Shown: in pieces, positions 1 to 64,000 of the stretch
Numbering within the stretch: the first letter of the stretch is position 1
Layout of the letters: every line of letters starts with the position of its first letter
Assembly (NCBI RefSeq): GCF_001640025.1
Contig: NC_031671.1
Span: 2,480,001 to 2,544,000, forward strand
DNA length: 64,000 bases
Origin: Sugiyamaella lignohabitans
Taxonomy: Eukaryota > Ascomycota > Dipodascomycetes > Dipodascales > Trichomonascaceae
Direction: 5' to 3'
The notes under the pieces: generated by a model
The model's database searches: none
Told to the model about the DNA's origin: nothing
Seen by the model: the letters and a program-made list of their open reading frames with translations, nothing else
Position numbers and translations under genes: made by a program

Positions 1-1695
1 GTTGTTTATAAATCTGGTTCCTTCCGTTTGTGTGGTTTATTTTTATTGTTTTTTTTTTATTTTACTTTCATTGTCGTAGTTGTTAAACGGTAGGTATTAT
101 ATTGTGGGTGAGGTTCTGTGAGGTGAATGAGGTATTGTAAAGTAGACGAAGTATTGGTGGGGTATCAGATTGATATTAGTCCAGTGGACCTGTTATATTA
201 GAACTGATAGAAGACTGGTACTGTTGACCTCGTCTCGGATTTGGTTCTGTGTTAGTGGTTTGGTTTGGTCTGGTTTGGTTGGTTTTGGTGACTTGAATGT
301 TGATGACTGTGTCTAATAGTGTATAGTGTACGTGATCGCACTGTTACATACAGTTGTTTCACTGGAGCTGGTTCTGGATGTGGTTTTGATTGTGGTTGGT
401 GGTGTATGGTGTATTGTAATTTTAGTTGTAGTTGTGTTGTTTATTCTTTCTGGCCGAACTAACAGTTTCTCAGTCATTGATTACTCTACCTAGCATTTTT
501 CCACATCGTCTGTGTTGTCTACGTCTATTTAAGTCTACGTCTCTACGTTATTACTGCATTACACTATCGACTCTATCGATCTTACGACGAGTTTAAAAAC
601 GACTTTTTGACGAGTTTACTTTGACTTTATTACAACGAATCTGGACTTCTACTACTACACTGATCGATACGTGCAGTATTACCCTAGTCAAAACTGTCGT
701 TTCTACTCAGTCACAAATCGACATTGACACTGCAACCAACTATCGATTTTGACTACTGACTCTGTCACCAGTTTTCAATCAGTCTCTGTGTCTATTTCAT
801 TTCGACCATTTCAACCATTTCAGTTCAACACCTTCTCGGTCTAAACCTTTTTTTTTCTAGCCCCTCGCTCTCACGTCTTGCAGCACCTGCCCAGACTTGA
901 CCTGACCCTCACCCCCCTGTTACATACTACACGCGTAACCGGCTTACCCACGGTCTGGTACGGCTGCACGGCTTTTATCCTGTTTCAACACCTCCCGCTA
1001 TTAAAAGCAAGGTACAGGTACAAAGGTTCAGAATAAAACGCAACTTTTAAACCTTACTTAAGTCCGACAGTTTTTAGTCAGGAACGGACTGGTTGAGGAA
1101 AAAAAAAATCACCACCGACATTTTTATTATTTCTAAAATAATCGTCCTTGGTCCGTGAAACCCAGAATAAAGGGCCACACAATTCAAGAAATTAAAAATT
1201 CAATTTTTTTTTTCTGTTGGGTGTTCTCTTTTGTTAATCGGTTTCGTGGCCAATATTTTTTATTAGGCGTTTAATTTTTGGGGTAATTTTTTTTTCTTGT
1301 CTGGTGTTTATTTTTTTATTAATATTGTTTGATTGCTTGCTGTCTTGAAACGGTTTATAATATTTGCCCTGATATTGGCTGGTTTTTTTTTTTTTTAGTT
1401 GGTTCGGTTCCAGTTTCAGATTATTGGGTTCGGTTCGTTTTTTTGTGTGTGTCAATCAAGTCTTTAAGAAAAAGAAGACATAAACTCATTGATTCGCATT
1501 GTGTGTTTTAAGTGGCTCTATTATTGAACTTAGAGACTTCACTACTGGTTTCACTTGGTTTCACCCGGTACTTGTTTATTTGTATCGTTCGTTTTGACTA
1601 GTTCGCCAGTTTGTTTGCCTAGTACGATCGCTAACCCGTTCGCGGTAACCATACACTAATCATTTAATAAGCATTCAATAATCGTCAACACACCA
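1..1695. other. gene-free leader region of the zinc-finger gene
   Basis: I see no credible coding sequence on either strand. The DNA is T-rich on the + strand, with homopolymer T runs around 845-860, 1205-1215, 1285-1295 and 1385-1400. Only short shadow ORFs occur. Its position just 5' of a regulator gene suggests promoter plus a long 5' UTR, as is common for yeast transcription factors; that is inference. Confidence 0.5.
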
Positions 1696-3465
1696 ATGAT
1701 GCAAACAGAAAACCTCATTTCAGTTCCTCCCGGAACTCCCCCTGCTAAAAAAGTCAAAACAAAGTATCCGAAAATATTCCAATGTACTGGTTATGGGGAC
1801 TGTCGAATGACGTTTACCCGGTCAGAACACCTGGCCAGGCATATTCGTAAACACACTGGTGAACGTCCTTTTAGCTGTCACTGTAGTCGGTCGTTTTCCC
1901 GACTGGATAATCTTCGTCAACACATTCAAACTGTTCATGCTAATGAACAGCATATAATGCATTCCACTCCTGGTGTTCACCAGCAACCACCTCCTCCATT
2001 TTCATCACATCCTCAACCGCCACAGCCACAACAACCACAACCACAACCACAACACCAGCATCATAATCACAATCATAATATTTACAACAAACCTTTACCT
2101 CAACCTATGATGAACAATGGAGGTCCATTAGGCGGTCCTGGTCCTGAACCCACTATTAAACCCGATCCACATGCTATGATGGTGGATTCTCCACCTCCTG
2201 AATCTCCATCATTCCGTGCCAAGAATAGACCCAGTCCCATAAACTTGAATGACGCTCATAACCACAACAACGGCCATATGAACGGCACTTCGCCAACTTC
2301 TCCTATGTTCCAACGAGGCGGTCAACCTGGTCAAGGCCAAATGTATTATAACGGTGCACCTGGTCAACCTCCTTATTCACATGGTTCTAATACACCTAGT
2401 GCCTCTATGGAACCAACCACTCCCACTACTCCATATCAAGGTTATCAACCTCAACATCAACACCAACATCAACAACAACAACAGCAGCAACAGCAACAAC
2501 AGCAACAACATTATGCTCCTAATGTCCAGCAGAACGGATCCAGTTCGTACCAATATGCCAGTTCTAATAATTCCAACTATGATGGAAACGGTGGTAACGG
2601 TGGTAGGCTAAGGTCGTACCGATCAATTGCCCAATTGTCCTCGACATCAACATCCAATTCGACTATTTCAAGACAACCTTCGATATCCAGTTTTTCGTCT
2701 CCAATGTATGCACAAGCATCCAATACCTCGTCATGGTTATCCAACGTTTTATGTGATCCTCAAGATCCTAACTCGTATCCTCCATCGGGTCATCATCATG
2801 AAGAAGAGCGACCACATACCTGGGGTCCTTCATCGAATCATAACAGATTTTCGTCTGCTACTGACGATGGAGACATGTCTGATCGTAACTCGTTATCACA
2901 GTTAGTCCGGATTACTGAAGATGCACACATCTCCAGTCCACCTCCTACCAGTGGAAGATCCAGTATCCATTCGATTCCTGAAAACGGGCAACTTCCATCG
3001 CTGTCCACAATATTCAGCAATAACCAGCAACCTCCTATAAGACAATCGTCAGTGTCGGCCTCGCCATCTTCGGTGGCCTCGTCATCTTCATTTGTTACCA
3101 CATCAGGCTTTGCGGACTCCAACCGTCCTCAGTTATCTGCCAACAGATCATACACCAAGAACCTGATCCTGCCACGACCCGAGTCATACCCACCGCCAAA
3201 GGGATACGTAATGACCCTGCCAATGGCCGACACAAGACCCCCTACACTTCCTCCTGCTGGTTCAGAAGGAACCTCTGCATCCTCGTCGTCCAACCCCAGA
3301 CCCAATGGGTCCATTACACGGTTCAACTCGAGTCTCACCAAACCACTTCCCCCACTGCCCATGGAAGCTCAACAACAGCAACCCCAATCACAGCCGCAAT
3401 CCAATCCCTCGTCGTCAGCTTCTCCCGACGGCATGGATGTCCTGCTACAAGCTGCTGGTGTATAA
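1696..3465 (+). CDS. C2H2 zinc-finger transcription factor, Gln/Pro/Ser-rich
   Basis: A 589-residue protein with two adjacent C2H2 fingers near the N-terminus (residues about 30-81) and a long low-complexity tail. Finger 1 has Cys30, Cys36, His49 and His53. Its linker THTGERPF-type sequence (HTGERPF) and the [11 protein letters not shown] and SRLDNLRQH helices are typical of fungal paired-finger regulators of the RGM1/USV1 kind; an exact orthologue cannot be assigned. Finger 2 reads C-H-C, that is Cys61-X1-Cys63 instead of the usual C-X2-C, which may weaken zinc binding. The tail has a polyQ run (about 2460-2510), His/Gln/Pro runs, and Ser/Thr-Pro sites. The start is the first ATG of an ATG-ATG pair after a long non-coding leader. 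A nuclear DNA-binding role is inferred from the fingers. Confidence 0.9.
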
Positions 3466-3650
3466 TATTGTTTATACTTCACAGTGGGCCTGGCTGGGGT
3501 TTCCAACTCCAACTCCAATTCTAACTCCATAACGACTGATGAGATTCTCTGGACAAAATAATGTATATTTATCATTCTCCCTATTTTTTTTTCTATATTT
3601 CAATAATGACTAGATGACTGTACTGTTCCTGGAACTCCTTCTGGGGGTTC

Positions 3651-3705
3651 TGCCTCCGGCGGCTGGGGCTCTGCCCCAGACCCCGTGGCTCGAGCTTCGC
3701 TCGAG
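3651..3705 (+). repeat. GC-rich double-hairpin element, copy 1
   Basis: Head TGCCTCCGGCGG, hairpin 1 with loop TCT, then a shortened second hairpin ending in CTCGAG. Lies 186 bp after the zinc-finger gene stop, head toward the gene. Confidence 0.95.
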
Positions 3706-3794
3706 AACGTGTTTGAGCTGGTTTTGCGAGAACCTAGTGAACCCTCTTCATGTTCACGTCATCGGAAATATCACACCCTGTGGCCCCCCGAAGC

Positions 3795-3855
3795 CGACTC
3801 GAGCGAAGCGAGAGGAGTAACGGGGTCTGGGGCGGAGCCCCAGCCGCCGGAGGCA
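3795..3855 (-). repeat. GC-rich double-hairpin element, copy 2
   Basis: Full-length copy facing copy 1, so the two form an inverted pair with about 90 bp between them. Second hairpin of the CTCGAGCGAAGCGAGAG type. Confidence 0.95.
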
Positions 3856-4262
3856 ACATGCCGGCGACCGATGGTGACGCCAAGTTAGCGATCTCATTCA
3901 TTGCGTCATAGGGCGGCCCGTCTGTTTGAGGGTGGGTGTCGTCTGCTAAGGTTCCTGCATTGTATCTGAATGGGGACTGGCACCTCGACGCCTTGACATT
4001 TCTTCCTGATAAGGTATACAGAGTTTGTAAAATAGGCTTTAGTTAAACTCTGATACATACACAGAGTCCAGGGTCTTGTGCGAAACCTAAAATGCTGACT
4101 AAATAGGTTCCGCACTGGGTTCCGCTGCCAGTGCTTGTCTTAAATTAGAATATAAACTATTCGGCTCCAGCGGTCCCGATCGTGGCAAGCGATCTCTGGT
4201 TACCACCGGCCGAACTTGATATTAATAGTAAAAATAGGGTTCTGTTCGTTGAGGGCGGATGT

Positions 4263-4318
4263 TGCCTCCGGGGTCTGGGGGGAGCCCCAGACCCCGTTTG
4301 TTCCTGCTTCGCAGGAGT
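4263..4318 (+). repeat. GC-rich double-hairpin element, diverged copy 3
   Basis: Head shortened to TGCCTCCGGGG, hairpin 1 altered (CTGGGGGGAGCCCCAG), ACCCCG retained, second hairpin CTGCTTCGCAG. A decayed or variant member. Confidence 0.8.
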
Positions 4319-5317
4319 TGGCTTGGACCGTTGAGTCAGACGGTTGACGTGGGTTTGAGGATGGCTGGTTGTGGAGGTTAATTTTCGTGACAGATGTCAT
4401 GTTTTGTTACTCGTATTAATTGTGTTAGTTCAACGAAGTCAGATGACTAGATCTCCATATATCGCTGCCCCTGCAGCGCTCCAGTTTCTGGTCCTTCAGC
4501 TTGGATATTATTCTTCAACTATCCTCTAGCTAACAGGACCAGACACTGGTAGCATTGACGACTGTACCTTTCGGGAACTATACCATTGTTATGGAAGAAC
4601 CTACCCTACAGAATATCCAAGCTTTTTTTTTAGTTAGTATTTCACATTGCAAATTATATTTCATCTATAATGTAGTTAAATTTCTGTTTTATTTTATCAT
4701 GGGCATTATCATTAATCCAAGCTTATGAGTATAATGTAAAAGCTCTTAATGCAGCAATAAGTTGTTTAAATTCAATAAATCATACACTTTACTATGCCAT
4801 ATCTGCAGAAGTAGGAACATTTGTAATAGTTAATTCAACAGAATATCCATTTCAAGAAAATGTATATCGACAAATATATATTAGATTGTGAAGTAGGTCA
4901 TCTATATTTAGCTTCGTCGAATTGGAACTCCACACACCCCATGAAACATCTTCCTGGGGTGGCTGGGTTAGCAATCCGCAATTGTCGTTCAATGTGTCTT
5001 ACGAATGCTTCACAACCGACGAGAGCAGACAGCCATGTCAGCATTCGATTGAGGAAAGAAACTAGCTATTTATAAATGGTAACCTCGTTAATGTCGTGAA
5101 TACTATCCAAGGATGCTGAGAGTATCTATACACGATTGTCTCTTGTGAAGCAGCAGGAGTGGATATTTAGAAGCAAACTCCAAGCCTCTCGGTCAGTTTG
5201 TTCTCGAGATTATCTTTTGTACAACGGGAGTTCTGACAATTGAAAATCTTGGGATAAAGAACTCTAGATCTTCTGTCGCTTGATTCAGTCATTCAAATGT
5301 TACATTCAAAAGACTCT

Positions 5318-5372
5318 CTCCTGCGAAGCAGGAACTATGGGGTCTGGGGCAGAGCCCCAGCTGCCGGAAGCA
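5318..5372 (-). repeat. GC-rich double-hairpin element, copy 4
   Basis: Second hairpin of the CTCCTGCGAAGCAGG type, head end mutated (CTGCCGGAAGCA). Same orientation as the next copy, a direct tandem pair. Confidence 0.9.
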
Positions 5373-5399
5373 TGGACCTCCCCGCAAGGCTAGAGAAAT

Positions 5400-5454
5400 C
5401 TCCTGCGAAGCAGGAGCCACGGGGTCTGGGGCAGAGCCCCAGCCGCCGGAGGCA
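5400..5454 (-). repeat. GC-rich double-hairpin element, copy 5
   Basis: Second hairpin is the perfect palindrome CTCCTGCGAAGCAGGAG. The head lies 50 bp beyond the SEC21 stop and points toward SEC21, so the copy is in SEC21 sense orientation. Confidence 0.95.
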
Positions 5455-5504
5455 GTCCGAGTCCCAAGAATAGGTAGATAGCATATTATTTCTGTATGTG
5501 GAGA

Positions 5505-8303
5505 TTATAAAACACCAATTGAATCTGTGAGCAGTTCGGGGATTGATTCGTTTTCGGAGCGGGCAGCGATTTTTAGGGTGACGCCATTGGCAGAGCGGTA
5601 GACCATTTGAATGAGGGCGATGACTTTTTCGCCAGTGATGCACTTGCCGAACAGCTTGAGGGTGTGAGTAGACTCGGAAGTAGGCGAGTCGGAACCGTCT
5701 AGGGCCATCATGTTCAGGTGTGACACAAGCGTGGCAGTGGCATCCGCAATGCTGCTGCTGCCAGGCAGTTGATAGGCACCAGTGGACTCGAAAGATGCAA
5801 GTTCGTCCCATTGGTGTTGGAAGTTGCCAATGTAAGAGGGGGTGACATAGTCGCCAGCGAGGATCTCGAGATTCTCAAGTGAGTAGTCGTCATCGAAACC
5901 CCCGTCTTGGGGCTCGTTGGTATCGGGATCAATCTCCTTGGAAACGAATTTCAGGTTGTTATAACAGGTACCAGTCACCAGGTCGGCGCTGTCACGTGCA
6001 AACGAAACGTAGATGGTTCCCGTGGAGTCGGGCACCAACCGGTCGATGGGAATGATAAACTCTTCTTCGAGTTCACCTTGAACCTCGGCAATGACGTTTT
6101 CCAGAACGTATTCGTTGAAAGTGTTGGTGACGTCGTATTGGATGACGAGATGCTCTTTGAACATATGCTTGACTGCTGTAACAACGTACTCGGTCTCGGA
6201 TTCAGTAAGAGGAATCTTGCTCGACGACTTGAAAATGGGTCCGTACGACTGGAATTCGGGAATAGCTTGTAATTCTTGTGCGTACTTGGCATTGTCAATA
6301 GACTTCTGTAAATCAGCAGATTCATTCTTACCCGCTCCATTAGCACCAGAAGCACCCTTGGCATTGCTGCCAGCGTTGGCAGCAGCTCCTTCTCGAGACG
6401 ATTTCGACTTGACTTGCTCTTCTTCTTGAGCCTTGAGGTTCTTAAGAGTTTGAGCTCTAACTTGTTCCTCAGTCAGACGAGGAACACTGGAAATATCCAG
6501 AGGAGTAGCAAACTGCTCTTTACCACCAGAAACATAAGTGGCAAGCACATGTTCCAGCTGTGGTAACGAGTACTTGGCAGTAGGACGCAGAAACTCTTTG
6601 GCAACCGACTGGTCTTGCAATCCTAATAAACGAAGACTCAAAGTAGCTCTATCTCTGACCTCGTCAGTTGGGTCATCCAGCGATCGGGTCAGTAGGACCT
6701 TGATGCTGTCTTTGATTTGGGCATTGTCAACCAATGCAAACTGTGCAAGGGCAGTAATGGCAGCTGCTCGAATCAACGAGTTTTCCAGCACCACTCGGTT
6801 GTAGATATAACGAACATAGATAGTAGGGTTGCCAGTCTTGGGTCCCTCGACACCTAATAAATGGAGAATGCGCACCGTCAGTTCGGTGAACTCACAATCT
6901 TCAATGAATTCACACAAGTGGCCTAATGCAGTGTCTCTGCTGTCGGGAATAAATCTAATCATGTCAAAAAGAGCCTCGACAACTGCCGTTTTAAACGTAA
7001 TACCACCCTCGTCTCGTAATGTACCAGCCAAAAACGTCAACATACTGCCGTGCTTGGCAGGGAATTTCAGGGCCAAACTGCGAATAGCGTCCACTACAAT
7101 AACCTTAAACTCGTCACTGATATCGTTCATGAATCCGGAAATCTGCGACATCAGTCGGTCAACACTGGCTTCAGTACCTGTCTTGAGTAAAGTGGTAATA
7201 GCATAAGTCGCAATTGATCTGCTGGGGTCGTTAATCAACGACTCGATCTCGATATTACAAGCAACAACCGATTGAGGCTTGATCATGGCAAATCTGTTCA
7301 AAATACGGATAGCCGCGAATCGTGATACGGTACGAGGCGAGCCAAGGAATGCTTGAAGTACACTAATGGCAGCATGGGCCTCGACTTCACTGACATTTGG
7401 AAGTGCCAAAATGGTCTTGGCAGCCTCCAAATTGACAATATCCGACTTGTGACGTAGCCAGCCCTCTAAATAGCCATACAATTGAGGACGGAGAGTGTTG
7501 GATTGGTCCTCGTCTATGATCTTGGCAATGTATCGAATCAGCATAACAATGGCATTGGCGTTACGAAGAGCACTTCCAGTGCCAGAAAATTGTTGAATCA
7601 TTTTCATTAAAGCCATTCTATCATGAGCTCGCAAATGATACAGAAGACCCAGAGCATGGTATTGGGTCATGGTCGAGATGCCTGGGCTGTAGTTGGAACC
7701 ACTGCTGGAATCAAGACTACTGCCATGGACCGAGCTGGGGAACGACTTTTGAGTAATAACAGCCTCCTGAGTCTCATTGGCCCATCTTCTGACAATATCT
7801 TTAGCAATTGGCAGCAAATGATATGAACTGATGAGAGCAGCACTGGAAATGGCTGCATGACGGTCGACAATGGCTGTCTTCATAAGACGTTCAATGCCCT
7901 GAACAATTGAAGCATCGATGATTCGCACCAAAGCACGAATAGCATTGGGTTTATAAATCATATCATTAGCAGCCTGAACATCTTTCATGATGGAACTGGT
8001 GACCATGATCACATCATTGGCAGTGGCCGATAGTTCCTTGATAGCCAAATACACCATCTGACGAAGAGCCACATCGCGATGCTGGAATAACTTGGTAATA
8101 CTGAAAAATAAGGTGGTGGCCTCTTCAGGAGGGAACGAGTCGCCTGTTGATAGCAAATGAATCAGTTTCGCCAGCAGAATTCGACACTTCTTGGACTGGA
8201 TAGGCGATGTGTTGAACCCCGAGATACAGTCCTGGAATACCGTCATCTTGTCGAGATTGCCCGACTCAATGTCGTCGTTCTTCTTATACGTGAGCGCCGA
8301 CAT
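5505..8303 (-). CDS. SEC21: coatomer subunit gamma (COPI)
   Basis: A 932-residue HEAT/adaptin-type protein; yeast Sec21 has about 935 residues. Gamma-COP is part of the F-subcomplex of the COPI coat and works in Golgi-to-ER retrograde vesicle transport. The start MSALTYKKNDDIESG matches the conserved N-terminus of the family, followed by the adaptin-like solenoid (residues about 20-530), a Ser/Ala-rich linker (about 580-640) and the C-terminal appendage domain with its ear-type beta sandwich. The frame stays open 14 codons upstream to a GTG at 8345 but the family start is the ATG at 8303. The gene is transcribed away from the Ser-rich gene at 10137, with GC elements at both ends. No intron is needed. 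Confidence 0.97.
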   Translation of the reverse strand: MSALTYKKNDDIESGNLDKMTVFQDCISGFNTSPIQSKKCRILLAKLIHLLSTGDSFPPEEATTLFFSITKLFQHRDVALRQMVYLAIKELSATANDVIMVTSSIMKDVQAANDMIYKPNAIRALVRIIDASIVQGIERLMKTAIVDRHAAISSAALISSYHLLPIAKDIVRRWANETQEAVITQKSFPSSVHGSSLDSSSGSNYSPGISTMTQYHALGLLYHLRAHDRMALMKMIQQFSGTGSALRNANAIVMLIRYIAKIIDEDQSNTLRPQLYGYLEGWLRHKSDIVNLEAAKTILALPNVSEVEAHAAISVLQAFLGSPRTVSRFAAIRILNRFAMIKPQSVVACNIEIESLINDPSRSIATYAITTLLKTGTEASVDRLMSQISGFMNDISDEFKVIVVDAIRSLALKFPAKHGSMLTFLAGTLRDEGGITFKTAVVEALFDMIRFIPDSRDTALGHLCEFIEDCEFTELTVRILHLLGVEGPKTGNPTIYVRYIYNRVVLENSLIRAAAITALAQFALVDNAQIKDSIKVLLTRSLDDPTDEVRDRATLSLRLLGLQDQSVAKEFLRPTAKYSLPQLEHVLATYVSGGKEQFATPLDISSVPRLTEEQVRAQTLKNLKAQEEEQVKSKSSREGAAANAGSNAKGASGANGAGKNESADLQKSIDNAKYAQELQAIPEFQSYGPIFKSSSKIPLTESETEYVVTAVKHMFKEHLVIQYDVTNTFNEYVLENVIAEVQGELEEEFIIPIDRLVPDSTGTIYVSFARDSADLVTGTCYNNLKFVSKEIDPDTNEPQDGGFDDDYSLENLEILAGDYVTPSYIGNFQHQWDELASFESTGAYQLPGSSSIADATATLVSHLNMMALDGSDSPTSESTHTLKLFGKCITGEKVIALIQMVYRSANGVTLKIAARSENESIPELLTDSIGVL

Positions 8304-8514
8304 CTTGATCGTATCAGTTACCACGCTGAATGCTCGACGGGCCACTAAATTGTGTACTTTTTTTTTCTATGTCACCGCCAACTGGCTTGTTTTCACGTCG
8401 CTCTCTCTGTCCGTTTTCCTGCCCTCAACACGCTTCGCGAGATGATTTCGTGGCCCCTTCAGCCGCGCCGAAACCACCCCTGTGCGGCTGGTGAGCGCCG
8501 CTGGCGGTGGGCCA

Positions 8515-8575
8515 TGCCTCCGGCGGCTGGGGCTGCGCCCCAGACCCCGCGGCTCCTCTCGCTTCGCTCGAGTCG
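8515..8575 (+). repeat. GC-rich double-hairpin element, copy 6
   Basis: Full-length copy with hairpin-1 loop TGC. It lies 211 bp upstream of the SEC21 ATG, with the head toward that gene. Confidence 0.95.
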
Positions 8576-8886
8576 GGCATGGGGATGGGTGGAAGGGAGG
8601 GGGTGCGGTGGGGGTGTGGAGCGGGCGTGGAGGGAGGGGTGGGATGCGCGGGTTTGGGGGTGGCTGGTGGTGTGAGGAGGGTGCGGGTGCAGGGCCTGGG
8701 ATGGTGCAGTGCAGCTGGCAACAGCGTATTTGACGTACGTGTCAAGCCCCTCACCTGACACCAGCCTCCAATTCGTCGCCAAACTCAACTTCCTCATCAC
8801 ACAATCACCTCTGTCCTCCCTCGTAACACCCCCAGCTCCCACCCCCACGATCTCATCCACCCTCAGCGGCCCCCACCCCCAACGCC

Positions 8887-8947
8887 CGACTCGAGCGCAG
8901 CGAGAGGAGCCGCGGGGTCTGGGGCTGCGCCCCAGCCGCCGGAGGCA
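8887..8947 (-). repeat. GC-rich double-hairpin element, copy 7
   Basis: Full-length copy facing copy 6; second hairpin CTCGAGCGCAGCGAGAG. The two arms are 311 bp apart. Confidence 0.95.
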
Positions 8948-10136
8948 GCACCCAACCCCAGCCCAGACCACCTAACCAGTCGCAGGACGTGAGATACGGG
9001 TCACGAGGCTGGTTGGGTAAGGCGGGCCGGACACCCAATTGCATGATTGTTGCATGATAGGCGCGCAATCTAGCTTTTTCCCAAGCCCTACCCTACCACC
9101 TCCGCTGCTAAATGGTCCCAATCACTGATTAATCTTCCGGGGATCCTGACCCTGCTGTGCTTGTGCTTCTTCCCTGCTTCTTGACTTGTTTCTCCATCAT
9201 CCAGCTCTTCTTTGTCAAATTTGCCAGTATATCACCACAGAAACCGGTTTGACGAACTCTTTCTTCCAGCGACAAACTTCTTCAGCTCTCGATTATTTCA
9301 TATCTCAGTTTCATCTCGACTCTACTTCCGTCTGAAAATCTGCTTCAAATTTACTTTGCAAGTTTTGATCTTTAGTCTCTCACATATTTTGCTCTTAAGA
9401 CATAGTTAGATCGTTTAGCCCCGTTGATTTCAGCTTCTGGCTAGACTCTATCCAGCTATCGACTTTTTGAACTTTTTGACTTTTTTGCACTTTTTGTTTA
9501 TATAGCTTTGTTAAAGAAGATATCTTCTTTTTCGAAGTTTTATATCTTTTTTTCACTCGACTTTCGGCAATTTTTTCAGTTGCTCCAGTTACAGTACAAC
9601 AACAACTTATAGTTCGATATCATACTTATCAGTCTTGCTACTGAATTTATCGACTTATTAACATCATCAACTTCGGACCGAGTCAGCTCTGCTCAGCTAA
9701 CAACAGCACCAGACCGAACTTGACCCAACACCCGACTCAAGCTTTTCTGCAGTCTGTAACTACCAGCAATACTACTTTTTTATCTCTGTTAGTAGGTAGT
9801 TAGCCGATTCAGCAGTTCAGTTGTGATTGATTTAAACTCCCCATTATATTCAGCCAACCAACGAATGAACAAATTAGAAGCTGTCCAAGTGAACGTATAC
9901 GCACTTATCAACCCTCTCATCACTTATACATCAGCAACTTTTTTATAACCACTCATCATATTCATCATTTTCATTATTTCAGTAGAATTTTGATTCAACA
10001 AACAAGCAAGCAACCAGGTGTATATACGACAGCCTGCTAACATTATTTTTTATACGACTTTGAACCGACATTTATCAGCATTTTGACTCTCCAACCATAA
10101 CAGTAACGACCATATCACTACATTAACACATCGAAT

Positions 10137-10691
10137 ATGAGCTATTATTACACACCTTCACCACCTTCTGCCTCAGGTAGCCTCTCGTATGGTAATGACT
10201 CTATGTCTGTCAACCATACGAGAGTGCCATCATACAACACCACAGCTGCAGGATCAGTGGCTTCATACTCGAGACCAAACTCAGTGTCTCCTCAGTTCAC
10301 CAATGCTTTTCCAGTAAGTGGTTCGTTCTTTGGAGCACAACCCGTTCATCATAACCGATCGTGCAAGCAGAGGTTTAATGCGTCGAGAGGCTTTGAGATG
10401 GAAGACGACATGGAGTTCTGTCCGGCACTTACCAGCGATCGGTCAAGTGCCTCATCGTCGGTTTCTTCGGACTCGTCTGACTATCATCAGGACTACACTA
10501 TCTCTCGCCCTGCCAATCTCGGCTCACCAATCTCGTCTCCAGCAAAGACCAATGCTGTTCTTTCAGCAGCATCAGTGTCTCCTAGCACACCCGCCATCTC
10601 GCGAGTCCGCAAAGCCATTGAGATTGTCGATCCGACCACCGGCCTGAGAGTCTCGTCTCCACCAACACCCTCGGCCGGTTTGAGGAGATGA
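10137..10691 (+). CDS. Ser/Pro-rich protein of unknown function
   Basis: A 184-residue protein with no recognised domain. The N-terminal half is Ser/Tyr/Asn-rich (starts MSYYYTPSPPSASG); an acidic patch EMEDDMEFCP lies near residue 90; then a Ser run. A more conserved-looking block, RKAIEIVDPTTGLRVSSPP, is near the C-terminus, where SPA, SPP and SPS sites could be proline-directed kinase targets. The start is the first ATG after the long leader. Predicted largely disordered. The long 5' region suggests regulated expression (inference). Confidence 0.75.
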   Translation: MSYYYTPSPPSASGSLSYGNDSMSVNHTRVPSYNTTAAGSVASYSRPNSVSPQFTNAFPVSGSFFGAQPVHHNRSCKQRFNASRGFEMEDDMEFCPALTSDRSSASSSVSSDSSDYHQDYTISRPANLGSPISSPAKTNAVLSAASVSPSTPAISRVRKAIEIVDPTTGLRVSSPPTPSAGLRR

Positions 10692-10916
10692 CTGTAGCCC
10701 TCTGCTGCCCGTTACACGATATATGAATGCTCTATTTATTTGGTGGTGAAATGACCTTATGTTATATATCTTATCTATTATTTGTTTGTTAGTACTCGGT
10801 GTTTTGTACTTTTGATTTCCTTTTTGTCTCCCGTTTGTTTTGTCATGACTGTCCATGGACCTTCCGCTCCTACGATTTGTTTATAGCTACAATATACTCT
10901 ATTCTTCTACCCACTC

Positions 10917-10965
10917 TTCGCGGAGCGCAACGGGGTCTGGGGCAGCGCCCCAGCCGCTGGAGGCA
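10917..10965 (-). repeat. GC-rich double-hairpin element, copy 8
   Basis: Second hairpin of the CTTCGCGGAGCG type, head slightly changed (CCGCTGGAGGCA). This is the only nearest-to-stop copy in antisense to its upstream gene. Confidence 0.9.
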
Positions 10966-10983
10966 AACTTCACCCCAGGATCC

Positions 10984-11040
10984 TGCCTCCGGCGGCTGGG
11001 GCGCTGCCCCAGACCCCGTTGTGCTCCGCTTCGCAGAGCG
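10984..11040 (+). repeat. GC-rich double-hairpin element, copy 9
   Basis: Hairpin-1 loop GCT; second hairpin CTCCGCTTCGCAGAG with one mismatch. Its head is 18 bp from the head of copy 8. Confidence 0.95.
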
Positions 11041-11438
11041 AGCGTGCATGGTTATCGCTCTCGGGTTGCATTATCGCGACATCTGGGGTTTGTTGGAAGT
11101 ACCCGGTTGCTCACCGCAGCGATTACTATTCGGTTGTGTGGAGTAATGCACCTGTTCCGTGAATTTGAATGCTCGTCTCCGAGACACTTCGTGTCCCAAT
11201 TAGTAAAATAGCTGAAGATTAAAAACAAAAAGTCTGGGTGAGTCCCTGCTGTTACCTCGACAGTGCACATCACTGTCAGCAAGTTTATAACAGAGATATA
11301 ATTAACGTTCCCATAATCAACGGGATATTATGGTCATGCCAAAATGTGTTAGCTGTAGCTGCATAGCTGGACTTCTATTTTCTAGAAGCGAACTGCCAAA
11401 TATTTAAGTTGATCGTTGGCGGCAGCTTACTAGCCCTC

Positions 11439-12029
11439 ATGAATCGGTTCAGGACCATTTGCTGCGGCAATCACGGTCACAAAACTGTTAAGTTCACTGA
11501 GAACGAGACTGCACTGGTAGTAAGCCTTAGAGGCTTTATTTGTCCTCTCTTACTGGCCAATAAGCAAAAACAATTTCTTTATACACATGCTAACGATCCA
11601 AATCTTGCTAATCTTCTGGCTCAAACTCAACTGCAATATACGTACCCCACCCACGTGTGGGTGAGCTTCTCTAAGTACAAAGGAAACACAAAACTCAAGT
11701 GTCTCTGCTACTCTAGTTCGCCATATATTGGTATATTTGTTTCAGTCGACACGAGGTTTGCACCAGTGTCAATGCAAGTGTGCCTCTACCCCCCTTACCA
11801 ATCGTCATCTGGTTCTCAAAATTCAATTAGTAAGGTTAATGTCACTTTTCTGCTAGGAGCCCCGGTAATCCATGGTAATAATCGATCCTTGAAATATCGT
11901 TATAATATAGGGACCGATGATTATACCATTTACCTAAGTGAACGACAGATACTTATGATTGCAAATAAATTCAAGTCTTGCTGTAGGGAAATATCCCGTG
12001 GCAAAGGCAATCTACTCTGTTGGTTCTGA
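11439..12029 (+). CDS. orphan ORF, cysteine-containing, unknown
   Basis: A 196-codon open frame from the ATG at 11439 (the frame extends 10 codons further to a TTG). I recognise no domain. It carries several Cys residues (NRFRTICCGNHG near the start, a CCREIS segment near the end) and no signal peptide. It is 140 bp upstream of the F-box gene on the same strand. Codon use is AT-rich compared with the housekeeping genes. It could be a lineage-specific gene, an exon of a spliced gene, or a decayed gene. Confidence 0.4.
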   Translation: MNRFRTICCGNHGHKTVKFTENETALVVSLRGFICPLLLANKQKQFLYTHANDPNLANLLAQTQLQYTYPTHVWVSFSKYKGNTKLKCLCYSSSPYIGIFVSVDTRFAPVSMQVCLYPPYQSSSGSQNSISKVNVTFLLGAPVIHGNNRSLKYRYNIGTDDYTIYLSERQILMIANKFKSCCREISRGKGNLLCWF

Positions 12030-12169
12030 TGACTTGGTGTTCACTTAGTACCGAGACCGCATAAATTAAAATGCTCTTATGTCCATAATCCTAGCTTAAT
12101 GCGTAAACTCGAATTTTGGATTCTACAGAACTCCAATTTAATAACCTCAAGGAAGCTGTTCTTATAGAC

Positions 12170-13609
12170 ATGAAAACACTCTTTCCCTTTGTTAGAATAT
12201 GGGCCAAACGCAGGCCACAAGTTGATCCTCTCCTTAAACTTCCACCAGAGATTCTTCATGAGATTTTCTTGTTTTTAGATATATACGAATGGTTGAAATA
12301 TAGACAAGTTTCGAAGCTATGGCTAAACTATTTGATGAATGATAGTAATTTGTGGCTTTCGGCTATAGGTAACTATCATAAACTGGCACTGACAAAAATC
12401 TGCTTTCAACTTGCATTTCCAAAGTCCAGGACGGTGCCTAAACTGAAACTCACCCTCGCGTATGATGAACCAATCTTTGACATAACTACTTCACCGTGGT
12501 TCGGTCCTTATAAAATTATCGTTGAACATTTAGAAATTCAAAGTGTCGGATTTTGGCACAGGACACACAGGTATGAGTTCTTTGCTGAACCACATGCAAA
12601 ACTGCCTCCCGCTAGAGCCATAAGCGTTTCACACAAAAGTCTATTTTTTGATATTGATGTCACATTTTTTATTTCTAGCATTCCTGATATTACTACAGCA
12701 GTGGATGTCACGACTAGCAATATAACTTCAAGTTTATCGTTAGAACCAAGCATAAAACCAATTCGAGAATGGAACGCTTCTCACTTTGAGTCAAACATGT
12801 GGTCAGCCGACATCAGTCAACATCTCTCCGCCACCATTGAAAAACGATCAAGCGTAAAATCATTCTCAATTTCTAAATATAGGGCAGCAAATGAAGTGAT
12901 TGATTGGCATCCGTTGGTTTGGCTGCATTTGCTGGGTGCTTTTCCTAATCTTGAGTGTCTCTCTATATCTCTAGATGGCTCGGTACTAGACCTCTCCCTT
13001 TTTCTTGAGTTTACTGCTCACTGTTGTCCTAATTTAAAGGCAATCAAAATATCTAATTTGGAAAATTCAGATAGAAGTCATCAGAGACGTGTTTCCCCAG
13101 TTCAGCATGAAGATATGGAGGATATATTTAATATTTACGGCAATTCATCGCAATCCAGGCCAAGGCAGCTCTTAAAGAAAAAAGGGGTTTTAAAAGGGTT
13201 GAAAAGACTTGAGATTATCAATTACATCAGAAACGTATCCCATCTCTTCTTTGTCTATGGTTGTGGGCCCAACATTGAGACTCTGATATTTAAATCATTC
13301 CTAAGATCAGAGGTACCTTGTCCCAATATCTTCTGGCTTCCGTTCCCAAAACTTAGGAACCTAAGTCTCGCTGACAATCATATGGTAACTGATGATTATA
13401 TCCTTGATGTCCTGGCAAAGTGTCCTGTTCTTGAATGGATAGATCTCAGCTACACCTCTATTACTTCAACTGGTTTACATGCCCTTCTGAATCGAGGGGT
13501 TTCTCATATAGCCATAGAAGGCGTAGCTATTGACTCAGGATCTCATTATGATCTTAATAGAGATGGAGCTACAATATCCTTGGTAGCTTTTGATTTTAAT
13601 ATCATGTAG
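12170..13609 (+). CDS. F-box protein with leucine-rich repeats
   Basis: A 479-residue protein. The F-box is at the N-terminus (LLKLPPEILHEIFLFLDI, then QVSKLWLNYLMNDSNLW), the Skp1-binding motif of SCF ubiquitin ligases. The C-terminal half has degenerate leucine-rich repeats, for example LPFPKLRNLSLADNHMVTDD and LEWIDLSYTSITSTGLHALL, of the kind that bind substrates. The reading frame is open upstream to a TTG at 12116, but the first in-frame ATG is 12170. Substrate unknown. AT-rich and divergent, as expected of a fast-evolving F-box family. No GC element flanks it. Confidence 0.8.
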   Translation: MKTLFPFVRIWAKRRPQVDPLLKLPPEILHEIFLFLDIYEWLKYRQVSKLWLNYLMNDSNLWLSAIGNYHKLALTKICFQLAFPKSRTVPKLKLTLAYDEPIFDITTSPWFGPYKIIVEHLEIQSVGFWHRTHRYEFFAEPHAKLPPARAISVSHKSLFFDIDVTFFISSIPDITTAVDVTTSNITSSLSLEPSIKPIREWNASHFESNMWSADISQHLSATIEKRSSVKSFSISKYRAANEVIDWHPLVWLHLLGAFPNLECLSISLDGSVLDLSLFLEFTAHCCPNLKAIKISNLENSDRSHQRRVSPVQHEDMEDIFNIYGNSSQSRPRQLLKKKGVLKGLKRLEIINYIRNVSHLFFVYGCGPNIETLIFKSFLRSEVPCPNIFWLPFPKLRNLSLADNHMVTDDYILDVLAKCPVLEWIDLSYTSITSTGLHALLNRGVSHIAIEGVAIDSGSHYDLNRDGATISLVAFDFNIM

Positions 13610-14110
13610 AATATTGTCTTGGAACCTGTTTTATATCTTCATTCCATACTTGGGGTCCTTTGACCTCATATGTAATAGTTTATAATTATATACAGATTGT
13701 GGTTACGTATATGCCTGTTCACCGCTTTCTCGGGAATTGACTTAAATGCTGGGCGGCATGGAAGTGGAAGTGCAGTATACTATTTGTCCACAGAATTAGC
13801 TGATAAGCTATTCTTTGAGGCTCTAATAGGGGCTCCTTGTCAAGATTAACAGTCCTAAAAAGAAATAAAGCCCCCTCTTCAATACGATTGATAGGTAAAT
13901 ATCCCTTATAGGCAAGTGCTGAAGCTTGGACCACACTTTAATCTCGCATAACTACATTTGGCAGGTGCATGTAGCCAAGAGACTAGCCCATACTCGAAAG
14001 GATATTGATTGACTTCTAGTAGCTCCTTCAAAGCTCCTTTTTATATAAAAGTTATGATATGTATCTATGGCTGGTAGCTTGGAATTCGATCTATTATTCT
14101 CAAAGACAAG
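13610..14110. other. intergenic region, F-box gene to protease
   Basis: AT-rich; no gene or repeat recognised. Presumed promoter of the protease gene, ending about 10 bp after a possible TATA-like TTTATATAAA near 14039. Confidence 0.4.
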
Positions 14111-15370
14111 ATGAAGCTGTCGGTCAACCTGTTACCAATACTATGCCTGCTCTTAGCTAATACTGCCAAAGCTTGTTTAACAGGGAATTTCAATGTTGTA
14201 AACTCATCTTTAGAGATAGCTAATCCAGGAGTGGTGTGGAACCAGTTCGAATATGTGCAAAGGAAAGCACCTCCCGCCATGACAAGAAACTTGAACAAAC
14301 GTCAGATAGGTGGAGGTACTTTCCAAGAACCATTGGATAATTATCTAACCTATTATACTATGAATGTAACAATTGGTAATCCTCTTCAAACTCTCAATGT
14401 GTTAATAGATACCGGCTCGAGTGATCTTTGGGTACCAGGATACAACTATGGAGGTTTTGATCATAGGCAATCATCTACTTGGAGTAAGCAAGACGACAAT
14501 TTTGCTATTAGATATGTAAAAGGATATGCCAGGGGTATGTGGGGAACAGATACTATTGATTTCTCATCAGGGGCCAGTATTACGGACCAGCAATTCGGGG
14601 TTGCTATTGACTCGAGTGACTCCGCGATGGGTGTTTTTGGTATTGGTCCCATAAACTCAGAAGCAGCAGACACGCTATATTACAATATCCCTGAATCTCT
14701 AGTGAGGCAAGGACTTATCTCCAAGAACATTTACTCGATATATCTTGACGATCAAAATAGTTTGACTGGACATGTTCTTTTTGGTGGTATTGACCGGGAA
14801 AAGTTTGTCCCACCGTTGCAGACAGTCCCTGTGACGTCTACATCAACATTGGAAGTTACTTTAAGCTCTGTTAGCGCTGGTGGTCAAAAAACCATTTCTT
14901 CAATTTCAGTGGTACTAGATACGGGTACTTCACTTATGTATCTTCCCAATTCCTATGTTAAAACTATCGCGAAGGCATATGGTGCTACCTACAACCAGGA
15001 ACTGGATATGTATACACTAAACAAGTCTTCCTACAATAATCTACCGGAATCTGTAAGATTCAATTTTCAAGGAGTGGTGATTCAGGTTCCTACTAAAGAA
15101 GTGATTTGGCCCCTTACATGGTTCACAGGGAAAAACGAGGGGGGCAAGTATGCCTTGACTATTATGCCTAACACTCAATCACTCGGATATAATATCCTAG
15201 GAGATACATTTTTACGATCTGCCTATGTTGTGTACGATCTAGATTACCGTGAAATATCCATTGCGCCAGTACGATACAGCCGTCTTAGCGACGTTGTGCC
15301 AGTCATTGGCAAGTTGCCCACGAACAATATGGATTCTGATTACTATTCAGATTATTCTGAAGATGATTAA
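14111..15370 (+). CDS. secreted aspartic protease (pepsin/yapsin family)
   Basis: A 419-residue A1-family protease. It has a signal peptide (MKLSVNLLPILCLLLANTAKA), a short propeptide ending at a Lys-Arg Kex2-type site (NLNKRQIGGG, near residue 60), and the two catalytic motifs DTGSSDLWVPG (about residue 100) and DTGTSLMYLP (about residue 270). The flap Tyr region is unlike secreted acid proteases (RYVKGYARGMWGTD). The C-terminus is acidic and Tyr-rich (DSDYYSDYSEDD) without a hydrophobic GPI signal, so it is probably secreted rather than wall-anchored. Likely hydrolyses extracellular proteins. Confidence 0.93.
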   Translation: MKLSVNLLPILCLLLANTAKACLTGNFNVVNSSLEIANPGVVWNQFEYVQRKAPPAMTRNLNKRQIGGGTFQEPLDNYLTYYTMNVTIGNPLQTLNVLIDTGSSDLWVPGYNYGGFDHRQSSTWSKQDDNFAIRYVKGYARGMWGTDTIDFSSGASITDQQFGVAIDSSDSAMGVFGIGPINSEAADTLYYNIPESLVRQGLISKNIYSIYLDDQNSLTGHVLFGGIDREKFVPPLQTVPVTSTSTLEVTLSSVSAGGQKTISSISVVLDTGTSLMYLPNSYVKTIAKAYGATYNQELDMYTLNKSSYNNLPESVRFNFQGVVIQVPTKEVIWPLTWFTGKNEGGKYALTIMPNTQSLGYNILGDTFLRSAYVVYDLDYREISIAPVRYSRLSDVVPVIGKLPTNNMDSDYYSDYSEDD

Positions 15371-16625
15371 AATAGAACATAAATATACATGACGTGACCC
15401 ACTATAAACATTTGCCGGTAGTTACCACCAAGCATCTTTCTATCTATTAGGGGATATAGGAGCATCTCTTTATTGATTAGGAAATATAGGGTCCATTTCA
15501 GGTGCACCCCTAACTGTGTCTAATATTAACCACCAACATTCAAAATACGGTCAATGACATGCAGCTGTCGTTATTTAATGTAATGTGGTCCACCTATACC
15601 CGATAGACATAACATTATACCCCCCGAACCCGTATTTTACCCCACCTAAGAGACGAAGCCTCAAATACTGCACAAAACCCGGCGTGATGTAACAAAACGG
15701 TACGGCATCCACACGTTTGCCAAGGTTTATTAGAAGTACATGTTAATAAATCCTACCGGTTGCTATAACCAATAGATCTTTCGATGGTGATACTGTATAA
15801 CACGAGTCTCCTTAATTTTCCTTCCACCTTTTACATTTTCTCCCTTTCGAAAGATTGGATAGAAACCTGTACTGAATAAAAATATATAGCATTAAAAAAA
15901 AAATCTCAGTTCAGCCTCAAACTGCAAAGTTATAGATGCCGCAAACATACCTTTGCGATCCAGTTACCTAGGTTCATGGCTATATTAAGATCAGGGGCTG
16001 CTAGCACTCTGTAGGACTGCATACATATACAGCTTTGACCACTCAGCCACATGGATCTGCAAACATGAAACGTTGGCAATAACTGTGGTTCATCTTTTGC
16101 AGCGGTTATAGAGCTCCTCCGGTAGTAGAGAGATATCTGCAGCATTTTACTAGCATTGGCTCCTGAAAAATCAGTAAAATCAATGTGAATTTTAAATCAA
16201 TATCAGCAGCATCTCGGATGCATTATCATCGGTATCGTAATTTAAGGTTTAGTCCGAATTTTCAGGGGTATTTGGTATTCCCGCTTTTGGATAGTAATCA
16301 AGATTTGCTGATCCGTTAGTTAAAATGGTAAGACGTTGAATATGCAAGCTTAATTAGGAAACATGCATGGGCTTGACACTTCACCTGGAACCACAACACT
16401 GTCTGAGAAAAGGGGGAAGCCCCTTATCACTGGTTATCGTGACCCTTATAAATAGCAGGATGATTCTTCAGCCTGAGTTTTGTTTGGCAATCAGAAATAT
16501 TATACCGATTCCTTGATATTATTATATCTTCCGCTCATTTTAATTAATCCCACCCATTGTCACTCCTTGTTTAAATATAATACCACTTTTTTATTCTCGT
16601 CTTCACATTGTCTATAATATTTCCA
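15371..16625. other. intergenic region, protease to HsbA-like wall protein
   Basis: No gene seen. Two imperfect direct copies of about 32 bp lie at 15430-15491 (each ends in GGGGATATAGG or GGAAATATAGG after an AGCATCT start). A TTATAAATAGCA TATA-like site near 16446 lies about 180 bp before the next ATG. Confidence 0.45.
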
Positions 16626-18929
16626 ATGTTGTCTAGGTCAGCTCTCCTTCTATTTGTTTCGTTAGTAGCCAGTGTTACTGCTACTGATATTAACTCGGTA
16701 ATTCAAAGTTTTGGTCAATTGAAAAGCGCTTCTGATGCTTGTGATGCCAAGGTTGCCAGTTACAGTCACTCCCAAGGTGTTGGCCCAACCGAGGAAATTC
16801 AAAAAGGGACCTCAAACGTTTGTAAGCACGTTAGCGACTTAGCTTCCGATGTTAAGGAGCTTGGTGGTTCTCTTTGTGACGAGGACATCAGTTCCCTTCA
16901 AAGCGCTCTTGACTCGGCTGGTCCCAGTATTATTAAGCTCCTTGAAGATCTCGCAGTCAAATACTCTGACTTTTCTGAAGCTGGAATTTCTGGTGCTATT
17001 AAAGGTGATTTGACTTCTTTCCAAAATGGCGTTGACTCGATTCAATCTTGCCAAGCCTTCAAGGACAATTTCTCCAAGGATTTCGGTCAATCTTTTGACC
17101 TGATCAACAAGGCTTTCGAATTGGCTGTCGGCACTTATAAAGATTGTGGTTCCACTGGTAGTACCACCAGTGCTACTTCAGTTACTGTGGCTGCTGTTGC
17201 CTCAAGTCCAGCTGCTAGTTCTATTGCATCTGTTGCTGTTTTGGCACCTGAAAGCTCCAATGTCGCTGTAGTTGCTCCCGCTGCCTCTACTGGTCCTGCT
17301 GCCCCCGCTGCTCCTACTGGTTCGGCTCCTGCTGGCACTACTGGTTCGGCTGCTCCTTCTGCTCAAGGTACTTCGTCCGCTGGCAATGGAATCTTGTATG
17401 AAACTGTGGTCGTTACCTACACTTCTGATGACATTGTCTACGAGACCACCACAGTCTGTCCTTTGACCGAGACCACTGCTGCTACTTCTGTCGCTGCTGT
17501 TTCTGCTCAAGCTACATCTTCTGCTGCTGCCGTTGCTAGTTCTCCTGTTTCTGTTGGTGCTGTTGCTGGATCTTCTGCTGCTTCATCCTCTGCTGTTGCT
17601 TCTCAGACCACTGCCGCTCCTGAAACCCCAGCTACTGGTGGTACTTTGTACGAGACTGTTGTCGTTACTTACACCTCAGATGATATTGTTTATGAAACCA
17701 CTACTGTTTGTCCTTTGACTGAGACTACCGCTGCTACTTCTGTCGCTGCTGTTTCTGCTCAAGCTACATCTTCTGCTGCTGCCGTTGCTAGTTCTCCTGT
17801 TTCTGTTGGTGCTGCTACCTCTGGAAGCTCTTCTCCTGCTGTTGGTGGTACCGTTTACGAAACTAAGGTTGTCGTCTACACTTCTGACAATGTCGTTTAT
17901 GAGACCACTACTGTTTGTCCTTTGACTGAGACCGGCGCTGCTACTGCTACGCCTGCTACTTCCGTTGCTGCTGTTGAGACCTCTGCTGCCTCTCCTGAAG
18001 CTACTTCTTCATCTGCCGCTACTGCTTCCCCTGTTGAGACTTCTTCATCTGCCGCTACTGCTTCCCCTGTTGAGACTTCTTCATCTGCCGCTGCTGGTCC
18101 TTTGTATGAGACCAAGGTTGTCGTTTTCACTTCTGAGAATGTTGTCTACGAAACTACAACTGTTTGTCCTTTAACTGAGACCACTGCTGCTGCTGCCGGT
18201 ACTTCACCAGCATCTGTTGCTCCTGTTGCTCCTGTTGCTCCAGTCGCTACTTCATCTTCTACCCCTGTTGCTGCTGCCGTTGCCGCTGCTGTCACCTCTG
18301 TTGCTCCTGCTGCTGCTCCTGCTGCTACTTTGTATGAGACCAAAGTCATCTACCAAACTTCAGGCAATGTTGTTTACGAGACCACTACTGTTTGTCCATT
18401 GACTGAGGGCGAGACTGCTGCTGCTACCCCTGCCGTTTCTCCCGTTGAGACTCCTGCTGCTACCCCTGCTGCTAGTACTACTGTCGTGACTCTTTTTGTG
18501 ACTGAAGAGATCACTGTCACTGCTGCTAACGGCCAGGTCTACACTACTCAGGAAGTTGTTCCAGCCCAATCCACTCCAGTTGCTAACTCAACTGCCCCTG
18601 CTGTTCCTGCCAACTCAACTGTCCCTGCTATTTCTGCTCCTGTTGTTCCTGCTAGTTCCGCTCCAGTTGTCGCTCCTGTCAGCTCTGCTGCCCCTGTTGC
18701 CCCTGTCAGCTCCGCTGCTGCTCCCGTTTCAAACTACACTAGACCAAGCAACTTTTCTTCTGGTTCCACCTCTACAGGTGAAGTTCAAACATCTGTTGCT
18801 GCCAGCAGCGCTCCAACCTTCTCTCCTACTCCTTCTGCCGCTGAGGAATCTAATGGTGCCACTTCCTATGGTGTCATGACTAGCGGTTTGATTGCCGCTG
18901 TGCTTGGTAGCGCTTTTTTCCTTCTTTAA
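16626..18929 (+). CDS. GPI-type cell wall protein, HsbA-like N-domain with repeat stalk
   Basis: A 767-residue protein. A signal peptide (MLSRSALLLFVSLVASVTAT) is followed by a helical domain of about 165 residues resembling the fungal hydrophobic-surface-binding HsbA fold (four Cys). Then comes an Ala/Ser/Thr/Pro/Val-rich stalk with five copies of a block of the form YETxVVxYTSDxxVYETTT ending in VCPLTE (starts near 17394, 17646, 17851, 18101 and 18327), and a C-terminal hydrophobic segment after a Ser/Gly-rich site (SYGVMTSGLIAAVLGSAFF), the mark of GPI anchoring. Likely a surface adhesin or wall protein. The first ATG is 16626; the frame starts six codons earlier at a TTG. Confidence 0.88.
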   Translation: MLSRSALLLFVSLVASVTATDINSVIQSFGQLKSASDACDAKVASYSHSQGVGPTEEIQKGTSNVCKHVSDLASDVKELGGSLCDEDISSLQSALDSAGPSIIKLLEDLAVKYSDFSEAGISGAIKGDLTSFQNGVDSIQSCQAFKDNFSKDFGQSFDLINKAFELAVGTYKDCGSTGSTTSATSVTVAAVASSPAASSIASVAVLAPESSNVAVVAPAASTGPAAPAAPTGSAPAGTTGSAAPSAQGTSSAGNGILYETVVVTYTSDDIVYETTTVCPLTETTAATSVAAVSAQATSSAAAVASSPVSVGAVAGSSAASSSAVASQTTAAPETPATGGTLYETVVVTYTSDDIVYETTTVCPLTETTAATSVAAVSAQATSSAAAVASSPVSVGAATSGSSSPAVGGTVYETKVVVYTSDNVVYETTTVCPLTETGAATATPATSVAAVETSAASPEATSSSAATASPVETSSSAATASPVETSSSAAAGPLYETKVVVFTSENVVYETTTVCPLTETTAAAAGTSPASVAPVAPVAPVATSSSTPVAAAVAAAVTSVAPAAAPAATLYETKVIYQTSGNVVYETTTVCPLTEGETAAATPAVSPVETPAATPAASTTVVTLFVTEEITVTAANGQVYTTQEVVPAQSTPVANSTAPAVPANSTVPAISAPVVPASSAPVVAPVSSAAPVAPVSSAAAPVSNYTRPSNFSSGSTSTGEVQTSVAASSAPTFSPTPSAAEESNGATSYGVMTSGLIAAVLGSAFFLL

Positions 18930-19059
18930 ATGAATATATAGGTTTAGTTTAAAGCATAGACTTTTTTGTATTTGTTAAATAATATCTAATTAAAATTTTC
19001 CTCTTCATGGAGCCACTAAAACTAATTGTTGAATTCTAAGGTTTCTATTATTTTATTAT

Positions 19060-20847
19060 TTACACTAGATCAGTTATACCTTGAATCAACTCGTAAACAG
19101 CCCAAGCACCGGGATCAGGAACTGGATCTTGGACCTTTTCGGCAGAAACAACATAAGTCGCTCTTCCAAACTTAGCTTTGAGATTTGCGGTATTCTCAGC
19201 AGCCTGTCGGGCAACTTCACATGCTTTCTTAAGATCATGAGTTTTAGCTAGCTCTGCACAAAATGGAATCAGAGTGTCCATGACAGTACGATCACCACTA
19301 CGAGCTGAGGTGTACTGGTATAATGAATTCATAGCAGACTCGGCAGCAGCAGCATTCAGCTTAATGTCCAGACCATCGGCATTGAGCTTATGTTGGGACA
19401 GGTAGGCAGTGAATGAAGAAAGCCAGATGCAAAGAATAGCCCCCAAACTACCTCCCATATCATCGAGAATATCAATTAGATGGCCCAGGACTTCTAAAAC
19501 GTTGTTTGAGGAGAATACTTTATCATCTAGTTGCAGGACTTTTTCTGATGTTTCCTTAACGGCAATACCACAGTCTCCATCACCCATGATAGTATCCCAT
19601 TCTGTCAATTTAGGCTCCTTATCAATTGCCCTTTGACAAGCATGTGAAATTATGTTCTTTAATCTCTCCTTGTCCATGACTAATGTAGTCTTCTCGTGGC
19701 TATCAGCATTGGATTCGCTAATGCCGTCCACTTCTGATACGGTTCTGCTGAGGTCTTTATAGTCATTTGCAACATATTGTGGCCATCCGGGAACAGAACA
19801 ACGTTCATTAAGCAAGTCAAAAATATACTGCTCAGAAAGCTTCGTCTCTCTTGCTACATTTGAGATATTGCAAAGTGAGATGGAAAATCCTGGGCCATTA
19901 AGAGAAGTTTCAAATGTTCCCGATAAGATTCGCTTGGGAGTGATGTTCCACTTATCATTGAGTACTTGAGTAGCGACTCGAGAAAGACTACTAAGTTCGA
20001 GTTCTGAAAGCCCGCCGAAATTGTTGACCAACAAAATGACCCAGTCATTTGGCTGGAACTTGACAAAAGATCTGGTTGTATCAGCAGGGTCAACGAGGAA
20101 ATTAATCATCATGCCAACTAGTTCTTCAGGCTGGGGAATAGGGGTCAGTTGTTTTAATCCCTTTTCATTGTGAATACCCATTCCCAACACACAGGAATCT
20201 AATGGGATCTCTTCATGGCTTGATCTTCCTGGAACATGACAGTGGTCAAGAGATGAGCCAGAAGTGACAGTGTTGGCATTCATACTGCGTCCCAAGTCCA
20301 TACATTCATCAAACGATTTTCCAGAATCAGCATACGCTCCCAAAACCTTCAATACTAGAACATTACCAGCCAAACCTCTTCTGCCGACTGTGTCGATTGA
20401 TGCTGAACCTTTAGGAAGGGTAGCATCATCAGTAATGGGCAACAGGGCGATCTTGGCATTGGAAGGAATTAATGAAAGAGCCTTGGCTTTCTCACAAGCA
20501 AGACCAAAATGTAATTTGTCTCCAGTGTAATTTGTAATTACCAAAATTACTCCTTTCTCAGATGGAGATACTTTTATAGCACTCAAGACCTGCTTGGCAC
20601 TAGGACTGGCAAAGATATCACCATTGACAGCAGCAGTTAACATTCCATTGCCAACATATGAAGACCAGGCAGGTTCATGACCAGAACCACCTCCTGAAAT
20701 AATTGACACTTTATCCTTGGAATGGTAAGGATTGTAGATAACCTTTTCTGAGGGGATAAAATCAAGGTATGGGTTAGCATTGACGAGGTTCTCTAGAGCC
20801 TTGACAACAAGGCCATTACCGTCACTGAAGAAGTGTTTTTTAGACAT
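19060..20847 (-). CDS. DAK1: dihydroxyacetone (glycerone) kinase
   Basis: A 595-residue ATP-dependent kinase converting dihydroxyacetone to dihydroxyacetone phosphate, in glycerol catabolism and dihydroxyacetone detoxification. The N-terminal DhaK domain holds the substrate-binding motif IISGGGSGHEPAW and the segment LDHCHVPGRS, whose His binds the substrate as a hemiaminal in this family. The C-terminal DhaL domain has the Mg-ATP motif MGDGDCGIAV and GGSLGAI. The length fits fungal Dak proteins (about 580-610). Yeasts may have two paralogues, DAK1 and DAK2; the paralogue is not resolved here. It is divergent from the SRPBCC gene. Confidence 0.96.
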   Translation of the reverse strand: MSKKHFFSDGNGLVVKALENLVNANPYLDFIPSEKVIYNPYHSKDKVSIISGGGSGHEPAWSSYVGNGMLTAAVNGDIFASPSAKQVLSAIKVSPSEKGVILVITNYTGDKLHFGLACEKAKALSLIPSNAKIALLPITDDATLPKGSASIDTVGRRGLAGNVLVLKVLGAYADSGKSFDECMDLGRSMNANTVTSGSSLDHCHVPGRSSHEEIPLDSCVLGMGIHNEKGLKQLTPIPQPEELVGMMINFLVDPADTTRSFVKFQPNDWVILLVNNFGGLSELELSSLSRVATQVLNDKWNITPKRILSGTFETSLNGPGFSISLCNISNVARETKLSEQYIFDLLNERCSVPGWPQYVANDYKDLSRTVSEVDGISESNADSHEKTTLVMDKERLKNIISHACQRAIDKEPKLTEWDTIMGDGDCGIAVKETSEKVLQLDDKVFSSNNVLEVLGHLIDILDDMGGSLGAILCIWLSSFTAYLSQHKLNADGLDIKLNAAAAESAMNSLYQYTSARSGDRTVMDTLIPFCAELAKTHDLKKACEVARQAAENTANLKAKFGRATYVVSAEKVQDPVPDPGAWAVYELIQGITDLV

Positions 20848-21541
20848 TCTATAGGTTGTAGTAGAAATAGTTTAAGAATATTATTCCTTCAGAACTTCTG
20901 AACTTGACAGGATTTATATATATAGAAAGCAAGCTATGAATCAACTTCCCCATTCTTTTTTGGGGGTGTTACGCCAATTCGATAAGTGGGGGTCTGGATA
21001 AATAGATATGCATAGTCGTGGGGTACCTGGAGGATCTTCACGGAACTACTCAAAATGGCATACCGGTGGAGACAGAAATATAGGATAAAGTTCCAGGGAC
21101 AAATAGGTTATCTAGAAAAAACTGGACATAGAGCTTGGAAGTACATGTGAGATTCATGTTTTTATTTTTATATTTGTCTATGGATTTTGGAAATCGAGGT
21201 TCACACCGATGCTCGATATAACTTATCATAGAAATGATAGACCATATATTAGGTATACTAGAATTTGTACTACGTAGTTAGAAAAGGCCCATAGCTGAGT
21301 GGATATGTCAATTCTCGATCTCAACCCATTTTTCTAGTATGACACCTTTACCAGGCTCTTTTCTCATTTCAACTATGCTGTGTACTTTGACTACTCCACG
21401 ATCCCCCAAAACTGCCACCACCTCCCCAATTATGTGCATATTATCACGTGCTCGGGAATCCGATATCTAACTATCCGTGGCGTCTGGCGCACGGCACATA
21501 GCTCGATTTCTCTTGATCAAACTCCTTATTCACTATCAAAA
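20848..21541. other. divergent promoter, DAK1 and SRPBCC gene
   Basis: 694 bp without a gene. A TATATATA stretch near 20915 lies about 70 bp before the DAK1 ATG. A CACGTG E-box occurs near 21445. No repeat seen. Confidence 0.45.
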
Positions 21542-21976
21542 ATGGGAATTAAAACTGAAATTGATATTAATGCCAGTCCTGAGAAGGTTCGTGAAGTGTT
21601 CCTTAATTTTGAGGCATACTCAGAATGGTCTAAATTCATTGAGCAGGTAATCAAACCTAATTCAAACGCCCCCACTGCTGGTGATAAACTGGAGGTAACC
21701 ATCAACCCTGGGTCCAAGATGGTAATGAAACCCACTTTGTTGAAGAACACGGAGGAAGAATTTCAATGGAAAGGTACTCTTGGAATTCCTGGTCTGTTCG
21801 ATGGTACTCATCGATTCCAATTTGTGAAAACTGATGATAACAAGACTCACTTTATCCAATCTGAGGAGTTTTCAGGCATTCTCACCTGGCCCATTTTATA
21901 CTTCGTTCAAGACTCTACAGTTCAGGGCTTCAAAGACTTTAACGAAGCATTGAAGAAGAGAGCTGAGTCCCAATAA
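21542..21976 (+). CDS. SRPBCC (START-like) domain protein
   Basis: A 144-residue protein from the ATG at 21542 (open upstream to a GTG). The whole chain matches the polyketide-cyclase/SRPBCC fold: KTEIDINASPEKVREVFLNF at the start, FEAYSEWSKFIEQV, a central beta sheet with GTLGIPGLFDGTHRFQF, and a C-terminal helix. These proteins bind hydrophobic small molecules; some are cyclases or hydrolases. Substrate not deducible. Bacterial-like close relatives are common, so transfer is possible but not shown. Confidence 0.82.
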   Translation: MGIKTEIDINASPEKVREVFLNFEAYSEWSKFIEQVIKPNSNAPTAGDKLEVTINPGSKMVMKPTLLKNTEEEFQWKGTLGIPGLFDGTHRFQFVKTDDNKTHFIQSEEFSGILTWPILYFVQDSTVQGFKDFNEALKKRAESQ

Positions 21977-22834
21977 AGTCTTTATAGACTAATATCATTT
22001 TATTTTATTTCGTTTCGTATTTTTTGTTACTTTGCTTTTTTATTTGCTAGCTTTTAATTATTATTATATGTTTACAAGAATGTCACGTGGCTTGTGTGGC
22101 CATGATAAAAAGATGAGCATGTGCCGCTATGATATGCAGAGGTTACTCTTATCTGAGACCCTTAGCTGCACCGGTTACGCAGGTCCCGACCGGTCCGTCT
22201 AGTAGCCTTCAATATGTTTATCAAGAGTGTGTCCAAAACACTTTAAATACCGATACCCGATAGTTTATTATCCGCTTTTTCTGTATTTTGGTTAAAAAAA
22301 GTATCGGATAAGTATCAAACCACTTCTGTCGGTTAACTGCATTCATGGCAAATACTCAACATGTAAATCCGGTTTGGATGACAATGAAGTCTGGTATTTT
22401 TCGGTCCTTATCGAAATCGTCTATATTACACCAAAATTAATCGATCCGAAGAATCTATTGATGTATCAAAAACCAATTGAGACCGGATCATTGGTCAAGT
22501 GGGGCATCTCTACGGATCGCGTAGATCAGGCCTGCAATGTGCCCCGCAATATAAAAATATGCAATGCCTTGTACCCCGCGTTTACGAGGAGATTTCCGTC
22601 TATATCCGACAGTGAGAACATTGCTGACAATAACACGGCACCGTATTGAGTTAGACCCTTGAACCCATCAGGTGGACTCTATCGTTTTTTTATATAAATA
22701 CTCATACATTCCCTGTAATATATATATATATTCTTCGTATCTTATATTGGAATCAAAAAAAGATTTGTCAACAGTACATACCATAAACTAACTCATGCTC
22801 CTTTGAGCCTACAGCTCACATCACAAGATTCACA
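21977..22834. other. intergenic region, SRPBCC gene to P450
   Basis: AT-rich. A CACGTG site near 22085 and a TATATATATA run near 22725. A 91-codon frame at 22374-22649 begins with TTG and has no recognisable features, so it is not called. Presumed P450 promoter. Confidence 0.4.
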
Positions 22835-24454
22835 ATGTTTTTACAAGCGTATTCAGACCACACCGGACTGATGTTACTGGCTATTATTCTGGGTCCAATC
22901 CTCTTTCTTTTTGTATATCGGGCTTTCCTACACCCGGCAGCGAAGTTCCCTGGACCTTTCATTAACAGGCTGACTGGTCTTCCAGAGTTGAAACATGCTT
23001 GGGAAGGTGATAGACATCTTTATCTATATCGGTTACACCAGAAATATGGCCCTGTGGTGAGATATGCGCCAAATAAACTGTCCTTTGATACTGCAGAAGC
23101 TCTGAGTGATATCTATCACGGCTACAAGCCAAATATCTGCAAATCCGATTTCTACAATGCGTTCCCTGCTCTCAAAGGATTCCCCTCGACTCATAGTGCC
23201 ATCGACAAGCAAGTCCATAGCCGAAAACGTAGAGTGTTGTCACATGCATTTTCCAACTCTGCTATCCAGTCGATGGATGACTATATTTTTACCAATGTCA
23301 AGGAGTTCTGTAAATTACTGGGAGATAAAACAAGGGATGTAGTCAATGTTCCCGGAGCAAGCCCTGCTAAAAACGTTTCTGCCCTGTCCATTTATTTGAC
23401 ATTTGATGTCATGGGAGAACTCTGTTTTGGCAAAGCGTTTGGTATGTTAACCAAACCAGATATCAGATCAATTGCACATTTGATTGATTCTGCTGCTCAT
23501 CGACACTCTGTGTTTGGCAGCTACAGACTTCTTGAAACTTTACATCTTAAGAAGATATTCTTCAGCCAGCTTGCTGCCAAAAGAGAGAGGTATATGACAT
23601 ACTCCAAGGCACAAGCCACTGAAAGAACTTCTCGTGGAGAAAAAGGTGATGATGACCGCAGAGATTTTTTCTACCACCTTCTCCATGCTAAAGATCCCGA
23701 AACCGGTGAGGGTTTCACTATGAACGAACTATGGTCTGAATCCAACCTTCTCATTGTGGCTGGTTCCGATACTACTTCGACCGCATTGGCAGCTACTTTG
23801 AGATATTTGGCTTTGTACCCCCAAACTCAGAAGCGTTTGGCACAACTTGTCAGACAGCACTACAGTTCAGCAGACGAAATCCGTTCTGACCCTGCTACTG
23901 GTGCCACTATAAGTAGTAAGATTCCTTACTTACGAGCTTGTATCGACGAGGCCATGAGATTGGCTCCTCCAGTGCCAGGAATTTTGCCCAGACTTGTGCT
24001 GAATAACTCGGTGATTAGTGGTTACAGGGTTCGAGCCGGAATCGAGGTCGGTGTTACCACATACGCCATGCAGTATAATCCGAAATTCTTCCCTGATCCT
24101 CATCAATTTAGACCCGAGAGGTGGTTGGACGACCCTCATGAGGCAGAGGTCGGTCGCTCGGCATTTGCACCTTTCTCAGTGGGTTCTCGAGGATGCATTG
24201 GTAGAAGTTTGGCTTACGTTGAACTGGAGATGGCTGTTGCCCGTACGGTGTTCATGTATGATTTCAAAACTGTAACCGACGGTGAATACGGTGATGGAAA
24301 GTATGGTATTGGCTACTCTTCTTTCCTAGATATCCCACCTGGAGACGAGCTCCTCCGTGACGGAGAGCATGAGACTGCCTTTAGAATCTGGGATCATTTC
24401 GCTTCCTTCAAGGATGGTCCCTTAGTTCGATTCGAGCCGGCCAGTGAAAAGTAG
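22835..24454 (+). CDS. cytochrome P450 monooxygenase (microsomal)
   Basis: A 539-residue class II fungal P450. It has an N-terminal membrane anchor (LMLLAIILGPILFLFVYRAF) and the proline hinge FPGP; an I-helix oxygen-activation motif AGSDTTSTA; the K-helix ExxR in DEAMRLAPP; and the heme loop FSVGSRGCIG with the cysteine ligand near residue 453. The pattern is closer to fungal CYP53 or isotrichodermin-hydroxylase-like clans than to the CYP51, CYP61 or CYP52 signatures. Substrate unknown; detoxification or secondary metabolism is plausible. The neighbouring SRPBCC gene is 860 bp upstream on the same strand. Confidence 0.93.
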   Translation: MFLQAYSDHTGLMLLAIILGPILFLFVYRAFLHPAAKFPGPFINRLTGLPELKHAWEGDRHLYLYRLHQKYGPVVRYAPNKLSFDTAEALSDIYHGYKPNICKSDFYNAFPALKGFPSTHSAIDKQVHSRKRRVLSHAFSNSAIQSMDDYIFTNVKEFCKLLGDKTRDVVNVPGASPAKNVSALSIYLTFDVMGELCFGKAFGMLTKPDIRSIAHLIDSAAHRHSVFGSYRLLETLHLKKIFFSQLAAKRERYMTYSKAQATERTSRGEKGDDDRRDFFYHLLHAKDPETGEGFTMNELWSESNLLIVAGSDTTSTALAATLRYLALYPQTQKRLAQLVRQHYSSADEIRSDPATGATISSKIPYLRACIDEAMRLAPPVPGILPRLVLNNSVISGYRVRAGIEVGVTTYAMQYNPKFFPDPHQFRPERWLDDPHEAEVGRSAFAPFSVGSRGCIGRSLAYVELEMAVARTVFMYDFKTVTDGEYGDGKYGIGYSSFLDIPPGDELLRDGEHETAFRIWDHFASFKDGPLVRFEPASEK

Positions 24455-25090
24455 ATCGCCGCCATATAACACCACTATTAGTTCAAAAAAATAAAATTAT
24501 ACTGCCCTGAAAGATTTCTGGCAAGTCGGGGTGGTCAGTCGTTGCCTCTGACAAAATAGGGCCAAGTGGAGCTGCTTCCGGACAAGCATTTGTCACCATT
24601 GCCTACCCAGTCCATTCTTCGCTATAAAACTGCTCACACACTTCATATATCCACTCTTATTCCATATATATCATAGCTCATAAATCGATTCAAATAACAT
24701 CAACCCGCTCTACTCTTCTCCAGAGCTTCTGGGCCGCTACTTTGCCTCCGGCGGCTGGGGCTCCGCCCCAGACCCCGCTGCTCCTCTCGCTGCGCTCGAG
24801 TCGGTTCGGGGGTCTTAATTGGCTCCAGGTCTATCTCCTGGCCCCGAAAATGCCATTAGCTGGATACTGAGTGGCTTGGAGTACTCCTCTCCAATTCGGG
24901 TCATCTCTGACAATTGACCTCTAATCGCCTTAGTTAACACTTTCGTTACACGATACGTTAACATATTAGCCATAATAACTGACTCACTTTATCCGTATTC
25001 AGAAGCGATCTGATAAACTCCCACAATGTGTTACAACTTCGCTCATCCCTAAAAAAAATCTCAAAATATAAATCATCACTCATAAATTCA
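24455..25090. other. intergenic region between convergent P450 and Rsm1-like genes
   Basis: Contains one GC element; otherwise no gene recognised. A TATATATCATAG stretch near 24665 is seen. Confidence 0.45.
24743..24803 (+). repeat. GC-rich double-hairpin element, copy 10
   Basis: Full-length solitary copy with hairpin-1 loop TCC. It lies 288 bp after the P450 stop, in sense orientation, the longest such spacing in the window. Confidence 0.95.
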
Positions 25091-26260
25091 TTAGCCATCT
25101 AGTAGATACATTTGGCGGAGCTTGCTCAGTCTTTGCTTGCGCTCCTTTACATAGCTGTCGTTATCGTCATCATTCTGTTGATCCGAGGCGGGGGAGGATG
25201 GTTCTCTACTGCTCCTAGTCGCGAGATTATATAGCTCGGTCCACCTCAGGGACCCGTCTGCTCCTTTTTGTATATAAGGACAGAACGATTCGTGTTCTTC
25301 GTTCAAATCTGTAGATGCTGGTTTCTGTCTCACAATTATCCGTCGAAAGCAAAGATCGCAAGAGAGCACCTGCGGGTCCACAGTATGTGACGACTCTGCT
25401 TGTCGCTTCCACCCTAACAATGTAATCAGCAAACATGTCTTGTCAATGTCTGTGATCCCCATGAAATCGTCTAACAGCGGTTTGTCGTCAGAAAGCCCTT
25501 TAAGAATCGGATTATATGTAAAGGAACATGACTTTAGAAAGTCTTTAATTGGTAGCAGTGAATTATACCGACTCAGTATTAACGGCTTTTGAACAGATAT
25601 GGCCGAAGGAAGTTCGTAAATGTCGTCACTACACCAACGGGATTTCCAAGGGCACGAGTCTGTATGCTGGGAAACGAGCATATCCCCGTACCTTGCCTGA
25701 AGAACTTCATATATATCAGGGTTGGTGCCGATATTTATATTGAAAATTTTGTGGCATGACACACACTCAATTGAGTTTTTAGTGGCACTGACCGACGACT
25801 CGACACATTGCCAGCCATGTTTCGCACATGCGACACTATTGATTTCTTTAAGGCCCGATGGAACATCCCACTGTTTGTACGTAAATGTCGACAGTCTGCT
25901 GAGAAAGTTGTCTCTAGACCACGGACTATAAGCTATAGAAGCAGCATTTTTGCTCACCGAGCGAGTCTTCTTTTGAATCATGAACTCATACGCCAGCGGC
26001 AGTTTCTCCCGTAGCGAATCTGACGAAGACGACTTCGCCAGCAACGGCCGCTTCCTCTTCTGAGGACTAAACGCCATAGGCAAATCGTTCCTAACCGCAT
26101 TCAAAAACGAGTCGAGCACCTTCTTCGACGGCGACTCACCCGCCAAATCTCCCACCTCCAAGCCAGCATTCTTCGGCGTCGGCGTACTAGGAACTGACGA
26201 CATTTCACTCCCAGAACTGCCGAACTGCCCTGACATGAACTTCACCAACATCAGATCCAT
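25091..26260 (-). CDS. C3HC zinc-finger protein, Rsm1/Pml39-like mRNA export factor
   Basis: A 389-residue protein. The N-terminal third is low-complexity with basic motifs (SPQKRKRPLL). The C3HC finger covers about residues 120-225: WDVPSGLKEINSVACAKHGW, then ECVSCHKIF, and HTDSCPWKSRWC. A second, Rsm1-like domain follows (LITLLGWKR, LSCDLCFRRI, HESFCPYI). This two-domain order is that of fission yeast Rsm1, budding yeast Pml39 and animal NIPA. Fungal members act at the nuclear pore in mRNA export and retention of unspliced mRNA. The start is the single ATG at 26260, only 33 bp from a GC element. Confidence 0.85.
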   Translation of the reverse strand: MDLMLVKFMSGQFGSSGSEMSSVPSTPTPKNAGLEVGDLAGESPSKKVLDSFLNAVRNDLPMAFSPQKRKRPLLAKSSSSDSLREKLPLAYEFMIQKKTRSVSKNAASIAYSPWSRDNFLSRLSTFTYKQWDVPSGLKEINSVACAKHGWQCVESSVSATKNSIECVSCHKIFNINIGTNPDIYEVLQARYGDMLVSQHTDSCPWKSRWCSDDIYELPSAISVQKPLILSRYNSLLPIKDFLKSCSFTYNPILKGLSDDKPLLDDFMGITDIDKTCLLITLLGWKRQAESSHTVDPQVLSCDLCFRRIIVRQKPASTDLNEEHESFCPYIQKGADGSLRWTELYNLATRSSREPSSPASDQQNDDDNDSYVKERKQRLSKLRQMYLLDG

Positions 26261-26292
26261 CTGTCAACCTGCATACATGCGGCTGAGGGACC

Positions 26293-26353
26293 TGCCTCCG
26301 GCGGCTGGGGCTTCGCCCCAGACCCCACAGCTCCTCTCGCTGCGCTCGAGTCG
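26293..26353 (+). repeat. GC-rich double-hairpin element, copy 11
   Basis: Full-length copy with hairpin-1 loop TTC and spacer ACCCCA. Its head lies 33 bp upstream of the Rsm1-like ATG. Confidence 0.95.
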
Positions 26354-26499
26354 GGCGTCTACGGGCCCCATCAGCTGAAATAAACAGGTCAATCTTGGAT
26401 TTATCACCTGTTTTCAACCTGTAATTCATCCCAGGGGTAAATTTTCCCCTTGAAACCCCCTTCCATCCCCCACCCAAGAGCTCCTGGACCCTGGACGCC

Positions 26500-26560
26500 C
26501 GACTCGAACGCAGCGAGAGGAGCCGTGGGGTCTGGGGCGAAGCCCCAGCCGCCGGAGGCA
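26500..26560 (-). repeat. GC-rich double-hairpin element, copy 12
   Basis: Full-length copy facing copy 11, with a matching TTC/GAA hairpin-1 loop and matching spacer variant (TGGGGT), so the two arms are near-identical inverted repeats 146 bp apart. Confidence 0.95.
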
Positions 26561-27388
26561 AGACCCACCCAGCAGGGTCCAGGGGTGCATCCGCTCATTT
26601 TTGCGGCTGGCAGGAACGTATTCGTGCTGCTGAACAGGGTTTAGCTCTGGTGAGTGAGAGAAACGCGAAAATAAAATTGTGTGCAATCTAACTTTAATGG
26701 TGAGGTTGGGATTTTGAGCTAGATCGTTTCCAGTATGGAAAAGTAACTCTACAAAATACCCCTGCCGAAAGCATGGCCCAATAAGGGTACAGTTAGACCT
26801 GCCATTTCCTGTCCAGGTGCGTTGGAGGGTTTTGGGGGTGCTTTGTTTAACTGTGATCGGTTAGCACCATGCATAGCTGTGCCTCGAGGAGCGTCGATAG
26901 CCTAGTTCAGATGACAATTTAAACGGTGGTGAAAAAAGGGGGAATCCATTGTGGAAAATTAGCAGTATCACTAGCTGCATGGCTATTCTACTCTAGCTAT
27001 TCTACACTACTGATAGCTATTGTTGCTGATTAGTGATAATAAAAAGCATATGGCACGTCAAGCACGATGCGCATGGTATGTAACCCGACTTGTGGCAGCA
27101 GCCCGTTCTCGAACAAGGCTCTAGGAAGGCACTAGTAGAAATAGTAATCCTAGTAGCAGTACTAGTGAATCCAGTAGCAGCACTAGTATCTATTCTTAGA
27201 TGTGTATTTAGTATTAAACTCATAGAATTCAGAAGATCAAGGGGCTGGTTTCTTAAATTAACCTCATTTCCCGGCTTCCTAGTTGACAAGTTAACGTTCA
27301 CCAGCCAAGCGGAATGAATGGCAGATCAGTAGCTAGCTGCGAATGTATGTATAATTGTTGATGTGATGATGAATCGAATCGGTACACC

Positions 27389-27715
27389 ATGAGTGCGATC
27401 CAGAGAGTAGTCAAGCCAAGCAATGCAAGGGCGAAAGAGCGGCATCAGAAACAAAGCCAAGCCTTAGAAGCAGGGGAAATTGAGGCAGCAGCAGCAACAA
27501 CAACAACGGCACAGGGAACTAAGGCAACAGCAACAACAAAAACAACAACAACATCATCATCATCATCATCAGCATCAGCAGCAGAATCGGCACAAGAGGC
27601 AGAAATAGAAGCAATAGTTGTAGCAGAACTAGAAACAGAAATAAAACCAGTAATTGTAGTTGTAGTTGTAGCAAGTACAGGAGAAACAACGTCAGCAGAC
27701 AGGGTCCTCCGGTAA
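27389..27715 (+). CDS. doubtful low-complexity ORF
   Basis: A 108-codon frame with an ATG start, made almost wholly of Ala/Thr/Ser/Glu/Val runs encoded by trinucleotide repeats (GCA, ACA, TCA). There is no domain. It is as likely to be a microsatellite read as protein as a real gene. Confidence 0.15.
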   Translation: MSAIQRVVKPSNARAKERHQKQSQALEAGEIEAAAATTTTAQGTKATATTKTTTTSSSSSSASAAESAQEAEIEAIVVAELETEIKPVIVVVVVASTGETTSADRVLR

Positions 27716-28050
27716 GCCGGTCCGGGGGATTAACCGGACAATCCAGTGAGCGGTCTTGGCACCGTCATTCTTGCGATATTTCAATAGAAGACGGCGGCGG
27801 ATGTCACGCTGCAGGGGAACCAGCAGATAAAATTGCCATGCCCGTGACGAGGGAGAGCCACAGGAGCCACAGGCGATTGCAACGCTGATGGATCCGAGAC
27901 CAATCGGCGAGAACTCTCCCGATGAGCATCAGGCGGCGCCGTGCCCATATCCAGTCTCGAAACAGAAACTACAGTGAGAAAAACAAATCAAACCAAAAAT
28001 AAATCAAAAATAAATTAAAAAGATTATTCGCGGACCGACCAGATCCGTCT

Positions 28051-28090
28051 ACTCATTCACCCACCCGACGACTCATTCACCCACCCGACG
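28051..28090 (+). repeat. 20-bp exact tandem duplication
   Basis: ACTCATTCACCCACCCGACG occurs twice in direct succession just before the diverged GC element. Confidence 0.9.
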
Positions 28091-28110
28091 CATCCATTAG
28101 CCCCCGAAGG

Positions 28111-28171
28111 CGCTGGCGAAACGAGCACAACGGGGTGGTCTCGGACGGCGTCCCGGCCGCCGCCGGAGGCA
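28111..28171 (-). repeat. strongly diverged GC-rich double-hairpin element, copy 13
   Basis: Keeps the order of parts (GCGAAACGAGCACAACGGGGT, then GCCGCCGGAGGCA) but hairpin 1 is altered to TCTCGGACGGCGTCCCGG. Probably an old member. Confidence 0.6.
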
Positions 28172-29306
28172 GGTCGACCCGTGCCGCGAGTCCCAGCTAC
28201 AGGTGAAACAAACGGGTCAGATGCATGTTTTGCTGACAGTGGGGGAAAGCAGCAGCAGCAGCAGTATTATCTGGTGGACAGGGAACAGGATTTGTGTACG
28301 GCAGCTGAACAGGAAATAGAGGATGATGGGGGACGAAATATTTCGGGTAGGTGCTAAAAATAACGTTGGAGTTATCGAATCTTATTTTAAAAGCTTTCGG
28401 GAATAGGGGATTTGAGTTTGAAAATGGGTTTGAAAATTATGTCACAATTGCTAGTTTGCGAAGTTAGTCATAATTTCCGAGTATATTTGGTAAATAGAGA
28501 GAGTTGTGAACGTTGCGAATGTCGAATGTTGCAATAATGCACCAGACGGCACCGGCAGGAGAATATTCGGTAGGTACACTTGTTGCCAGGTCGGTGAATA
28601 TCAGTGAATATCAGGGTCTTATAGGGATGGCAAGGCATCTGATGACGTCGTGCCAATGCAGGTCTACAGTAGTCGATAAAAAAGTCTAAAATTAACCTCT
28701 ACCGACAACGTCCCAAACAAGCAGTTCAGTCCACACCCACCTGACTGTTTCAAGCAAAGTATAATATAAGGTTTGACTGATCTACGCATATACTGCACAG
28801 AACGGTTTGAACATCCAGGAATCCTGCCAAGAAATAAAATCGAATTTCCGGTGTTGGATAATGAATGGATGGACAGCAACGGAATAACAAAAACCCCATG
28901 AAATAACCGCGGTAGTAGGGGTTGGGTTGGGTCTAGTTGAATTTGTACCTGCTTCGACACATCGATTTGCGAGGAATCTCCGCTTTAGTCGGTTGTTCCT
29001 GATGGGTGGGGTTTACCATTTTGGCAGTCTAATTTTAGCGTCTGAAGATCTGGCTCGATGGCTGGCCAGGAATGGACAGAACTGTGTGGGAGAGATACAT
29101 TACGCTAGAAAACCTGCTGCAGTGTATCCACAAAAACAAACTACTAGCATGGTCTCCCTGCATTACAATGAAATATTATAAATACCCCACCAATATCTGA
29201 TTTATTTCGATCTTTTTTTTTGTATTTTCTATTCACCACTAGTGTCTCTTACTATCGTTTTTAAGAAAAGTATTTTTTAAACACCCACCGACAAATTAAA
29301 TCAAAA

Positions 29307-30023
29307 ATGAAGTTCACTTTATTGAATACTGCTGCTGTCGCTGCCGTTGCTCTTAACGGTGCTAATGCCCTCAGCCTTGTTGCCCAATCTTCCAGTGGTG
29401 ACCTTAACGGAGCTGCTTTGTCTAGTATCCACGAGGGTGCTGCCATTGACTATGTCACTCTTAGCCCAGGCGGTGAAAGCCTTAGTGTTGACCTTAACAC
29501 CACTGCCAGCTTGATTACCTACGAATTGCAACCTGGTATCCTTCAATGGCTTGCTGTTGTGGGTGGAGTCCTTCAATTCTACCCCGAACCTGTTGGTGAC
29601 AAGTTCACTGTTGGTTCCGACGGTACTCTTTCCCTTAACGGTACTTCGAGCGGTTTCTACGCTTGTCAAAACATCAACGATCCTTACAACTACCAACAAA
29701 CTTGGTTCGTTCTTTACTCTGCTTCTGGTCAACCCACTGTAGGAGACTCTTGTACTGCTGTTACTTTGGCCTCCGGTAGTGCCAGTGCCAGTAACGCCAC
29801 CACCACCACTGTCACTTCTGCTGCCAACGCTGTTGAGACCGCCGAGGTCACTGTCACTGACTGCCCCGAGTCGGTCACCAACTGCCCTGCCCGTGCCACC
29901 AGTGCCGCTCCTGCTGTCGAGACCACTGGTGCTTCTCCCACTATTGAGCAGACCAACGGCTCCGGTGCTGTCGCCATCTCGGCCTTGGCCCTCCTCGGCT
30001 CGCTCTCTGCTTTCTTCCTCTAA
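29307..30023 (+). CDS. GPI-type cell wall or surface protein
   Basis: A 238-residue protein. It has a signal peptide (MKFTLLNTAAVAAVALNGANA), a compact middle domain of about 130 residues with two Cys (GFYACQNINDPYNYQQTWFV), a Ser/Thr/Ala stalk, and a C-terminal hydrophobic GPI signal (GAVAISALALLGSLSAFFL). The middle domain resembles the conserved N-domain of small ascomycete surface proteins with a YACQ...DPY pattern, but I cannot name the family. Codon use is strongly biased to C/T-ending codons, which suggests high expression. Confidence 0.85.
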   Translation: MKFTLLNTAAVAAVALNGANALSLVAQSSSGDLNGAALSSIHEGAAIDYVTLSPGGESLSVDLNTTASLITYELQPGILQWLAVVGGVLQFYPEPVGDKFTVGSDGTLSLNGTSSGFYACQNINDPYNYQQTWFVLYSASGQPTVGDSCTAVTLASGSASASNATTTTVTSAANAVETAEVTVTDCPESVTNCPARATSAAPAVETTGASPTIEQTNGSGAVAISALALLGSLSAFFL

Positions 30024-30117
30024 GCAGTGTATTCTATTCTGTTAATTTATAGCTCTCTAGCTACGTATGATACCTTCTAATATAACGACATTTCTTGCTG
30101 TTTTCTCCAGCGGATGC

Positions 30118-30178
30118 TGCCTCCGGCGGCTGGGGCTGCGCCCCAGACCCCGCTGCTCCTCTCGCTTCGCTCGAGTCG
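30118..30178 (+). repeat. GC-rich double-hairpin element, copy 14
   Basis: Full-length copy with loop TGC. It lies 94 bp after the wall-protein stop, in sense orientation. Confidence 0.95.
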
Positions 30179-30198
30179 GGCGAGGGGGTCCCAACAGC

Positions 30199-30250
30199 GC
30201 TCGCGAAGCGAGCACAACCAGGTCTGGGCGGAGCCCAGCCGCCGGAGGCA
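30199..30250 (-). repeat. GC-rich double-hairpin element, copy 15
   Basis: Second hairpin is GCTCGCGAAGCGAGC. Hairpin 1 is one base pair shorter on both arms (CTGGGC-GGA-GCCCAG), a symmetrical loss that keeps the stem. It faces copy 14 at 20 bp spacing. Confidence 0.92.
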
Positions 30251-31105
30251 CGTGGGCCGTCAAGTGTATCGCGGGGTCAGATGGTAGTGCTAACGTTTTT
30301 GTTCAGCTACGGCCATATCCAGAGTAAAATAAGATTTCCCGTCCGATCAATCATATTCAAGCCTCTGAGAGCCTTGATCAGTAATGCCGTGGGAGACCAG
30401 GCGTGAACAGAAGGTGCTGTAGTTTTTTTGCATCTCCCCTGGCTGCCAACCAAAATCTGTTTGTTTTTTTTTCGGCTCGGAACAAATCTAAGGTTACTCC
30501 TAGTTGGAAATGTTGGTAACCCGTTTATTTTTTACTCGTGAGACAGGAAGGTCGAGGATCTGGAAATTCGAGCTATGAGGTTCCTGATTTACATGCACAT
30601 GTTCGTCAGATACAGATACTGGCTGTAGAAAATGGTGGATAGGTAGCAACACAAAACTCATCAAACAACTGAGCCTGTTTAAACAAGAAGAAGCAAAACA
30701 AAAGAGAGTTGAGTAGAAAGAGTTAAATAATAAATAAAAATATATTCAGATTGTAATTCGATTAGGGCCAGAGGTCTGATGCACACGTGACTACACAGTA
30801 CCAATGCTCTGGAAGAAAGTGGACTAAAAATGCCAATTTCAACGAAAAAAATGCAACTGGTCTGCAAAACAGAGAAGAAGAAACTCAAATAATGGTAAAA
30901 AGCAGCTGATAATATAAAAAGAGGGTCTTTATTGGCAGAGTCGATTGAATGAATGTGAACCTGTCTCGAACCTGGTAACCTCAGCCCTAGCCCTAGGCGA
31001 TTGACTGAAAATTTCACTTCGCGAAGTACATGTAGATTCGAGCTTTTAACAGATCAGAACTGCTAGTCAGCATACAACAAAACACACAGCTGGCATACAT
31101 TCACA

Positions 31106-31696
31106 ATGTCACGGCTGCTGATAAACCCATCATTAAGGCCTCTGGTAAACAGCTCGAACAATGCTGTGGCCAGACCTGCTGTTCACATGGCTCAGTCACG
31201 TACTGTGTACGTTCCACCAGGAGGAAAGTCAGTGTTACCGAAAAGAGCACTTCGAAAACTACTTCCTGGTAAGATGAGACCCCATATTTATTACAAATTC
31301 GACTGTGTGGTCGAGCTGTCAGATGGTTCAACTATCACTCGAAGATCGCAATTCCCCAAGGTCGAATGGAGATACATTGCTGATCAGAGAAACAATCCTA
31401 CTTGGAACCCATCAAAGGCCAATATCAAGGCCGTCGAAGCCGATGCTACTGGTAGATTAGCCAAGTTCAAGAAGAAGTTCGGCGACTTTGATTCTCTAGC
31501 AAGTGGCACTAGTGCTGAGGCCAAGACTACAAAAGCTCCTGCCAACGATTCGACATCCACATCTGCCGAAAACACAGCCAGCACCTCTTCTTCATCTGCC
31601 GACGACTTCCTCGATTTACTATCCGAAAACGTCGTACCCGTCCAAACCGGAGGACGACTATCATCGTCCATCAAAAAGACGAAAAAGAAGAAATAA
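31106..31696 (+). CDS. MRPL36: mitochondrial large ribosomal subunit protein bL31m
   Basis: A 196-residue protein. The N-terminus is basic and Ser/Asn-rich, suiting a mitochondrial presequence. The core has the family signature KMRPHIYYKFDCVVELSDGS, RRSQFPKVEWRYIADQRNNP and WNPSK, which matches yeast Mrpl36. A Ser/Ala-rich linker follows and the chain ends in a Lys-rich tail (SSIKKTKKKK) that the yeast protein lacks. It acts in the mitochondrial 54S subunit in translation of mtDNA-encoded proteins. Confidence 0.93.
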   Translation: MSRLLINPSLRPLVNSSNNAVARPAVHMAQSRTVYVPPGGKSVLPKRALRKLLPGKMRPHIYYKFDCVVELSDGSTITRRSQFPKVEWRYIADQRNNPTWNPSKANIKAVEADATGRLAKFKKKFGDFDSLASGTSAEAKTTKAPANDSTSTSAENTASTSSSSADDFLDLLSENVVPVQTGGRLSSSIKKTKKKK

Positions 31697-32211
31697 ACTC
31701 CCTTCACCCCCAAATAGCATCTCCTCTAATGTACATATTTCCTACGAACTCTTTACACCATACTGGAGGGTGTGCCTCCGGCGGCTGGGGCTTTGCCCCA
31801 GACCCCGTTGCTCCTCTCGCTTCGCTCGAGTCGAGCTTCGAGTCTCCAGCTCTTTGTAATTGGAGACCAAAACCAAGGTCCATGGGTTACTTAGCTTCCT
31901 GTAGTCTCTGAAGCAATAGGCCTGTTTCGCTCCCACCAGTAGATCCACAGGCGGGCGGCATAAAAGCTCGCTTACTGTCTTACAAATTCCACAAAGAAAC
32001 CAAGCGGTTATAGCACCAAGAGCTGAGAAAACTAAGATTAAAGGGGTTTATACATAAATGAGCTAAACTAGCGACTTCGCAAGGGGAAAAACCAGGGGTG
32101 ACTAAAGAGCCGCATAAGCCGCACGTAGATGATTTCAAGATCTCATCTCATGTTGCAAGTTCTAGAATCCACATTGAACACCACAGTCTCACAAATAATC
32201 ATAAACCAGTC
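31697..32211. other. intergenic region, MRPL36 to DIB1
   Basis: One GC element near the MRPL36 end. The rest shows no gene. The DIB1 frame is open upstream to 32098 but without an ATG before 32212. Confidence 0.45.
31773..31833 (+). repeat. GC-rich double-hairpin element, copy 16
   Basis: Full-length solitary copy with loop TTT. It lies 76 bp after the MRPL36 stop, in sense orientation. Confidence 0.95.
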
Positions 32212-32643
32212 ATGGGAAGTATATTACTGCCACATTTGAGAACTGGCTGGCATGTTGACCAGGCCATTCTGTCAGAAGAGGACCGACTGGTGGTGATTCG
32301 GTTTGGCCGCGACCACGATCCTGACTGTATGAGAATGGACGAGATCCTGTACGGAGTGGCCGACAAAGTGCGGAACTTTGCTGCTATCTATGTCTGCGAC
32401 ATCGACGAGGTGCCGGCGTTCAACCAAATCTACGAACTCTACGACCCTGTAACTGTCATGTTTTTTTTCCGCAACAAGCACATGCTGTGTGACTTCGGAA
32501 CCGGTAATAACAACAAACTCAACTTCGTGCTGGAAAACAAGCAAGAAATGATCGATATTATCGAGGCCATCTACCGTGGAGCTCGCAAGGGCAAAGGTCT
32601 CGTCATGAGTCCCATCGACTACTCCACCAAGCACAAGTACTAA
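32212..32643 (+). CDS. DIB1: U4/U6.U5 tri-snRNP thioredoxin-fold protein Dib1
   Basis: A 143-residue protein, exactly the length of yeast Dib1 (human U5-15K/TXNL4A). It starts MGSILLPHLRTGWHVDQAI and contains LVVIRFGRDHDPDC, the segment NFAAIYVCDIDEV, MCDFGTGNNNKLNF-like text (here LCDFGTGNNNKLNF) and RGARKGKGLVMSP. The fold is thioredoxin-like without a redox CXXC pair. It is an essential spliceosome component that leaves before catalytic activation. The preceding in-frame codons to a GTG at 32098 are not part of the family. Confidence 0.97.
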   Translation: MGSILLPHLRTGWHVDQAILSEEDRLVVIRFGRDHDPDCMRMDEILYGVADKVRNFAAIYVCDIDEVPAFNQIYELYDPVTVMFFFRNKHMLCDFGTGNNNKLNFVLENKQEMIDIIEAIYRGARKGKGLVMSPIDYSTKHKY

Positions 32644-32740
32644 AACCATACCTACTCGCCAACTCCACCGTCAATATTTATTTAGAACCTTGTTCTGTTC
32701 AATGTAAGTTAATTCTCGAACCACTTGAGGGTGAGGCATG

Positions 32741-32796
32741 TGCCTCCGGCGGCTGGGGCGCTGCCCCAGACCCCGTTGTGCTCCGCTTCGCGGAGC
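32741..32796 (+). repeat. GC-rich double-hairpin element, copy 17
   Basis: Hairpin-1 loop GCT; second hairpin the perfect CTCCGCTTCGCGGAG. It lies 97 bp after the DIB1 stop, in sense orientation. Confidence 0.95.
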
Positions 32797-32815
32797 TCCT
32801 GGGACTGTCGACGCC

Positions 32816-32876
32816 CGACTCGAGCGTAGCGAGAGGAGCCACGGGGTCTGGGGCGGAGCCCCAGCCGTAGGAGGCA
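32816..32876 (-). repeat. GC-rich double-hairpin element, copy 18
   Basis: Faces copy 17 at 19 bp spacing. The head has a small change (CCGTAGGAGGCA). The two arms have different second hairpins, so the pair is not a simple fold-back duplicate. Confidence 0.95.
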
Positions 32877-33185
32877 GCACCCGCACCCAGGGCTCGGTCC
32901 CGTCGGTCACCGGGCTCGTGTCACATGCAACTGCAAATTCAGGGGTAAGTTTGCCCGTTTGAGAGCGAGCAGGGTTCAGATGGTGCCGATGGACCGCAGA
33001 ATCGTGGGCAGCTGCTGGCAGAGACCGCTCGAAACCGGGTCTCTCAGTGGAAGAGTGAACAAGAAATGCTTCTGAAAGCACAAATCTCTCACTACAGTTT
33101 AATTACTTCGAAAACAAGAAAAAACTGTCTCCCCTGAGTACTGAAAGAAGCCGTTAAAATAACTCTCTGGTCAACTAAGTTCCAC

Positions 33186-33197
33186 GGTCACGTGACC
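33186..33197. promoter_or_regulatory. perfect palindromic E-box
   Basis: GGTCACGTGACC is a 12-bp palindrome centred on CACGTG, the core bound by yeast bHLH factors such as Cbf1 and Pho4. It lies 1.5 kb from the nearest ATG, so the target is uncertain. Confidence 0.4.
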
Positions 33198-33500
33198 TGG
33201 AGAATCTGAAGAATATGCCGAGGTGAGATGGGGGACCGACCGCATGTCAGACCGATAGCACCCGGATCAATCTTGAATAGACTATACAGGGCGGTAGACG
33301 CCATTGTTAAGCGAACGGTCCGAAGGGTCTAGCCCCACTCGGAGGGGGTTGCGTGATTAATTTCGATGCAGGTCGGAGGAAAACGGCGGCCAGAAACAGA
33401 CCGGTTCGACAGGGTCTTTCAGACAGCGAGCGTCTGACACAGTATGTCTCATACCCCACCTTTCCCCGGCCGTGGCAGCAGAAGCAGCAGCAGCAGCAAC

Positions 33501-33569
33501 AGCGGGGCAGAAATGGGAGCATCAGCGGGGCAGAAATGGAAGCATCGGCGGGGCAGAAATGGAAAAATC
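33501..33569 (+). repeat. 23-bp tandem repeat, three units
   Basis: Units start at 33501, 33524 and 33547 and share GCGGGGCAGAAATGG followed by A-rich ends. CAG repeats flank both sides. Confidence 0.85.
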
Positions 33570-33751
33570 AGCAGCAGCAGCAGCTGCTGCAGAAACAGAC
33601 AGGAGGAGTAGCGGGAGGAGTAGGAACGAGCCCGCAGAAACCAGGGGCCGAGCCGCCGAAACCAGCAGCCCTCTCCGCACCTCTCCCTTCTCACTAACCC
33701 TCACACAAGCCCGAAAGGGCCTGCCGAGTCACTTAAAAACGATCTAAGCCC

Positions 33752-33813
33752 CGACTCGAGCGAAGCGAGAGGAGCAACCAGGGTCTGGGGCGGAGCCCCA
33801 GCCGCCGGAGGCA
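33752..33813 (-). repeat. GC-rich double-hairpin element, copy 19
   Basis: Full-length solitary copy (an extra base in AACCAGGGTCTGG). It lies about 850 bp upstream of the aminotransferase ATG, not near any stop codon. Confidence 0.93.
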
Positions 33814-34662
33814 CATCCCCAGGCCCCAGATGTCGAGGGAGCTCGGGAGCTGGGTCGTAAATAGCCGACGGGAGATTGCAGGAGCAGGTGGTAATTTACC
33901 CCTCGGCGGGTGGGGGTTCGGGCGGCTGCGCTGTGGGCTGCAGTTTATCTCTGGCAGGAAACCGGTCCAAGTTTGGGGTTGCTGCAGGTTGGGGGCTATC
34001 AGAGGATGCGGAGAAATAGGCTGGCAAATGTAAGCACAAATAATAGCGCCAGTGGTACGGCATGCACTTTGTACATCGTCTTACATATGTGAACGATTAT
34101 AGCCGGATATATAAATTGGGAAGAATATCCGGGTGCTAACTAAAAATTGATTTTATATATATTTATATTTGGGAATAGCTCTCGTGTTTTGGAAAAATTC
34201 GAGTGGGTGTTTTTTAAATATTTATTTTTTTATTCAGTTTTTTTATTTGGGTTTTCCGGTTTTCTTAGATTCGGCCTGTTAATTCGTGTTACTTCTAGCA
34301 CGCACCGCACTTATTTTATTACTACATTTGCTCGGCTGTCTTATCGGCTGCGGTACTAATCAGCAGTTTGTGTTTGTCAGAGTTTGCAATTTGCGATTTT
34401 CAACTTACAATTTGGAATTTGCAATTACATTTTTATTATTAGTTGATTATTGATTATTTGATTTGCTGAATATTGGTTATTTGACAATTCGGTTATTCGC
34501 TAATTTAATTATTTGAAATATACAATTATTCCTCTAGTGGACTACAGTTGTATTGCTCACCTCACATTCTAGACAACAAAATCAACAAGTTTTCGGATTG
34601 AGACTCGAAAGCATCTTTTTCAACTCCTCAACTCTCTAAAGGTCCTAATTTCATACATCACA

Positions 34663-35891
34663 ATGACTACCTTTCAAGTAGACCAAGCTCCGGCTGATGC
34701 CCTTTTCAATCTCATGGCCAGATATAAGGCTGACACTTTTGATAAGAAGGTCGATTTAGGTGTTGGTGCCTATCGTGACAACAACGGCAAACCAGTTGTG
34801 TTGCCATCGGTTAAAAAAGCTGAATACTATCTGATTGAAGACCCCGAGGCTAATCATGAATACTTGCCAATTGCTGGTAACGCATCATTCATCAAGGCAG
34901 CAGCCAAGCTGATTTTCGGAGATTCTAAAGACGTTTCTCAAATTGCTTCTGTACAAACATTATCCGGTACTGGTGCCAACCATTTGGGTGCTGTGTTTCT
35001 TCACAAATACCCCCCAAGGGTAATACTACCAACACTATCTACATTCCAGACCCCACCTGGGCCAACCACAATAATATTTATAACCATGCCGGACTGAAAA
35101 TTAAGAAGTACCCGTACTTCAACGCTTCTACCAAAGGACTAGATTTCGACGCTCTGATCTCGACTTTGTCAAATGCCAACAAGGGTGATATTATTCTGTT
35201 GCATGCCTGTGCTCACAACCCCACTGGCGTTGATCCCAGTCGCGAGCAATGGAAGAAGATTGCCGAGGTTGTCAAGCAACGAGAATTATTCCCCTTTTTC
35301 GACTCGGCCTACCAAGGATTTGCATCTGGAGACCTTGACAACGACGCCTGGGCCATCCGCTACTTCACCGAGCAGAAAATCGATCTGCTTGTATGCCAGT
35401 CGTTCTCCAAGAACATGGGTCTTTACGGTGAGAGATCCGGTGCTCTGCACGTGGTAGTTAATGACGAAACTTCCAGAAAGGCCATTGTGTCGCAATTAGA
35501 GCTCGTTGAGCGATCCGAGATCTCAAATCCCCCTGCTTACGGTTCACGCATTGTTGCCCGCATCCTGAACGACCCCGTGCTGTACCAAGAGTGGGTCAAG
35601 GACCTGAAGGCCATGTCGTACCGTATCATTGACATGAGAAAGGAGCTCAAAGACCGACTTGTCGCTGCTGGCACCCCTGGCAACTGGGACCACATTGTCA
35701 ATCAAATCGGCATGTTCTCCTACACCGGTCTCTCCCCAGCGCACGTCCAGCGTCTGGTTAACGAGTTCCACATCTACCTCGTCGCCAACGGCCGTATCTC
35801 CATGGCCGGCCTCAACACCAATAACATCGACTACGTCGCCCAGTCCATCGACAGAGTCGTCAAAGACTCTCTCAAGGCTAGTAATCTCTAA
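34663..35891 (+). CDS. aspartate aminotransferase, with a frameshift
   Basis: A class I PLP enzyme interconverting aspartate + 2-oxoglutarate and oxaloacetate + glutamate. The reading frame starts MTTFQVDQAPADALFNLMAR and runs to a C-run at 35010-35015 (TAC CCCCC AAGGG). After it the family sequence continues in another frame (IPDPTWANHNNIYNHAGLKI). One more C, or two fewer, restores it. Downstream are ACAHNPTGVDPSREQW, DSAYQGFASG and the PLP-lysine motif CQSFSKNMGLYGERSG. There is no mitochondrial presequence, so the cytosolic/peroxisomal AAT2 type is likely. The gene is otherwise undamaged over about 409 codons. A sequence error in the homopolymer or a fresh mutation are both possible. Confidence 0.88.
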
Positions 35892-35927
35892 ACCGCAATA
35901 GACTCTCACTCGTACTAGTTCCCCACC

Positions 35928-35980
35928 TGCCTCCGGCGGCTGGGGCTTTGCCCCAGACCCCGTGGCTCCGCTTCGCGGAG
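35928..35980 (+). repeat. GC-rich double-hairpin element, copy 20
   Basis: Loop TTT, second hairpin CTCCGCTTCGCGGAG. It begins 36 bp after the aminotransferase stop, in sense orientation. Confidence 0.95.
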
Positions 35981-36001
35981 GGCTCGTAAGGGTCTGGTGA
36001 C

Positions 36002-36054
36002 TGCCTCCGGCGGCTGGGGCTCCGCCCCAGACCCCGTAGCTCCGCTTCGCGGAG
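36002..36054 (+). repeat. GC-rich double-hairpin element, copy 21
   Basis: Loop TCC, second hairpin CTCCGCTTCGCGGAG. A direct tandem copy of the previous element at 21 bp spacing. Confidence 0.95.
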
Positions 36055-36093
36055 AACTCAAACTAGTTTCTGTGTTACAGAGACCCTCCACGC

Positions 36094-36146
36094 CTCCGCG
36101 AAGCGGAGCCACGGGGTCTGGGGCGGAGCCCCAGCCGCCGGAGGCA
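36094..36146 (-). repeat. GC-rich double-hairpin element, copy 22
   Basis: Same subtype as copies 20 and 21, inverted. Its head lies 51 bp beyond the WD40 stop and points toward that gene. Confidence 0.95.
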
Positions 36147-36197
36147 GTCCGGGTCACGAGAAAGAGAGGTTGTATTATGCCTGGTGGTTACGTGAGA

Positions 36198-38006
36198 TCA
36201 TCGAATCGTGAAGGAGGGGAACGTGCGACGCGAGCGACTGTCGATTTTCCAGAGCCCGATGCCGCTGCCCGTGCCGACGGCGATGGTGCCGCCGTCGAAA
36301 GCGGTCCAGGAGATTCCCGACAGGCCGTATTCGGACTGCTGGGCCGTGAGTCGTGAGAATTGCGAGTGCTGGTGCTGGCTGACCAGGTCGCGGTACGATT
36401 GGATGGTCGGCGACGACAGTGGTGGGTGCACTGACGACGACCGGTGGTGTCGATGACGTCCGGGAATATATACACCGGGAATTGGAACTGTTGAGAGACT
36501 TGCAACTGGTCGTGGTAGCGATGTTGATGACGAGGGACCGGGGTTCGACGTGCCAGATAACATTCCCATACGTACAGGAGACGTGAACGAGGGCTCGTCG
36601 TCATCATCCATATCCTCGTCTTCGTCTTCTCCAGCAGACTCGGCAGCATCGTCATCGTATGACATCTCATTCGTGGTTGAGGTCTCGGTATAATTCGAAC
36701 ATGAGAAATTCGACGGAACGGTCAAGACCTGTCTGTTCTCGAAATCCCGTAAATCAATAATATGTACTCGTTCCATCTGCTCGCTTAAAAACATTAGATC
36801 CTCGGGTCCGTTGGAAAACTTCAGACACCGGAATGCTCCCATGAGTTCATTGGGCCGGGCTGATTTGATCTTGGTCAACGGCACTTTCAAGTTCCGGATA
36901 TCGTATAATCTTGCCATTCCGTCTTGAAACGCAGCGCCAAACATCATTCCTGACGAATGGAATGCCACAGAGAATCCTAGATCCGAACCTGAATCAAATG
37001 ATTTGCTGACCTGCCATCCTCGTTCCTGTGGATTACACACAGTTAACAATGCAGTATCTCCACATGCTACAACAGTTTTCTTATCGGGAGATATCGTGGC
37101 GTGGTTTAATGGCGCCGTCAGTTGAAGCGACTCGGTTGTGGCCCATCGGTGGCCCTCGATATCCAGAAAATAGAGCGACCGGTCGTTGTTGCACACCAGA
37201 GCGCTCAATGCAGAAGTGGTTCCCTCACTGTACAGGGCCACCGAATTATTTATACACTCACCAAGCTTTTGAGTCAGTTTTTCGCCTGTGGATCTGTTAT
37301 GAATGGAAAACAGTCCTTCTTGTGACCTCGATGGCGGCGTGGGTTCCGCTACTCCACCCGCTGCTACGATTCCTTCATTCGACTGGATACATCTGGGCTC
37401 GAAGTCAAACTCCGCAACTGTAGAATCTTTACCAGTAGCAAGGTCAAGACTCCGGATCACTCGATCACACGGATATAGGATCTCGTGGTTAATTCTCGGG
37501 TTCACACACAACAGGTCTCGCAACTGCCAATGTCTTTAATCTGTTAGTCTGGTCCTGGGGTATTGGGTGTGGGGGCATGCCTCCGGCGGCTGGGGCTCTG
37601 CCCCAGACCCCGTGGCTCCTCTCGCTTCGCTCGAGTCGTTACGAGGGGGCCCCAGCATGACTGGGAAAGCTTCCAAACTCTTAAACGTAACACTTACTTG
37701 ATGGTGATATGGGCTGGGTAATGTCGACACTTCTGCCCGATAAGTGGGCGAAGCGGCCGAACCCCTGTACCGCCCGTCGAAAAGAGGCTATACGAGTTAG
37801 CTTTCTATTTCTCATGTCATCTCTCATGTCGTCTCCTTCATCTCATTTCTTTCCATCAGAATCATATTCTTCTTCTTCTTCTTCTTCTTCATCTACTTCT
37901 CTTCTTCATCTTCTTCTCTTCTTCTTATTCCTTCTTTTCTTTGCTAGAAATACTATCCTACCACTAATTTCCAAACTTACCTGGGCCCGTGACTATCTAT
38001 GGTCAT
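36198..38006 (-). CDS. WD40-repeat protein, three exons (Gid11/DUF2415-like?)
   Basis: I reconstruct three exons: 37981-38006, 37698-37764 and 36198-37523. Total coding length is 1419 nt, giving 472 residues with all phases consistent. Exon 1 gives MTIDSHGP and its donor is GTAAGT. Exon 2 follows a CAG acceptor and reads GSAASPTYRAEVSTLPSPYH, ending in HQ before a second GTAAGT donor. Exon 3 begins LRDLLCVNPRINHEILYP after a GACTAAC branch site and a GGCAG acceptor. WD-like blades fill residues about 30-300 (for example DLMFLSEQMERVHIIDLRDF). An acidic, Ser/Pro-rich insert follows (AESAGEDEDEDMDDDDEPSF), then a last blade (SGISWTAFDGGTIAVGTG). The blade with VHIIDLRDF recalls DUF2415 proteins such as yeast Gid11/YLR149C, a GID ubiquitin-ligase receptor; that link is inference. 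The large exon alone has no ATG start, which supports the splicing model. Confidence 0.82.
37524..37697 (-). other. intron 2 of the WD40 gene, carrying a GC element
   Basis: A 174-nt intron with donor GTAAGTGTT, branch GACTAAC and acceptor GGCAG. A complete GC element lies inside it. Confidence 0.8.
37578..37638 (+). repeat. GC-rich double-hairpin element, copy 23 (intronic)
   Basis: Full-length copy with loop TCT and second hairpin CTCTCGCTTCGCTCGAG. It occupies about a third of WD40 intron 2 and is antisense to the transcript. Confidence 0.95.
37765..37980 (-). other. intron 1 of the WD40 gene
   Basis: A 216-nt intron with donor GTAAGTTTGG, branch AGCTAACTCG and acceptor TACAG. A nearer AG (GTATAG, 9 nt after the branch) would leave the wrong phase. 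Contains a (GAA)n-like microsatellite on the transcribed strand, seen as TTC repeats at 37870-37925. Confidence 0.7.
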
Positions 38007-39034
38007 GGCGTGCTTCCTCTACTTTGTACTCGTTTCTAACAAAATACCATGGACAACCAAGCAAGCGAAACCACTGCTGGTTCTGGCTCTTATTCTGACT
38101 CGGACTGATTCCAGCAAGTGAACAAAGATTAAATGACAAACAATAAAAAGGATATAATGGGTCTGATGTCGTATTCTAAACAGCTATGACCAAGCAGTTA
38201 TAAAGTACAAACAATGAAACAGACCAAACTCAAGAAACTACGCTGTGGGGTTAAGTTAGAACCACAAAAATCAGACAATGCCACGCTATGTCTGAATATC
38301 ACAGGAAAATAATTATTCAAATCAGTCGGATCACTCCAACAAACAAACCCTAAATATTAAACTAACTTTGCGACTGACGGTCGATGCGGTTGTAGTGGTC
38401 AAGTACTTGAACGAGGCTGCTAAAGATCAACAGCAATGACATGCAACGACCCCAGTCTCAGTCCTAAATACATGCCTGAGCCTACCTTATCTCAAGCCCT
38501 AATCCACCCCTCCCACTTGACTTGCACACTTACATAAAGCAGCGCTTTTATCCCGACCGTGGGGTGCTCCAATTCCAATATGGCTCTCAACCTGGTTTTT
38601 GTTGAACAAAAATTTTTTTTTGATAAAAAACGTGAATTCAAATTCAATTCCGATGATTTCCGTAACAAAGCAAAAAAAAAAAAAACGAAATCACCAGAGC
38701 TTGAAAAAAAAAATCACCCTTTATGTTTTGACTAACACATGTCCGTCCAGCCAGTCGTCCTGGAGGGGGCTTCGAGCACCTGCCAGGCCAGATTTGCTAG
38801 CCCATGCGAGATGATGTACGATAAATGCTGATAAATCGGCTCAGCTGACGTTCCCACACTAACACCCTCTGTGCGGCCCCGTGCTACTGCACCACCCCCT
38901 ACTACCCCACAAAGCAACTCCAAGCCTGGGCTTCGACTGATCGGGCCTGGCTTGGCTGTCAGCCTGCCGGGATGGGATGACCCTGTCCAACCGGGCTAGC
39001 TCGCCCGAAACATGGGCCCACTGGGGGACGGACA

Positions 39035-39095
39035 TGCCTCCGGCGGCTGGGGCTGCGCCCCAGACCCCGCTGCTCCTCTCGCTGCGCTCGAGTCG
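39035..39095 (+). repeat. GC-rich double-hairpin element, copy 24
   Basis: Full-length copy with loop TGC, followed by the linker CGACGGTCCCAGCAACCTC also seen in two other inverted pairs. Confidence 0.95.
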
Positions 39096-39117
39096 TCTCA
39101 TCGACGGTCCCAGCAAC

Positions 39118-39160
39118 CTCCTGCGAAGCAGGAGCCGCGGGGTCTGGGGCGGAGCCCCAG
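39118..39160 (-). repeat. GC-rich double-hairpin element, copy 25, left part (split by LTR element)
   Basis: Second hairpin CTCCTGCGAAGCAGGAG and hairpin 1 up to CCCAG, where the LTR begins. The rest of the copy is at 45323-45339. Together the parts make a normal element. Confidence 0.95.
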
Positions 39161-39810
39161 TGTCACGATTCCGGCTTCCCAATAGCTTATCCGTTATCTT
39201 CCGACCTCTACCGACTACCTCCGCATGTCAGCCGTCTTCCTGCCTCTCTTCAACATCACTCCAAATGCATACTTCTGCATCTCATGTCGTCTTCGCCGAC
39301 TTATCTCTCTATAACTTCTCCTTGATAAGTTTCATGTTGACGCTAATGCCGTCTGCTCCACTTCCTATGTCTCCAGTTTGTCTTGGCTCGTTTCACACTC
39401 GCCTCTCCTTGGTCATTTGATCTATGTTTTGTTTCATCTAATAATTTCGCCTCATTCTCTTTTCTTTATTTTCTTCTCAAAGATTCTTTTCTACTTTTTC
39501 ATCTTGTTCTCAATTATTATATAAAGGGTACTATTTTGCTCTTTCAATTAGTTTTATTCTTTAGATATTAAAACATCTGTTACTAATATTAATCCTTATT
39601 CAAAACCTCCTTCAAGTGCGACTACTCCCAGAACTTAACCGACTTTCATACAACTTTATCTCACAGTAAGTGTATATGAATCTTAAAGGTTAACCTGGTT
39701 ATTCTGATAATTCTTATCTTTAGATAATGGTTTCGCATGCCACATGGATAAAGTATTCCGAATATCTCGGACATGAAACAGCCGTGCATCTTCGGAAGCC
39801 TCACCTGACA
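39161..39810 (+). repeat. left LTR
   Basis: TGTCACGATTCC...CACCTGACA. A TATA-type box TATATAAA is at 39518-39525, a plausible promoter start for the genomic RNA. Confidence 0.95.
39518..39525 (+). promoter_or_regulatory. TATA-like box in the left LTR
   Basis: TATATAAA followed by GGG in the middle of the LTR, consistent with the U3/R boundary lying shortly downstream. Confidence 0.45.
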
Positions 39811-40056
39811 ATCATGTTTTAATATCTCTACTTTATCTTATCTTTTGATAAGGTTATCTTTAGGATGTCCTTGAGCTTGGTAGGGTGCAAATTTTTTTTT
39901 TTGCCCACCCTCCCACCCTCATTCCCAGAGTGTTCGATTTCCCCTATTCATGAATAGGCTGTCTGTTGATAGTCATTTCCCGAGGCAAATCTTCTCCCGT
40001 GAGACTTATCACCTCACACCACTGATCAGTACCCCTGCTAACCATGTTCGACGATT
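39811..40056 (+). other. retrotransposon leader
   Basis: Non-coding leader between the left LTR and the first long gag frame. Contains a TTTTTTTTTT run and C-rich tract near 39890-39930. No obvious tRNA-primed binding site. Confidence 0.5.
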
Positions 40057-42800
40057 ATGAGTTCTAATACTGTTTCCTCTGCACCTGTCAACGCTGGTCG
40101 TTTGACTCGTTCTTCACCCTCAGTATACCTCTTCTCGTTGTAACGTTAGCCCCATTCCGGACAACCTTCGTCAGCATGCTGATACACAGTCATTTTCTCA
40201 ACCTCCAGCTACTGCAGAAGCTCCTGTTGAACCTGTGAACTGCTATCTGCTTCTGACATTATTTCTGGAACATTCCCTGGCGCTTCGCAGACTGTGGTTT
40301 CAGCTTCATCTCGGTCCCCAATTCCACCTCATCCTGATGTCAGTTAAACCTCCTTGCGTAAGCCCCTCAATGCTTCCGGTTATATTCCTTACCCGCCTCG
40401 TTCCACTTCGGATTCATCTTCGGTTCCCATACCACTTCAGTTAATCTACTGTTCCTTCCACTTCGGATTCTTCTTCGGTTCCCATACCACTTCAGTTTCT
40501 ACTGTTCCTTCCACTTCGGATTCTTCTTCGGTTCCCATACCACTTCAGTTTCTACTGTTCCTTCCACTTCGGATTCTTCTTCGGTTCCCATACCACTTCA
40601 GTTCCTACTGTTCCTTCCACTTCGGATTCTTCTTCGGTTCCCATACCACTTTAGTTTCTACTGTTCCTTCCACTTCGGATTCTTCTTCGGTTCCCATACC
40701 ACTTCAGTTCCTACTGTTCCTTCCACTTCGGATTCTTCTTCGGTTCCCATACCACTTCAGTTCCTACTGTTCCTTCCACTTCGGATTCATCTTCGGTTCC
40801 CATACCACTTTAGTTTCTACTGTTCCTTCCACTTCGGATTCTTCTTCGGTTCCCATACCACTTCAGTTCCTACTGTTCCTTCCACTTCGGATTCTTCGGT
40901 TCCCACTACCACCTCAGCTCCCACTTCAGTTCACACTGATGTTTCACATACTTTTTCCTCTTCTGGTCCCCCCGGTCCCTCTGGCCCCCCTGGTCCCCCT
41001 GGTCCTTCCGCCCCACTTGGCCCCCCCAGCCCACCTCACTCTTCTGACTCTTCTGGTGCTCACGGTCATTCTCTTTCACACTCTGCATTACCTAAGCCAT
41101 CTCAGTCTTTGTCTGTTCCACAGCAGTTTTATAGTACTGGTGACTTGCTTAAGATTCCCCTTCCCCGTCCCTGGAATGGTGATATTAATACTCTGTCACG
41201 TTATATTTCTGCTTATCGTCAACATTTTCAGTCATTGCCTATCCCATCTGGTCTTAGTATGCAGATCCTTCTTCGTTCAGTCCCTGAAGCCACCGCTCAA
41301 CTATGGCTTCAGCAACCCCCTGATTCTCTAGCTCGCTTGACTCCTGAAGGTTTTTTCACTTTTTTGACTAATCTCTATCATATTTCTCCCCGACATGTTC
41401 TTAAGGCACGTGAGTCTGAACTCCGCAATCTACGTTGTTCTTCTTTGTCACAAGTTCCTACTTACAACACGACTCACCGCGCATTATCTTCTGAACTTGG
41501 TTGGAATGAGAGTCAACGGATTGATGGCTACCTTGCTGGGTTTACTCAACCTGACTTGGTTCGTCACACCGATGATGTCGATCCCGAGTATGATTATGAT
41601 CAACTTCAGCGTCACTTCCAAGCGTTCGCTTTGCGTCTTTATGACAAACGTCGTACTGACACCTCTTCCAATGCTAATAACAATGGTTCTCGTTCTTCTG
41701 CTTCACGCTCTGCATCTCGCAAACTCTCTTCTGAAGAGAGACGACGTCGCGAAAAAGAGAAGCTTTGCCTTTATTGCGCATCTCCAGACCATGCTGTAGC
41801 ACAGTGTTCTGTTAAGCCTGTGTCTAATTCCTCGTCTTCCCAGTCTTCTTCCTTTCCTAAACCTTCGTCAAAATCTTCTGGTTCTACTTCTCGTTCCAAG
41901 GTTGTTACTCCTTCTTCTCGTGTTCACATGATCACAGTGAAAACTGAGCCTGTTGAATCCGCTTCTTCGGATTTCCCCGATTCATTCCATGAACAAGCTC
42001 TTTCAGATCATGATCTCTCCGATCTTAATGAAGATGATTTTGTCGATTCCCCCTCTTCTGGTTCCTCCAGTTCCGCCACTTCCAATTCTTCCACTCTTCA
42101 ATCTAATGCCTTTTACTTATCCCACTTGATGTTCGCAGAAGTTCCTGCTTGTGTTCCTCATGAGTTTCTAGAAGTCTCTTTTGGCCCGATTACTGGATCT
42201 GAGACATCTGTTCAAGCACATGTCGATACTGGTGCACAATCTAGTCTTATTGATTATGATTTCGCAGCTCGCCATAATCTTGGTGTTATCTCTGCCGATC
42301 TTGATCTCTATGCCTATAATGCAACTGCCCCTTTTGCTCGAACTCATTTTCAGGTTCCGTTAAGTATCAATTGGCAAGGTAAATTTTATCGTGTTAAGTT
42401 TGTGGTTGTTCCTAATTGCCCATATCCCATGGTACTTGGTGCAGGGTTTCTTAAATTCCCTTTCGAATTTAATCTTTTCCAACCCCATCCACTTCAGCCA
42501 TTACCTCCCCGCGCTGTCACTCCTACTTGTGGTCCCTTCATGCCACAAGCTCCTGTACCTTCTCAACCCGCTTCGTTTGCTTCCTGTCGGTCTTCTTACA
42601 AACCGCCTCATAATCAACACAAACGTAGTTATAAGTACAAACACCGTAGATCCCCTCACAATTCTACTCCTACTTCCCGGATTTACTTGGTTACTACTGT
42701 TGAAAACGTCGATCCCCCTTCTTTTATTCCTTCTCGGATTCTTAAGGTCTTTGATACTGTCCCCACTTCTTTGCCTCCTCATCGATCTGAATTGATATGA
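40057..42800 (+). pseudogene. gag-protease region, frameshifted
   Basis: An ATG at 40057 opens MSSNTVSSAPVNAGRLTRSS but stops near 40140, and the 5' third of gag changes frame more than once. From about 41100 to 42800 one frame is intact: capsid-like text (PWNGDINTLSRYISAYRQ), a basic stretch, a zinc knuckle CLYCASPDHAVAQC near 41765-41808, then a retropepsin-like protease with HVDTGAQSSLIDYD near 42220. The frame ends in TGA at 42800. The tandem repeat 40401-40932 lies in the damaged part. Confidence 0.85.
40401..40932 (+). repeat. 53-bp tandem array in gag, about nine units
   Basis: Units begin with TTCCACTTCGGATTC at 40401, 40456, 40509, 40562, 40615, 40668, 40721, 40774, 40827 and 40880. 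The first is 55 bp, the rest 53 bp, the last partial. Because 53 is not a multiple of three, every unit is read in a new frame, and three units give a 53-codon period. Confidence 0.95.
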
Positions 42801-44697
42801 AAATTGACATTCTACCTGATGCGGCACTGCGCAAAGCTCGTGTTTACCCTTTGAGCCCTCCTCAAGAAGCTCTTGACAGAATATCTAGATTCCTATCTTT
42901 CCAAAGGCTATATTCGACCTTCAACCTCTTCCATCGCGTCTCCTGTCTTCTTTGTACCTAACAAGAATGGTTCGTTTCGTTTACTTGTTGAATACTCCTA
43001 CCGATATTCATTCCCGGTTACCTGATCTCAACTCTTCCTCTTCAACCCAACCTCTTCGGTTACCTATTCTCCTTAGTAACTCTGATGATTCCTTATCTCC
43101 TAATAAGTCGATCATCGCTTCCATCTCTTCTCACGCCCCTTCTCGGTCTCCTTCTCCCACTGAGTTCTCTGCGTTTTCACACCCCTTGACTTCTTACCCC
43201 GAGTTGTCAACCGCTCTTCTCGCTGCCTATAACAGCGCACCCAATCTTCCCCTCACAACTAACCATCACTGGACTACTCATGATCAATTCATTTATTATC
43301 GAGAACGTCTTTTTGTTCCGCCTCATGCTACGACTCTCATCAATGATATTATTCGTCTTTTTCATGACCTTCCGTCCAGCGGACACCTTGGTTACCGCAA
43401 AACCTTTGACCTTCTTTCTCGTTACTTTTATTGGCCCCAGATGACTTCGTCGGTCCATCCCTACGTGAAAAACTGCCATCTCTGTCAGGTTAGCAAACCA
43501 AAAAACCGTCCACCTCTTGGTCAGTTAATCTCTTTACCGATCCCTGAACGCCCTTGGCAATCCCTGTCCATGGATCATATCACCAATCTTCCCACTGGTC
43601 CTAACCAACCCTATGATGCTATCCTTGTTATCGTCTGTCGTCTCACCAAGATGCTTCATCTGATTCGTTGTTCTACCACAGATACTGCATCCTACCTCAT
43701 CGCCCATCTGCAACTGAATATTTTTCGGCTTCATGGTTATCCGGACTTCATCACTTCAGATAATGGTTCTACCTTTAAATCTGACAAGTTCAAAACTTTT
43801 TGTCATAACTCCGGCATCAAGTTACACTTCACTTCTCCTCTTCACCCCGCTGGCAATGGTCAAGTTGAACGCTTCAATCAGTTTGTTTCTAACTACATCA
43901 AGTCGTTCACCTCTGCTACTCCACATTCCTGGTCCACCAACCTTTCAGATGCTGAATTCGCCTTCAATAATTCAGTTTCTTCTGCCACTGGTTTTACTCC
44001 TTTCTACGCCAACTATGGTTTTCATCCTCGCGTTCCTTTCGCCCCTCCTTCAACTCTCCCCCTTACTCCTCGCCATCCTATTGAGTCCTCTCAACACCTT
44101 TCCCGTACCCACCTTACTCTCTCTCGGCACCTTGCTAAAGCTCAGCAGAACTACGCGAAACACTACAACCGCCATCATCTCCAGTATACTTTCAATGTTG
44201 GTGATCTTGTTCTCGTCAGTTCTTCCCGCTTTCAACTCCAAGGTCAACGGAAAACTCTACCTCGTTTTCTCGGTCCCTTTGCTGTCTCCGAAGTTGTTAA
44301 CCCTACTTCTTATCGTCTTCAGCTTCCTCCTACTCTTAAAACCCACGATGTTTTTCACATTTCTCACTTGTCCCCTTATCATTCACTTCACGATCCTTCC
44401 ATCAACATCCTTCATCTCACTGTTGGTGACTTCTCGTTTCCTATCGACAAGATCGTGGATCATCACATCCAACCCGACCAACTTTACTTCCTCGTTCGTT
44501 TCAAATACGCCACCACTCGGGCTCACAAACATGAACATTGGATTCCCCTTTCCAGCTTTGGTCGAGACCACTACCCTCTCCTTCGCGCTTATGCTTCCAA
44601 GTGTCGTTCTCCAGAGTCTACCACTCTTCTCTCGCGACTCGCTACGCTCGTCGCTTCGGAGGGAGGAGATACTGTCACGATTCCGGCTTCCCAATAG
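42798..44697 (+). pseudogene. pol remnant: RT stub joined to integrase and chromodomain
   Basis: The first 170 bp encode the start of reverse transcriptase in two frames (RVYPLSPPQEALD, then YLSKGYIRPSTSSIASPVFF and GSFRLLVEY). At about 42975-42995 the sequence jumps to the end of the RNase H/connection region (NTPTDIHSRLPDLN). The catalytic RT core and RNase H are absent. Integrase is intact: an HHCC zinc module (HLGYRKT to NCHLCQ), the D,D,E residues in SMDHITN, TSDNGST and GQVERFNQF, and a C-terminal chromodomain-like segment (EHWIPLSSFGRD). Confidence 0.9.
44658..44672 (+). other. polypurine tract
   Basis: GGAGGGAGGAGATAC directly precedes the right LTR and would prime plus-strand synthesis. 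Confidence 0.7.
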
Positions 44698-45322
44698 CTT
44701 ATCCGTTATCTTCCGACCTCTACCGACTACCTCCGCATGTCAGCCGTCTTCCTGCCTCTCTTCAACATCACTCCAAATGCATACTTCTGCATCTCATGTC
44801 GTCTTCGCCGACTTATCTCTCTATAACTTCTCCTTGATAAGTTTCATGTTGACGCTAATGCCGTCTGCTCCACTTCCTATGTCTCCAGTTTGTCTTGGCT
44901 CGTTTCACACTCGCCTCTCCTTGGTCATTTGATCTATGTTTTGTTTCATCTAATAATTTCGCCTCATTCTCTTTTCTTTATTTTCTTCTCAAAGATTCTT
45001 TTCTACTTTTTCATCTTGTTCTCAATTATTATATAAAGGGTACTATTTTGCTCTTTCAATTAGTTTTATTCTTTAGATATTAAAACATCTGTTACTAATA
45101 TTAATCCTTATTCAAAACCTCCTTCAAGTGCGACTACTCCCAGAACTTAACCGACTTTCATACAACTTTATCTCACAGTAAGTGTATATGAATCTTAAAG
45201 GTTAACCTGGTTATTCTGATAATTCTTATCTTTAGATAATGGTTTCGCATGCCACATGGATAAAGTATTCCGAATATCTCGGACATGAAACAGCCGTGCA
45301 TCTTCGGAAGCCTCACCTGACA
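44673..45322 (+). repeat. right LTR
   Basis: 650 bp, aligned by eye with the left LTR without a difference. Confidence 0.95.
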
Positions 45323-45339
45323 CCCAGCCGCCGGAGGCA
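45323..45339 (-). repeat. GC-rich double-hairpin element, copy 25, right part
   Basis: CCCAGCCGCCGGAGGCA: the duplicated CCCAG plus the head of the element that begins at 39118. Confidence 0.93.
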
Positions 45340-48300
45340 GGCCCCCCCTCCCGGCGGGTCCCGGTGAGAGGTGCGGGTGAAACCGGAGTGATAGGAGTGG
45401 TAGTGGGTCAGGCGGACATCAACAATGAGGGAAAAGACCCGTGTTGGTTTATCATTGTCGAGCAAATTTGCCAACTCGGACCAGCAAGGAGCTCACCGGG
45501 AATATCAGTACATTCGTCTATTAAATCTATGTGCCCACTTGAGTAATAGTTTACGTGGTGCATGACAGCATCGCTAGTCGAACCGTTAAACTTTAAAATG
45601 GCTGCATTGTGCATATTCAGTAACAGGAAACAAGTCGCGTGAAAAGATTTAGCCGACAGACGGTTCTAAGACATGGCGGGTGAAAAGCGAGCGAGCAGCA
45701 AAAAAAAAGGGTCTTTCCAAGTGTCTCACTTTTCGACACCACAGTTTCCGCCTTACAAGCGATCAACGATCTACGATGAGTTATATGTTCGGTAAAATAT
45801 ATTGCCAGTAAATCAACAATGACTGACGCCTACAGATATTATTTTGCCCTGTTTGTTTCAGCTTTACCCTTGGAACATGTGTTTTGCTGGGTCAAGCTGT
45901 AGCCAGGGCTGCCGCAACCGCTTTAATTATTATGTACTTGCATGTCTGTATTTCACCATGTCTCAGTTTGGCCCTTACTGCTGGCATTATTTGCTCTCTA
46001 CCCAACGAGAAATCCACTGCCTCTCAGAGGGGAACACCTCACATCAAAGGCGAACACCTCACACAGAACATGTTCAAGGCGTGAACCGTATAAACTGCTG
46101 CATATACGTGGATAAACACACCGTTGGGCGGATGGTAGATACCGTTAAACTGGAATGAAAACCGGTATGCTGTCTGGTAGAATTGGTAAGGATATCCAGG
46201 GGTAGAAAGTCTGATAATCCACTCCGTTCACGACCATGGCTTCAGATATTTTATTGGTTTGAGGCGGCGATTTTCTCACGGTTTAATGTTATTCCAGATT
46301 GTTTAGCCATCGTCGTTAGCTGGTTAGTGGTTAGCTACATGTTGTTATTTGATACGGCCTTTTTTGGGCACAGCTAGAAATGCTGGTGTGAACACGGCGC
46401 GTCACTGCTGTTGTTTTTTTGTCTGCCAACTGCCAACTTCTTGCTCAATTTACTGAGACAGCCTTGGTACGTAGGTGGGTCACAATCCTGGTGCTTACCA
46501 AGCTTTTGAAACTGCAAACGCCGTCTGTTCGCCTGCTTATCATCTATATTACCATTTTCTATTTCTATTAAGCTAGGGAGTATGTATTATGACAGAGAAA
46601 TCCAAGCCAGTCCTGGTAAATTTAAGCAATCTGATAATCTAGTCTGTTTAGCCATGGCGCCAGTATTTTTGACGTCACAAGTCGCCGATTGACCGTGATT
46701 GCCGCAACTGCTCAAATGCTCAACAGAACCGTGATACCTGGCCATGCAAGTCAAACGATTGTCTATCAGCAAACTATCTTGGAACGACGACTCACTCCGT
46801 TACATTAAGAAAGGATCATCTAGATCAATGGTGGCAGTTGAAAATCATGTCTATCTGAATGCGTCCGCTGATATCATGAAACTGGCCACAAATACAACTG
46901 CAATGTTACAAATACTAGGAGACCTTGTACAAATGTCGGGTTTTATTGATACCGACTGTTGCTGATAAAACATTTTTTGGAGGAACGAGCCAACTCTTGT
47001 CGCTCGTTTAAAATAGCGATATCACCTGTACTCAAAAACCGATTGGCAGGAACATCAATTCGAGCGGCAGGAACAAAACGTTAACTGTTGTCCACCCGTG
47101 TCCGTCAATTTGCGGGCGGCTTGCATCAACTGCGTAAACTACCAAACTGTGCATGAAGGATCATGAAAAACGAAAAAAAACAAAAAAAAAGTCCTATTTC
47201 AAAAAATTGGCCGTTCCCATTCGGGAAATTTCCACGAAGCAAGTCAATATGGAACAAGTGTCTGTACTGATCGAAGCATGTGAAGATTCTAGCAACAAAA
47301 GACATCCACAAAAAAAATCTGGTCTCATTACGAATCAACGGCCGTTTTGTTCTATTCATAATGTTCATAATAAACAATAAACACTGACCCTGCAATCAAC
47401 ACAATTGTCATGATGTGCTAAAATTTTCAAACTAGTATATCTGTAGGTTTGACTCGAATGCTGGATAAATAATACCAGCGGAGATCTACATCGAGGTGCA
47501 GCTGCCAAATTTTGCGCCGTTAGAGATTGCCCAAACTAGTATTAAAAGGGCTAATTGAAATATGCAAAATGACAAAAGTGGCCTATTTGACATATGAACG
47601 ACAGAGCCTAGCCTCTCGAGCCCCTGAAAGTTACTCGAGACGCCGAAGTCCAACTATATGCATGTAACCACTTAGTGCCACAAGTGAGGGGAAATTACAG
47701 GACGGTGCTAACCCTCAAAACGCGTCCTAACTACCAGACGACTGTTAGTAAGAAGCGGATAAGTCTCTGGGGAAAGGGGGTCGGTTAAACGCCAAATAGT
47801 GTTGCAGAAATCTGGTCCGTTAAAAAACGTGCTTCTCCGCTCTTCACCACGTCCGTTTAATGTCCTTTACGGTACTGATAGCAGCAGGTTCGGATATATG
47901 TCAAATACAAAATTATCTAGTAAATCGTTAATGTATACAATAGGGGTAGGTTCCTGAAAACATCCTAATCCAACCCCCCTCTTAATGACATGAGGCACTC
48001 CAAATTATTAAAAATGCACCAATCATCGGATTAATAGGGGTCAATTTAATATTTCACAACAGTTTACTTGTCTCAGATCCCCGACCTCATATGTCTTATA
48101 GAGTGGGGCTCGATCTCAACGGTGGTCAAACGGCTCTGGTTGGTCGATTTGATTATTTTCTTTTCTTGGCTCTTTTTACACACTCCCATGGGGTATGCGC
48201 CTGTTGTCGCCGACATTCAATATCCACTTTGAAATGCCCATTGTTTTTTTTTTTTTGACACCGATGATAACCGAACCTTTTGACACGGCAAATTTCGTCT

Positions 48301-49253
48301 GATAAAAAATGCTCATATCTATTATTGAGATATATACACTTAGCTATTTAATCCCCCACCTTCTGAACTAACTGTAAAACCAGTAAACTCTAACTCATCT
48401 TGGCAAAAAGTCAATTTAGAATTAGAATAAAGTTAAGCTCATTATTGAGACACCAAGCATCACCGGTTTTAACCTCGGTAAACTCGCCATATGTGAGCTC
48501 GTGTCTTAGTGCTTGCTGTACACAACCCGTCTTGAAATTAAAATACTCCTTGTCCTTGCAGCAAGGTCCACTCAATGGCTGAGATCTTTCTGTGCTGCAA
48601 AGCATGCCACACTTCAGTTTGGCTTCGTTTTTGGGGCCAATGCCTTTCGTTCTGTGGATGAAGGAGAATAAATGTGATTGACAGAGGTAAATACCTCTTG
48701 GGGTAAAGTAACTGTATATCGTTAAAACTGTTGAACAAAAGCAATTATATGTCGCAACTGCAGTTGTGTGCTGGTCATAGCTCCTCACCCTCTTAAAAAA
48801 AGTAATGTGAAATAAATTTGGCGATCTACATGCAGTGATTTTTCGAAGTCCAGACTGTGCCGCTATAAATGATATCTACTTCGCTACGTCTGGAGTTTGA
48901 GGTTTTGAATTTTGTGACTTTTTACCGTTGGTTTGTTGTTTTCTTAGCTTTTGGTGCGAACTAGATAATCTAGCTGAATACCACTGAGTTAAATTGGTGA
49001 CGTGAAAAATAACAAGCCAAGCGGAGTCAACTTGTACGGTGTTTTATAAATGGTACAAGTTTAAGGCACTTGTTGTTTTTCAATTTTGGCATTTTTTTTT
49101 AATAATTTATCAGGCTGGACCCTGTTAACTTATCATTTTATTTTTAGTTTTTTTTTTATCTTCCCGTTTGATTCACTTACAATTGGGTTATAACAGTCAA
49201 GTTCTAGCTTTGATCAAGACTGTTGTTGCCAATTGAAATTAGAGTGTATTATA
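45340..49253. other. 3.9-kb gene-poor region right of the retrotransposon
   Basis: No confident gene and, unusually, no GC element beyond the split one. Short frames at 45830-46090 and 46744-46965 look like possible decayed exons. A diverged duplication (TCTGATAAT...CCATGGC) occurs at about 46208-46240 and 46629-46657. A minus-strand Cys-rich frame is listed separately. T-rich DNA before 49254 is the presumed leader of the next gene. Confidence 0.4.
48411..48788 (-). CDS. possible 3' exon of a small cysteine-rich protein
   Basis: An open frame without an ATG, 125 codons, with six closely spaced Cys in its second half (KCGMLCSTERSQ, GPCCKDKEYF, TGCVQQ, DAWCLN). A TTCATCCACAG acceptor-like site precedes the Cys-rich part, so it could be a terminal exon. 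No family recognised and no upstream exon found. Confidence 0.25.
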   Translation of the reverse strand: MRSYDQHTTAVATYNCFCSTVLTIYSYFTPRGIYLCQSHLFSFIHRTKGIGPKNEAKLKCGMLCSTERSQPLSGPCCKDKEYFNFKTGCVQQALRHELTYGEFTEVKTGDAWCLNNELNFILILN

Positions 49254-50786
49254 ATGATTGATCAACCGGCGTCCATCCAACTATTTACGCCCGTTTCCAC
49301 TCCTCCTTCAGAAGTGCAATCTTTAACCAAAGGACAACCTGACTCTTCTCCTATTGATCATTCTGTCTTGTTGCCTTATAAAACTATGTCTGGATCATTT
49401 CATTATGATCCGAATGCAAGCGTTCCTTATCAGCGTCCTGATCCACCCTTCAGATCTGATGCTTCTGCGGTAGCCAGCAGCAGTATGAAATTGGAACGTC
49501 TTGATCCCTCTTCCATAGGAGTCAAACTGGAAAGAGCCGACTCGGTTTCCTCTTGGACCTCTTCATCGGCTGCATATCCACCCACCCCAGACTCCAGTAT
49601 AATCCCAAGGACGTCTTCTTCCACTCCAGGTATTGGCAACTTCAATAACTTTGAAAGGTCTGCCTCGTATGATAACTTATCATACATCACAGTTGAAACT
49701 GTTTTGCCAGATATCAAGAATTCTGAGGGCAAGTTTTGCTGTACCCATTGTGACAGAGTTTACACTCATGGCAAGCACCTTCGAAGGCACATGCTGAGAC
49801 ACACAGGCGAACGTCCATACGGATGTGACTGGTGTCCAAGGCGATTCACTCGTGCTGACATTCGCAAACGTCATGTTCTCAAGTGTAGAGCAAGACTCGA
49901 GCAAGCTGGGTCCGCTACTACTTATAGCAGGAATGCCGAGGCACAGTACTTGCCATCTGCTGTTCAGATGTATAGAGAAGATGGTGTTGAAAGACTGTCT
50001 CGTTCTAGATCTATGAACCAGTTGAGCAGCTTTGGATATAGCTCGCCAGCTCCCCAACAGCAATATCAAATGACGCCTCTTTCTGATACCCCCGCTTCGA
50101 ATTACAGCGGTTCGAGACAGGTGTTTCATGTTGTCCCGGTGACTCAAGCTGCCACTTCGTCTGTCCCACCACCATCGCCTGTGCAACCACCTCATATTGC
50201 ACATCCAGTTCCAGTACACGATGCTCGTTGGAAGTCACATCAGCAGGTTCTTCAGTTCCCCAGTCATAGAACTGCATCACCTCAGGTTGGCTACCAGGTA
50301 GTAGATAGTCCCAGTGAGACCCAATCTGGTGAAGTTTCCAGTCTGCCTCTTACTGGCTCGTCCAGTAGCTCTTTCTCTGCATTTTCTCACTTGTCAGGGT
50401 ACAGACAACCGTCTCACAGCCTGACTCCTGTCGCATCCACCATCATGTACTACCCAGGTCAGATGTCGTCGGTTCCCCAGCCCACTCAAAAGCTGTCCAC
50501 CCCATCACCACCCTTGTATCAATCCACAAACACCTATGGAGGAGTCCAAGAGAGATATACCCAAGTGGCCGAGCCAATGGCAGCACCCACACTGCCGCCT
50601 CCACTGACATCGAATCTCACTTCGCTGTACACCCCTCCCATCGTCCAGCCCTCGCCACTACTCGACAGTTATGGATCAGTCCCCTCGCACGCCCCATCTT
50701 TTGTACATACTCCAAGACCAGGTCAGTTTGGCTTGGGTATTTATGTTAACGAACCAGAACCTTACAGACACAGACGTCTGGACTAA
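49254..50786 (+). CDS. C2H2 zinc-finger transcription factor
   Basis: A 510-residue protein from the ATG at 49254 (open upstream to a TTG). Two fingers lie at about residues 160-213: CTHCDRVYTHGKHLRRHMLRH and, after the HTGERPY linker, CDWCPRRFTRADIRKRHVLK followed by Cys, so the second is of C2HC type. The flanks are Ser/Pro/Gln-rich with two KLER-type charged motifs upstream (MKLERLDPSSIG and VKLERADS) and PPLTSNLTSLYTPP-like regions downstream. Probably a nuclear regulator; the orthologue is not identified. It converges on the MAP kinase gene with a GC-element pair in the 303-bp spacer. Confidence 0.88.
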   Translation: MIDQPASIQLFTPVSTPPSEVQSLTKGQPDSSPIDHSVLLPYKTMSGSFHYDPNASVPYQRPDPPFRSDASAVASSSMKLERLDPSSIGVKLERADSVSSWTSSSAAYPPTPDSSIIPRTSSSTPGIGNFNNFERSASYDNLSYITVETVLPDIKNSEGKFCCTHCDRVYTHGKHLRRHMLRHTGERPYGCDWCPRRFTRADIRKRHVLKCRARLEQAGSATTYSRNAEAQYLPSAVQMYREDGVERLSRSRSMNQLSSFGYSSPAPQQQYQMTPLSDTPASNYSGSRQVFHVVPVTQAATSSVPPPSPVQPPHIAHPVPVHDARWKSHQQVLQFPSHRTASPQVGYQVVDSPSETQSGEVSSLPLTGSSSSSFSAFSHLSGYRQPSHSLTPVASTIMYYPGQMSSVPQPTQKLSTPSPPLYQSTNTYGGVQERYTQVAEPMAAPTLPPPLTSNLTSLYTPPIVQPSPLLDSYGSVPSHAPSFVHTPRPGQFGLGIYVNEPEPYRHRRLD

Positions 50787-50899
50787 ACCAGCGTCTATAT
50801 TTATGCCATCCCCCATCATTTCATGACCTCCCAATATTTATGACTCTTTATACTAGCTATTATTATAGAAACGCAGTGCTACGAATCTCCTTGCCAGAC

Positions 50900-50960
50900 T
50901 GCCTCCGGCGGCTGGGGCTCTGCCCCAGACCCCGTGGCTCCTCTCGCTCCGCTCGAGTCG
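50900..50960 (+). repeat. GC-rich double-hairpin element, copy 26
   Basis: Full-length copy with loop TCT. It lies 113 bp after the zinc-finger gene stop, in sense orientation. Confidence 0.95.
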
Positions 50961-50982
50961 TGACGTCCACGGTCCCAGCAGC

Positions 50983-51037
50983 CTCCTGCGAAGCAGGAGC
51001 CACGGGGTCTGGGGCAGAGCCCCAGCCGCCGGAGGCA
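50983..51037 (-). repeat. GC-rich double-hairpin element, copy 27
   Basis: Second hairpin CTCCTGCGAAGCAGGAG. Its head lies 52 bp beyond the MAP kinase stop, toward that gene. It is joined to copy 26 by a 22-bp linker. Confidence 0.95.
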
Positions 51038-51089
51038 GACCAGGCACAAGTGTTAGCAGCGAGATGTATTAGTCAAATGCGGATAGATA

Positions 51090-52250
<1,161 letters not shown>

Positions 52251-53188
52251 TTATGTGATGTGGTGATGCGGAAAGTTTGAGGCAGGCAGGAAGGGAATCC
52301 AAGACTACGCGTGTCAGTTACTGAATTATCAAAATCCGTCCCGTCAGTAACAGTTGTTAAAATGCAGTGTAGTCTATATCAGATGGAGTGAGGTCTTGTA
52401 AAAGATACAGTCAAGAATGTTATTGAGGGAAGCTGATAACAAACGATAGCAACTTGTGGCAGTGAGGTGTGCAGACTGCAGCGTATGAGGCAGCTTTCTT
52501 AGAGGAGGTAGAGGTTAGAACTCTAGCTAATTCCACGAACCTTGTTGAAATAGACAAATCAAAATATTTAGGCTAAGATAAGGTTAGTGACGCTTTCCCG
52601 TGTTTTAGTAATCATTTACATGACCATACCTTAATAATGACGTCAAATTTCAGAAATGACCACAGAAACAACCTTTTGCTAATATTAGAACTGCTGATAA
52701 CAGTTCCAATAATCCATCAAATTGTATATTATACAAGAGATGGCAATAGGATAGACGAACCACGTGAAAAGTCTAAATGAGGTTTAAAAGACGAGAAATA
52801 ATTTTAATAACAAAGTTTCGGGATCAAATTTAACACAGTGGAGCCCAACTGATTAAATAATAAAGTCGGTGATTTCACTATGCACCTCAGCTCAGACCTG
52901 TGAACTGGCAATAGCGACGACGGCTTTCCTCCCAAATCCCAAAACGGTCAAACATGAAACTCAGGGGTAGTATATATATTAAGGTATGCATATCCGGCTC
53001 AAGTACGGGTAACGCAGGATGGTAACGATACGCATCTTGTATAAAAGGCGGATGTTCAATTTGGGAAAACAGATAACAAATGCGCGGAAACCGGCGACAG
53101 CTTGCTACCACTATTTAAAGAAGATGCCTCCCATTGTTAGCAATTTTTGAAAAATATACGTGAAACAAACTGGCTGTCCCTGTGTTGA

Positions 53189-53242
53189 TGCCTCCGGCGG
53201 CTGGGGCGCTGCCCCAGACCCCGTTGTGCTCGCTTCGCGAGC
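53189..53242 (+). repeat. GC-rich double-hairpin element, copy 28
   Basis: Loop GCT; second hairpin the perfect GCTCGCTTCGCGAGC. Solitary, far from any stop codon. Confidence 0.95.
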
Positions 53243-53811
53243 CAGTGAGGGGGCACGCAGGCTTTTTCGTGAAGTTTATCTCTGTGATTTCTTGTTTGAC
53301 GACATCTGAAGTGTCAATGGTTAGCATATGTACACATCTTCCTGCTTGGGTCGATGGAGTGCCTCATATCAATAAATTAATAAATTAATTATTTGATAAG
53401 TAATAGAAATCAAGGACGATGGCTCAGCGCCAAGCAGGTGTCCTATAGCTAGCTATAATTATACCTATATATAGTTATATCCATACATAGACATGTAATT
53501 CAATTGGCAAACTGTCACCCCTGCATTCTGGTAGGAAACACAGCACTGTCAGAGCCATATGTTTTAGACAATAATTCGGCAAGGCCCTGGGCAGATTTAT
53601 AACCAGGCATCTCGGGGCTCCTCGACAGTCGAGCCTGCAGGCCAGCAGCCAACCTGTTACAACTCCAGTGGGCCATTCTGCATCGCAGCTCCCATCTGGC
53701 AGTTGATACGAGACACAACCTGCCTGCCCAAGCATCCCGACTAAAATCAATCTTCAGGATCCTCTATAGTATCCCATCGCCACATCCCAAACTAACTGGG
53801 ACCCCAGGTTT

Positions 53812-53872
53812 CGACTCGAGCGAAGCGAGAGGAGCCGTGGGGTCTGGGGCGAAGCCCCAGCCGCCGGAGGCA
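53812..53872 (-). repeat. GC-rich double-hairpin element, copy 29
   Basis: Full-length copy with loop TTC. Its head lies 70 bp beyond the RPL30 stop, in sense orientation. Confidence 0.95.
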
Positions 53873-53942
53873 GTCCCGTACCGAAGAAAATAAAGAAGCA
53901 ACTGAAGAACTTTTAATAAAATATACTACAATTGAAGGATAT

Positions 53943-54395
53943 TTAAGCAAGAGTGCTCAAGATATCAGAGTCACCAGCGTCAAGAACGGTAAGGACACCG
54001 ACACGGAAGAGCTTACCACAGGCGGTACCAAGCTCGTTGTTGCCACCTTGGAAGTGGTGGACGGTGGTCTTGGAAAGCATGGCGTAGTACTCGAGCTCAG
54101 ACTTTCTGAGAGGAGGAGTGTTACCAGCAATGATAACAAGCTTGGCCTTACCTTGTCTGAGAGACTTAAGGGTGGACTTGTATCCAAGGGTGTATTTACC
54201 AGACTTGATCACAAGAGCAAGCTTGGAGTTAACGTTTTCTTGATTCTTCTTGACTTTAGGGGCCTGAAGAAATGGGAGTTAGTATACGGTCATGTTAAAA
54301 GCAGCAGAAAAGAATTTATTTCATCTTCTGATTCTACAAAAATTCGTATAATCAAGAAATATAAATGAAATCCTCCTTTAGTTAGTACTCACCAT
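53943..54395 (-). CDS. RPL30: ribosomal protein eL30, two exons
   Basis: Exon 1 is only the ATG (54393-54395), exon 2 is 53943-54263, together 107 residues (yeast L30 has 105). The 129-nt intron has donor GTGAGT, branch TACTAAC and acceptor CAG. The protein begins [20 protein letters not shown] and contains [36 protein letters not shown] and [20 protein letters not shown], all highly conserved. It is a 60S subunit protein with a kink-turn-binding fold. The tiny first exon followed by a splice site matches yeast RPL30. The gene is divergent from RPL24, as in Saccharomyces. The leader carries the autoregulatory kink-turn described separately. Confidence 0.97.
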
Positions 54396-54427
54396 CTCTG
54401 CGCTTAATTTATAATCTGCACTCCGGT
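54391..54427 (-). promoter_or_regulatory. L30-binding kink-turn at the RPL30 5' splice site
   Basis: On the minus strand the leader reads ACCGGAGUGC, then 14 nt of loop, then GCGCAGAGAUGGU, running into the start codon and GTGAGT. ACC pairs with GGU, and GUGC with GCGC, around the purine loop GGA/AGAGAU. This is the arrangement I know from the yeast L30 pre-mRNA, where L30 binds it and blocks splicing. Identity in the loop and the exact position at the splice site make autoregulation likely (inference). Confidence 0.85.
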
Positions 54428-54808
54428 AGGAAGATAATTATTAGGGGAAAGTGAAACGAGGTTTAAAGAAGAGAAAAAGTCAAGAAATAAGATCACGAAC
54501 TTTTCATACCTATCTCGCTGCCGCTCCTGCATTATCATTGAGTGCGGCTCACACTGAGTTTGTGAACGCTGAAATTTATCACTGGGCAAGGGCTTTTATA
54601 TCATGAATTTCCTAAACTGGCAATATAATTGAGGTGAATTACAGTCATACTTAGAAAGATATTGCCTGAAACGGAAATATGGCCAGCTGCACTCGTCGCT
54701 GCCAATTCACACTCGACGACTCACCAATATCGACAAGCGAAAGCTAGGCAGGTCCATCTTGATACTTGTATTGCGACATCACCAAAATTTCGACAAACTA
54801 CAGCCAAA
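54396..54808. promoter_or_regulatory. shared divergent promoter of RPL30 and RPL24
   Basis: 413 bp between the two ATGs. I do not see a clear Rap1 or Tbf1 site. The sequence TATTGCCTGAAACGG near 54660 and AT-rich patches are present. No ORF of note. Confidence 0.6.
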
Positions 54809-55737
54809 ATGAAGATTGAAATCGACGCATTCTCTGGCAACAAGATCTATCCCGGAAGAGTATGTTGAATTTATGATATATCCAAAATGATTTGTGGTGT
54901 TGTGGTGCTAGTGGGACCGTCAGTTGTGACAGGAATGAATGAGACAGGTGAAATATGAGTTACACGACATTTGAGTGTATATTGTACGACTTGACAATTT
55001 GATATCGACTATGGTCAGAAGGATGGTACTATTGAATTGTGTATGAGCCTGGTATGCTCAAATATCACTTCGACTTGAGATATCAAGAGTTTGGACTATT
55101 ACTCTATCAAATTCGAGATAAATATGAACATGATATCACATTCGACTCTTATTGAAACTTCATTCACTCAAACTTCATTCACTCTCAACACAATCAAATA
55201 TTGTCACCAGCAACTACTGTATTTCATATACTCTCTTATTTTGTGACTCTCGCTGCTATGCCTCCTACACACACACCCAGATTACACGCACCTTCACCAC
55301 TATACAATACTAACAATTACCAGGGTAAGCTCTTTGTCCGTGGTGACTCCAAGGTCTTCAGATTCGCTACCTCCAAGAGTGAATCTCTCTTCAAGCAAAG
55401 AAAGAACCCCAGAAGAATCTCCTGGACCGTTCTCTACAGAAGACACCACAAGAAGGGTATCTCTGAGGAGGTTTCCAAGAAGAGAACCCGTCGTACCGTC
55501 AAGCACCAACGTGCTATTGTCGGTGCTTCCCTCGATGTTATCAAGGAGAAGAGATCCATCAGACCTGAGGTCCGTCAAGCTGCTAGATCTCAAGCTATCA
55601 AGAACGCTAAGGACAAGAAGAAGGAGGCTGAGTCTAAGAAGAAGGCCGACAAGAAGAGCGGTAAGCCCCAAGGAAAGGTCGTCTCTAAGCAACAAGCCAA
55701 GGGTGCCCCATCCAAGGTCCAAGCCACTTCTCGTTAA
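54809..55737 (+). CDS. RPL24: ribosomal protein eL24, two exons
   Basis: Exon 1 54809-54859 encodes [17 protein letters not shown]. The 464-nt intron has donor GTATGT, branch TACTAAC and acceptor CAG. Exon 2 55324-55737 begins [20 protein letters not shown]. Total 154 residues (yeast L24 155), with the conserved [18 protein letters not shown] and a Lys/Arg-rich tail ending SKVQATSR. It is a 60S subunit protein that joins late and binds near subunit bridge eB13. A 5' frame inside the intron (55201-55323) is not coding. Gene pairs RPL24A and RPL30 are also divergent neighbours in Saccharomyces. Confidence 0.97.
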
Positions 55738-56389
55738 AAAGGATTATATAAATTAACATAATATAAACCAACTTGTAATGTAACGGCTCATGTTTTCAGT
55801 TCTGTTCTCGTTTTGTGGGGTTTGCCTCCGGCGGCTGGGGCTCTGCCCCAGACCCCGTGGCTCCTCTCGCTGCGCTCGAGTCGGTGCTAGGGGTTGTCAG
55901 CTGGGATTCTGGTTGCGCTTGCGAAGTGTGAAGCTGATTTTCACAGGAAGCTCCAGTCGGCAGTTTGATATAATCCATCACGTGATAGCGATTCTGTACA
56001 TGTGTGAGAGCGTCGTCCAAGATTCGACTTTTCAACAGTCTGAAAATTCTAAAATCCCAGATAATTGTCGGGGAGATAGAGCTATATCAATTTAGCAACT
56101 GTGTTCCAATTTGAAGTGACTTATATTACATATTTTGGAGTAGAATCGCGACACTGAAATTCAGACCTTGTCCCAGGTTAGGGTCAGCCGTACAGTGGAA
56201 AATCAGCCAATGAATGAAAACGATTGAAAATCATCGTGCACTATCGTGTAGTAGGACAATAGAGAGTGTGTGCTGAGACGGGTTTTGTCAGTTGACAGAG
56301 GCAATTCTATTCCACTAATCCACTATTGCTTATCGCTTTTGAGCAAGGTCTCCGAATAGTGATCAATTATACACATAAAACGCGAAAAT
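55738..56389. other. intergenic region, RPL24 to NUXM
   Basis: One GC element; otherwise no feature seen. Presumed NUXM promoter at the right end. Confidence 0.45.
55823..55883 (+). repeat. GC-rich double-hairpin element, copy 30
   Basis: Full-length solitary copy with loop TCT. It lies 85 bp after the RPL24 stop, in sense orientation. Confidence 0.95.
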
Positions 56390-56974
56390 ATGTCCAGCAC
56401 GACCTCGACTGCCGCCAGTGGTAACATTGTGTTGCCTCAGGCCGACTATGAGATTATCGATCTCGACCCTCACTTTTCCAAGGTGGTTCAATACTTCAGA
56501 GGTTCTGATTACTTGAAGATTGCTGCTTTTACTGCCTCGGGCCCTGCTTTCTTGGGTGCTGTTTCATATATTGAGTCTTCTGGCAAGTCTTTCCATGTAT
56601 CTCCCAGATATCTCCGCTTGGCTACTTTCTTTGGCTTAACTGCTGGTTTCCTTAATGCATACTCACAATCCTCTTTGCGATTCCAGGGAGCCGTTGAAAA
56701 TTCAAGAGAAGTTTCTAAAGACAGATACGAGGTCAAGAGCCGACTTGCTAAGGGCCTTAACCCATACAAGGTGGAGGAGAGCGATTTACCAGAGTGGATC
56801 CGTAAGGTTTCTGCTAGAACCTCAATTCATTCATACAACGCTTTAGCGTTCTTCCCTTGGTTCAACTTGGTTCGTCATGAATTCCATGGTGTGTCTCTCG
56901 ATAAGTACTATGTTACCAGACCCGGTGAGGAGTCTTGGGGTTTTGATTTAAAAGCTCCTGAAAAGAACGAGTAA
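56390..56974 (+). CDS. complex I accessory subunit, NUXM / 20.9-kDa type
   Basis: A 194-residue protein with the hallmarks of the fungal 20.9-kDa subunit: YEIIDLDPHFSKVVQYFRGS at the start, SDYLKIAAFTASGP, and two transmembrane segments (about residues 45-65 and 85-105, FFGLTAGFLNAYSQSSLRFQ), then a polar C-terminal half with HSYNALAFFPWFNLVRHE and EESWGFDLKAP. In Yarrowia lipolytica this subunit is NUXM, in the membrane arm of NADH:ubiquinone oxidoreductase. Its presence implies a respiratory complex I, absent in Saccharomyces. It converges with the next gene at 66-bp spacing. Confidence 0.85.
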   Translation: MSSTTSTAASGNIVLPQADYEIIDLDPHFSKVVQYFRGSDYLKIAAFTASGPAFLGAVSYIESSGKSFHVSPRYLRLATFFGLTAGFLNAYSQSSLRFQGAVENSREVSKDRYEVKSRLAKGLNPYKVEESDLPEWIRKVSARTSIHSYNALAFFPWFNLVRHEFHGVSLDKYYVTRPGEESWGFDLKAPEKNE

Positions 56975-57040
56975 AATATTGTAATAATTGCATTTAAAAA
57001 TAAATAAATAAGTAACAAAATGGCAGGGGTGGTTGATCGC

Positions 57041-58594
57041 TCAGGCAATGATGACCTTGCCGTTTACAACTGGGCGGATTGGTCTTCGAACACGCCCATC
57101 GCCCCGGTCATAGAGTGGATGGTGGTTCATGCGAATGCTTGTAGGCGAGAGATGCTTATGAAGTGACTTAGTAGACAAAAGAGTTTGTGATGGCGTTTCT
57201 AAGCTTGGTTTTGTCGTGAGCTTCGCTTTGACATGTTTCTCCCAGGCTAGTTTAGAATTCAGTTTGTGAAGTATTGGTTCCACAATGGGCGATGCAAATG
57301 GTGGTCGTCTAGATGAGGTCGTAACTGGGTATGCAGATGTGTCTATGGATATCAGAGTAGATGTTGCTGTGGGTTGTAGTTGGTCTTGCGGGGTGCTGGC
57401 TTGTTGTGAAGGTGAGAGAAGCGGTAGTAATGCTGGTCGAGTTGTAAGCCTAGAGACCTGTGTAGACTTAGAGATCAATGTTGATGATGTTTCCCAACTT
57501 CCATTAGTTGTTTTATGCTTTAAAAGATGAAGTCGCCTGGGAAGAGAAACCGTCGAGTTGGTTATCTGTTTAGAAAAATATGGAAGAATTCCGCCCTGTT
57601 TATACCAGCTTTCAGTCCCATTAGTAAACCTAGAACTGAATTTTTTATTTTGGTGGTTACCGTTTTCTCTGTTCTTTTTCTCTGTAAGCTCAATGTATCC
57701 CAGTCCACTATAATTCTCGCTTGGCTTGACATAATCGTACCAGTTATTAGGAGGGAGGTCACCAAATGGTGATTCGGACACTCCTAATCTCAGGCTGATG
57801 TCATGTTCCCAGTATAGACCCTTTTTTTCATACGGTGCTAGCTTGTCGTATGTATAAAGCAGAGGTACTCTTTGAATATAATGTCTGGAGTCAGGAAATT
57901 CCGACCACCATGTTAATGGGTTATCTGCCATTAGTGGTAGTATAGGAATGGCATTCTCCTCCGTACAAGAAATTCCGTCGTCATCAGTCAAGCCAGGACA
58001 TTCATATAGTCCACCTATCCAGGAGCCAGGTCGATACTGAACATAAGGTATACCACCAATGGCTGGTAATTTAGCTCCTGGTTCATCTTCAACATCATTA
58101 TCTAGAATGTCAGCAATGCCTATTCTTTTACGACCAACTTTTCTCGATTTACCAGGTTTACTAGGAGTACTACCTTTACTAGCTTTCTTCTCACCCCTTT
58201 GCACAACCTGTAAATCAGCATCCTCCCACATATCTTCTAGATATTCTTTTCGACGAGCCATCAGAAAACACCGAGGACTGTTTTTTTGCGATCTACGGGT
58301 ATGGATCTCTAGTGCACATATTTTTGTGACCCACGGTATAGTAGACGAATCGACAATTGGATAATAAGCATCATCATTATCAGGACTACCCATCCGACAG
58401 TAGGATATTCGAATATGATAAAACCGATGCCCACTCATGGATTGCGACTGTACACGGAATCCTGTAAAATCGTTTATATTCAACTCTTTGCCTTGGCACA
58501 CTCTTCTTTCTAACGGATACATAAGATAATCTAATTGACCGACGACTGTCAATGCGTTGATGAGAATTAGATATATCCAAACCATATACACCAT
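57041..58594 (-). CDS. orphan secreted or membrane-anchored protein
   Basis: A 517-residue protein of unknown family. It has a hydrophobic N-terminus (MVYMVWIYLILINALTVVG) that looks like a signal peptide. The N-terminal half contains Cys and Trp-rich patches (GSWIGGLYECPGLTDDDGIS, PLTWWSEFPDSRHYIQRVPL). A Lys/Arg-rich insert (residues about 130-155) and N-glycosylation sites (NGTES, NSTV, NGSWE) occur. The C-terminal third is Ser/Thr/Pro-rich, and the tail is Arg-rich (DRGDGRVRRPIRPVVNGKV). No GPI signal. Function not deducible; probably lineage-restricted. Confidence 0.6.
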   Translation of the reverse strand: MVYMVWIYLILINALTVVGQLDYLMYPLERRVCQGKELNINDFTGFRVQSQSMSGHRFYHIRISYCRMGSPDNDDAYYPIVDSSTIPWVTKICALEIHTRRSQKNSPRCFLMARRKEYLEDMWEDADLQVVQRGEKKASKGSTPSKPGKSRKVGRKRIGIADILDNDVEDEPGAKLPAIGGIPYVQYRPGSWIGGLYECPGLTDDDGISCTEENAIPILPLMADNPLTWWSEFPDSRHYIQRVPLLYTYDKLAPYEKKGLYWEHDISLRLGVSESPFGDLPPNNWYDYVKPSENYSGLGYIELTEKKNRENGNHQNKKFSSRFTNGTESWYKQGGILPYFSKQITNSTVSLPRRLHLLKHKTTNGSWETSSTLISKSTQVSRLTTRPALLPLLSPSQQASTPQDQLQPTATSTLISIDTSAYPVTTSSRRPPFASPIVEPILHKLNSKLAWEKHVKAKLTTKPSLETPSQTLLSTKSLHKHLSPTSIRMNHHPLYDRGDGRVRRPIRPVVNGKVIIA

Positions 58595-58964
58595 ATTTGG
58601 TGGTCGTTCATTGTTAAGTTATCGTGCCCCCTTTCCCAAAAATATTTTGAAGGTACTAATATTACCAATACTTGAAACCACTGGTATACTAGACATGATC
58701 AAACTGATCGCTTGTGTTCTGTTCATGGTAAATAGACTGATATCTTAATGGTCATGTATCCTAATTAGCATCTGCAGCTTACTTGCATACAAATGCAATG
58801 CAGTCAAGTTTAAAATCTCCGTCAGATAAAGGATATTCCATCATGGTTGCACCATTGGCTACAGATCAATCAAAAAAAATCCAATAGATTAATCATCATC
58901 AATCTACACCAACAATTTATATGAGACAGTGTCGTCGTCGACGCAAATATTGAATGCTTCTACA
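58595..58964. other. divergent promoter, orphan gene and GNA1
   Basis: 370 bp, AT-rich. A short upstream ATG frame (58954, MLLQ then stop) precedes the GNA1 start. No repeat. Confidence 0.45.
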
Positions 58965-59570
58965 ATGAGAATCTACCCCATAGACGTAGATATCACTATG
59001 AAGCTTCCCGAAAACTACCATTTCCGGAGAATAGAGCATGGCGACTATGATCGTGGAGTTCTCGAAGTTCTATCACAGCTGACAACAGTTGGCCAAGTAT
59101 CAAGACCACAATTCGATTCCTTTGTGAATAATGTCAACAGACTATCGGACCAATACTACACACTTGTCATTGTCAACAGCAATGGTCAAGTAGCAGCTGT
59201 AGGGACAGTCTTAATAGAGAAGAAACTGTAAGCATTCAGAATCCAAACCCCACTAACTTACAATTATACTGGACCATATCAATACTAACAACCATCCAGG
59301 ATCCACGAATGTGGCATTGTAGGACATATCGAGGACATAGCAGTAGGTCAAAATGAGCAGGGCAAAGGACTGGGGAAAGAGCTCATCAATGCCCTGGACA
59401 CCATTGGCAAGGCCTGTGGAGCCTACAAAAACATCCTCAACTGTTCAGACATGACCCGGTCTTTCTATGAAAACTGCAGCTACAAAAGCACAGGCCACAT
59501 GATGGTGAGTACACTCAACTCTCGTAAGCTAGATCAGTTACTAACGAACTAGACTAAACGGTTCTTATGA
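58965..59570 (+). CDS. GNA1: glucosamine-6-phosphate N-acetyltransferase, three exons
   Basis: Acetylates glucosamine-6-phosphate with acetyl-CoA in UDP-GlcNAc synthesis, needed for chitin and glycosylation. Exons 58965-59227, 59300-59504 and 59553-59570 give 161 residues (yeast 159). Intron 1 has donor GTAAGC, intron 2 GTGAGT; both have a TACTAAC branch site. The protein reads LPENYHFRRIEHGDYDRGVL at the start, then ECGIVGHIEDIAVGQNEQGK and GLGKELINAL (the acetyl-CoA loop), and ends in HMMTKRFL. The last exon codes five residues. The family start may be the Met at 58998 (MKLPENY aligns with yeast MSLPDGF), 11 codons later. Confidence 0.93.
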
Positions 59571-59654
59571 GCCATGCATTCGCCAGATTGCTGTCTCGAC
59601 AGCTCTCTGATCACATAAACCCAGAACCATGTACATTATTTTTGAACGGGCAAA

Positions 59655-59715
59655 TGCCTCCGGCGGCTGGGGCTCTGCCCCAGACCCCGTTGCTCCTCTC
59701 GCTACGCTCGAGTCG
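59655..59715 (+). repeat. GC-rich double-hairpin element, copy 31
   Basis: Full-length copy with loop TCT and second hairpin CTCTCGCTACGCTCGAG. It lies 84 bp after the GNA1 stop, in sense orientation. Confidence 0.95.
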
Positions 59716-59821
59716 TTACGTCGGGGTCCCTTCGCTGTTGTCGGGACGGACTCAGATGCCTGTGAAACGGGATTCTCCAGGTCCCAGGAGGTCCCCAGAG
59801 CGGCCTGGCCCGCCCACGCAA

Positions 59822-59882
59822 CGACTCGAGCGCAGCGAGAGGAGCCACGGGGTCTGGGGCAGAGCCCCAGCCGCCGGAGGCA
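59822..59882 (-). repeat. GC-rich double-hairpin element, copy 32
   Basis: Full-length copy facing copy 31 at 106 bp spacing; second hairpin CTCGAGCGCAGCGAGAG. Confidence 0.95.
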
Positions 59883-60247
59883 GGACCACCACCCACGGAT
59901 CTGAGCTCCAGGACCCGTTGAGAATAGGCGCGTTGCCGCGCGGATGCCGATGTCGCGTGTTTATTTACATCGCAGCTGGCTGCAGATACCATAACAACAA
60001 ACCTGAATGCGCTAGATTTATCCCGATAGCGAGTGTTTCAGGATTTATTTTCGATCGGTTTATTTTTTTTTCGGCCTTGGGTCTGTAGAATTTGTGTGCC
60101 GACATTTGTAGGACAGTGGGATACAGCATTTTTTTCCCAGATAGGGAGTGTAGACCGGACTGACCTCGTTTTGACATTACTGGCTCTAGGGTTCATAGAT
60201 TATTGGCTTGATTTATCCTACAGAGACGGGTGTGCGAATATTTAAAT

Positions 60248-63100
60248 ATGGCAGATGAAGAGGACTACTCGTCCCTGCCGTTGACAGAGAGAGCTGTCCA
60301 CAAAGTGTGGAAAGTTCGACTGGCTGCGTATGAAGAGACTAAGAAACAGTTTGCCAGCTCCGGTTCAGAGTCAGATGCCTGTTTCAGACCTTTTCTGGAT
60401 AACCCGGCGGTTTATAAAAAGATTGTTACAGATTCCAATGTCGTGGCACAGGAGGCTGGTATCAGTTCGCTGGCTTCTTTCCTAGAGTTCGGTGGCTCAA
60501 ACGCCTGTTTGCGTACTCGAGCTACTACAGTTGCACCTCTGGTGGAGAAGGGTTTATCATCCAGTCGTGCTGGTACCCGTCAATCAGCTACTGATGTGTT
60601 ATTGTGGTATATCGAGCTGGATACCCCAGATCCTGTTATTGAGGAACTGACTCCGTTTTTAACTCATCGAATGCCGAAATTGGTAGCAGCGGTGGTGGCA
60701 GCATTGACTGCTATTTTCAAGAACTTCGGCGCCAAGACTGTGTCTCCAAAGCCTTTAATGAAAGATATTCCTAAACTATTCGCACATGCTGACAAGAATG
60801 TGAGAGCAGAAGCTACTAATTTAGTCGTTGAGCTGTATAAATGGCTTGGCAAAGGTGTATCTGCACTTATACTTCCTGAGCTTAAACCAGTCCAGCAAAA
60901 GGAGCTAGAAGAACTGTTCAGTAAATTCGATGCCAGTGGTGAGACTGTACAGCAAATTCGATTTATCAAGTCACAGAAAGAAGCGATGGAAAGACAACAA
61001 GCTAATGGCATCTCGAATTCTGCTGGCAATGGAGCTACTGATGGGTTAGATAGTATGGAAGACGATAGTGTAGATCCACTTGATCTTGTAGATGCAGTCA
61101 GTATCCTGCCGAAAGTATCACCCAACTTGGCTGAACAAATGGGGTCGACAAAGTGGAAGGACCGTAAAGAGGCGCTTGAAGAACTACTTCCTGTACTTCA
61201 GAGCTCTCCGAAGATTGAAAATGATGATTTCACTGACATGGTGCGATTACTAGCAAAATGTATTCAGAAAGATGCCAATATCCAGGTTGTTGCACTGGCT
61301 GCAAACTGTGTTGAGACACTAGCTAAGGGTCTTCGACAAAATTTCGCCCGATATGAGTCGACAGTTTTAGGCCCTCTTTTGGAGAGAACCAAAGAGAAGA
61401 AAGTTTCCGTGGCCGAGGCTCTTGGTGCAGCTCTTGATGCTGTTTATAAATCCACATCACTTTCATCTGTCCTTGATACGACCCTTGAACATCTCAAGCA
61501 TAAAACACCACAAATCAAGATCGAATCTGCCAAATTTTTAGTGCGGTGTCTGAAAACCACGCCAGTTTCTCCTAATACATCAGAAGTTAAGTCTATGGTT
61601 GAATCAAGCATTAAATTATTGAGTGATACACAGGAACCTGTGCGAACAGGAGGTGCTGAGGTTCTTGGTGTGCTAATGAAGATCACTGGCGAGCGTGCTA
61701 TGAATGCATCACTTGATGGAGTCGATGATATCAAGAAAGCCAAAATTAAGGAGTTTTTTGAGTCTGCCGTGGTTATCGCTAAACCAGCCCAAGCTGCTCC
61801 AGCACCAGCACCAGCTCCTGCACGAGCAGCACCTGGTCAGGCAGCTAATAGACATCCAGGACACCCAGGACACCCTGGAGCTAACAACCCAGCTAAACCA
61901 GCAGCTCGATCTATTCAAGGCATGAGAAGTACTCCAGCAAAACCACCTCCAGCAGCTAGAAGAAGACTGGTGAGTCCTGTCAAGGCACCAGAACTAACTT
62001 CCCAACCTGCTGCCTCATCACTATCATCAGCCAATTCAGCTCCTTTTGACGACCAACCATCAATTCCACCTCCATCAAGTGTACCTCGACCAGGCGGTCT
62101 GACCAACCGGGTGCTCCAATCTCGACAACCAGCATCTAGACCACTTGCCAGTTCAGCATCAAATGCATCGGCCATTCCAGACGCTAGATTAGTCGAACTA
62201 GACCAGTTACGAAGTGAACGAGCTGAGTGGATTCGAGAACGTGAGCAGATGAAATGGAAAGCACAAGAAGATCAAGCCGAGAAAAACAGGTTAATGCAAG
62301 AATTATCGGAAGCTCAACGAAAAGTTGCTGAACATATCGAGAAACAAACCAATGAAACATTAAAGACCAAAAGTCTAGAAACACAACTGACGCGATTACA
62401 TTCTGATCTCGAGACATACCGTGTTCGCAACAATAAATTAGAAGCTGAATTAGAGCGAGTCAAGTCGCTGCTAATGCGCCAGCAACAGCATATGGCCCAA
62501 CCGAGTCCACAATATGCCAATACCGACCAAACAGCAGCACCTACTCCCGGATCTAGCAGCATGCTGCGAAGTTTAAGCACTGGCAAATCCGCAGGAGCAT
62601 CGACACACCGTCGTGGAACCTCGTCTTCACCTAAATCACCAGCTATGACATTGCAATTTGGCCTCGATACAAGATCCTCATCGACATCGTCTACAAACTC
62701 CACATCGTCGATTCGTACCCACAACGCAGCCAATAGCGCGCTGAGGCGGTCTGTGGACTTTAGCAACCTCGGTCTTTCATCAATGCCAGATGACGAGTAC
62801 TACAAAACATTGTCGTCATCGTTCCAGCGACAATTGAATACCGGTCCCGACAAAGAAAACAGTCTTTCCATGTCCGGCTACCGACCACTTCACCGACCAC
62901 CACCAGCAGCTACTGCCATGTCTGAAGACAGCGAAATGACCGAAGCACCACCATCGCCGTCACGAATCCCGGTCTCTTCAGCATCCGCTGCAGCCACCTC
63001 GACCACCACGGGCCCCGAAAACTGGCGCCGAGCCGCCGAGGTCACCTCGGAACTGCGAGCTAGAATCGAGGCCATGCGACGCGCTCGTGCTGTCGTATAG
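60248..63100 (+). CDS. STU2: XMAP215/Dis1-family microtubule polymerase
   Basis: A 950-residue protein with two TOG domains (residues about 1-235 and 285-520), recognisable by HEAT-like blocks such as LTERAVHKVWKVRLAAYEET and MGSTKWKDRKEALEELLPVL. A Pro/Ala-rich, basic linker follows (PAKPPPAARRRLVSPVKAPE), then a coiled coil (residues about 660-745, RSERAEWIREREQMKWKAQE) and a Ser-rich C-terminus. This plan, with two TOG domains and a dimerising coiled coil, is that of Stu2 (888 residues) and Alp14. It speeds microtubule growth at plus ends, kinetochores and spindle poles. The first ATG is 60248; the frame begins six codons earlier at a GTG. Converges with the ETF gene. Confidence 0.95.
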   Translation: MADEEDYSSLPLTERAVHKVWKVRLAAYEETKKQFASSGSESDACFRPFLDNPAVYKKIVTDSNVVAQEAGISSLASFLEFGGSNACLRTRATTVAPLVEKGLSSSRAGTRQSATDVLLWYIELDTPDPVIEELTPFLTHRMPKLVAAVVAALTAIFKNFGAKTVSPKPLMKDIPKLFAHADKNVRAEATNLVVELYKWLGKGVSALILPELKPVQQKELEELFSKFDASGETVQQIRFIKSQKEAMERQQANGISNSAGNGATDGLDSMEDDSVDPLDLVDAVSILPKVSPNLAEQMGSTKWKDRKEALEELLPVLQSSPKIENDDFTDMVRLLAKCIQKDANIQVVALAANCVETLAKGLRQNFARYESTVLGPLLERTKEKKVSVAEALGAALDAVYKSTSLSSVLDTTLEHLKHKTPQIKIESAKFLVRCLKTTPVSPNTSEVKSMVESSIKLLSDTQEPVRTGGAEVLGVLMKITGERAMNASLDGVDDIKKAKIKEFFESAVVIAKPAQAAPAPAPAPARAAPGQAANRHPGHPGHPGANNPAKPAARSIQGMRSTPAKPPPAARRRLVSPVKAPELTSQPAASSLSSANSAPFDDQPSIPPPSSVPRPGGLTNRVLQSRQPASRPLASSASNASAIPDARLVELDQLRSERAEWIREREQMKWKAQEDQAEKNRLMQELSEAQRKVAEHIEKQTNETLKTKSLETQLTRLHSDLETYRVRNNKLEAELERVKSLLMRQQQHMAQPSPQYANTDQTAAPTPGSSSMLRSLSTGKSAGASTHRRGTSSSPKSPAMTLQFGLDTRSSSTSSTNSTSSIRTHNAANSALRRSVDFSNLGLSSMPDDEYYKTLSSSFQRQLNTGPDKENSLSMSGYRPLHRPPPAATAMSEDSEMTEAPPSPSRIPVSSASAAATSTTTGPENWRRAAEVTSELRARIEAMRRARAVV

Positions 63101-63150
63101 TCGTGATCCTGTCTACTCTAACGTTGTTTATGTCCTATTTCTACCCCTGC

Positions 63151-63211
63151 TGCCTCCGGCGGCTGGGGCTCCGCCCCAGACCCCGCTGCTCCTCTCGCTG
63201 CGCTCGAGTCG
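63151..63211 (+). repeat. GC-rich double-hairpin element, copy 33
   Basis: Full-length copy with loop TCC. It lies 50 bp after the STU2 stop, in sense orientation. Confidence 0.95.
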
Positions 63212-63232
63212 TTCCGTCGACGGTCCTGGCAA

Positions 63233-63287
63233 CTCCTGCGAAGCAGGAGCAACGGGGTCTGGGGCGAAGCCCCAGCCGCCGGAGGCA
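63233..63287 (-). repeat. GC-rich double-hairpin element, copy 34
   Basis: Second hairpin CTCCTGCGAAGCAGGAG. Its head lies 36 bp beyond the stop of the ETF gene, toward it. It is joined to copy 33 by a 21-bp linker. Confidence 0.95.
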
Positions 63288-63323
63288 GGTCCTCATAGCA
63301 AGAAACCATGTCACAAAAATATA

Positions 63324-64000
63324 TTAGACAGCACCTGCTGATTTTAGACGCTCAATGAGCTCGTCGGTTGAGCCGACTATGATACCGGCTTGGCGGACAG
63401 GTGGCTCGGTGACCTTGAGGATCTCGAGACGGCTCGACACGTCGACTCCGAGGTCGTCGGGCTTGACTACCTTGAGAGGCTTCTTTTTGGCCTTCATGAT
63501 GTTGGGCAGAGATGCGTAACGGGGCTCGTTGAGACGAAGGTCGGTCGTAATAACAAGAGGAAGCTTGGCTTTGACTGTTTCGGAACCGCCGTCAACTTCA
63601 CGGGTGACAGTGACTGATCCAGACGACTCTTCAACCTCCACTTTAGAAGCATTGGTAGCTTGGGGCCAGTTGAGTAATCCAGCAAGCAATTGGCCGGTTT
63701 GATTAGAATCGTTGTCAATAGCTTGTTTACCGAGAATAACAAGATTCGAGTCTTGGGCCTCAACGACCTTGGCTAGTAATTTGGCAACTGACAGAGGTTC
63801 TAAGTCCTTGTCACCGACATCAATCAGGGTCGACTCATCAGCACCTTTGGCAAGAGCAGTTCTAAGAGTCTCTTGAGACTTGATTGATCCAGCAGAAACT
63901 GCATGGATCTTTTCTACTAAACTTTTCGATCCTTCACGAATACGAATGGCCTCTTCAAGAGCAATGTCGCAGAATGGGTTTATGCTGAACTTGACACCTT
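63324..64000 (-). CDS. electron transfer flavoprotein subunit beta (partial)
   Basis: The C-terminal 224 residues of ETF-beta; the gene runs off the right edge. Visible are [20 protein letters not shown], the segment [36 protein letters not shown] (adenine-nucleotide-binding ADP/AMP motif region), and [20 protein letters not shown] (the ETF-beta signature), then [10 protein letters not shown]. The mitochondrial matrix heterodimer carries electrons from acyl-CoA and other dehydrogenases to ETF-QO. The yeast counterpart is CIR1. The start is beyond the window. Confidence 0.95.

Follow-up and report, generated by a model that had tools for sequence, protein, structure and literature searches.

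A near-identical repeat past gene ends in a yeast and in some bacteria suggests a bacterial-style palindromic family in the yeast nucleus

Short palindromic repeats at the ends of genes are a hallmark of bacteria, and both their spread and their function are still debated. Roles in termination and in mRNA stabilization are named for REPs in the parts of the literature used here (PMC3116915, PMC2817692, PMC3733652, PMC6006769), and the repeat that we describe from the yeast Sugiyamaella lignohabitans resembles the REP/BIME/REPIN sequences of those accounts in being an extragenic hairpin repeat, in forming inverted doublets with a spacer less conserved than the arms, and in occurring both as singlets and in clusters. 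It differs from them in that it is nuclear, has no conserved GTAG/GTGG or CGTC tag, is accompanied by no Y1 (RAYT-type) transposase that we could find, and adds a third hairpin and a G-rich flank. Terminators formed from inverted pairs of uptake signals (Kingsford 2007, as summarized in PMC2267715) are similar, as far as that summary goes, in consisting of short-repeat inverted pairs that form hairpins at gene ends, but the arms of the yeast element are longer and contain internal hairpins of their own. In S. cerevisiae, inverted repeats at poly(A) sites are enriched around gene 3' ends but, in the part of the report used here, these repeats do not belong to a single family, have little length and are rich in AT or A-tracts (PMC6420913). 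The GC clusters of yeast mitochondria, which we compared by description and not by sequence, are short GC-rich palindromes in intergenic DNA but belong to organelle DNA, according to the extract used (PMC5499181).

In the S. lignohabitans genome, the element reads TGCCTCCGGCGG-CTGGGGCnnnGCCCCAG-ACCC followed by a third hairpin. Each half-element, or module, is approximately 60–80 bp long and comprises the head TGCCTCCGGCGG, a hairpin CTGGGGC-nnn-GCCCCAG, the ACCC and, last, a stretch resembling a third hairpin, whose triloop is TNC. We know of no uptake role for this element, nor of any relation of the mitochondrial GC clusters to stop codons. Genome-wide (15.9 Mb), there are 6570 element copies at three mismatches or fewer, and 3183 exact heads, compared with none in a reversed-pattern control. 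The repeat is thus of high copy number and hairpin-forming, as REPs and REPINs are, and also extragenic on the assumption made below in discarding ORFs. No description of this repeat, or of any eukaryotic REP, was present among the matches listed in the open-licence literature.

Position and architecture were studied in the window (W, the whole 64 000-nucleotide stretch analysed) together with C1:1.0–1.2 Mb and C2:2.00–2.05 Mb, giving 314 kb and 258 halves, a sample of three blocks that represents 2% of the genome. A cut-off of at least 130 amino acids gave 96 ORFs (W 25, C1 55, C2 16), after core-containing ORFs of that length (W 3, C1 35, C2 2) had been dropped on the assumption that they were spurious. 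In the 258 halves examined for a tag 0–2 nucleotides 5' of a hairpin, GTRG directly preceded the third hairpin, inside a variable linker, in 77 of the 228 halves for which the start of that hairpin could be located, and CGTC did so in none; neither motif lay beside hairpin 2 on either strand.

The stems of hairpin 2 are compensated, being CTGGGGC/GCCCCAG in 222 of the 258 halves and CTGGGC/GCCCAG or CCGGGC/GCCCGG in four each, the last variant having 95 exact copies genome-wide. DNA mini-hairpins with GNA loops are stable. Short hairpins of such extraordinary stability do exist (PMC10527192). The loop of the third hairpin is TNC in 242 of the 247 halves having GCnnnGC at that place; the third stem, in turn, is perfect at 5 bp or more in just 92/258 halves, and the hairpin-2 loop is TNC in just 155/232, both of which we counted against a REP-like reading. 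Tight doublets (n = 55) fold at a mean of −115 kcal/mol, with z-scores of −10.8 and −14.4 against shuffles for the two doublets so compared, while single halves fold slightly better than shuffles (z about −1.9), a weakness also set against the REP-like reading. In none of the 55 tight doublets did TTTT occur within the next 15 nucleotides, so that the T-run which follows the hairpin of an intrinsic terminator was absent.

The usual form is two halves arranged tail to tail with their heads outward, either as a tight doublet of about 140 bp or flanking unique DNA. Such inverted pairs account for 182 of the 258 copies, leaving 76 halves unpaired, and the 143 adjacent pairs within 520 bp divide into 91 '><', 27 '<>', 15 '>>' and 10 '<<'. 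In 34 ab-type doublets, one of them a copy split by an LTR element, pairwise identity was 94–99% in the arms, 58.5% in the spacer and 36–37% in the outer flanks, the pattern of better-conserved arms known from REPs and REPINs. Wide pairs (165–900 bp) do not share an interior, as 33 of 37 interiors had no relative in the 314 kb. REPIN singlets are more decayed than doublets in the descriptions consulted, whereas yeast singlets are not clearly so (perfect cores in 51/76 compared with 83/110 in tight doublets, P = 0.18; mean mismatches 1.55 and 0.96, P = 0.18), which also counts against the REP-like reading; the best-kept class is the wide pairs, with perfect cores in 55/72 and a mean of 0.50 mismatches.

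Four bacterial genomes, three of Desulfovibrionaceae and one of Acetobacteraceae, contain the same 30-nucleotide head. In these carriers a sibling repeat numbers between 11 and 383 copies, which often form doublets and lie a short way past stops. The bacterial heads read GCCTCCGGCGGC, followed by a compensated hairpin and then ACCC in 28 of 32, so that the sibling resembles the yeast element in its GCCTCCGGCGGC-hairpin-ACCC order, its frequent place just past stops, its outward doublets and its unique spacers. It differs in having a purine-rich flank in 25/32 heads, loops that are often GAAA/GAGA-like, no third TNC hairpin that was seen, and at most 383 copies; the Acetobacteraceae doublets, in addition, are followed by a T-run at seven of eight distinct loci, a feature known from intrinsic terminators. 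Taken together, the near-identical repeat past gene ends in the yeast and in some bacteria suggests a bacterial-style family in the yeast nucleus, and the two may share an origin. We tentatively propose, as a possibility that we would not yet back against its opposite, that one family spans the domains, a REP-like element of bacteria (Desulfovibrionaceae, Acetobacteraceae) having been acquired horizontally by an ancestor of the yeast, multiplied to about 6500 copies and settled in the position that it often has in bacteria, immediately past stops, head first and as outward-facing doublets. Viral contigs gave no match to the exact head, and plasmids and phages gave no match to one 138-bp doublet by blastn.

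In the window, the tight doublets lie at 32741–32876 (136 bp, past the DIB1 stop), at 50900–51037 (138 bp, between the convergent zinc finger 2 and MAP kinase genes, folding as one long hairpin), at 63151–63287 (137 bp, between the convergent STU2 and ETF-beta genes) and at 39035–39160, where an LTR retrotransposon interrupts the right head, the remaining part of which is found at 45323–45339. Another, at 36002–36146, joins an extra head at 35928 in a cluster (35928–36146) between the convergent aminotransferase and WD40/DUF2415 genes, and the doublet at 30118–30252, past the stop of the DUF7907 wall protein, has a diverged second half with the CTGGGC/GCCCAG stem. Wide pairs occur at 3651–3855 (205 bp; head 3651 (+), which follows the stop of zinc finger 1 by 185 bp, and head 3855 (−)), at 8515–8947 (a-type halves facing outward, in the interval that separates SEC21 from the gene at 10137), at 26293–26560 (upstream of the NuBaID gene start), at 53189–53872 (head 53872 toward the RPL30 stop at 53943 (−), 70 bp away) and at 59655–59882 (228 bp; head 59655 toward the GNA1 stop at 59552 (+), 102 bp away). 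The genes that we take to be RPL30 and GNA1 were recognized by eye from their translations and are missed by the ORF cut-off. Single halves are present at 24743–24822 (+), past the P450 stop (24454) and with its tail toward the NuBaID stop (25091 (−)), at 31773–31852 (+), 76 bp past the bL31/MRPL36 stop, at 33758–33813 (−), at 37578–37657 (+) and at 55823–55902 (+), 85 bp past the RPL24 stop. Two halves of the same orientation lie past the SEC21 stop (5505) at 5317–5454 (−), with heads at 5454 and 5372, and two halves head to head ('<>') follow the gene at 10137 at 10910–11039, an exception to the orientation rule.

The original prediction was that at 15 of 16 gene ends in this window the head points toward the stop codon, at 36–288 bp, with the gene at 10137 as the sole exception. 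We recovered the 15 cases, the exception and the distances, but the denominator was incomplete; of 25 curated gene ends, eight have no element within 600 bp, and the other 17 divide into 15 head-toward and two tail-toward cases, the second of the latter being the NuBaID gene ending at 25091 (−). Nor are the 15 cases independent, as zinc finger 2/MAP kinase and STU2/ETF-beta each rely on one tight doublet and the aminotransferase and WD40 ends share one cluster. Enrichment just past stops, which had also been predicted, was borne out in the 314 kb: a sense head lay within 100 bp of the stop in 50 of the 96 ORFs (W 9/25, C1 37/55, C2 4/16), compared with 5.4 ± 2.2 expected (maximum 13) from 300 random intergenic relocations in which pairs up to 520 bp were kept rigid. 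The nearest element within 100 bp was sense in these 50 and antisense in two, one of which is the sense copy of a convergent neighbour, and for the 62 ORFs of at least 300 amino acids the bins 0–100 bp past the stop held 30 sense and no antisense elements. The density forms a narrow peak 25–75 bp past stops.

Some of the orientation follows from architecture. Half each way, the expectation under random insertion, is not supported: most copies belong to inverted pairs whose heads point outward, and by construction the nearest copy of such a pair tends to present its head. Doublet symmetry was, however, rejected as the sole cause and kept as a partial one, because copies unpaired within 520 bp are still biased, 14:2 sense within 100 bp of stops (P = 0.004) and 19:6 within 300 bp (P = 0.015), and the orientation at stops is therefore not wholly trivial. 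Heads rather than tails also face start codons, by 11:0 within 100 bp and 23:0 within 300 bp (5:5 at 300–500 bp in an 80-ORF count), so that the idea of transcripts carrying the same strand of the hairpins fits poorly, and it is density, not strand, that sets stops apart. A directional unit was likewise rejected, the asymmetric unit of about 140 bp showing no clear preference at stops in 14 tandem-context units (ab 6, ba 3, other 5), and neither half type is preferred there (P = 0.75).

On balance, we favour the reading that the element is a short dispersed palindromic repeat working like bacterial REP/BIME/REPIN sequences, in a yeast nuclear genome, and that it probably marks a transcript boundary. 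The earlier model was of a signal owned by the host: in the nascent RNA each sense head would serve processing, termination or mRNA stability, and selection would keep it gene by gene. The strong peak, the sense bias of single copies, arms conserved far above spacers and the T-runs and TA-rich motifs found between the stop and many of the heads speak for it, as does the AT fraction 15–150 bp beyond the unit in tandem genes, which is 0.52 (n = 13) compared with 0.62 in the corresponding interval of element-free genes (n = 7, P = 0.014), a difference that we also counted in favour of the REP-like reading. Nevertheless, a sense head within 100 bp is missing from 46 of the 96 ORFs, which weighs against the REP-like reading too; the element is thus not a general terminator, and the C2 block is poor in such heads. 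Cores are about as intact far from stops (146/205 perfect) as near them (43/53; P = 0.08), an equality that, with the heads at starts, we set against the REP-like reading as well. The heads toward starts and the unclear ab/ba direction are also awkward for a host signal, which we therefore regard as unlikely. Elements may sit in the poly(A) region or past it, a placement that is unproven: T-runs and TA-rich motifs precede heads, yet five of the 50 heads begin within 20 bp of the stop, again at odds with a host signal. From stop to head, the AT fraction is 0.54 (n = 13), compared with 0.66 in the first 60 bp of element-free tandem genes (n = 7), a low value that counts against the REP-like reading. 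Among 20 doublets of which one half lies on the gene side, the half away from the gene was worse in six, the near one in two and neither in 12 (P = 0.29), which we likewise set against the REP-like reading.

An ordinary MITE, with terminal inverted repeats, a DDE transposase and a preference for nucleosome-poor gene ends, its bacterial likeness being convergence on GC-rich hairpins, would account for the long inverted arms with head-outward ends and for thousands of near-identical copies in unrelated flanks. We think it improbable to a similar degree, as no excess of flanking direct repeats, and thus no target-site duplication, was found in 47 units (offsets 0–15, lengths 4–10), wide pairs enclose unique DNA and not a common interior, unpaired halves are frequent, and chance would hardly produce 30 head positions identical to those in bacteria. 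The Y1 transposase (PF01797) was absent from the yeast by six-frame search, with control matches in 5/14 genomes, and this absence was counted against the REP-like reading; PF01797 was found in three of the four bacterial carriers, where the idea of a RAYT flanked by heads was rejected, no head (at most one mismatch) being present in six loci around it. A Helitron search of the yeast genome had no responding control and is uninformative. That copies insert anywhere between genes and are lost selectively from promoters, so that those at gene 3' ends remain, is very improbable, for although density per kb is highest between convergent genes (2.9, against 1.5 in tandem and 1.1 in divergent intergenes; window and C1 block, 80 ORFs), the peak at stops is narrow and near starts the count is 10 where 8.1 ± 2.7 is expected, so that no purge has occurred that could yield the nine-fold excess at stops.

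Under the REP-like reading, the copies, whose mobility we infer, would have spread by insertion favouring gene 3' ends or by retention there. Polymerase II would probably pause at the G-rich flank and the strong hairpins that lie immediately beyond the gene end, and the paused site may then serve neighbouring genes as a symmetric transcript boundary, which is probably the function of the element. If the family did cross from bacteria, this would be the first eukaryotic REPIN-type population known to us, one that acts as a transcript boundary on both strands alike. Thousands of copies in a yeast, sharing 30 fixed nucleotides with a bacterial repeat, would make domain crossing testable in a tractable eukaryote, and could address both what moves such repeats without a Y1 transposase and their boundary role for RNA polymerase II.

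Twenty-five elements lie in a single 13.4-kb stretch that separates kept ORFs, a finding counted against both the REP-like and the host-signal readings. In the window, Rfam gave no match at gathering score except 5S rRNA, and one doublet gave sub-threshold matches only, mainly to miRNA precursors, reflecting its long hairpin. The elements do not appear to mark ncRNA arrays in the gene-poor stretch, Rfam having returned one SNORD24, outside it, from seven searched of the 25 C1/C2 loci. An association with tRNAs was also rejected; in a search with bacterial settings, the window held none and the 25 loci two, both in L014.

In the 15.93-Mb, four-contig genome of S. lignohabitans, the core of the element, TGCCTCCGGCGGCTGGGGC-nnn-GCCCCAGACCCC, was found in 3,183 exact copies (1,610 forward and 1,573 reverse) and, with up to three mismatches, in 6,570 (3,258 and 3,312 by strand), whereas the reversed-pattern control gave none at either stringency. 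The density varies, being approximately one-quarter as high in C2:2000001-2050000 (13 in 50 kb) as in C1:1.0-1.2 Mb (196 in 200 kb). A review table lists the yeast at 16.0 Mb, with 4 chromosomes and 6,820 genes (PMC5499181); its SEC21 protein is 68% identical to that of Blastobotrys adeninivorans and 64% to that of Trichomonascus. No published description of the repeat was found in open-licence PMC papers, among the matches listed.

The special feature of stop codons is the density of elements. We sampled 314 kb, consisting of the window (C3:2480001-2544000), C1:1.0-1.2 Mb and C2:2.00-2.05 Mb, and took as gene ends the stops of ORFs of at least 130 aa with no core inside; ORFs containing a core, presumed spurious, were removed beforehand (3 in the window, 35 in C1 and 2 in C2), and 96 were kept. 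A head on the same strand as the gene (sense) lay within 100 bp past the stop in 50 of these, compared with 5.4 ± 2.2 (maximum 13) when the elements were relocated 300 times among intergenic positions, pairs no more than 520 bp apart moving as one, which upholds the location just past stops claimed in the original prediction. Heads peak at 25-75 bp beyond the stop, and the 50 have a median distance of 43.5 bp, with five at 20 bp or less. Start codons had an element within 100 bp in 10 of the 96 ORFs, against 8.1 ± 2.7 under relocation. The regions are uneven: the sense head was present at 9 of 25 ORFs in the window, 37 of 55 in the C1 block and 4 of 16 in the C2 block.

Heads face starts as well as stops, and the orientation rule is therefore that heads point towards nearby coding sequence. 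Of 25 curated gene ends in the window, 17 have an element within 600 bp and 15 of these 17 face its head, in agreement with the 15 of 16 counted originally, while eight have none. At start codons, heads outnumbered tails 11:0 up to 100 bp away and 23:0 up to 300 bp; an earlier count of 80 ORFs gave 5:5 at 300-500 bp and 48:14 over all distances. Neighbouring elements up to 520 bp apart in the 314-kb sample were mostly inverted pairs with heads outward (91, against 27 with heads facing each other and 15 and 10 in the two tandem orientations), and 55 of the 91 were tight (160 bp or less), mostly 133-150 bp long. Because both ends of such a doublet are heads, any neighbour sees a head, and the earlier expectation that random insertion would give half each way does not apply to these units. 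Among elements unpaired within 520 bp, those no more than 100 bp from stops numbered 14 in the sense and 2 in the antisense orientation (P = 0.004); the 14 include some extra tandem heads or members of wider pairs, and one of the two antisense copies belongs, in sense, to a convergent neighbour. Up to 300 bp the ratio was 19:6 (P = 0.015). At stops the asymmetric unit had no clear preferred direction: of 14 tandem units, six were ab, three ba and five of other types.

The element is not a universal terminator: the first 100 bp after the stop hold no sense head in 46 of the 96 ORFs, and 25 elements lie in a GC-rich stretch of 13.4 kb between kept ORFs (C1:1009008-1022433, loci L009-L011), possibly a centromere-like or gene-poor domain, in the second half of which doublets recur every ~390-780 bp. 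T-runs and TA-rich motifs lie between stop and head in many genes, and are also present, somewhat farther out, in genes without a near element. On small numbers of tandem genes, AT content beyond the unit was 0.52 (n = 13) compared with 0.62 at the same place without an element (n = 7; P = 0.014), and the stop-to-head stretch was likewise less AT-rich (0.54 versus 0.66). Perfect cores were not significantly commoner near stops (43 of 53) than elsewhere (146 of 205; P = 0.08), nor did the two halves of doublets differ clearly, the far half being worse in six, the gene-side half in two and neither in 12 (P = 0.29).

Each half consists of three parts: a head, GCCTCCGGCGG; a second hairpin, CTGGGGC-nnn-GCCCCAG, with ACCC after it; and a third stretch with several stem types around GC-TNC-GC. 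The second stem showed compensation among 258 halves (CTGGGGC/GCCCCAG 222, CTGGGC/GCCCAG 4, CCGGGC/GCCCGG 4, unclassified 26), the CCGGGC/GCCCGG type having 95 exact copies across the genome; the third had a perfect stem of at least 5 bp in 92 of 258, its commonest type (a) being imperfect. At the third hairpin, 242 of the 247 halves with GCnnnGC have a TNC loop, compared with 155 of 232 at the second. TNC reads as GNA on the opposite strand, and GNA triloops form exceptionally stable DNA mini-hairpins, which together hint at a single-stranded DNA stage. Among 34 oriented ab doublets (one split by an LTR), pairwise identity was 94-99% in the arms, 58.5% in the spacer and 36-37% in the outer flanks; the latter are G-rich, 136 of 258 halves having GGGG no more than 15 nt away. 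Doublets fold into one long hairpin, single halves folding only slightly better than shuffles, and 33 of 37 wide pairs enclosed DNA that was unique within the sample. A search for target-site duplications at the elements found none. The linker after ACCC takes a few recurrent forms (CCGTG, CTGGTT, CCGCT and CCGTA; for example, window 50900-50975).

GTDB representative genomes, scanned for exact matches to a 33-nt pattern (30 fixed positions), yielded four contigs, three from Desulfovibrionaceae and one from an Acetobacteraceae MAG. A 17-nt sibling pattern had 199 copies in Solidesulfovibrio, 11 in a Desulfovibrionaceae MAG, 383 in the Acetobacteraceae MAG and 92 in Desulfovibrio UBA6079, with none for its control in these carriers. 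Of 79 genomes in the Solidesulfovibrio family, counting the carriers, 41 have it (1 to 199 copies), as do seven of 120 from the Acetobacteraceae family, of which only two exceed two copies (383 and 55), and six of 200 from the Acetobacteraceae phylum, five with a single copy; five inspected loci from one- or two-copy matches in the Acetobacteraceae family had no hairpin and look like chance. Of 19 bacterial heads, 13 point to a stop (11 at 1-72 bp) and six to a start, a split that is not significant alone (P = 0.17; ORFs called mechanically); the telling feature is closeness to stops. Tails point to stops in eight cases and to starts in six. ACCC follows the stem in 28 of 32 heads, and stem compensation was again seen (CTGGGG/CCCCAG 18, CCGGGG/CCCCGG 6, CCAGGG/CCCTGG 4), the 5' arm being partly fixed by the search pattern. 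All eight stretches fetched from the Acetobacteraceae genome, picked for a visible pair in the match list and including the L031 locus again, are outward-facing doublets with unique spacers. Seven of eight distinct loci there carry a T-run, a feature shared with terminators, whereas none of 55 yeast doublets does, 28 having C-runs instead. Viral contigs (exact head) and plasmids and phages (one 138-bp doublet, blastn) gave no match. A high-copy GCCTCCGGCGGC-hairpin-ACCCC repeat, for which no name was found, was seen in Desulfovibrionaceae and two sampled Acetobacteraceae (genomes G001, G003, G004, G345, G377 and others), and looks like a bidirectional terminator family.

By its architecture, the yeast repeat works like REP/BIME/REPIN repeats. 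One mark of that family is missing, as the yeast genome has no Y1 transposase. The REP tag GTAG/CGTC is not conserved, although 77 of 228 halves have GTGG or GTAG, arising from the linker forms, immediately 5' of their third hairpin, by ancestry or by chance, and singlets are not clearly more decayed than doublets. We therefore term the element REP-like, short of membership of the REP family. The head common to bacteria and yeast could reflect horizontal acquisition or convergence on a motif recognised by a protein or by its structure. A common origin is favoured by the 30 exact positions, the shared location and the shared doublets. Caution is called for by the lack of a mover, by flanks that differ and by a eukaryotic side of this one genome.

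An LTR retrotransposon (window 39161-45322), with integrase and Tf2-1-type SH3 matches, lies inside the hairpin of an element head, flanked by a 5-bp duplication, CCCAG. All 13 blocks of 50 bases compared between its two 650-bp LTRs were identical, and a piece of 16 bases from the LTR end has 11 copies genome-wide; within its region lies a tandem array of a 53-bp repeat (40392-40974). A lone 5S rRNA gene (window 30305-30425) follows shortly after a doublet, and a SNORD24-like snoRNA lies at 3432-3522 of L009.
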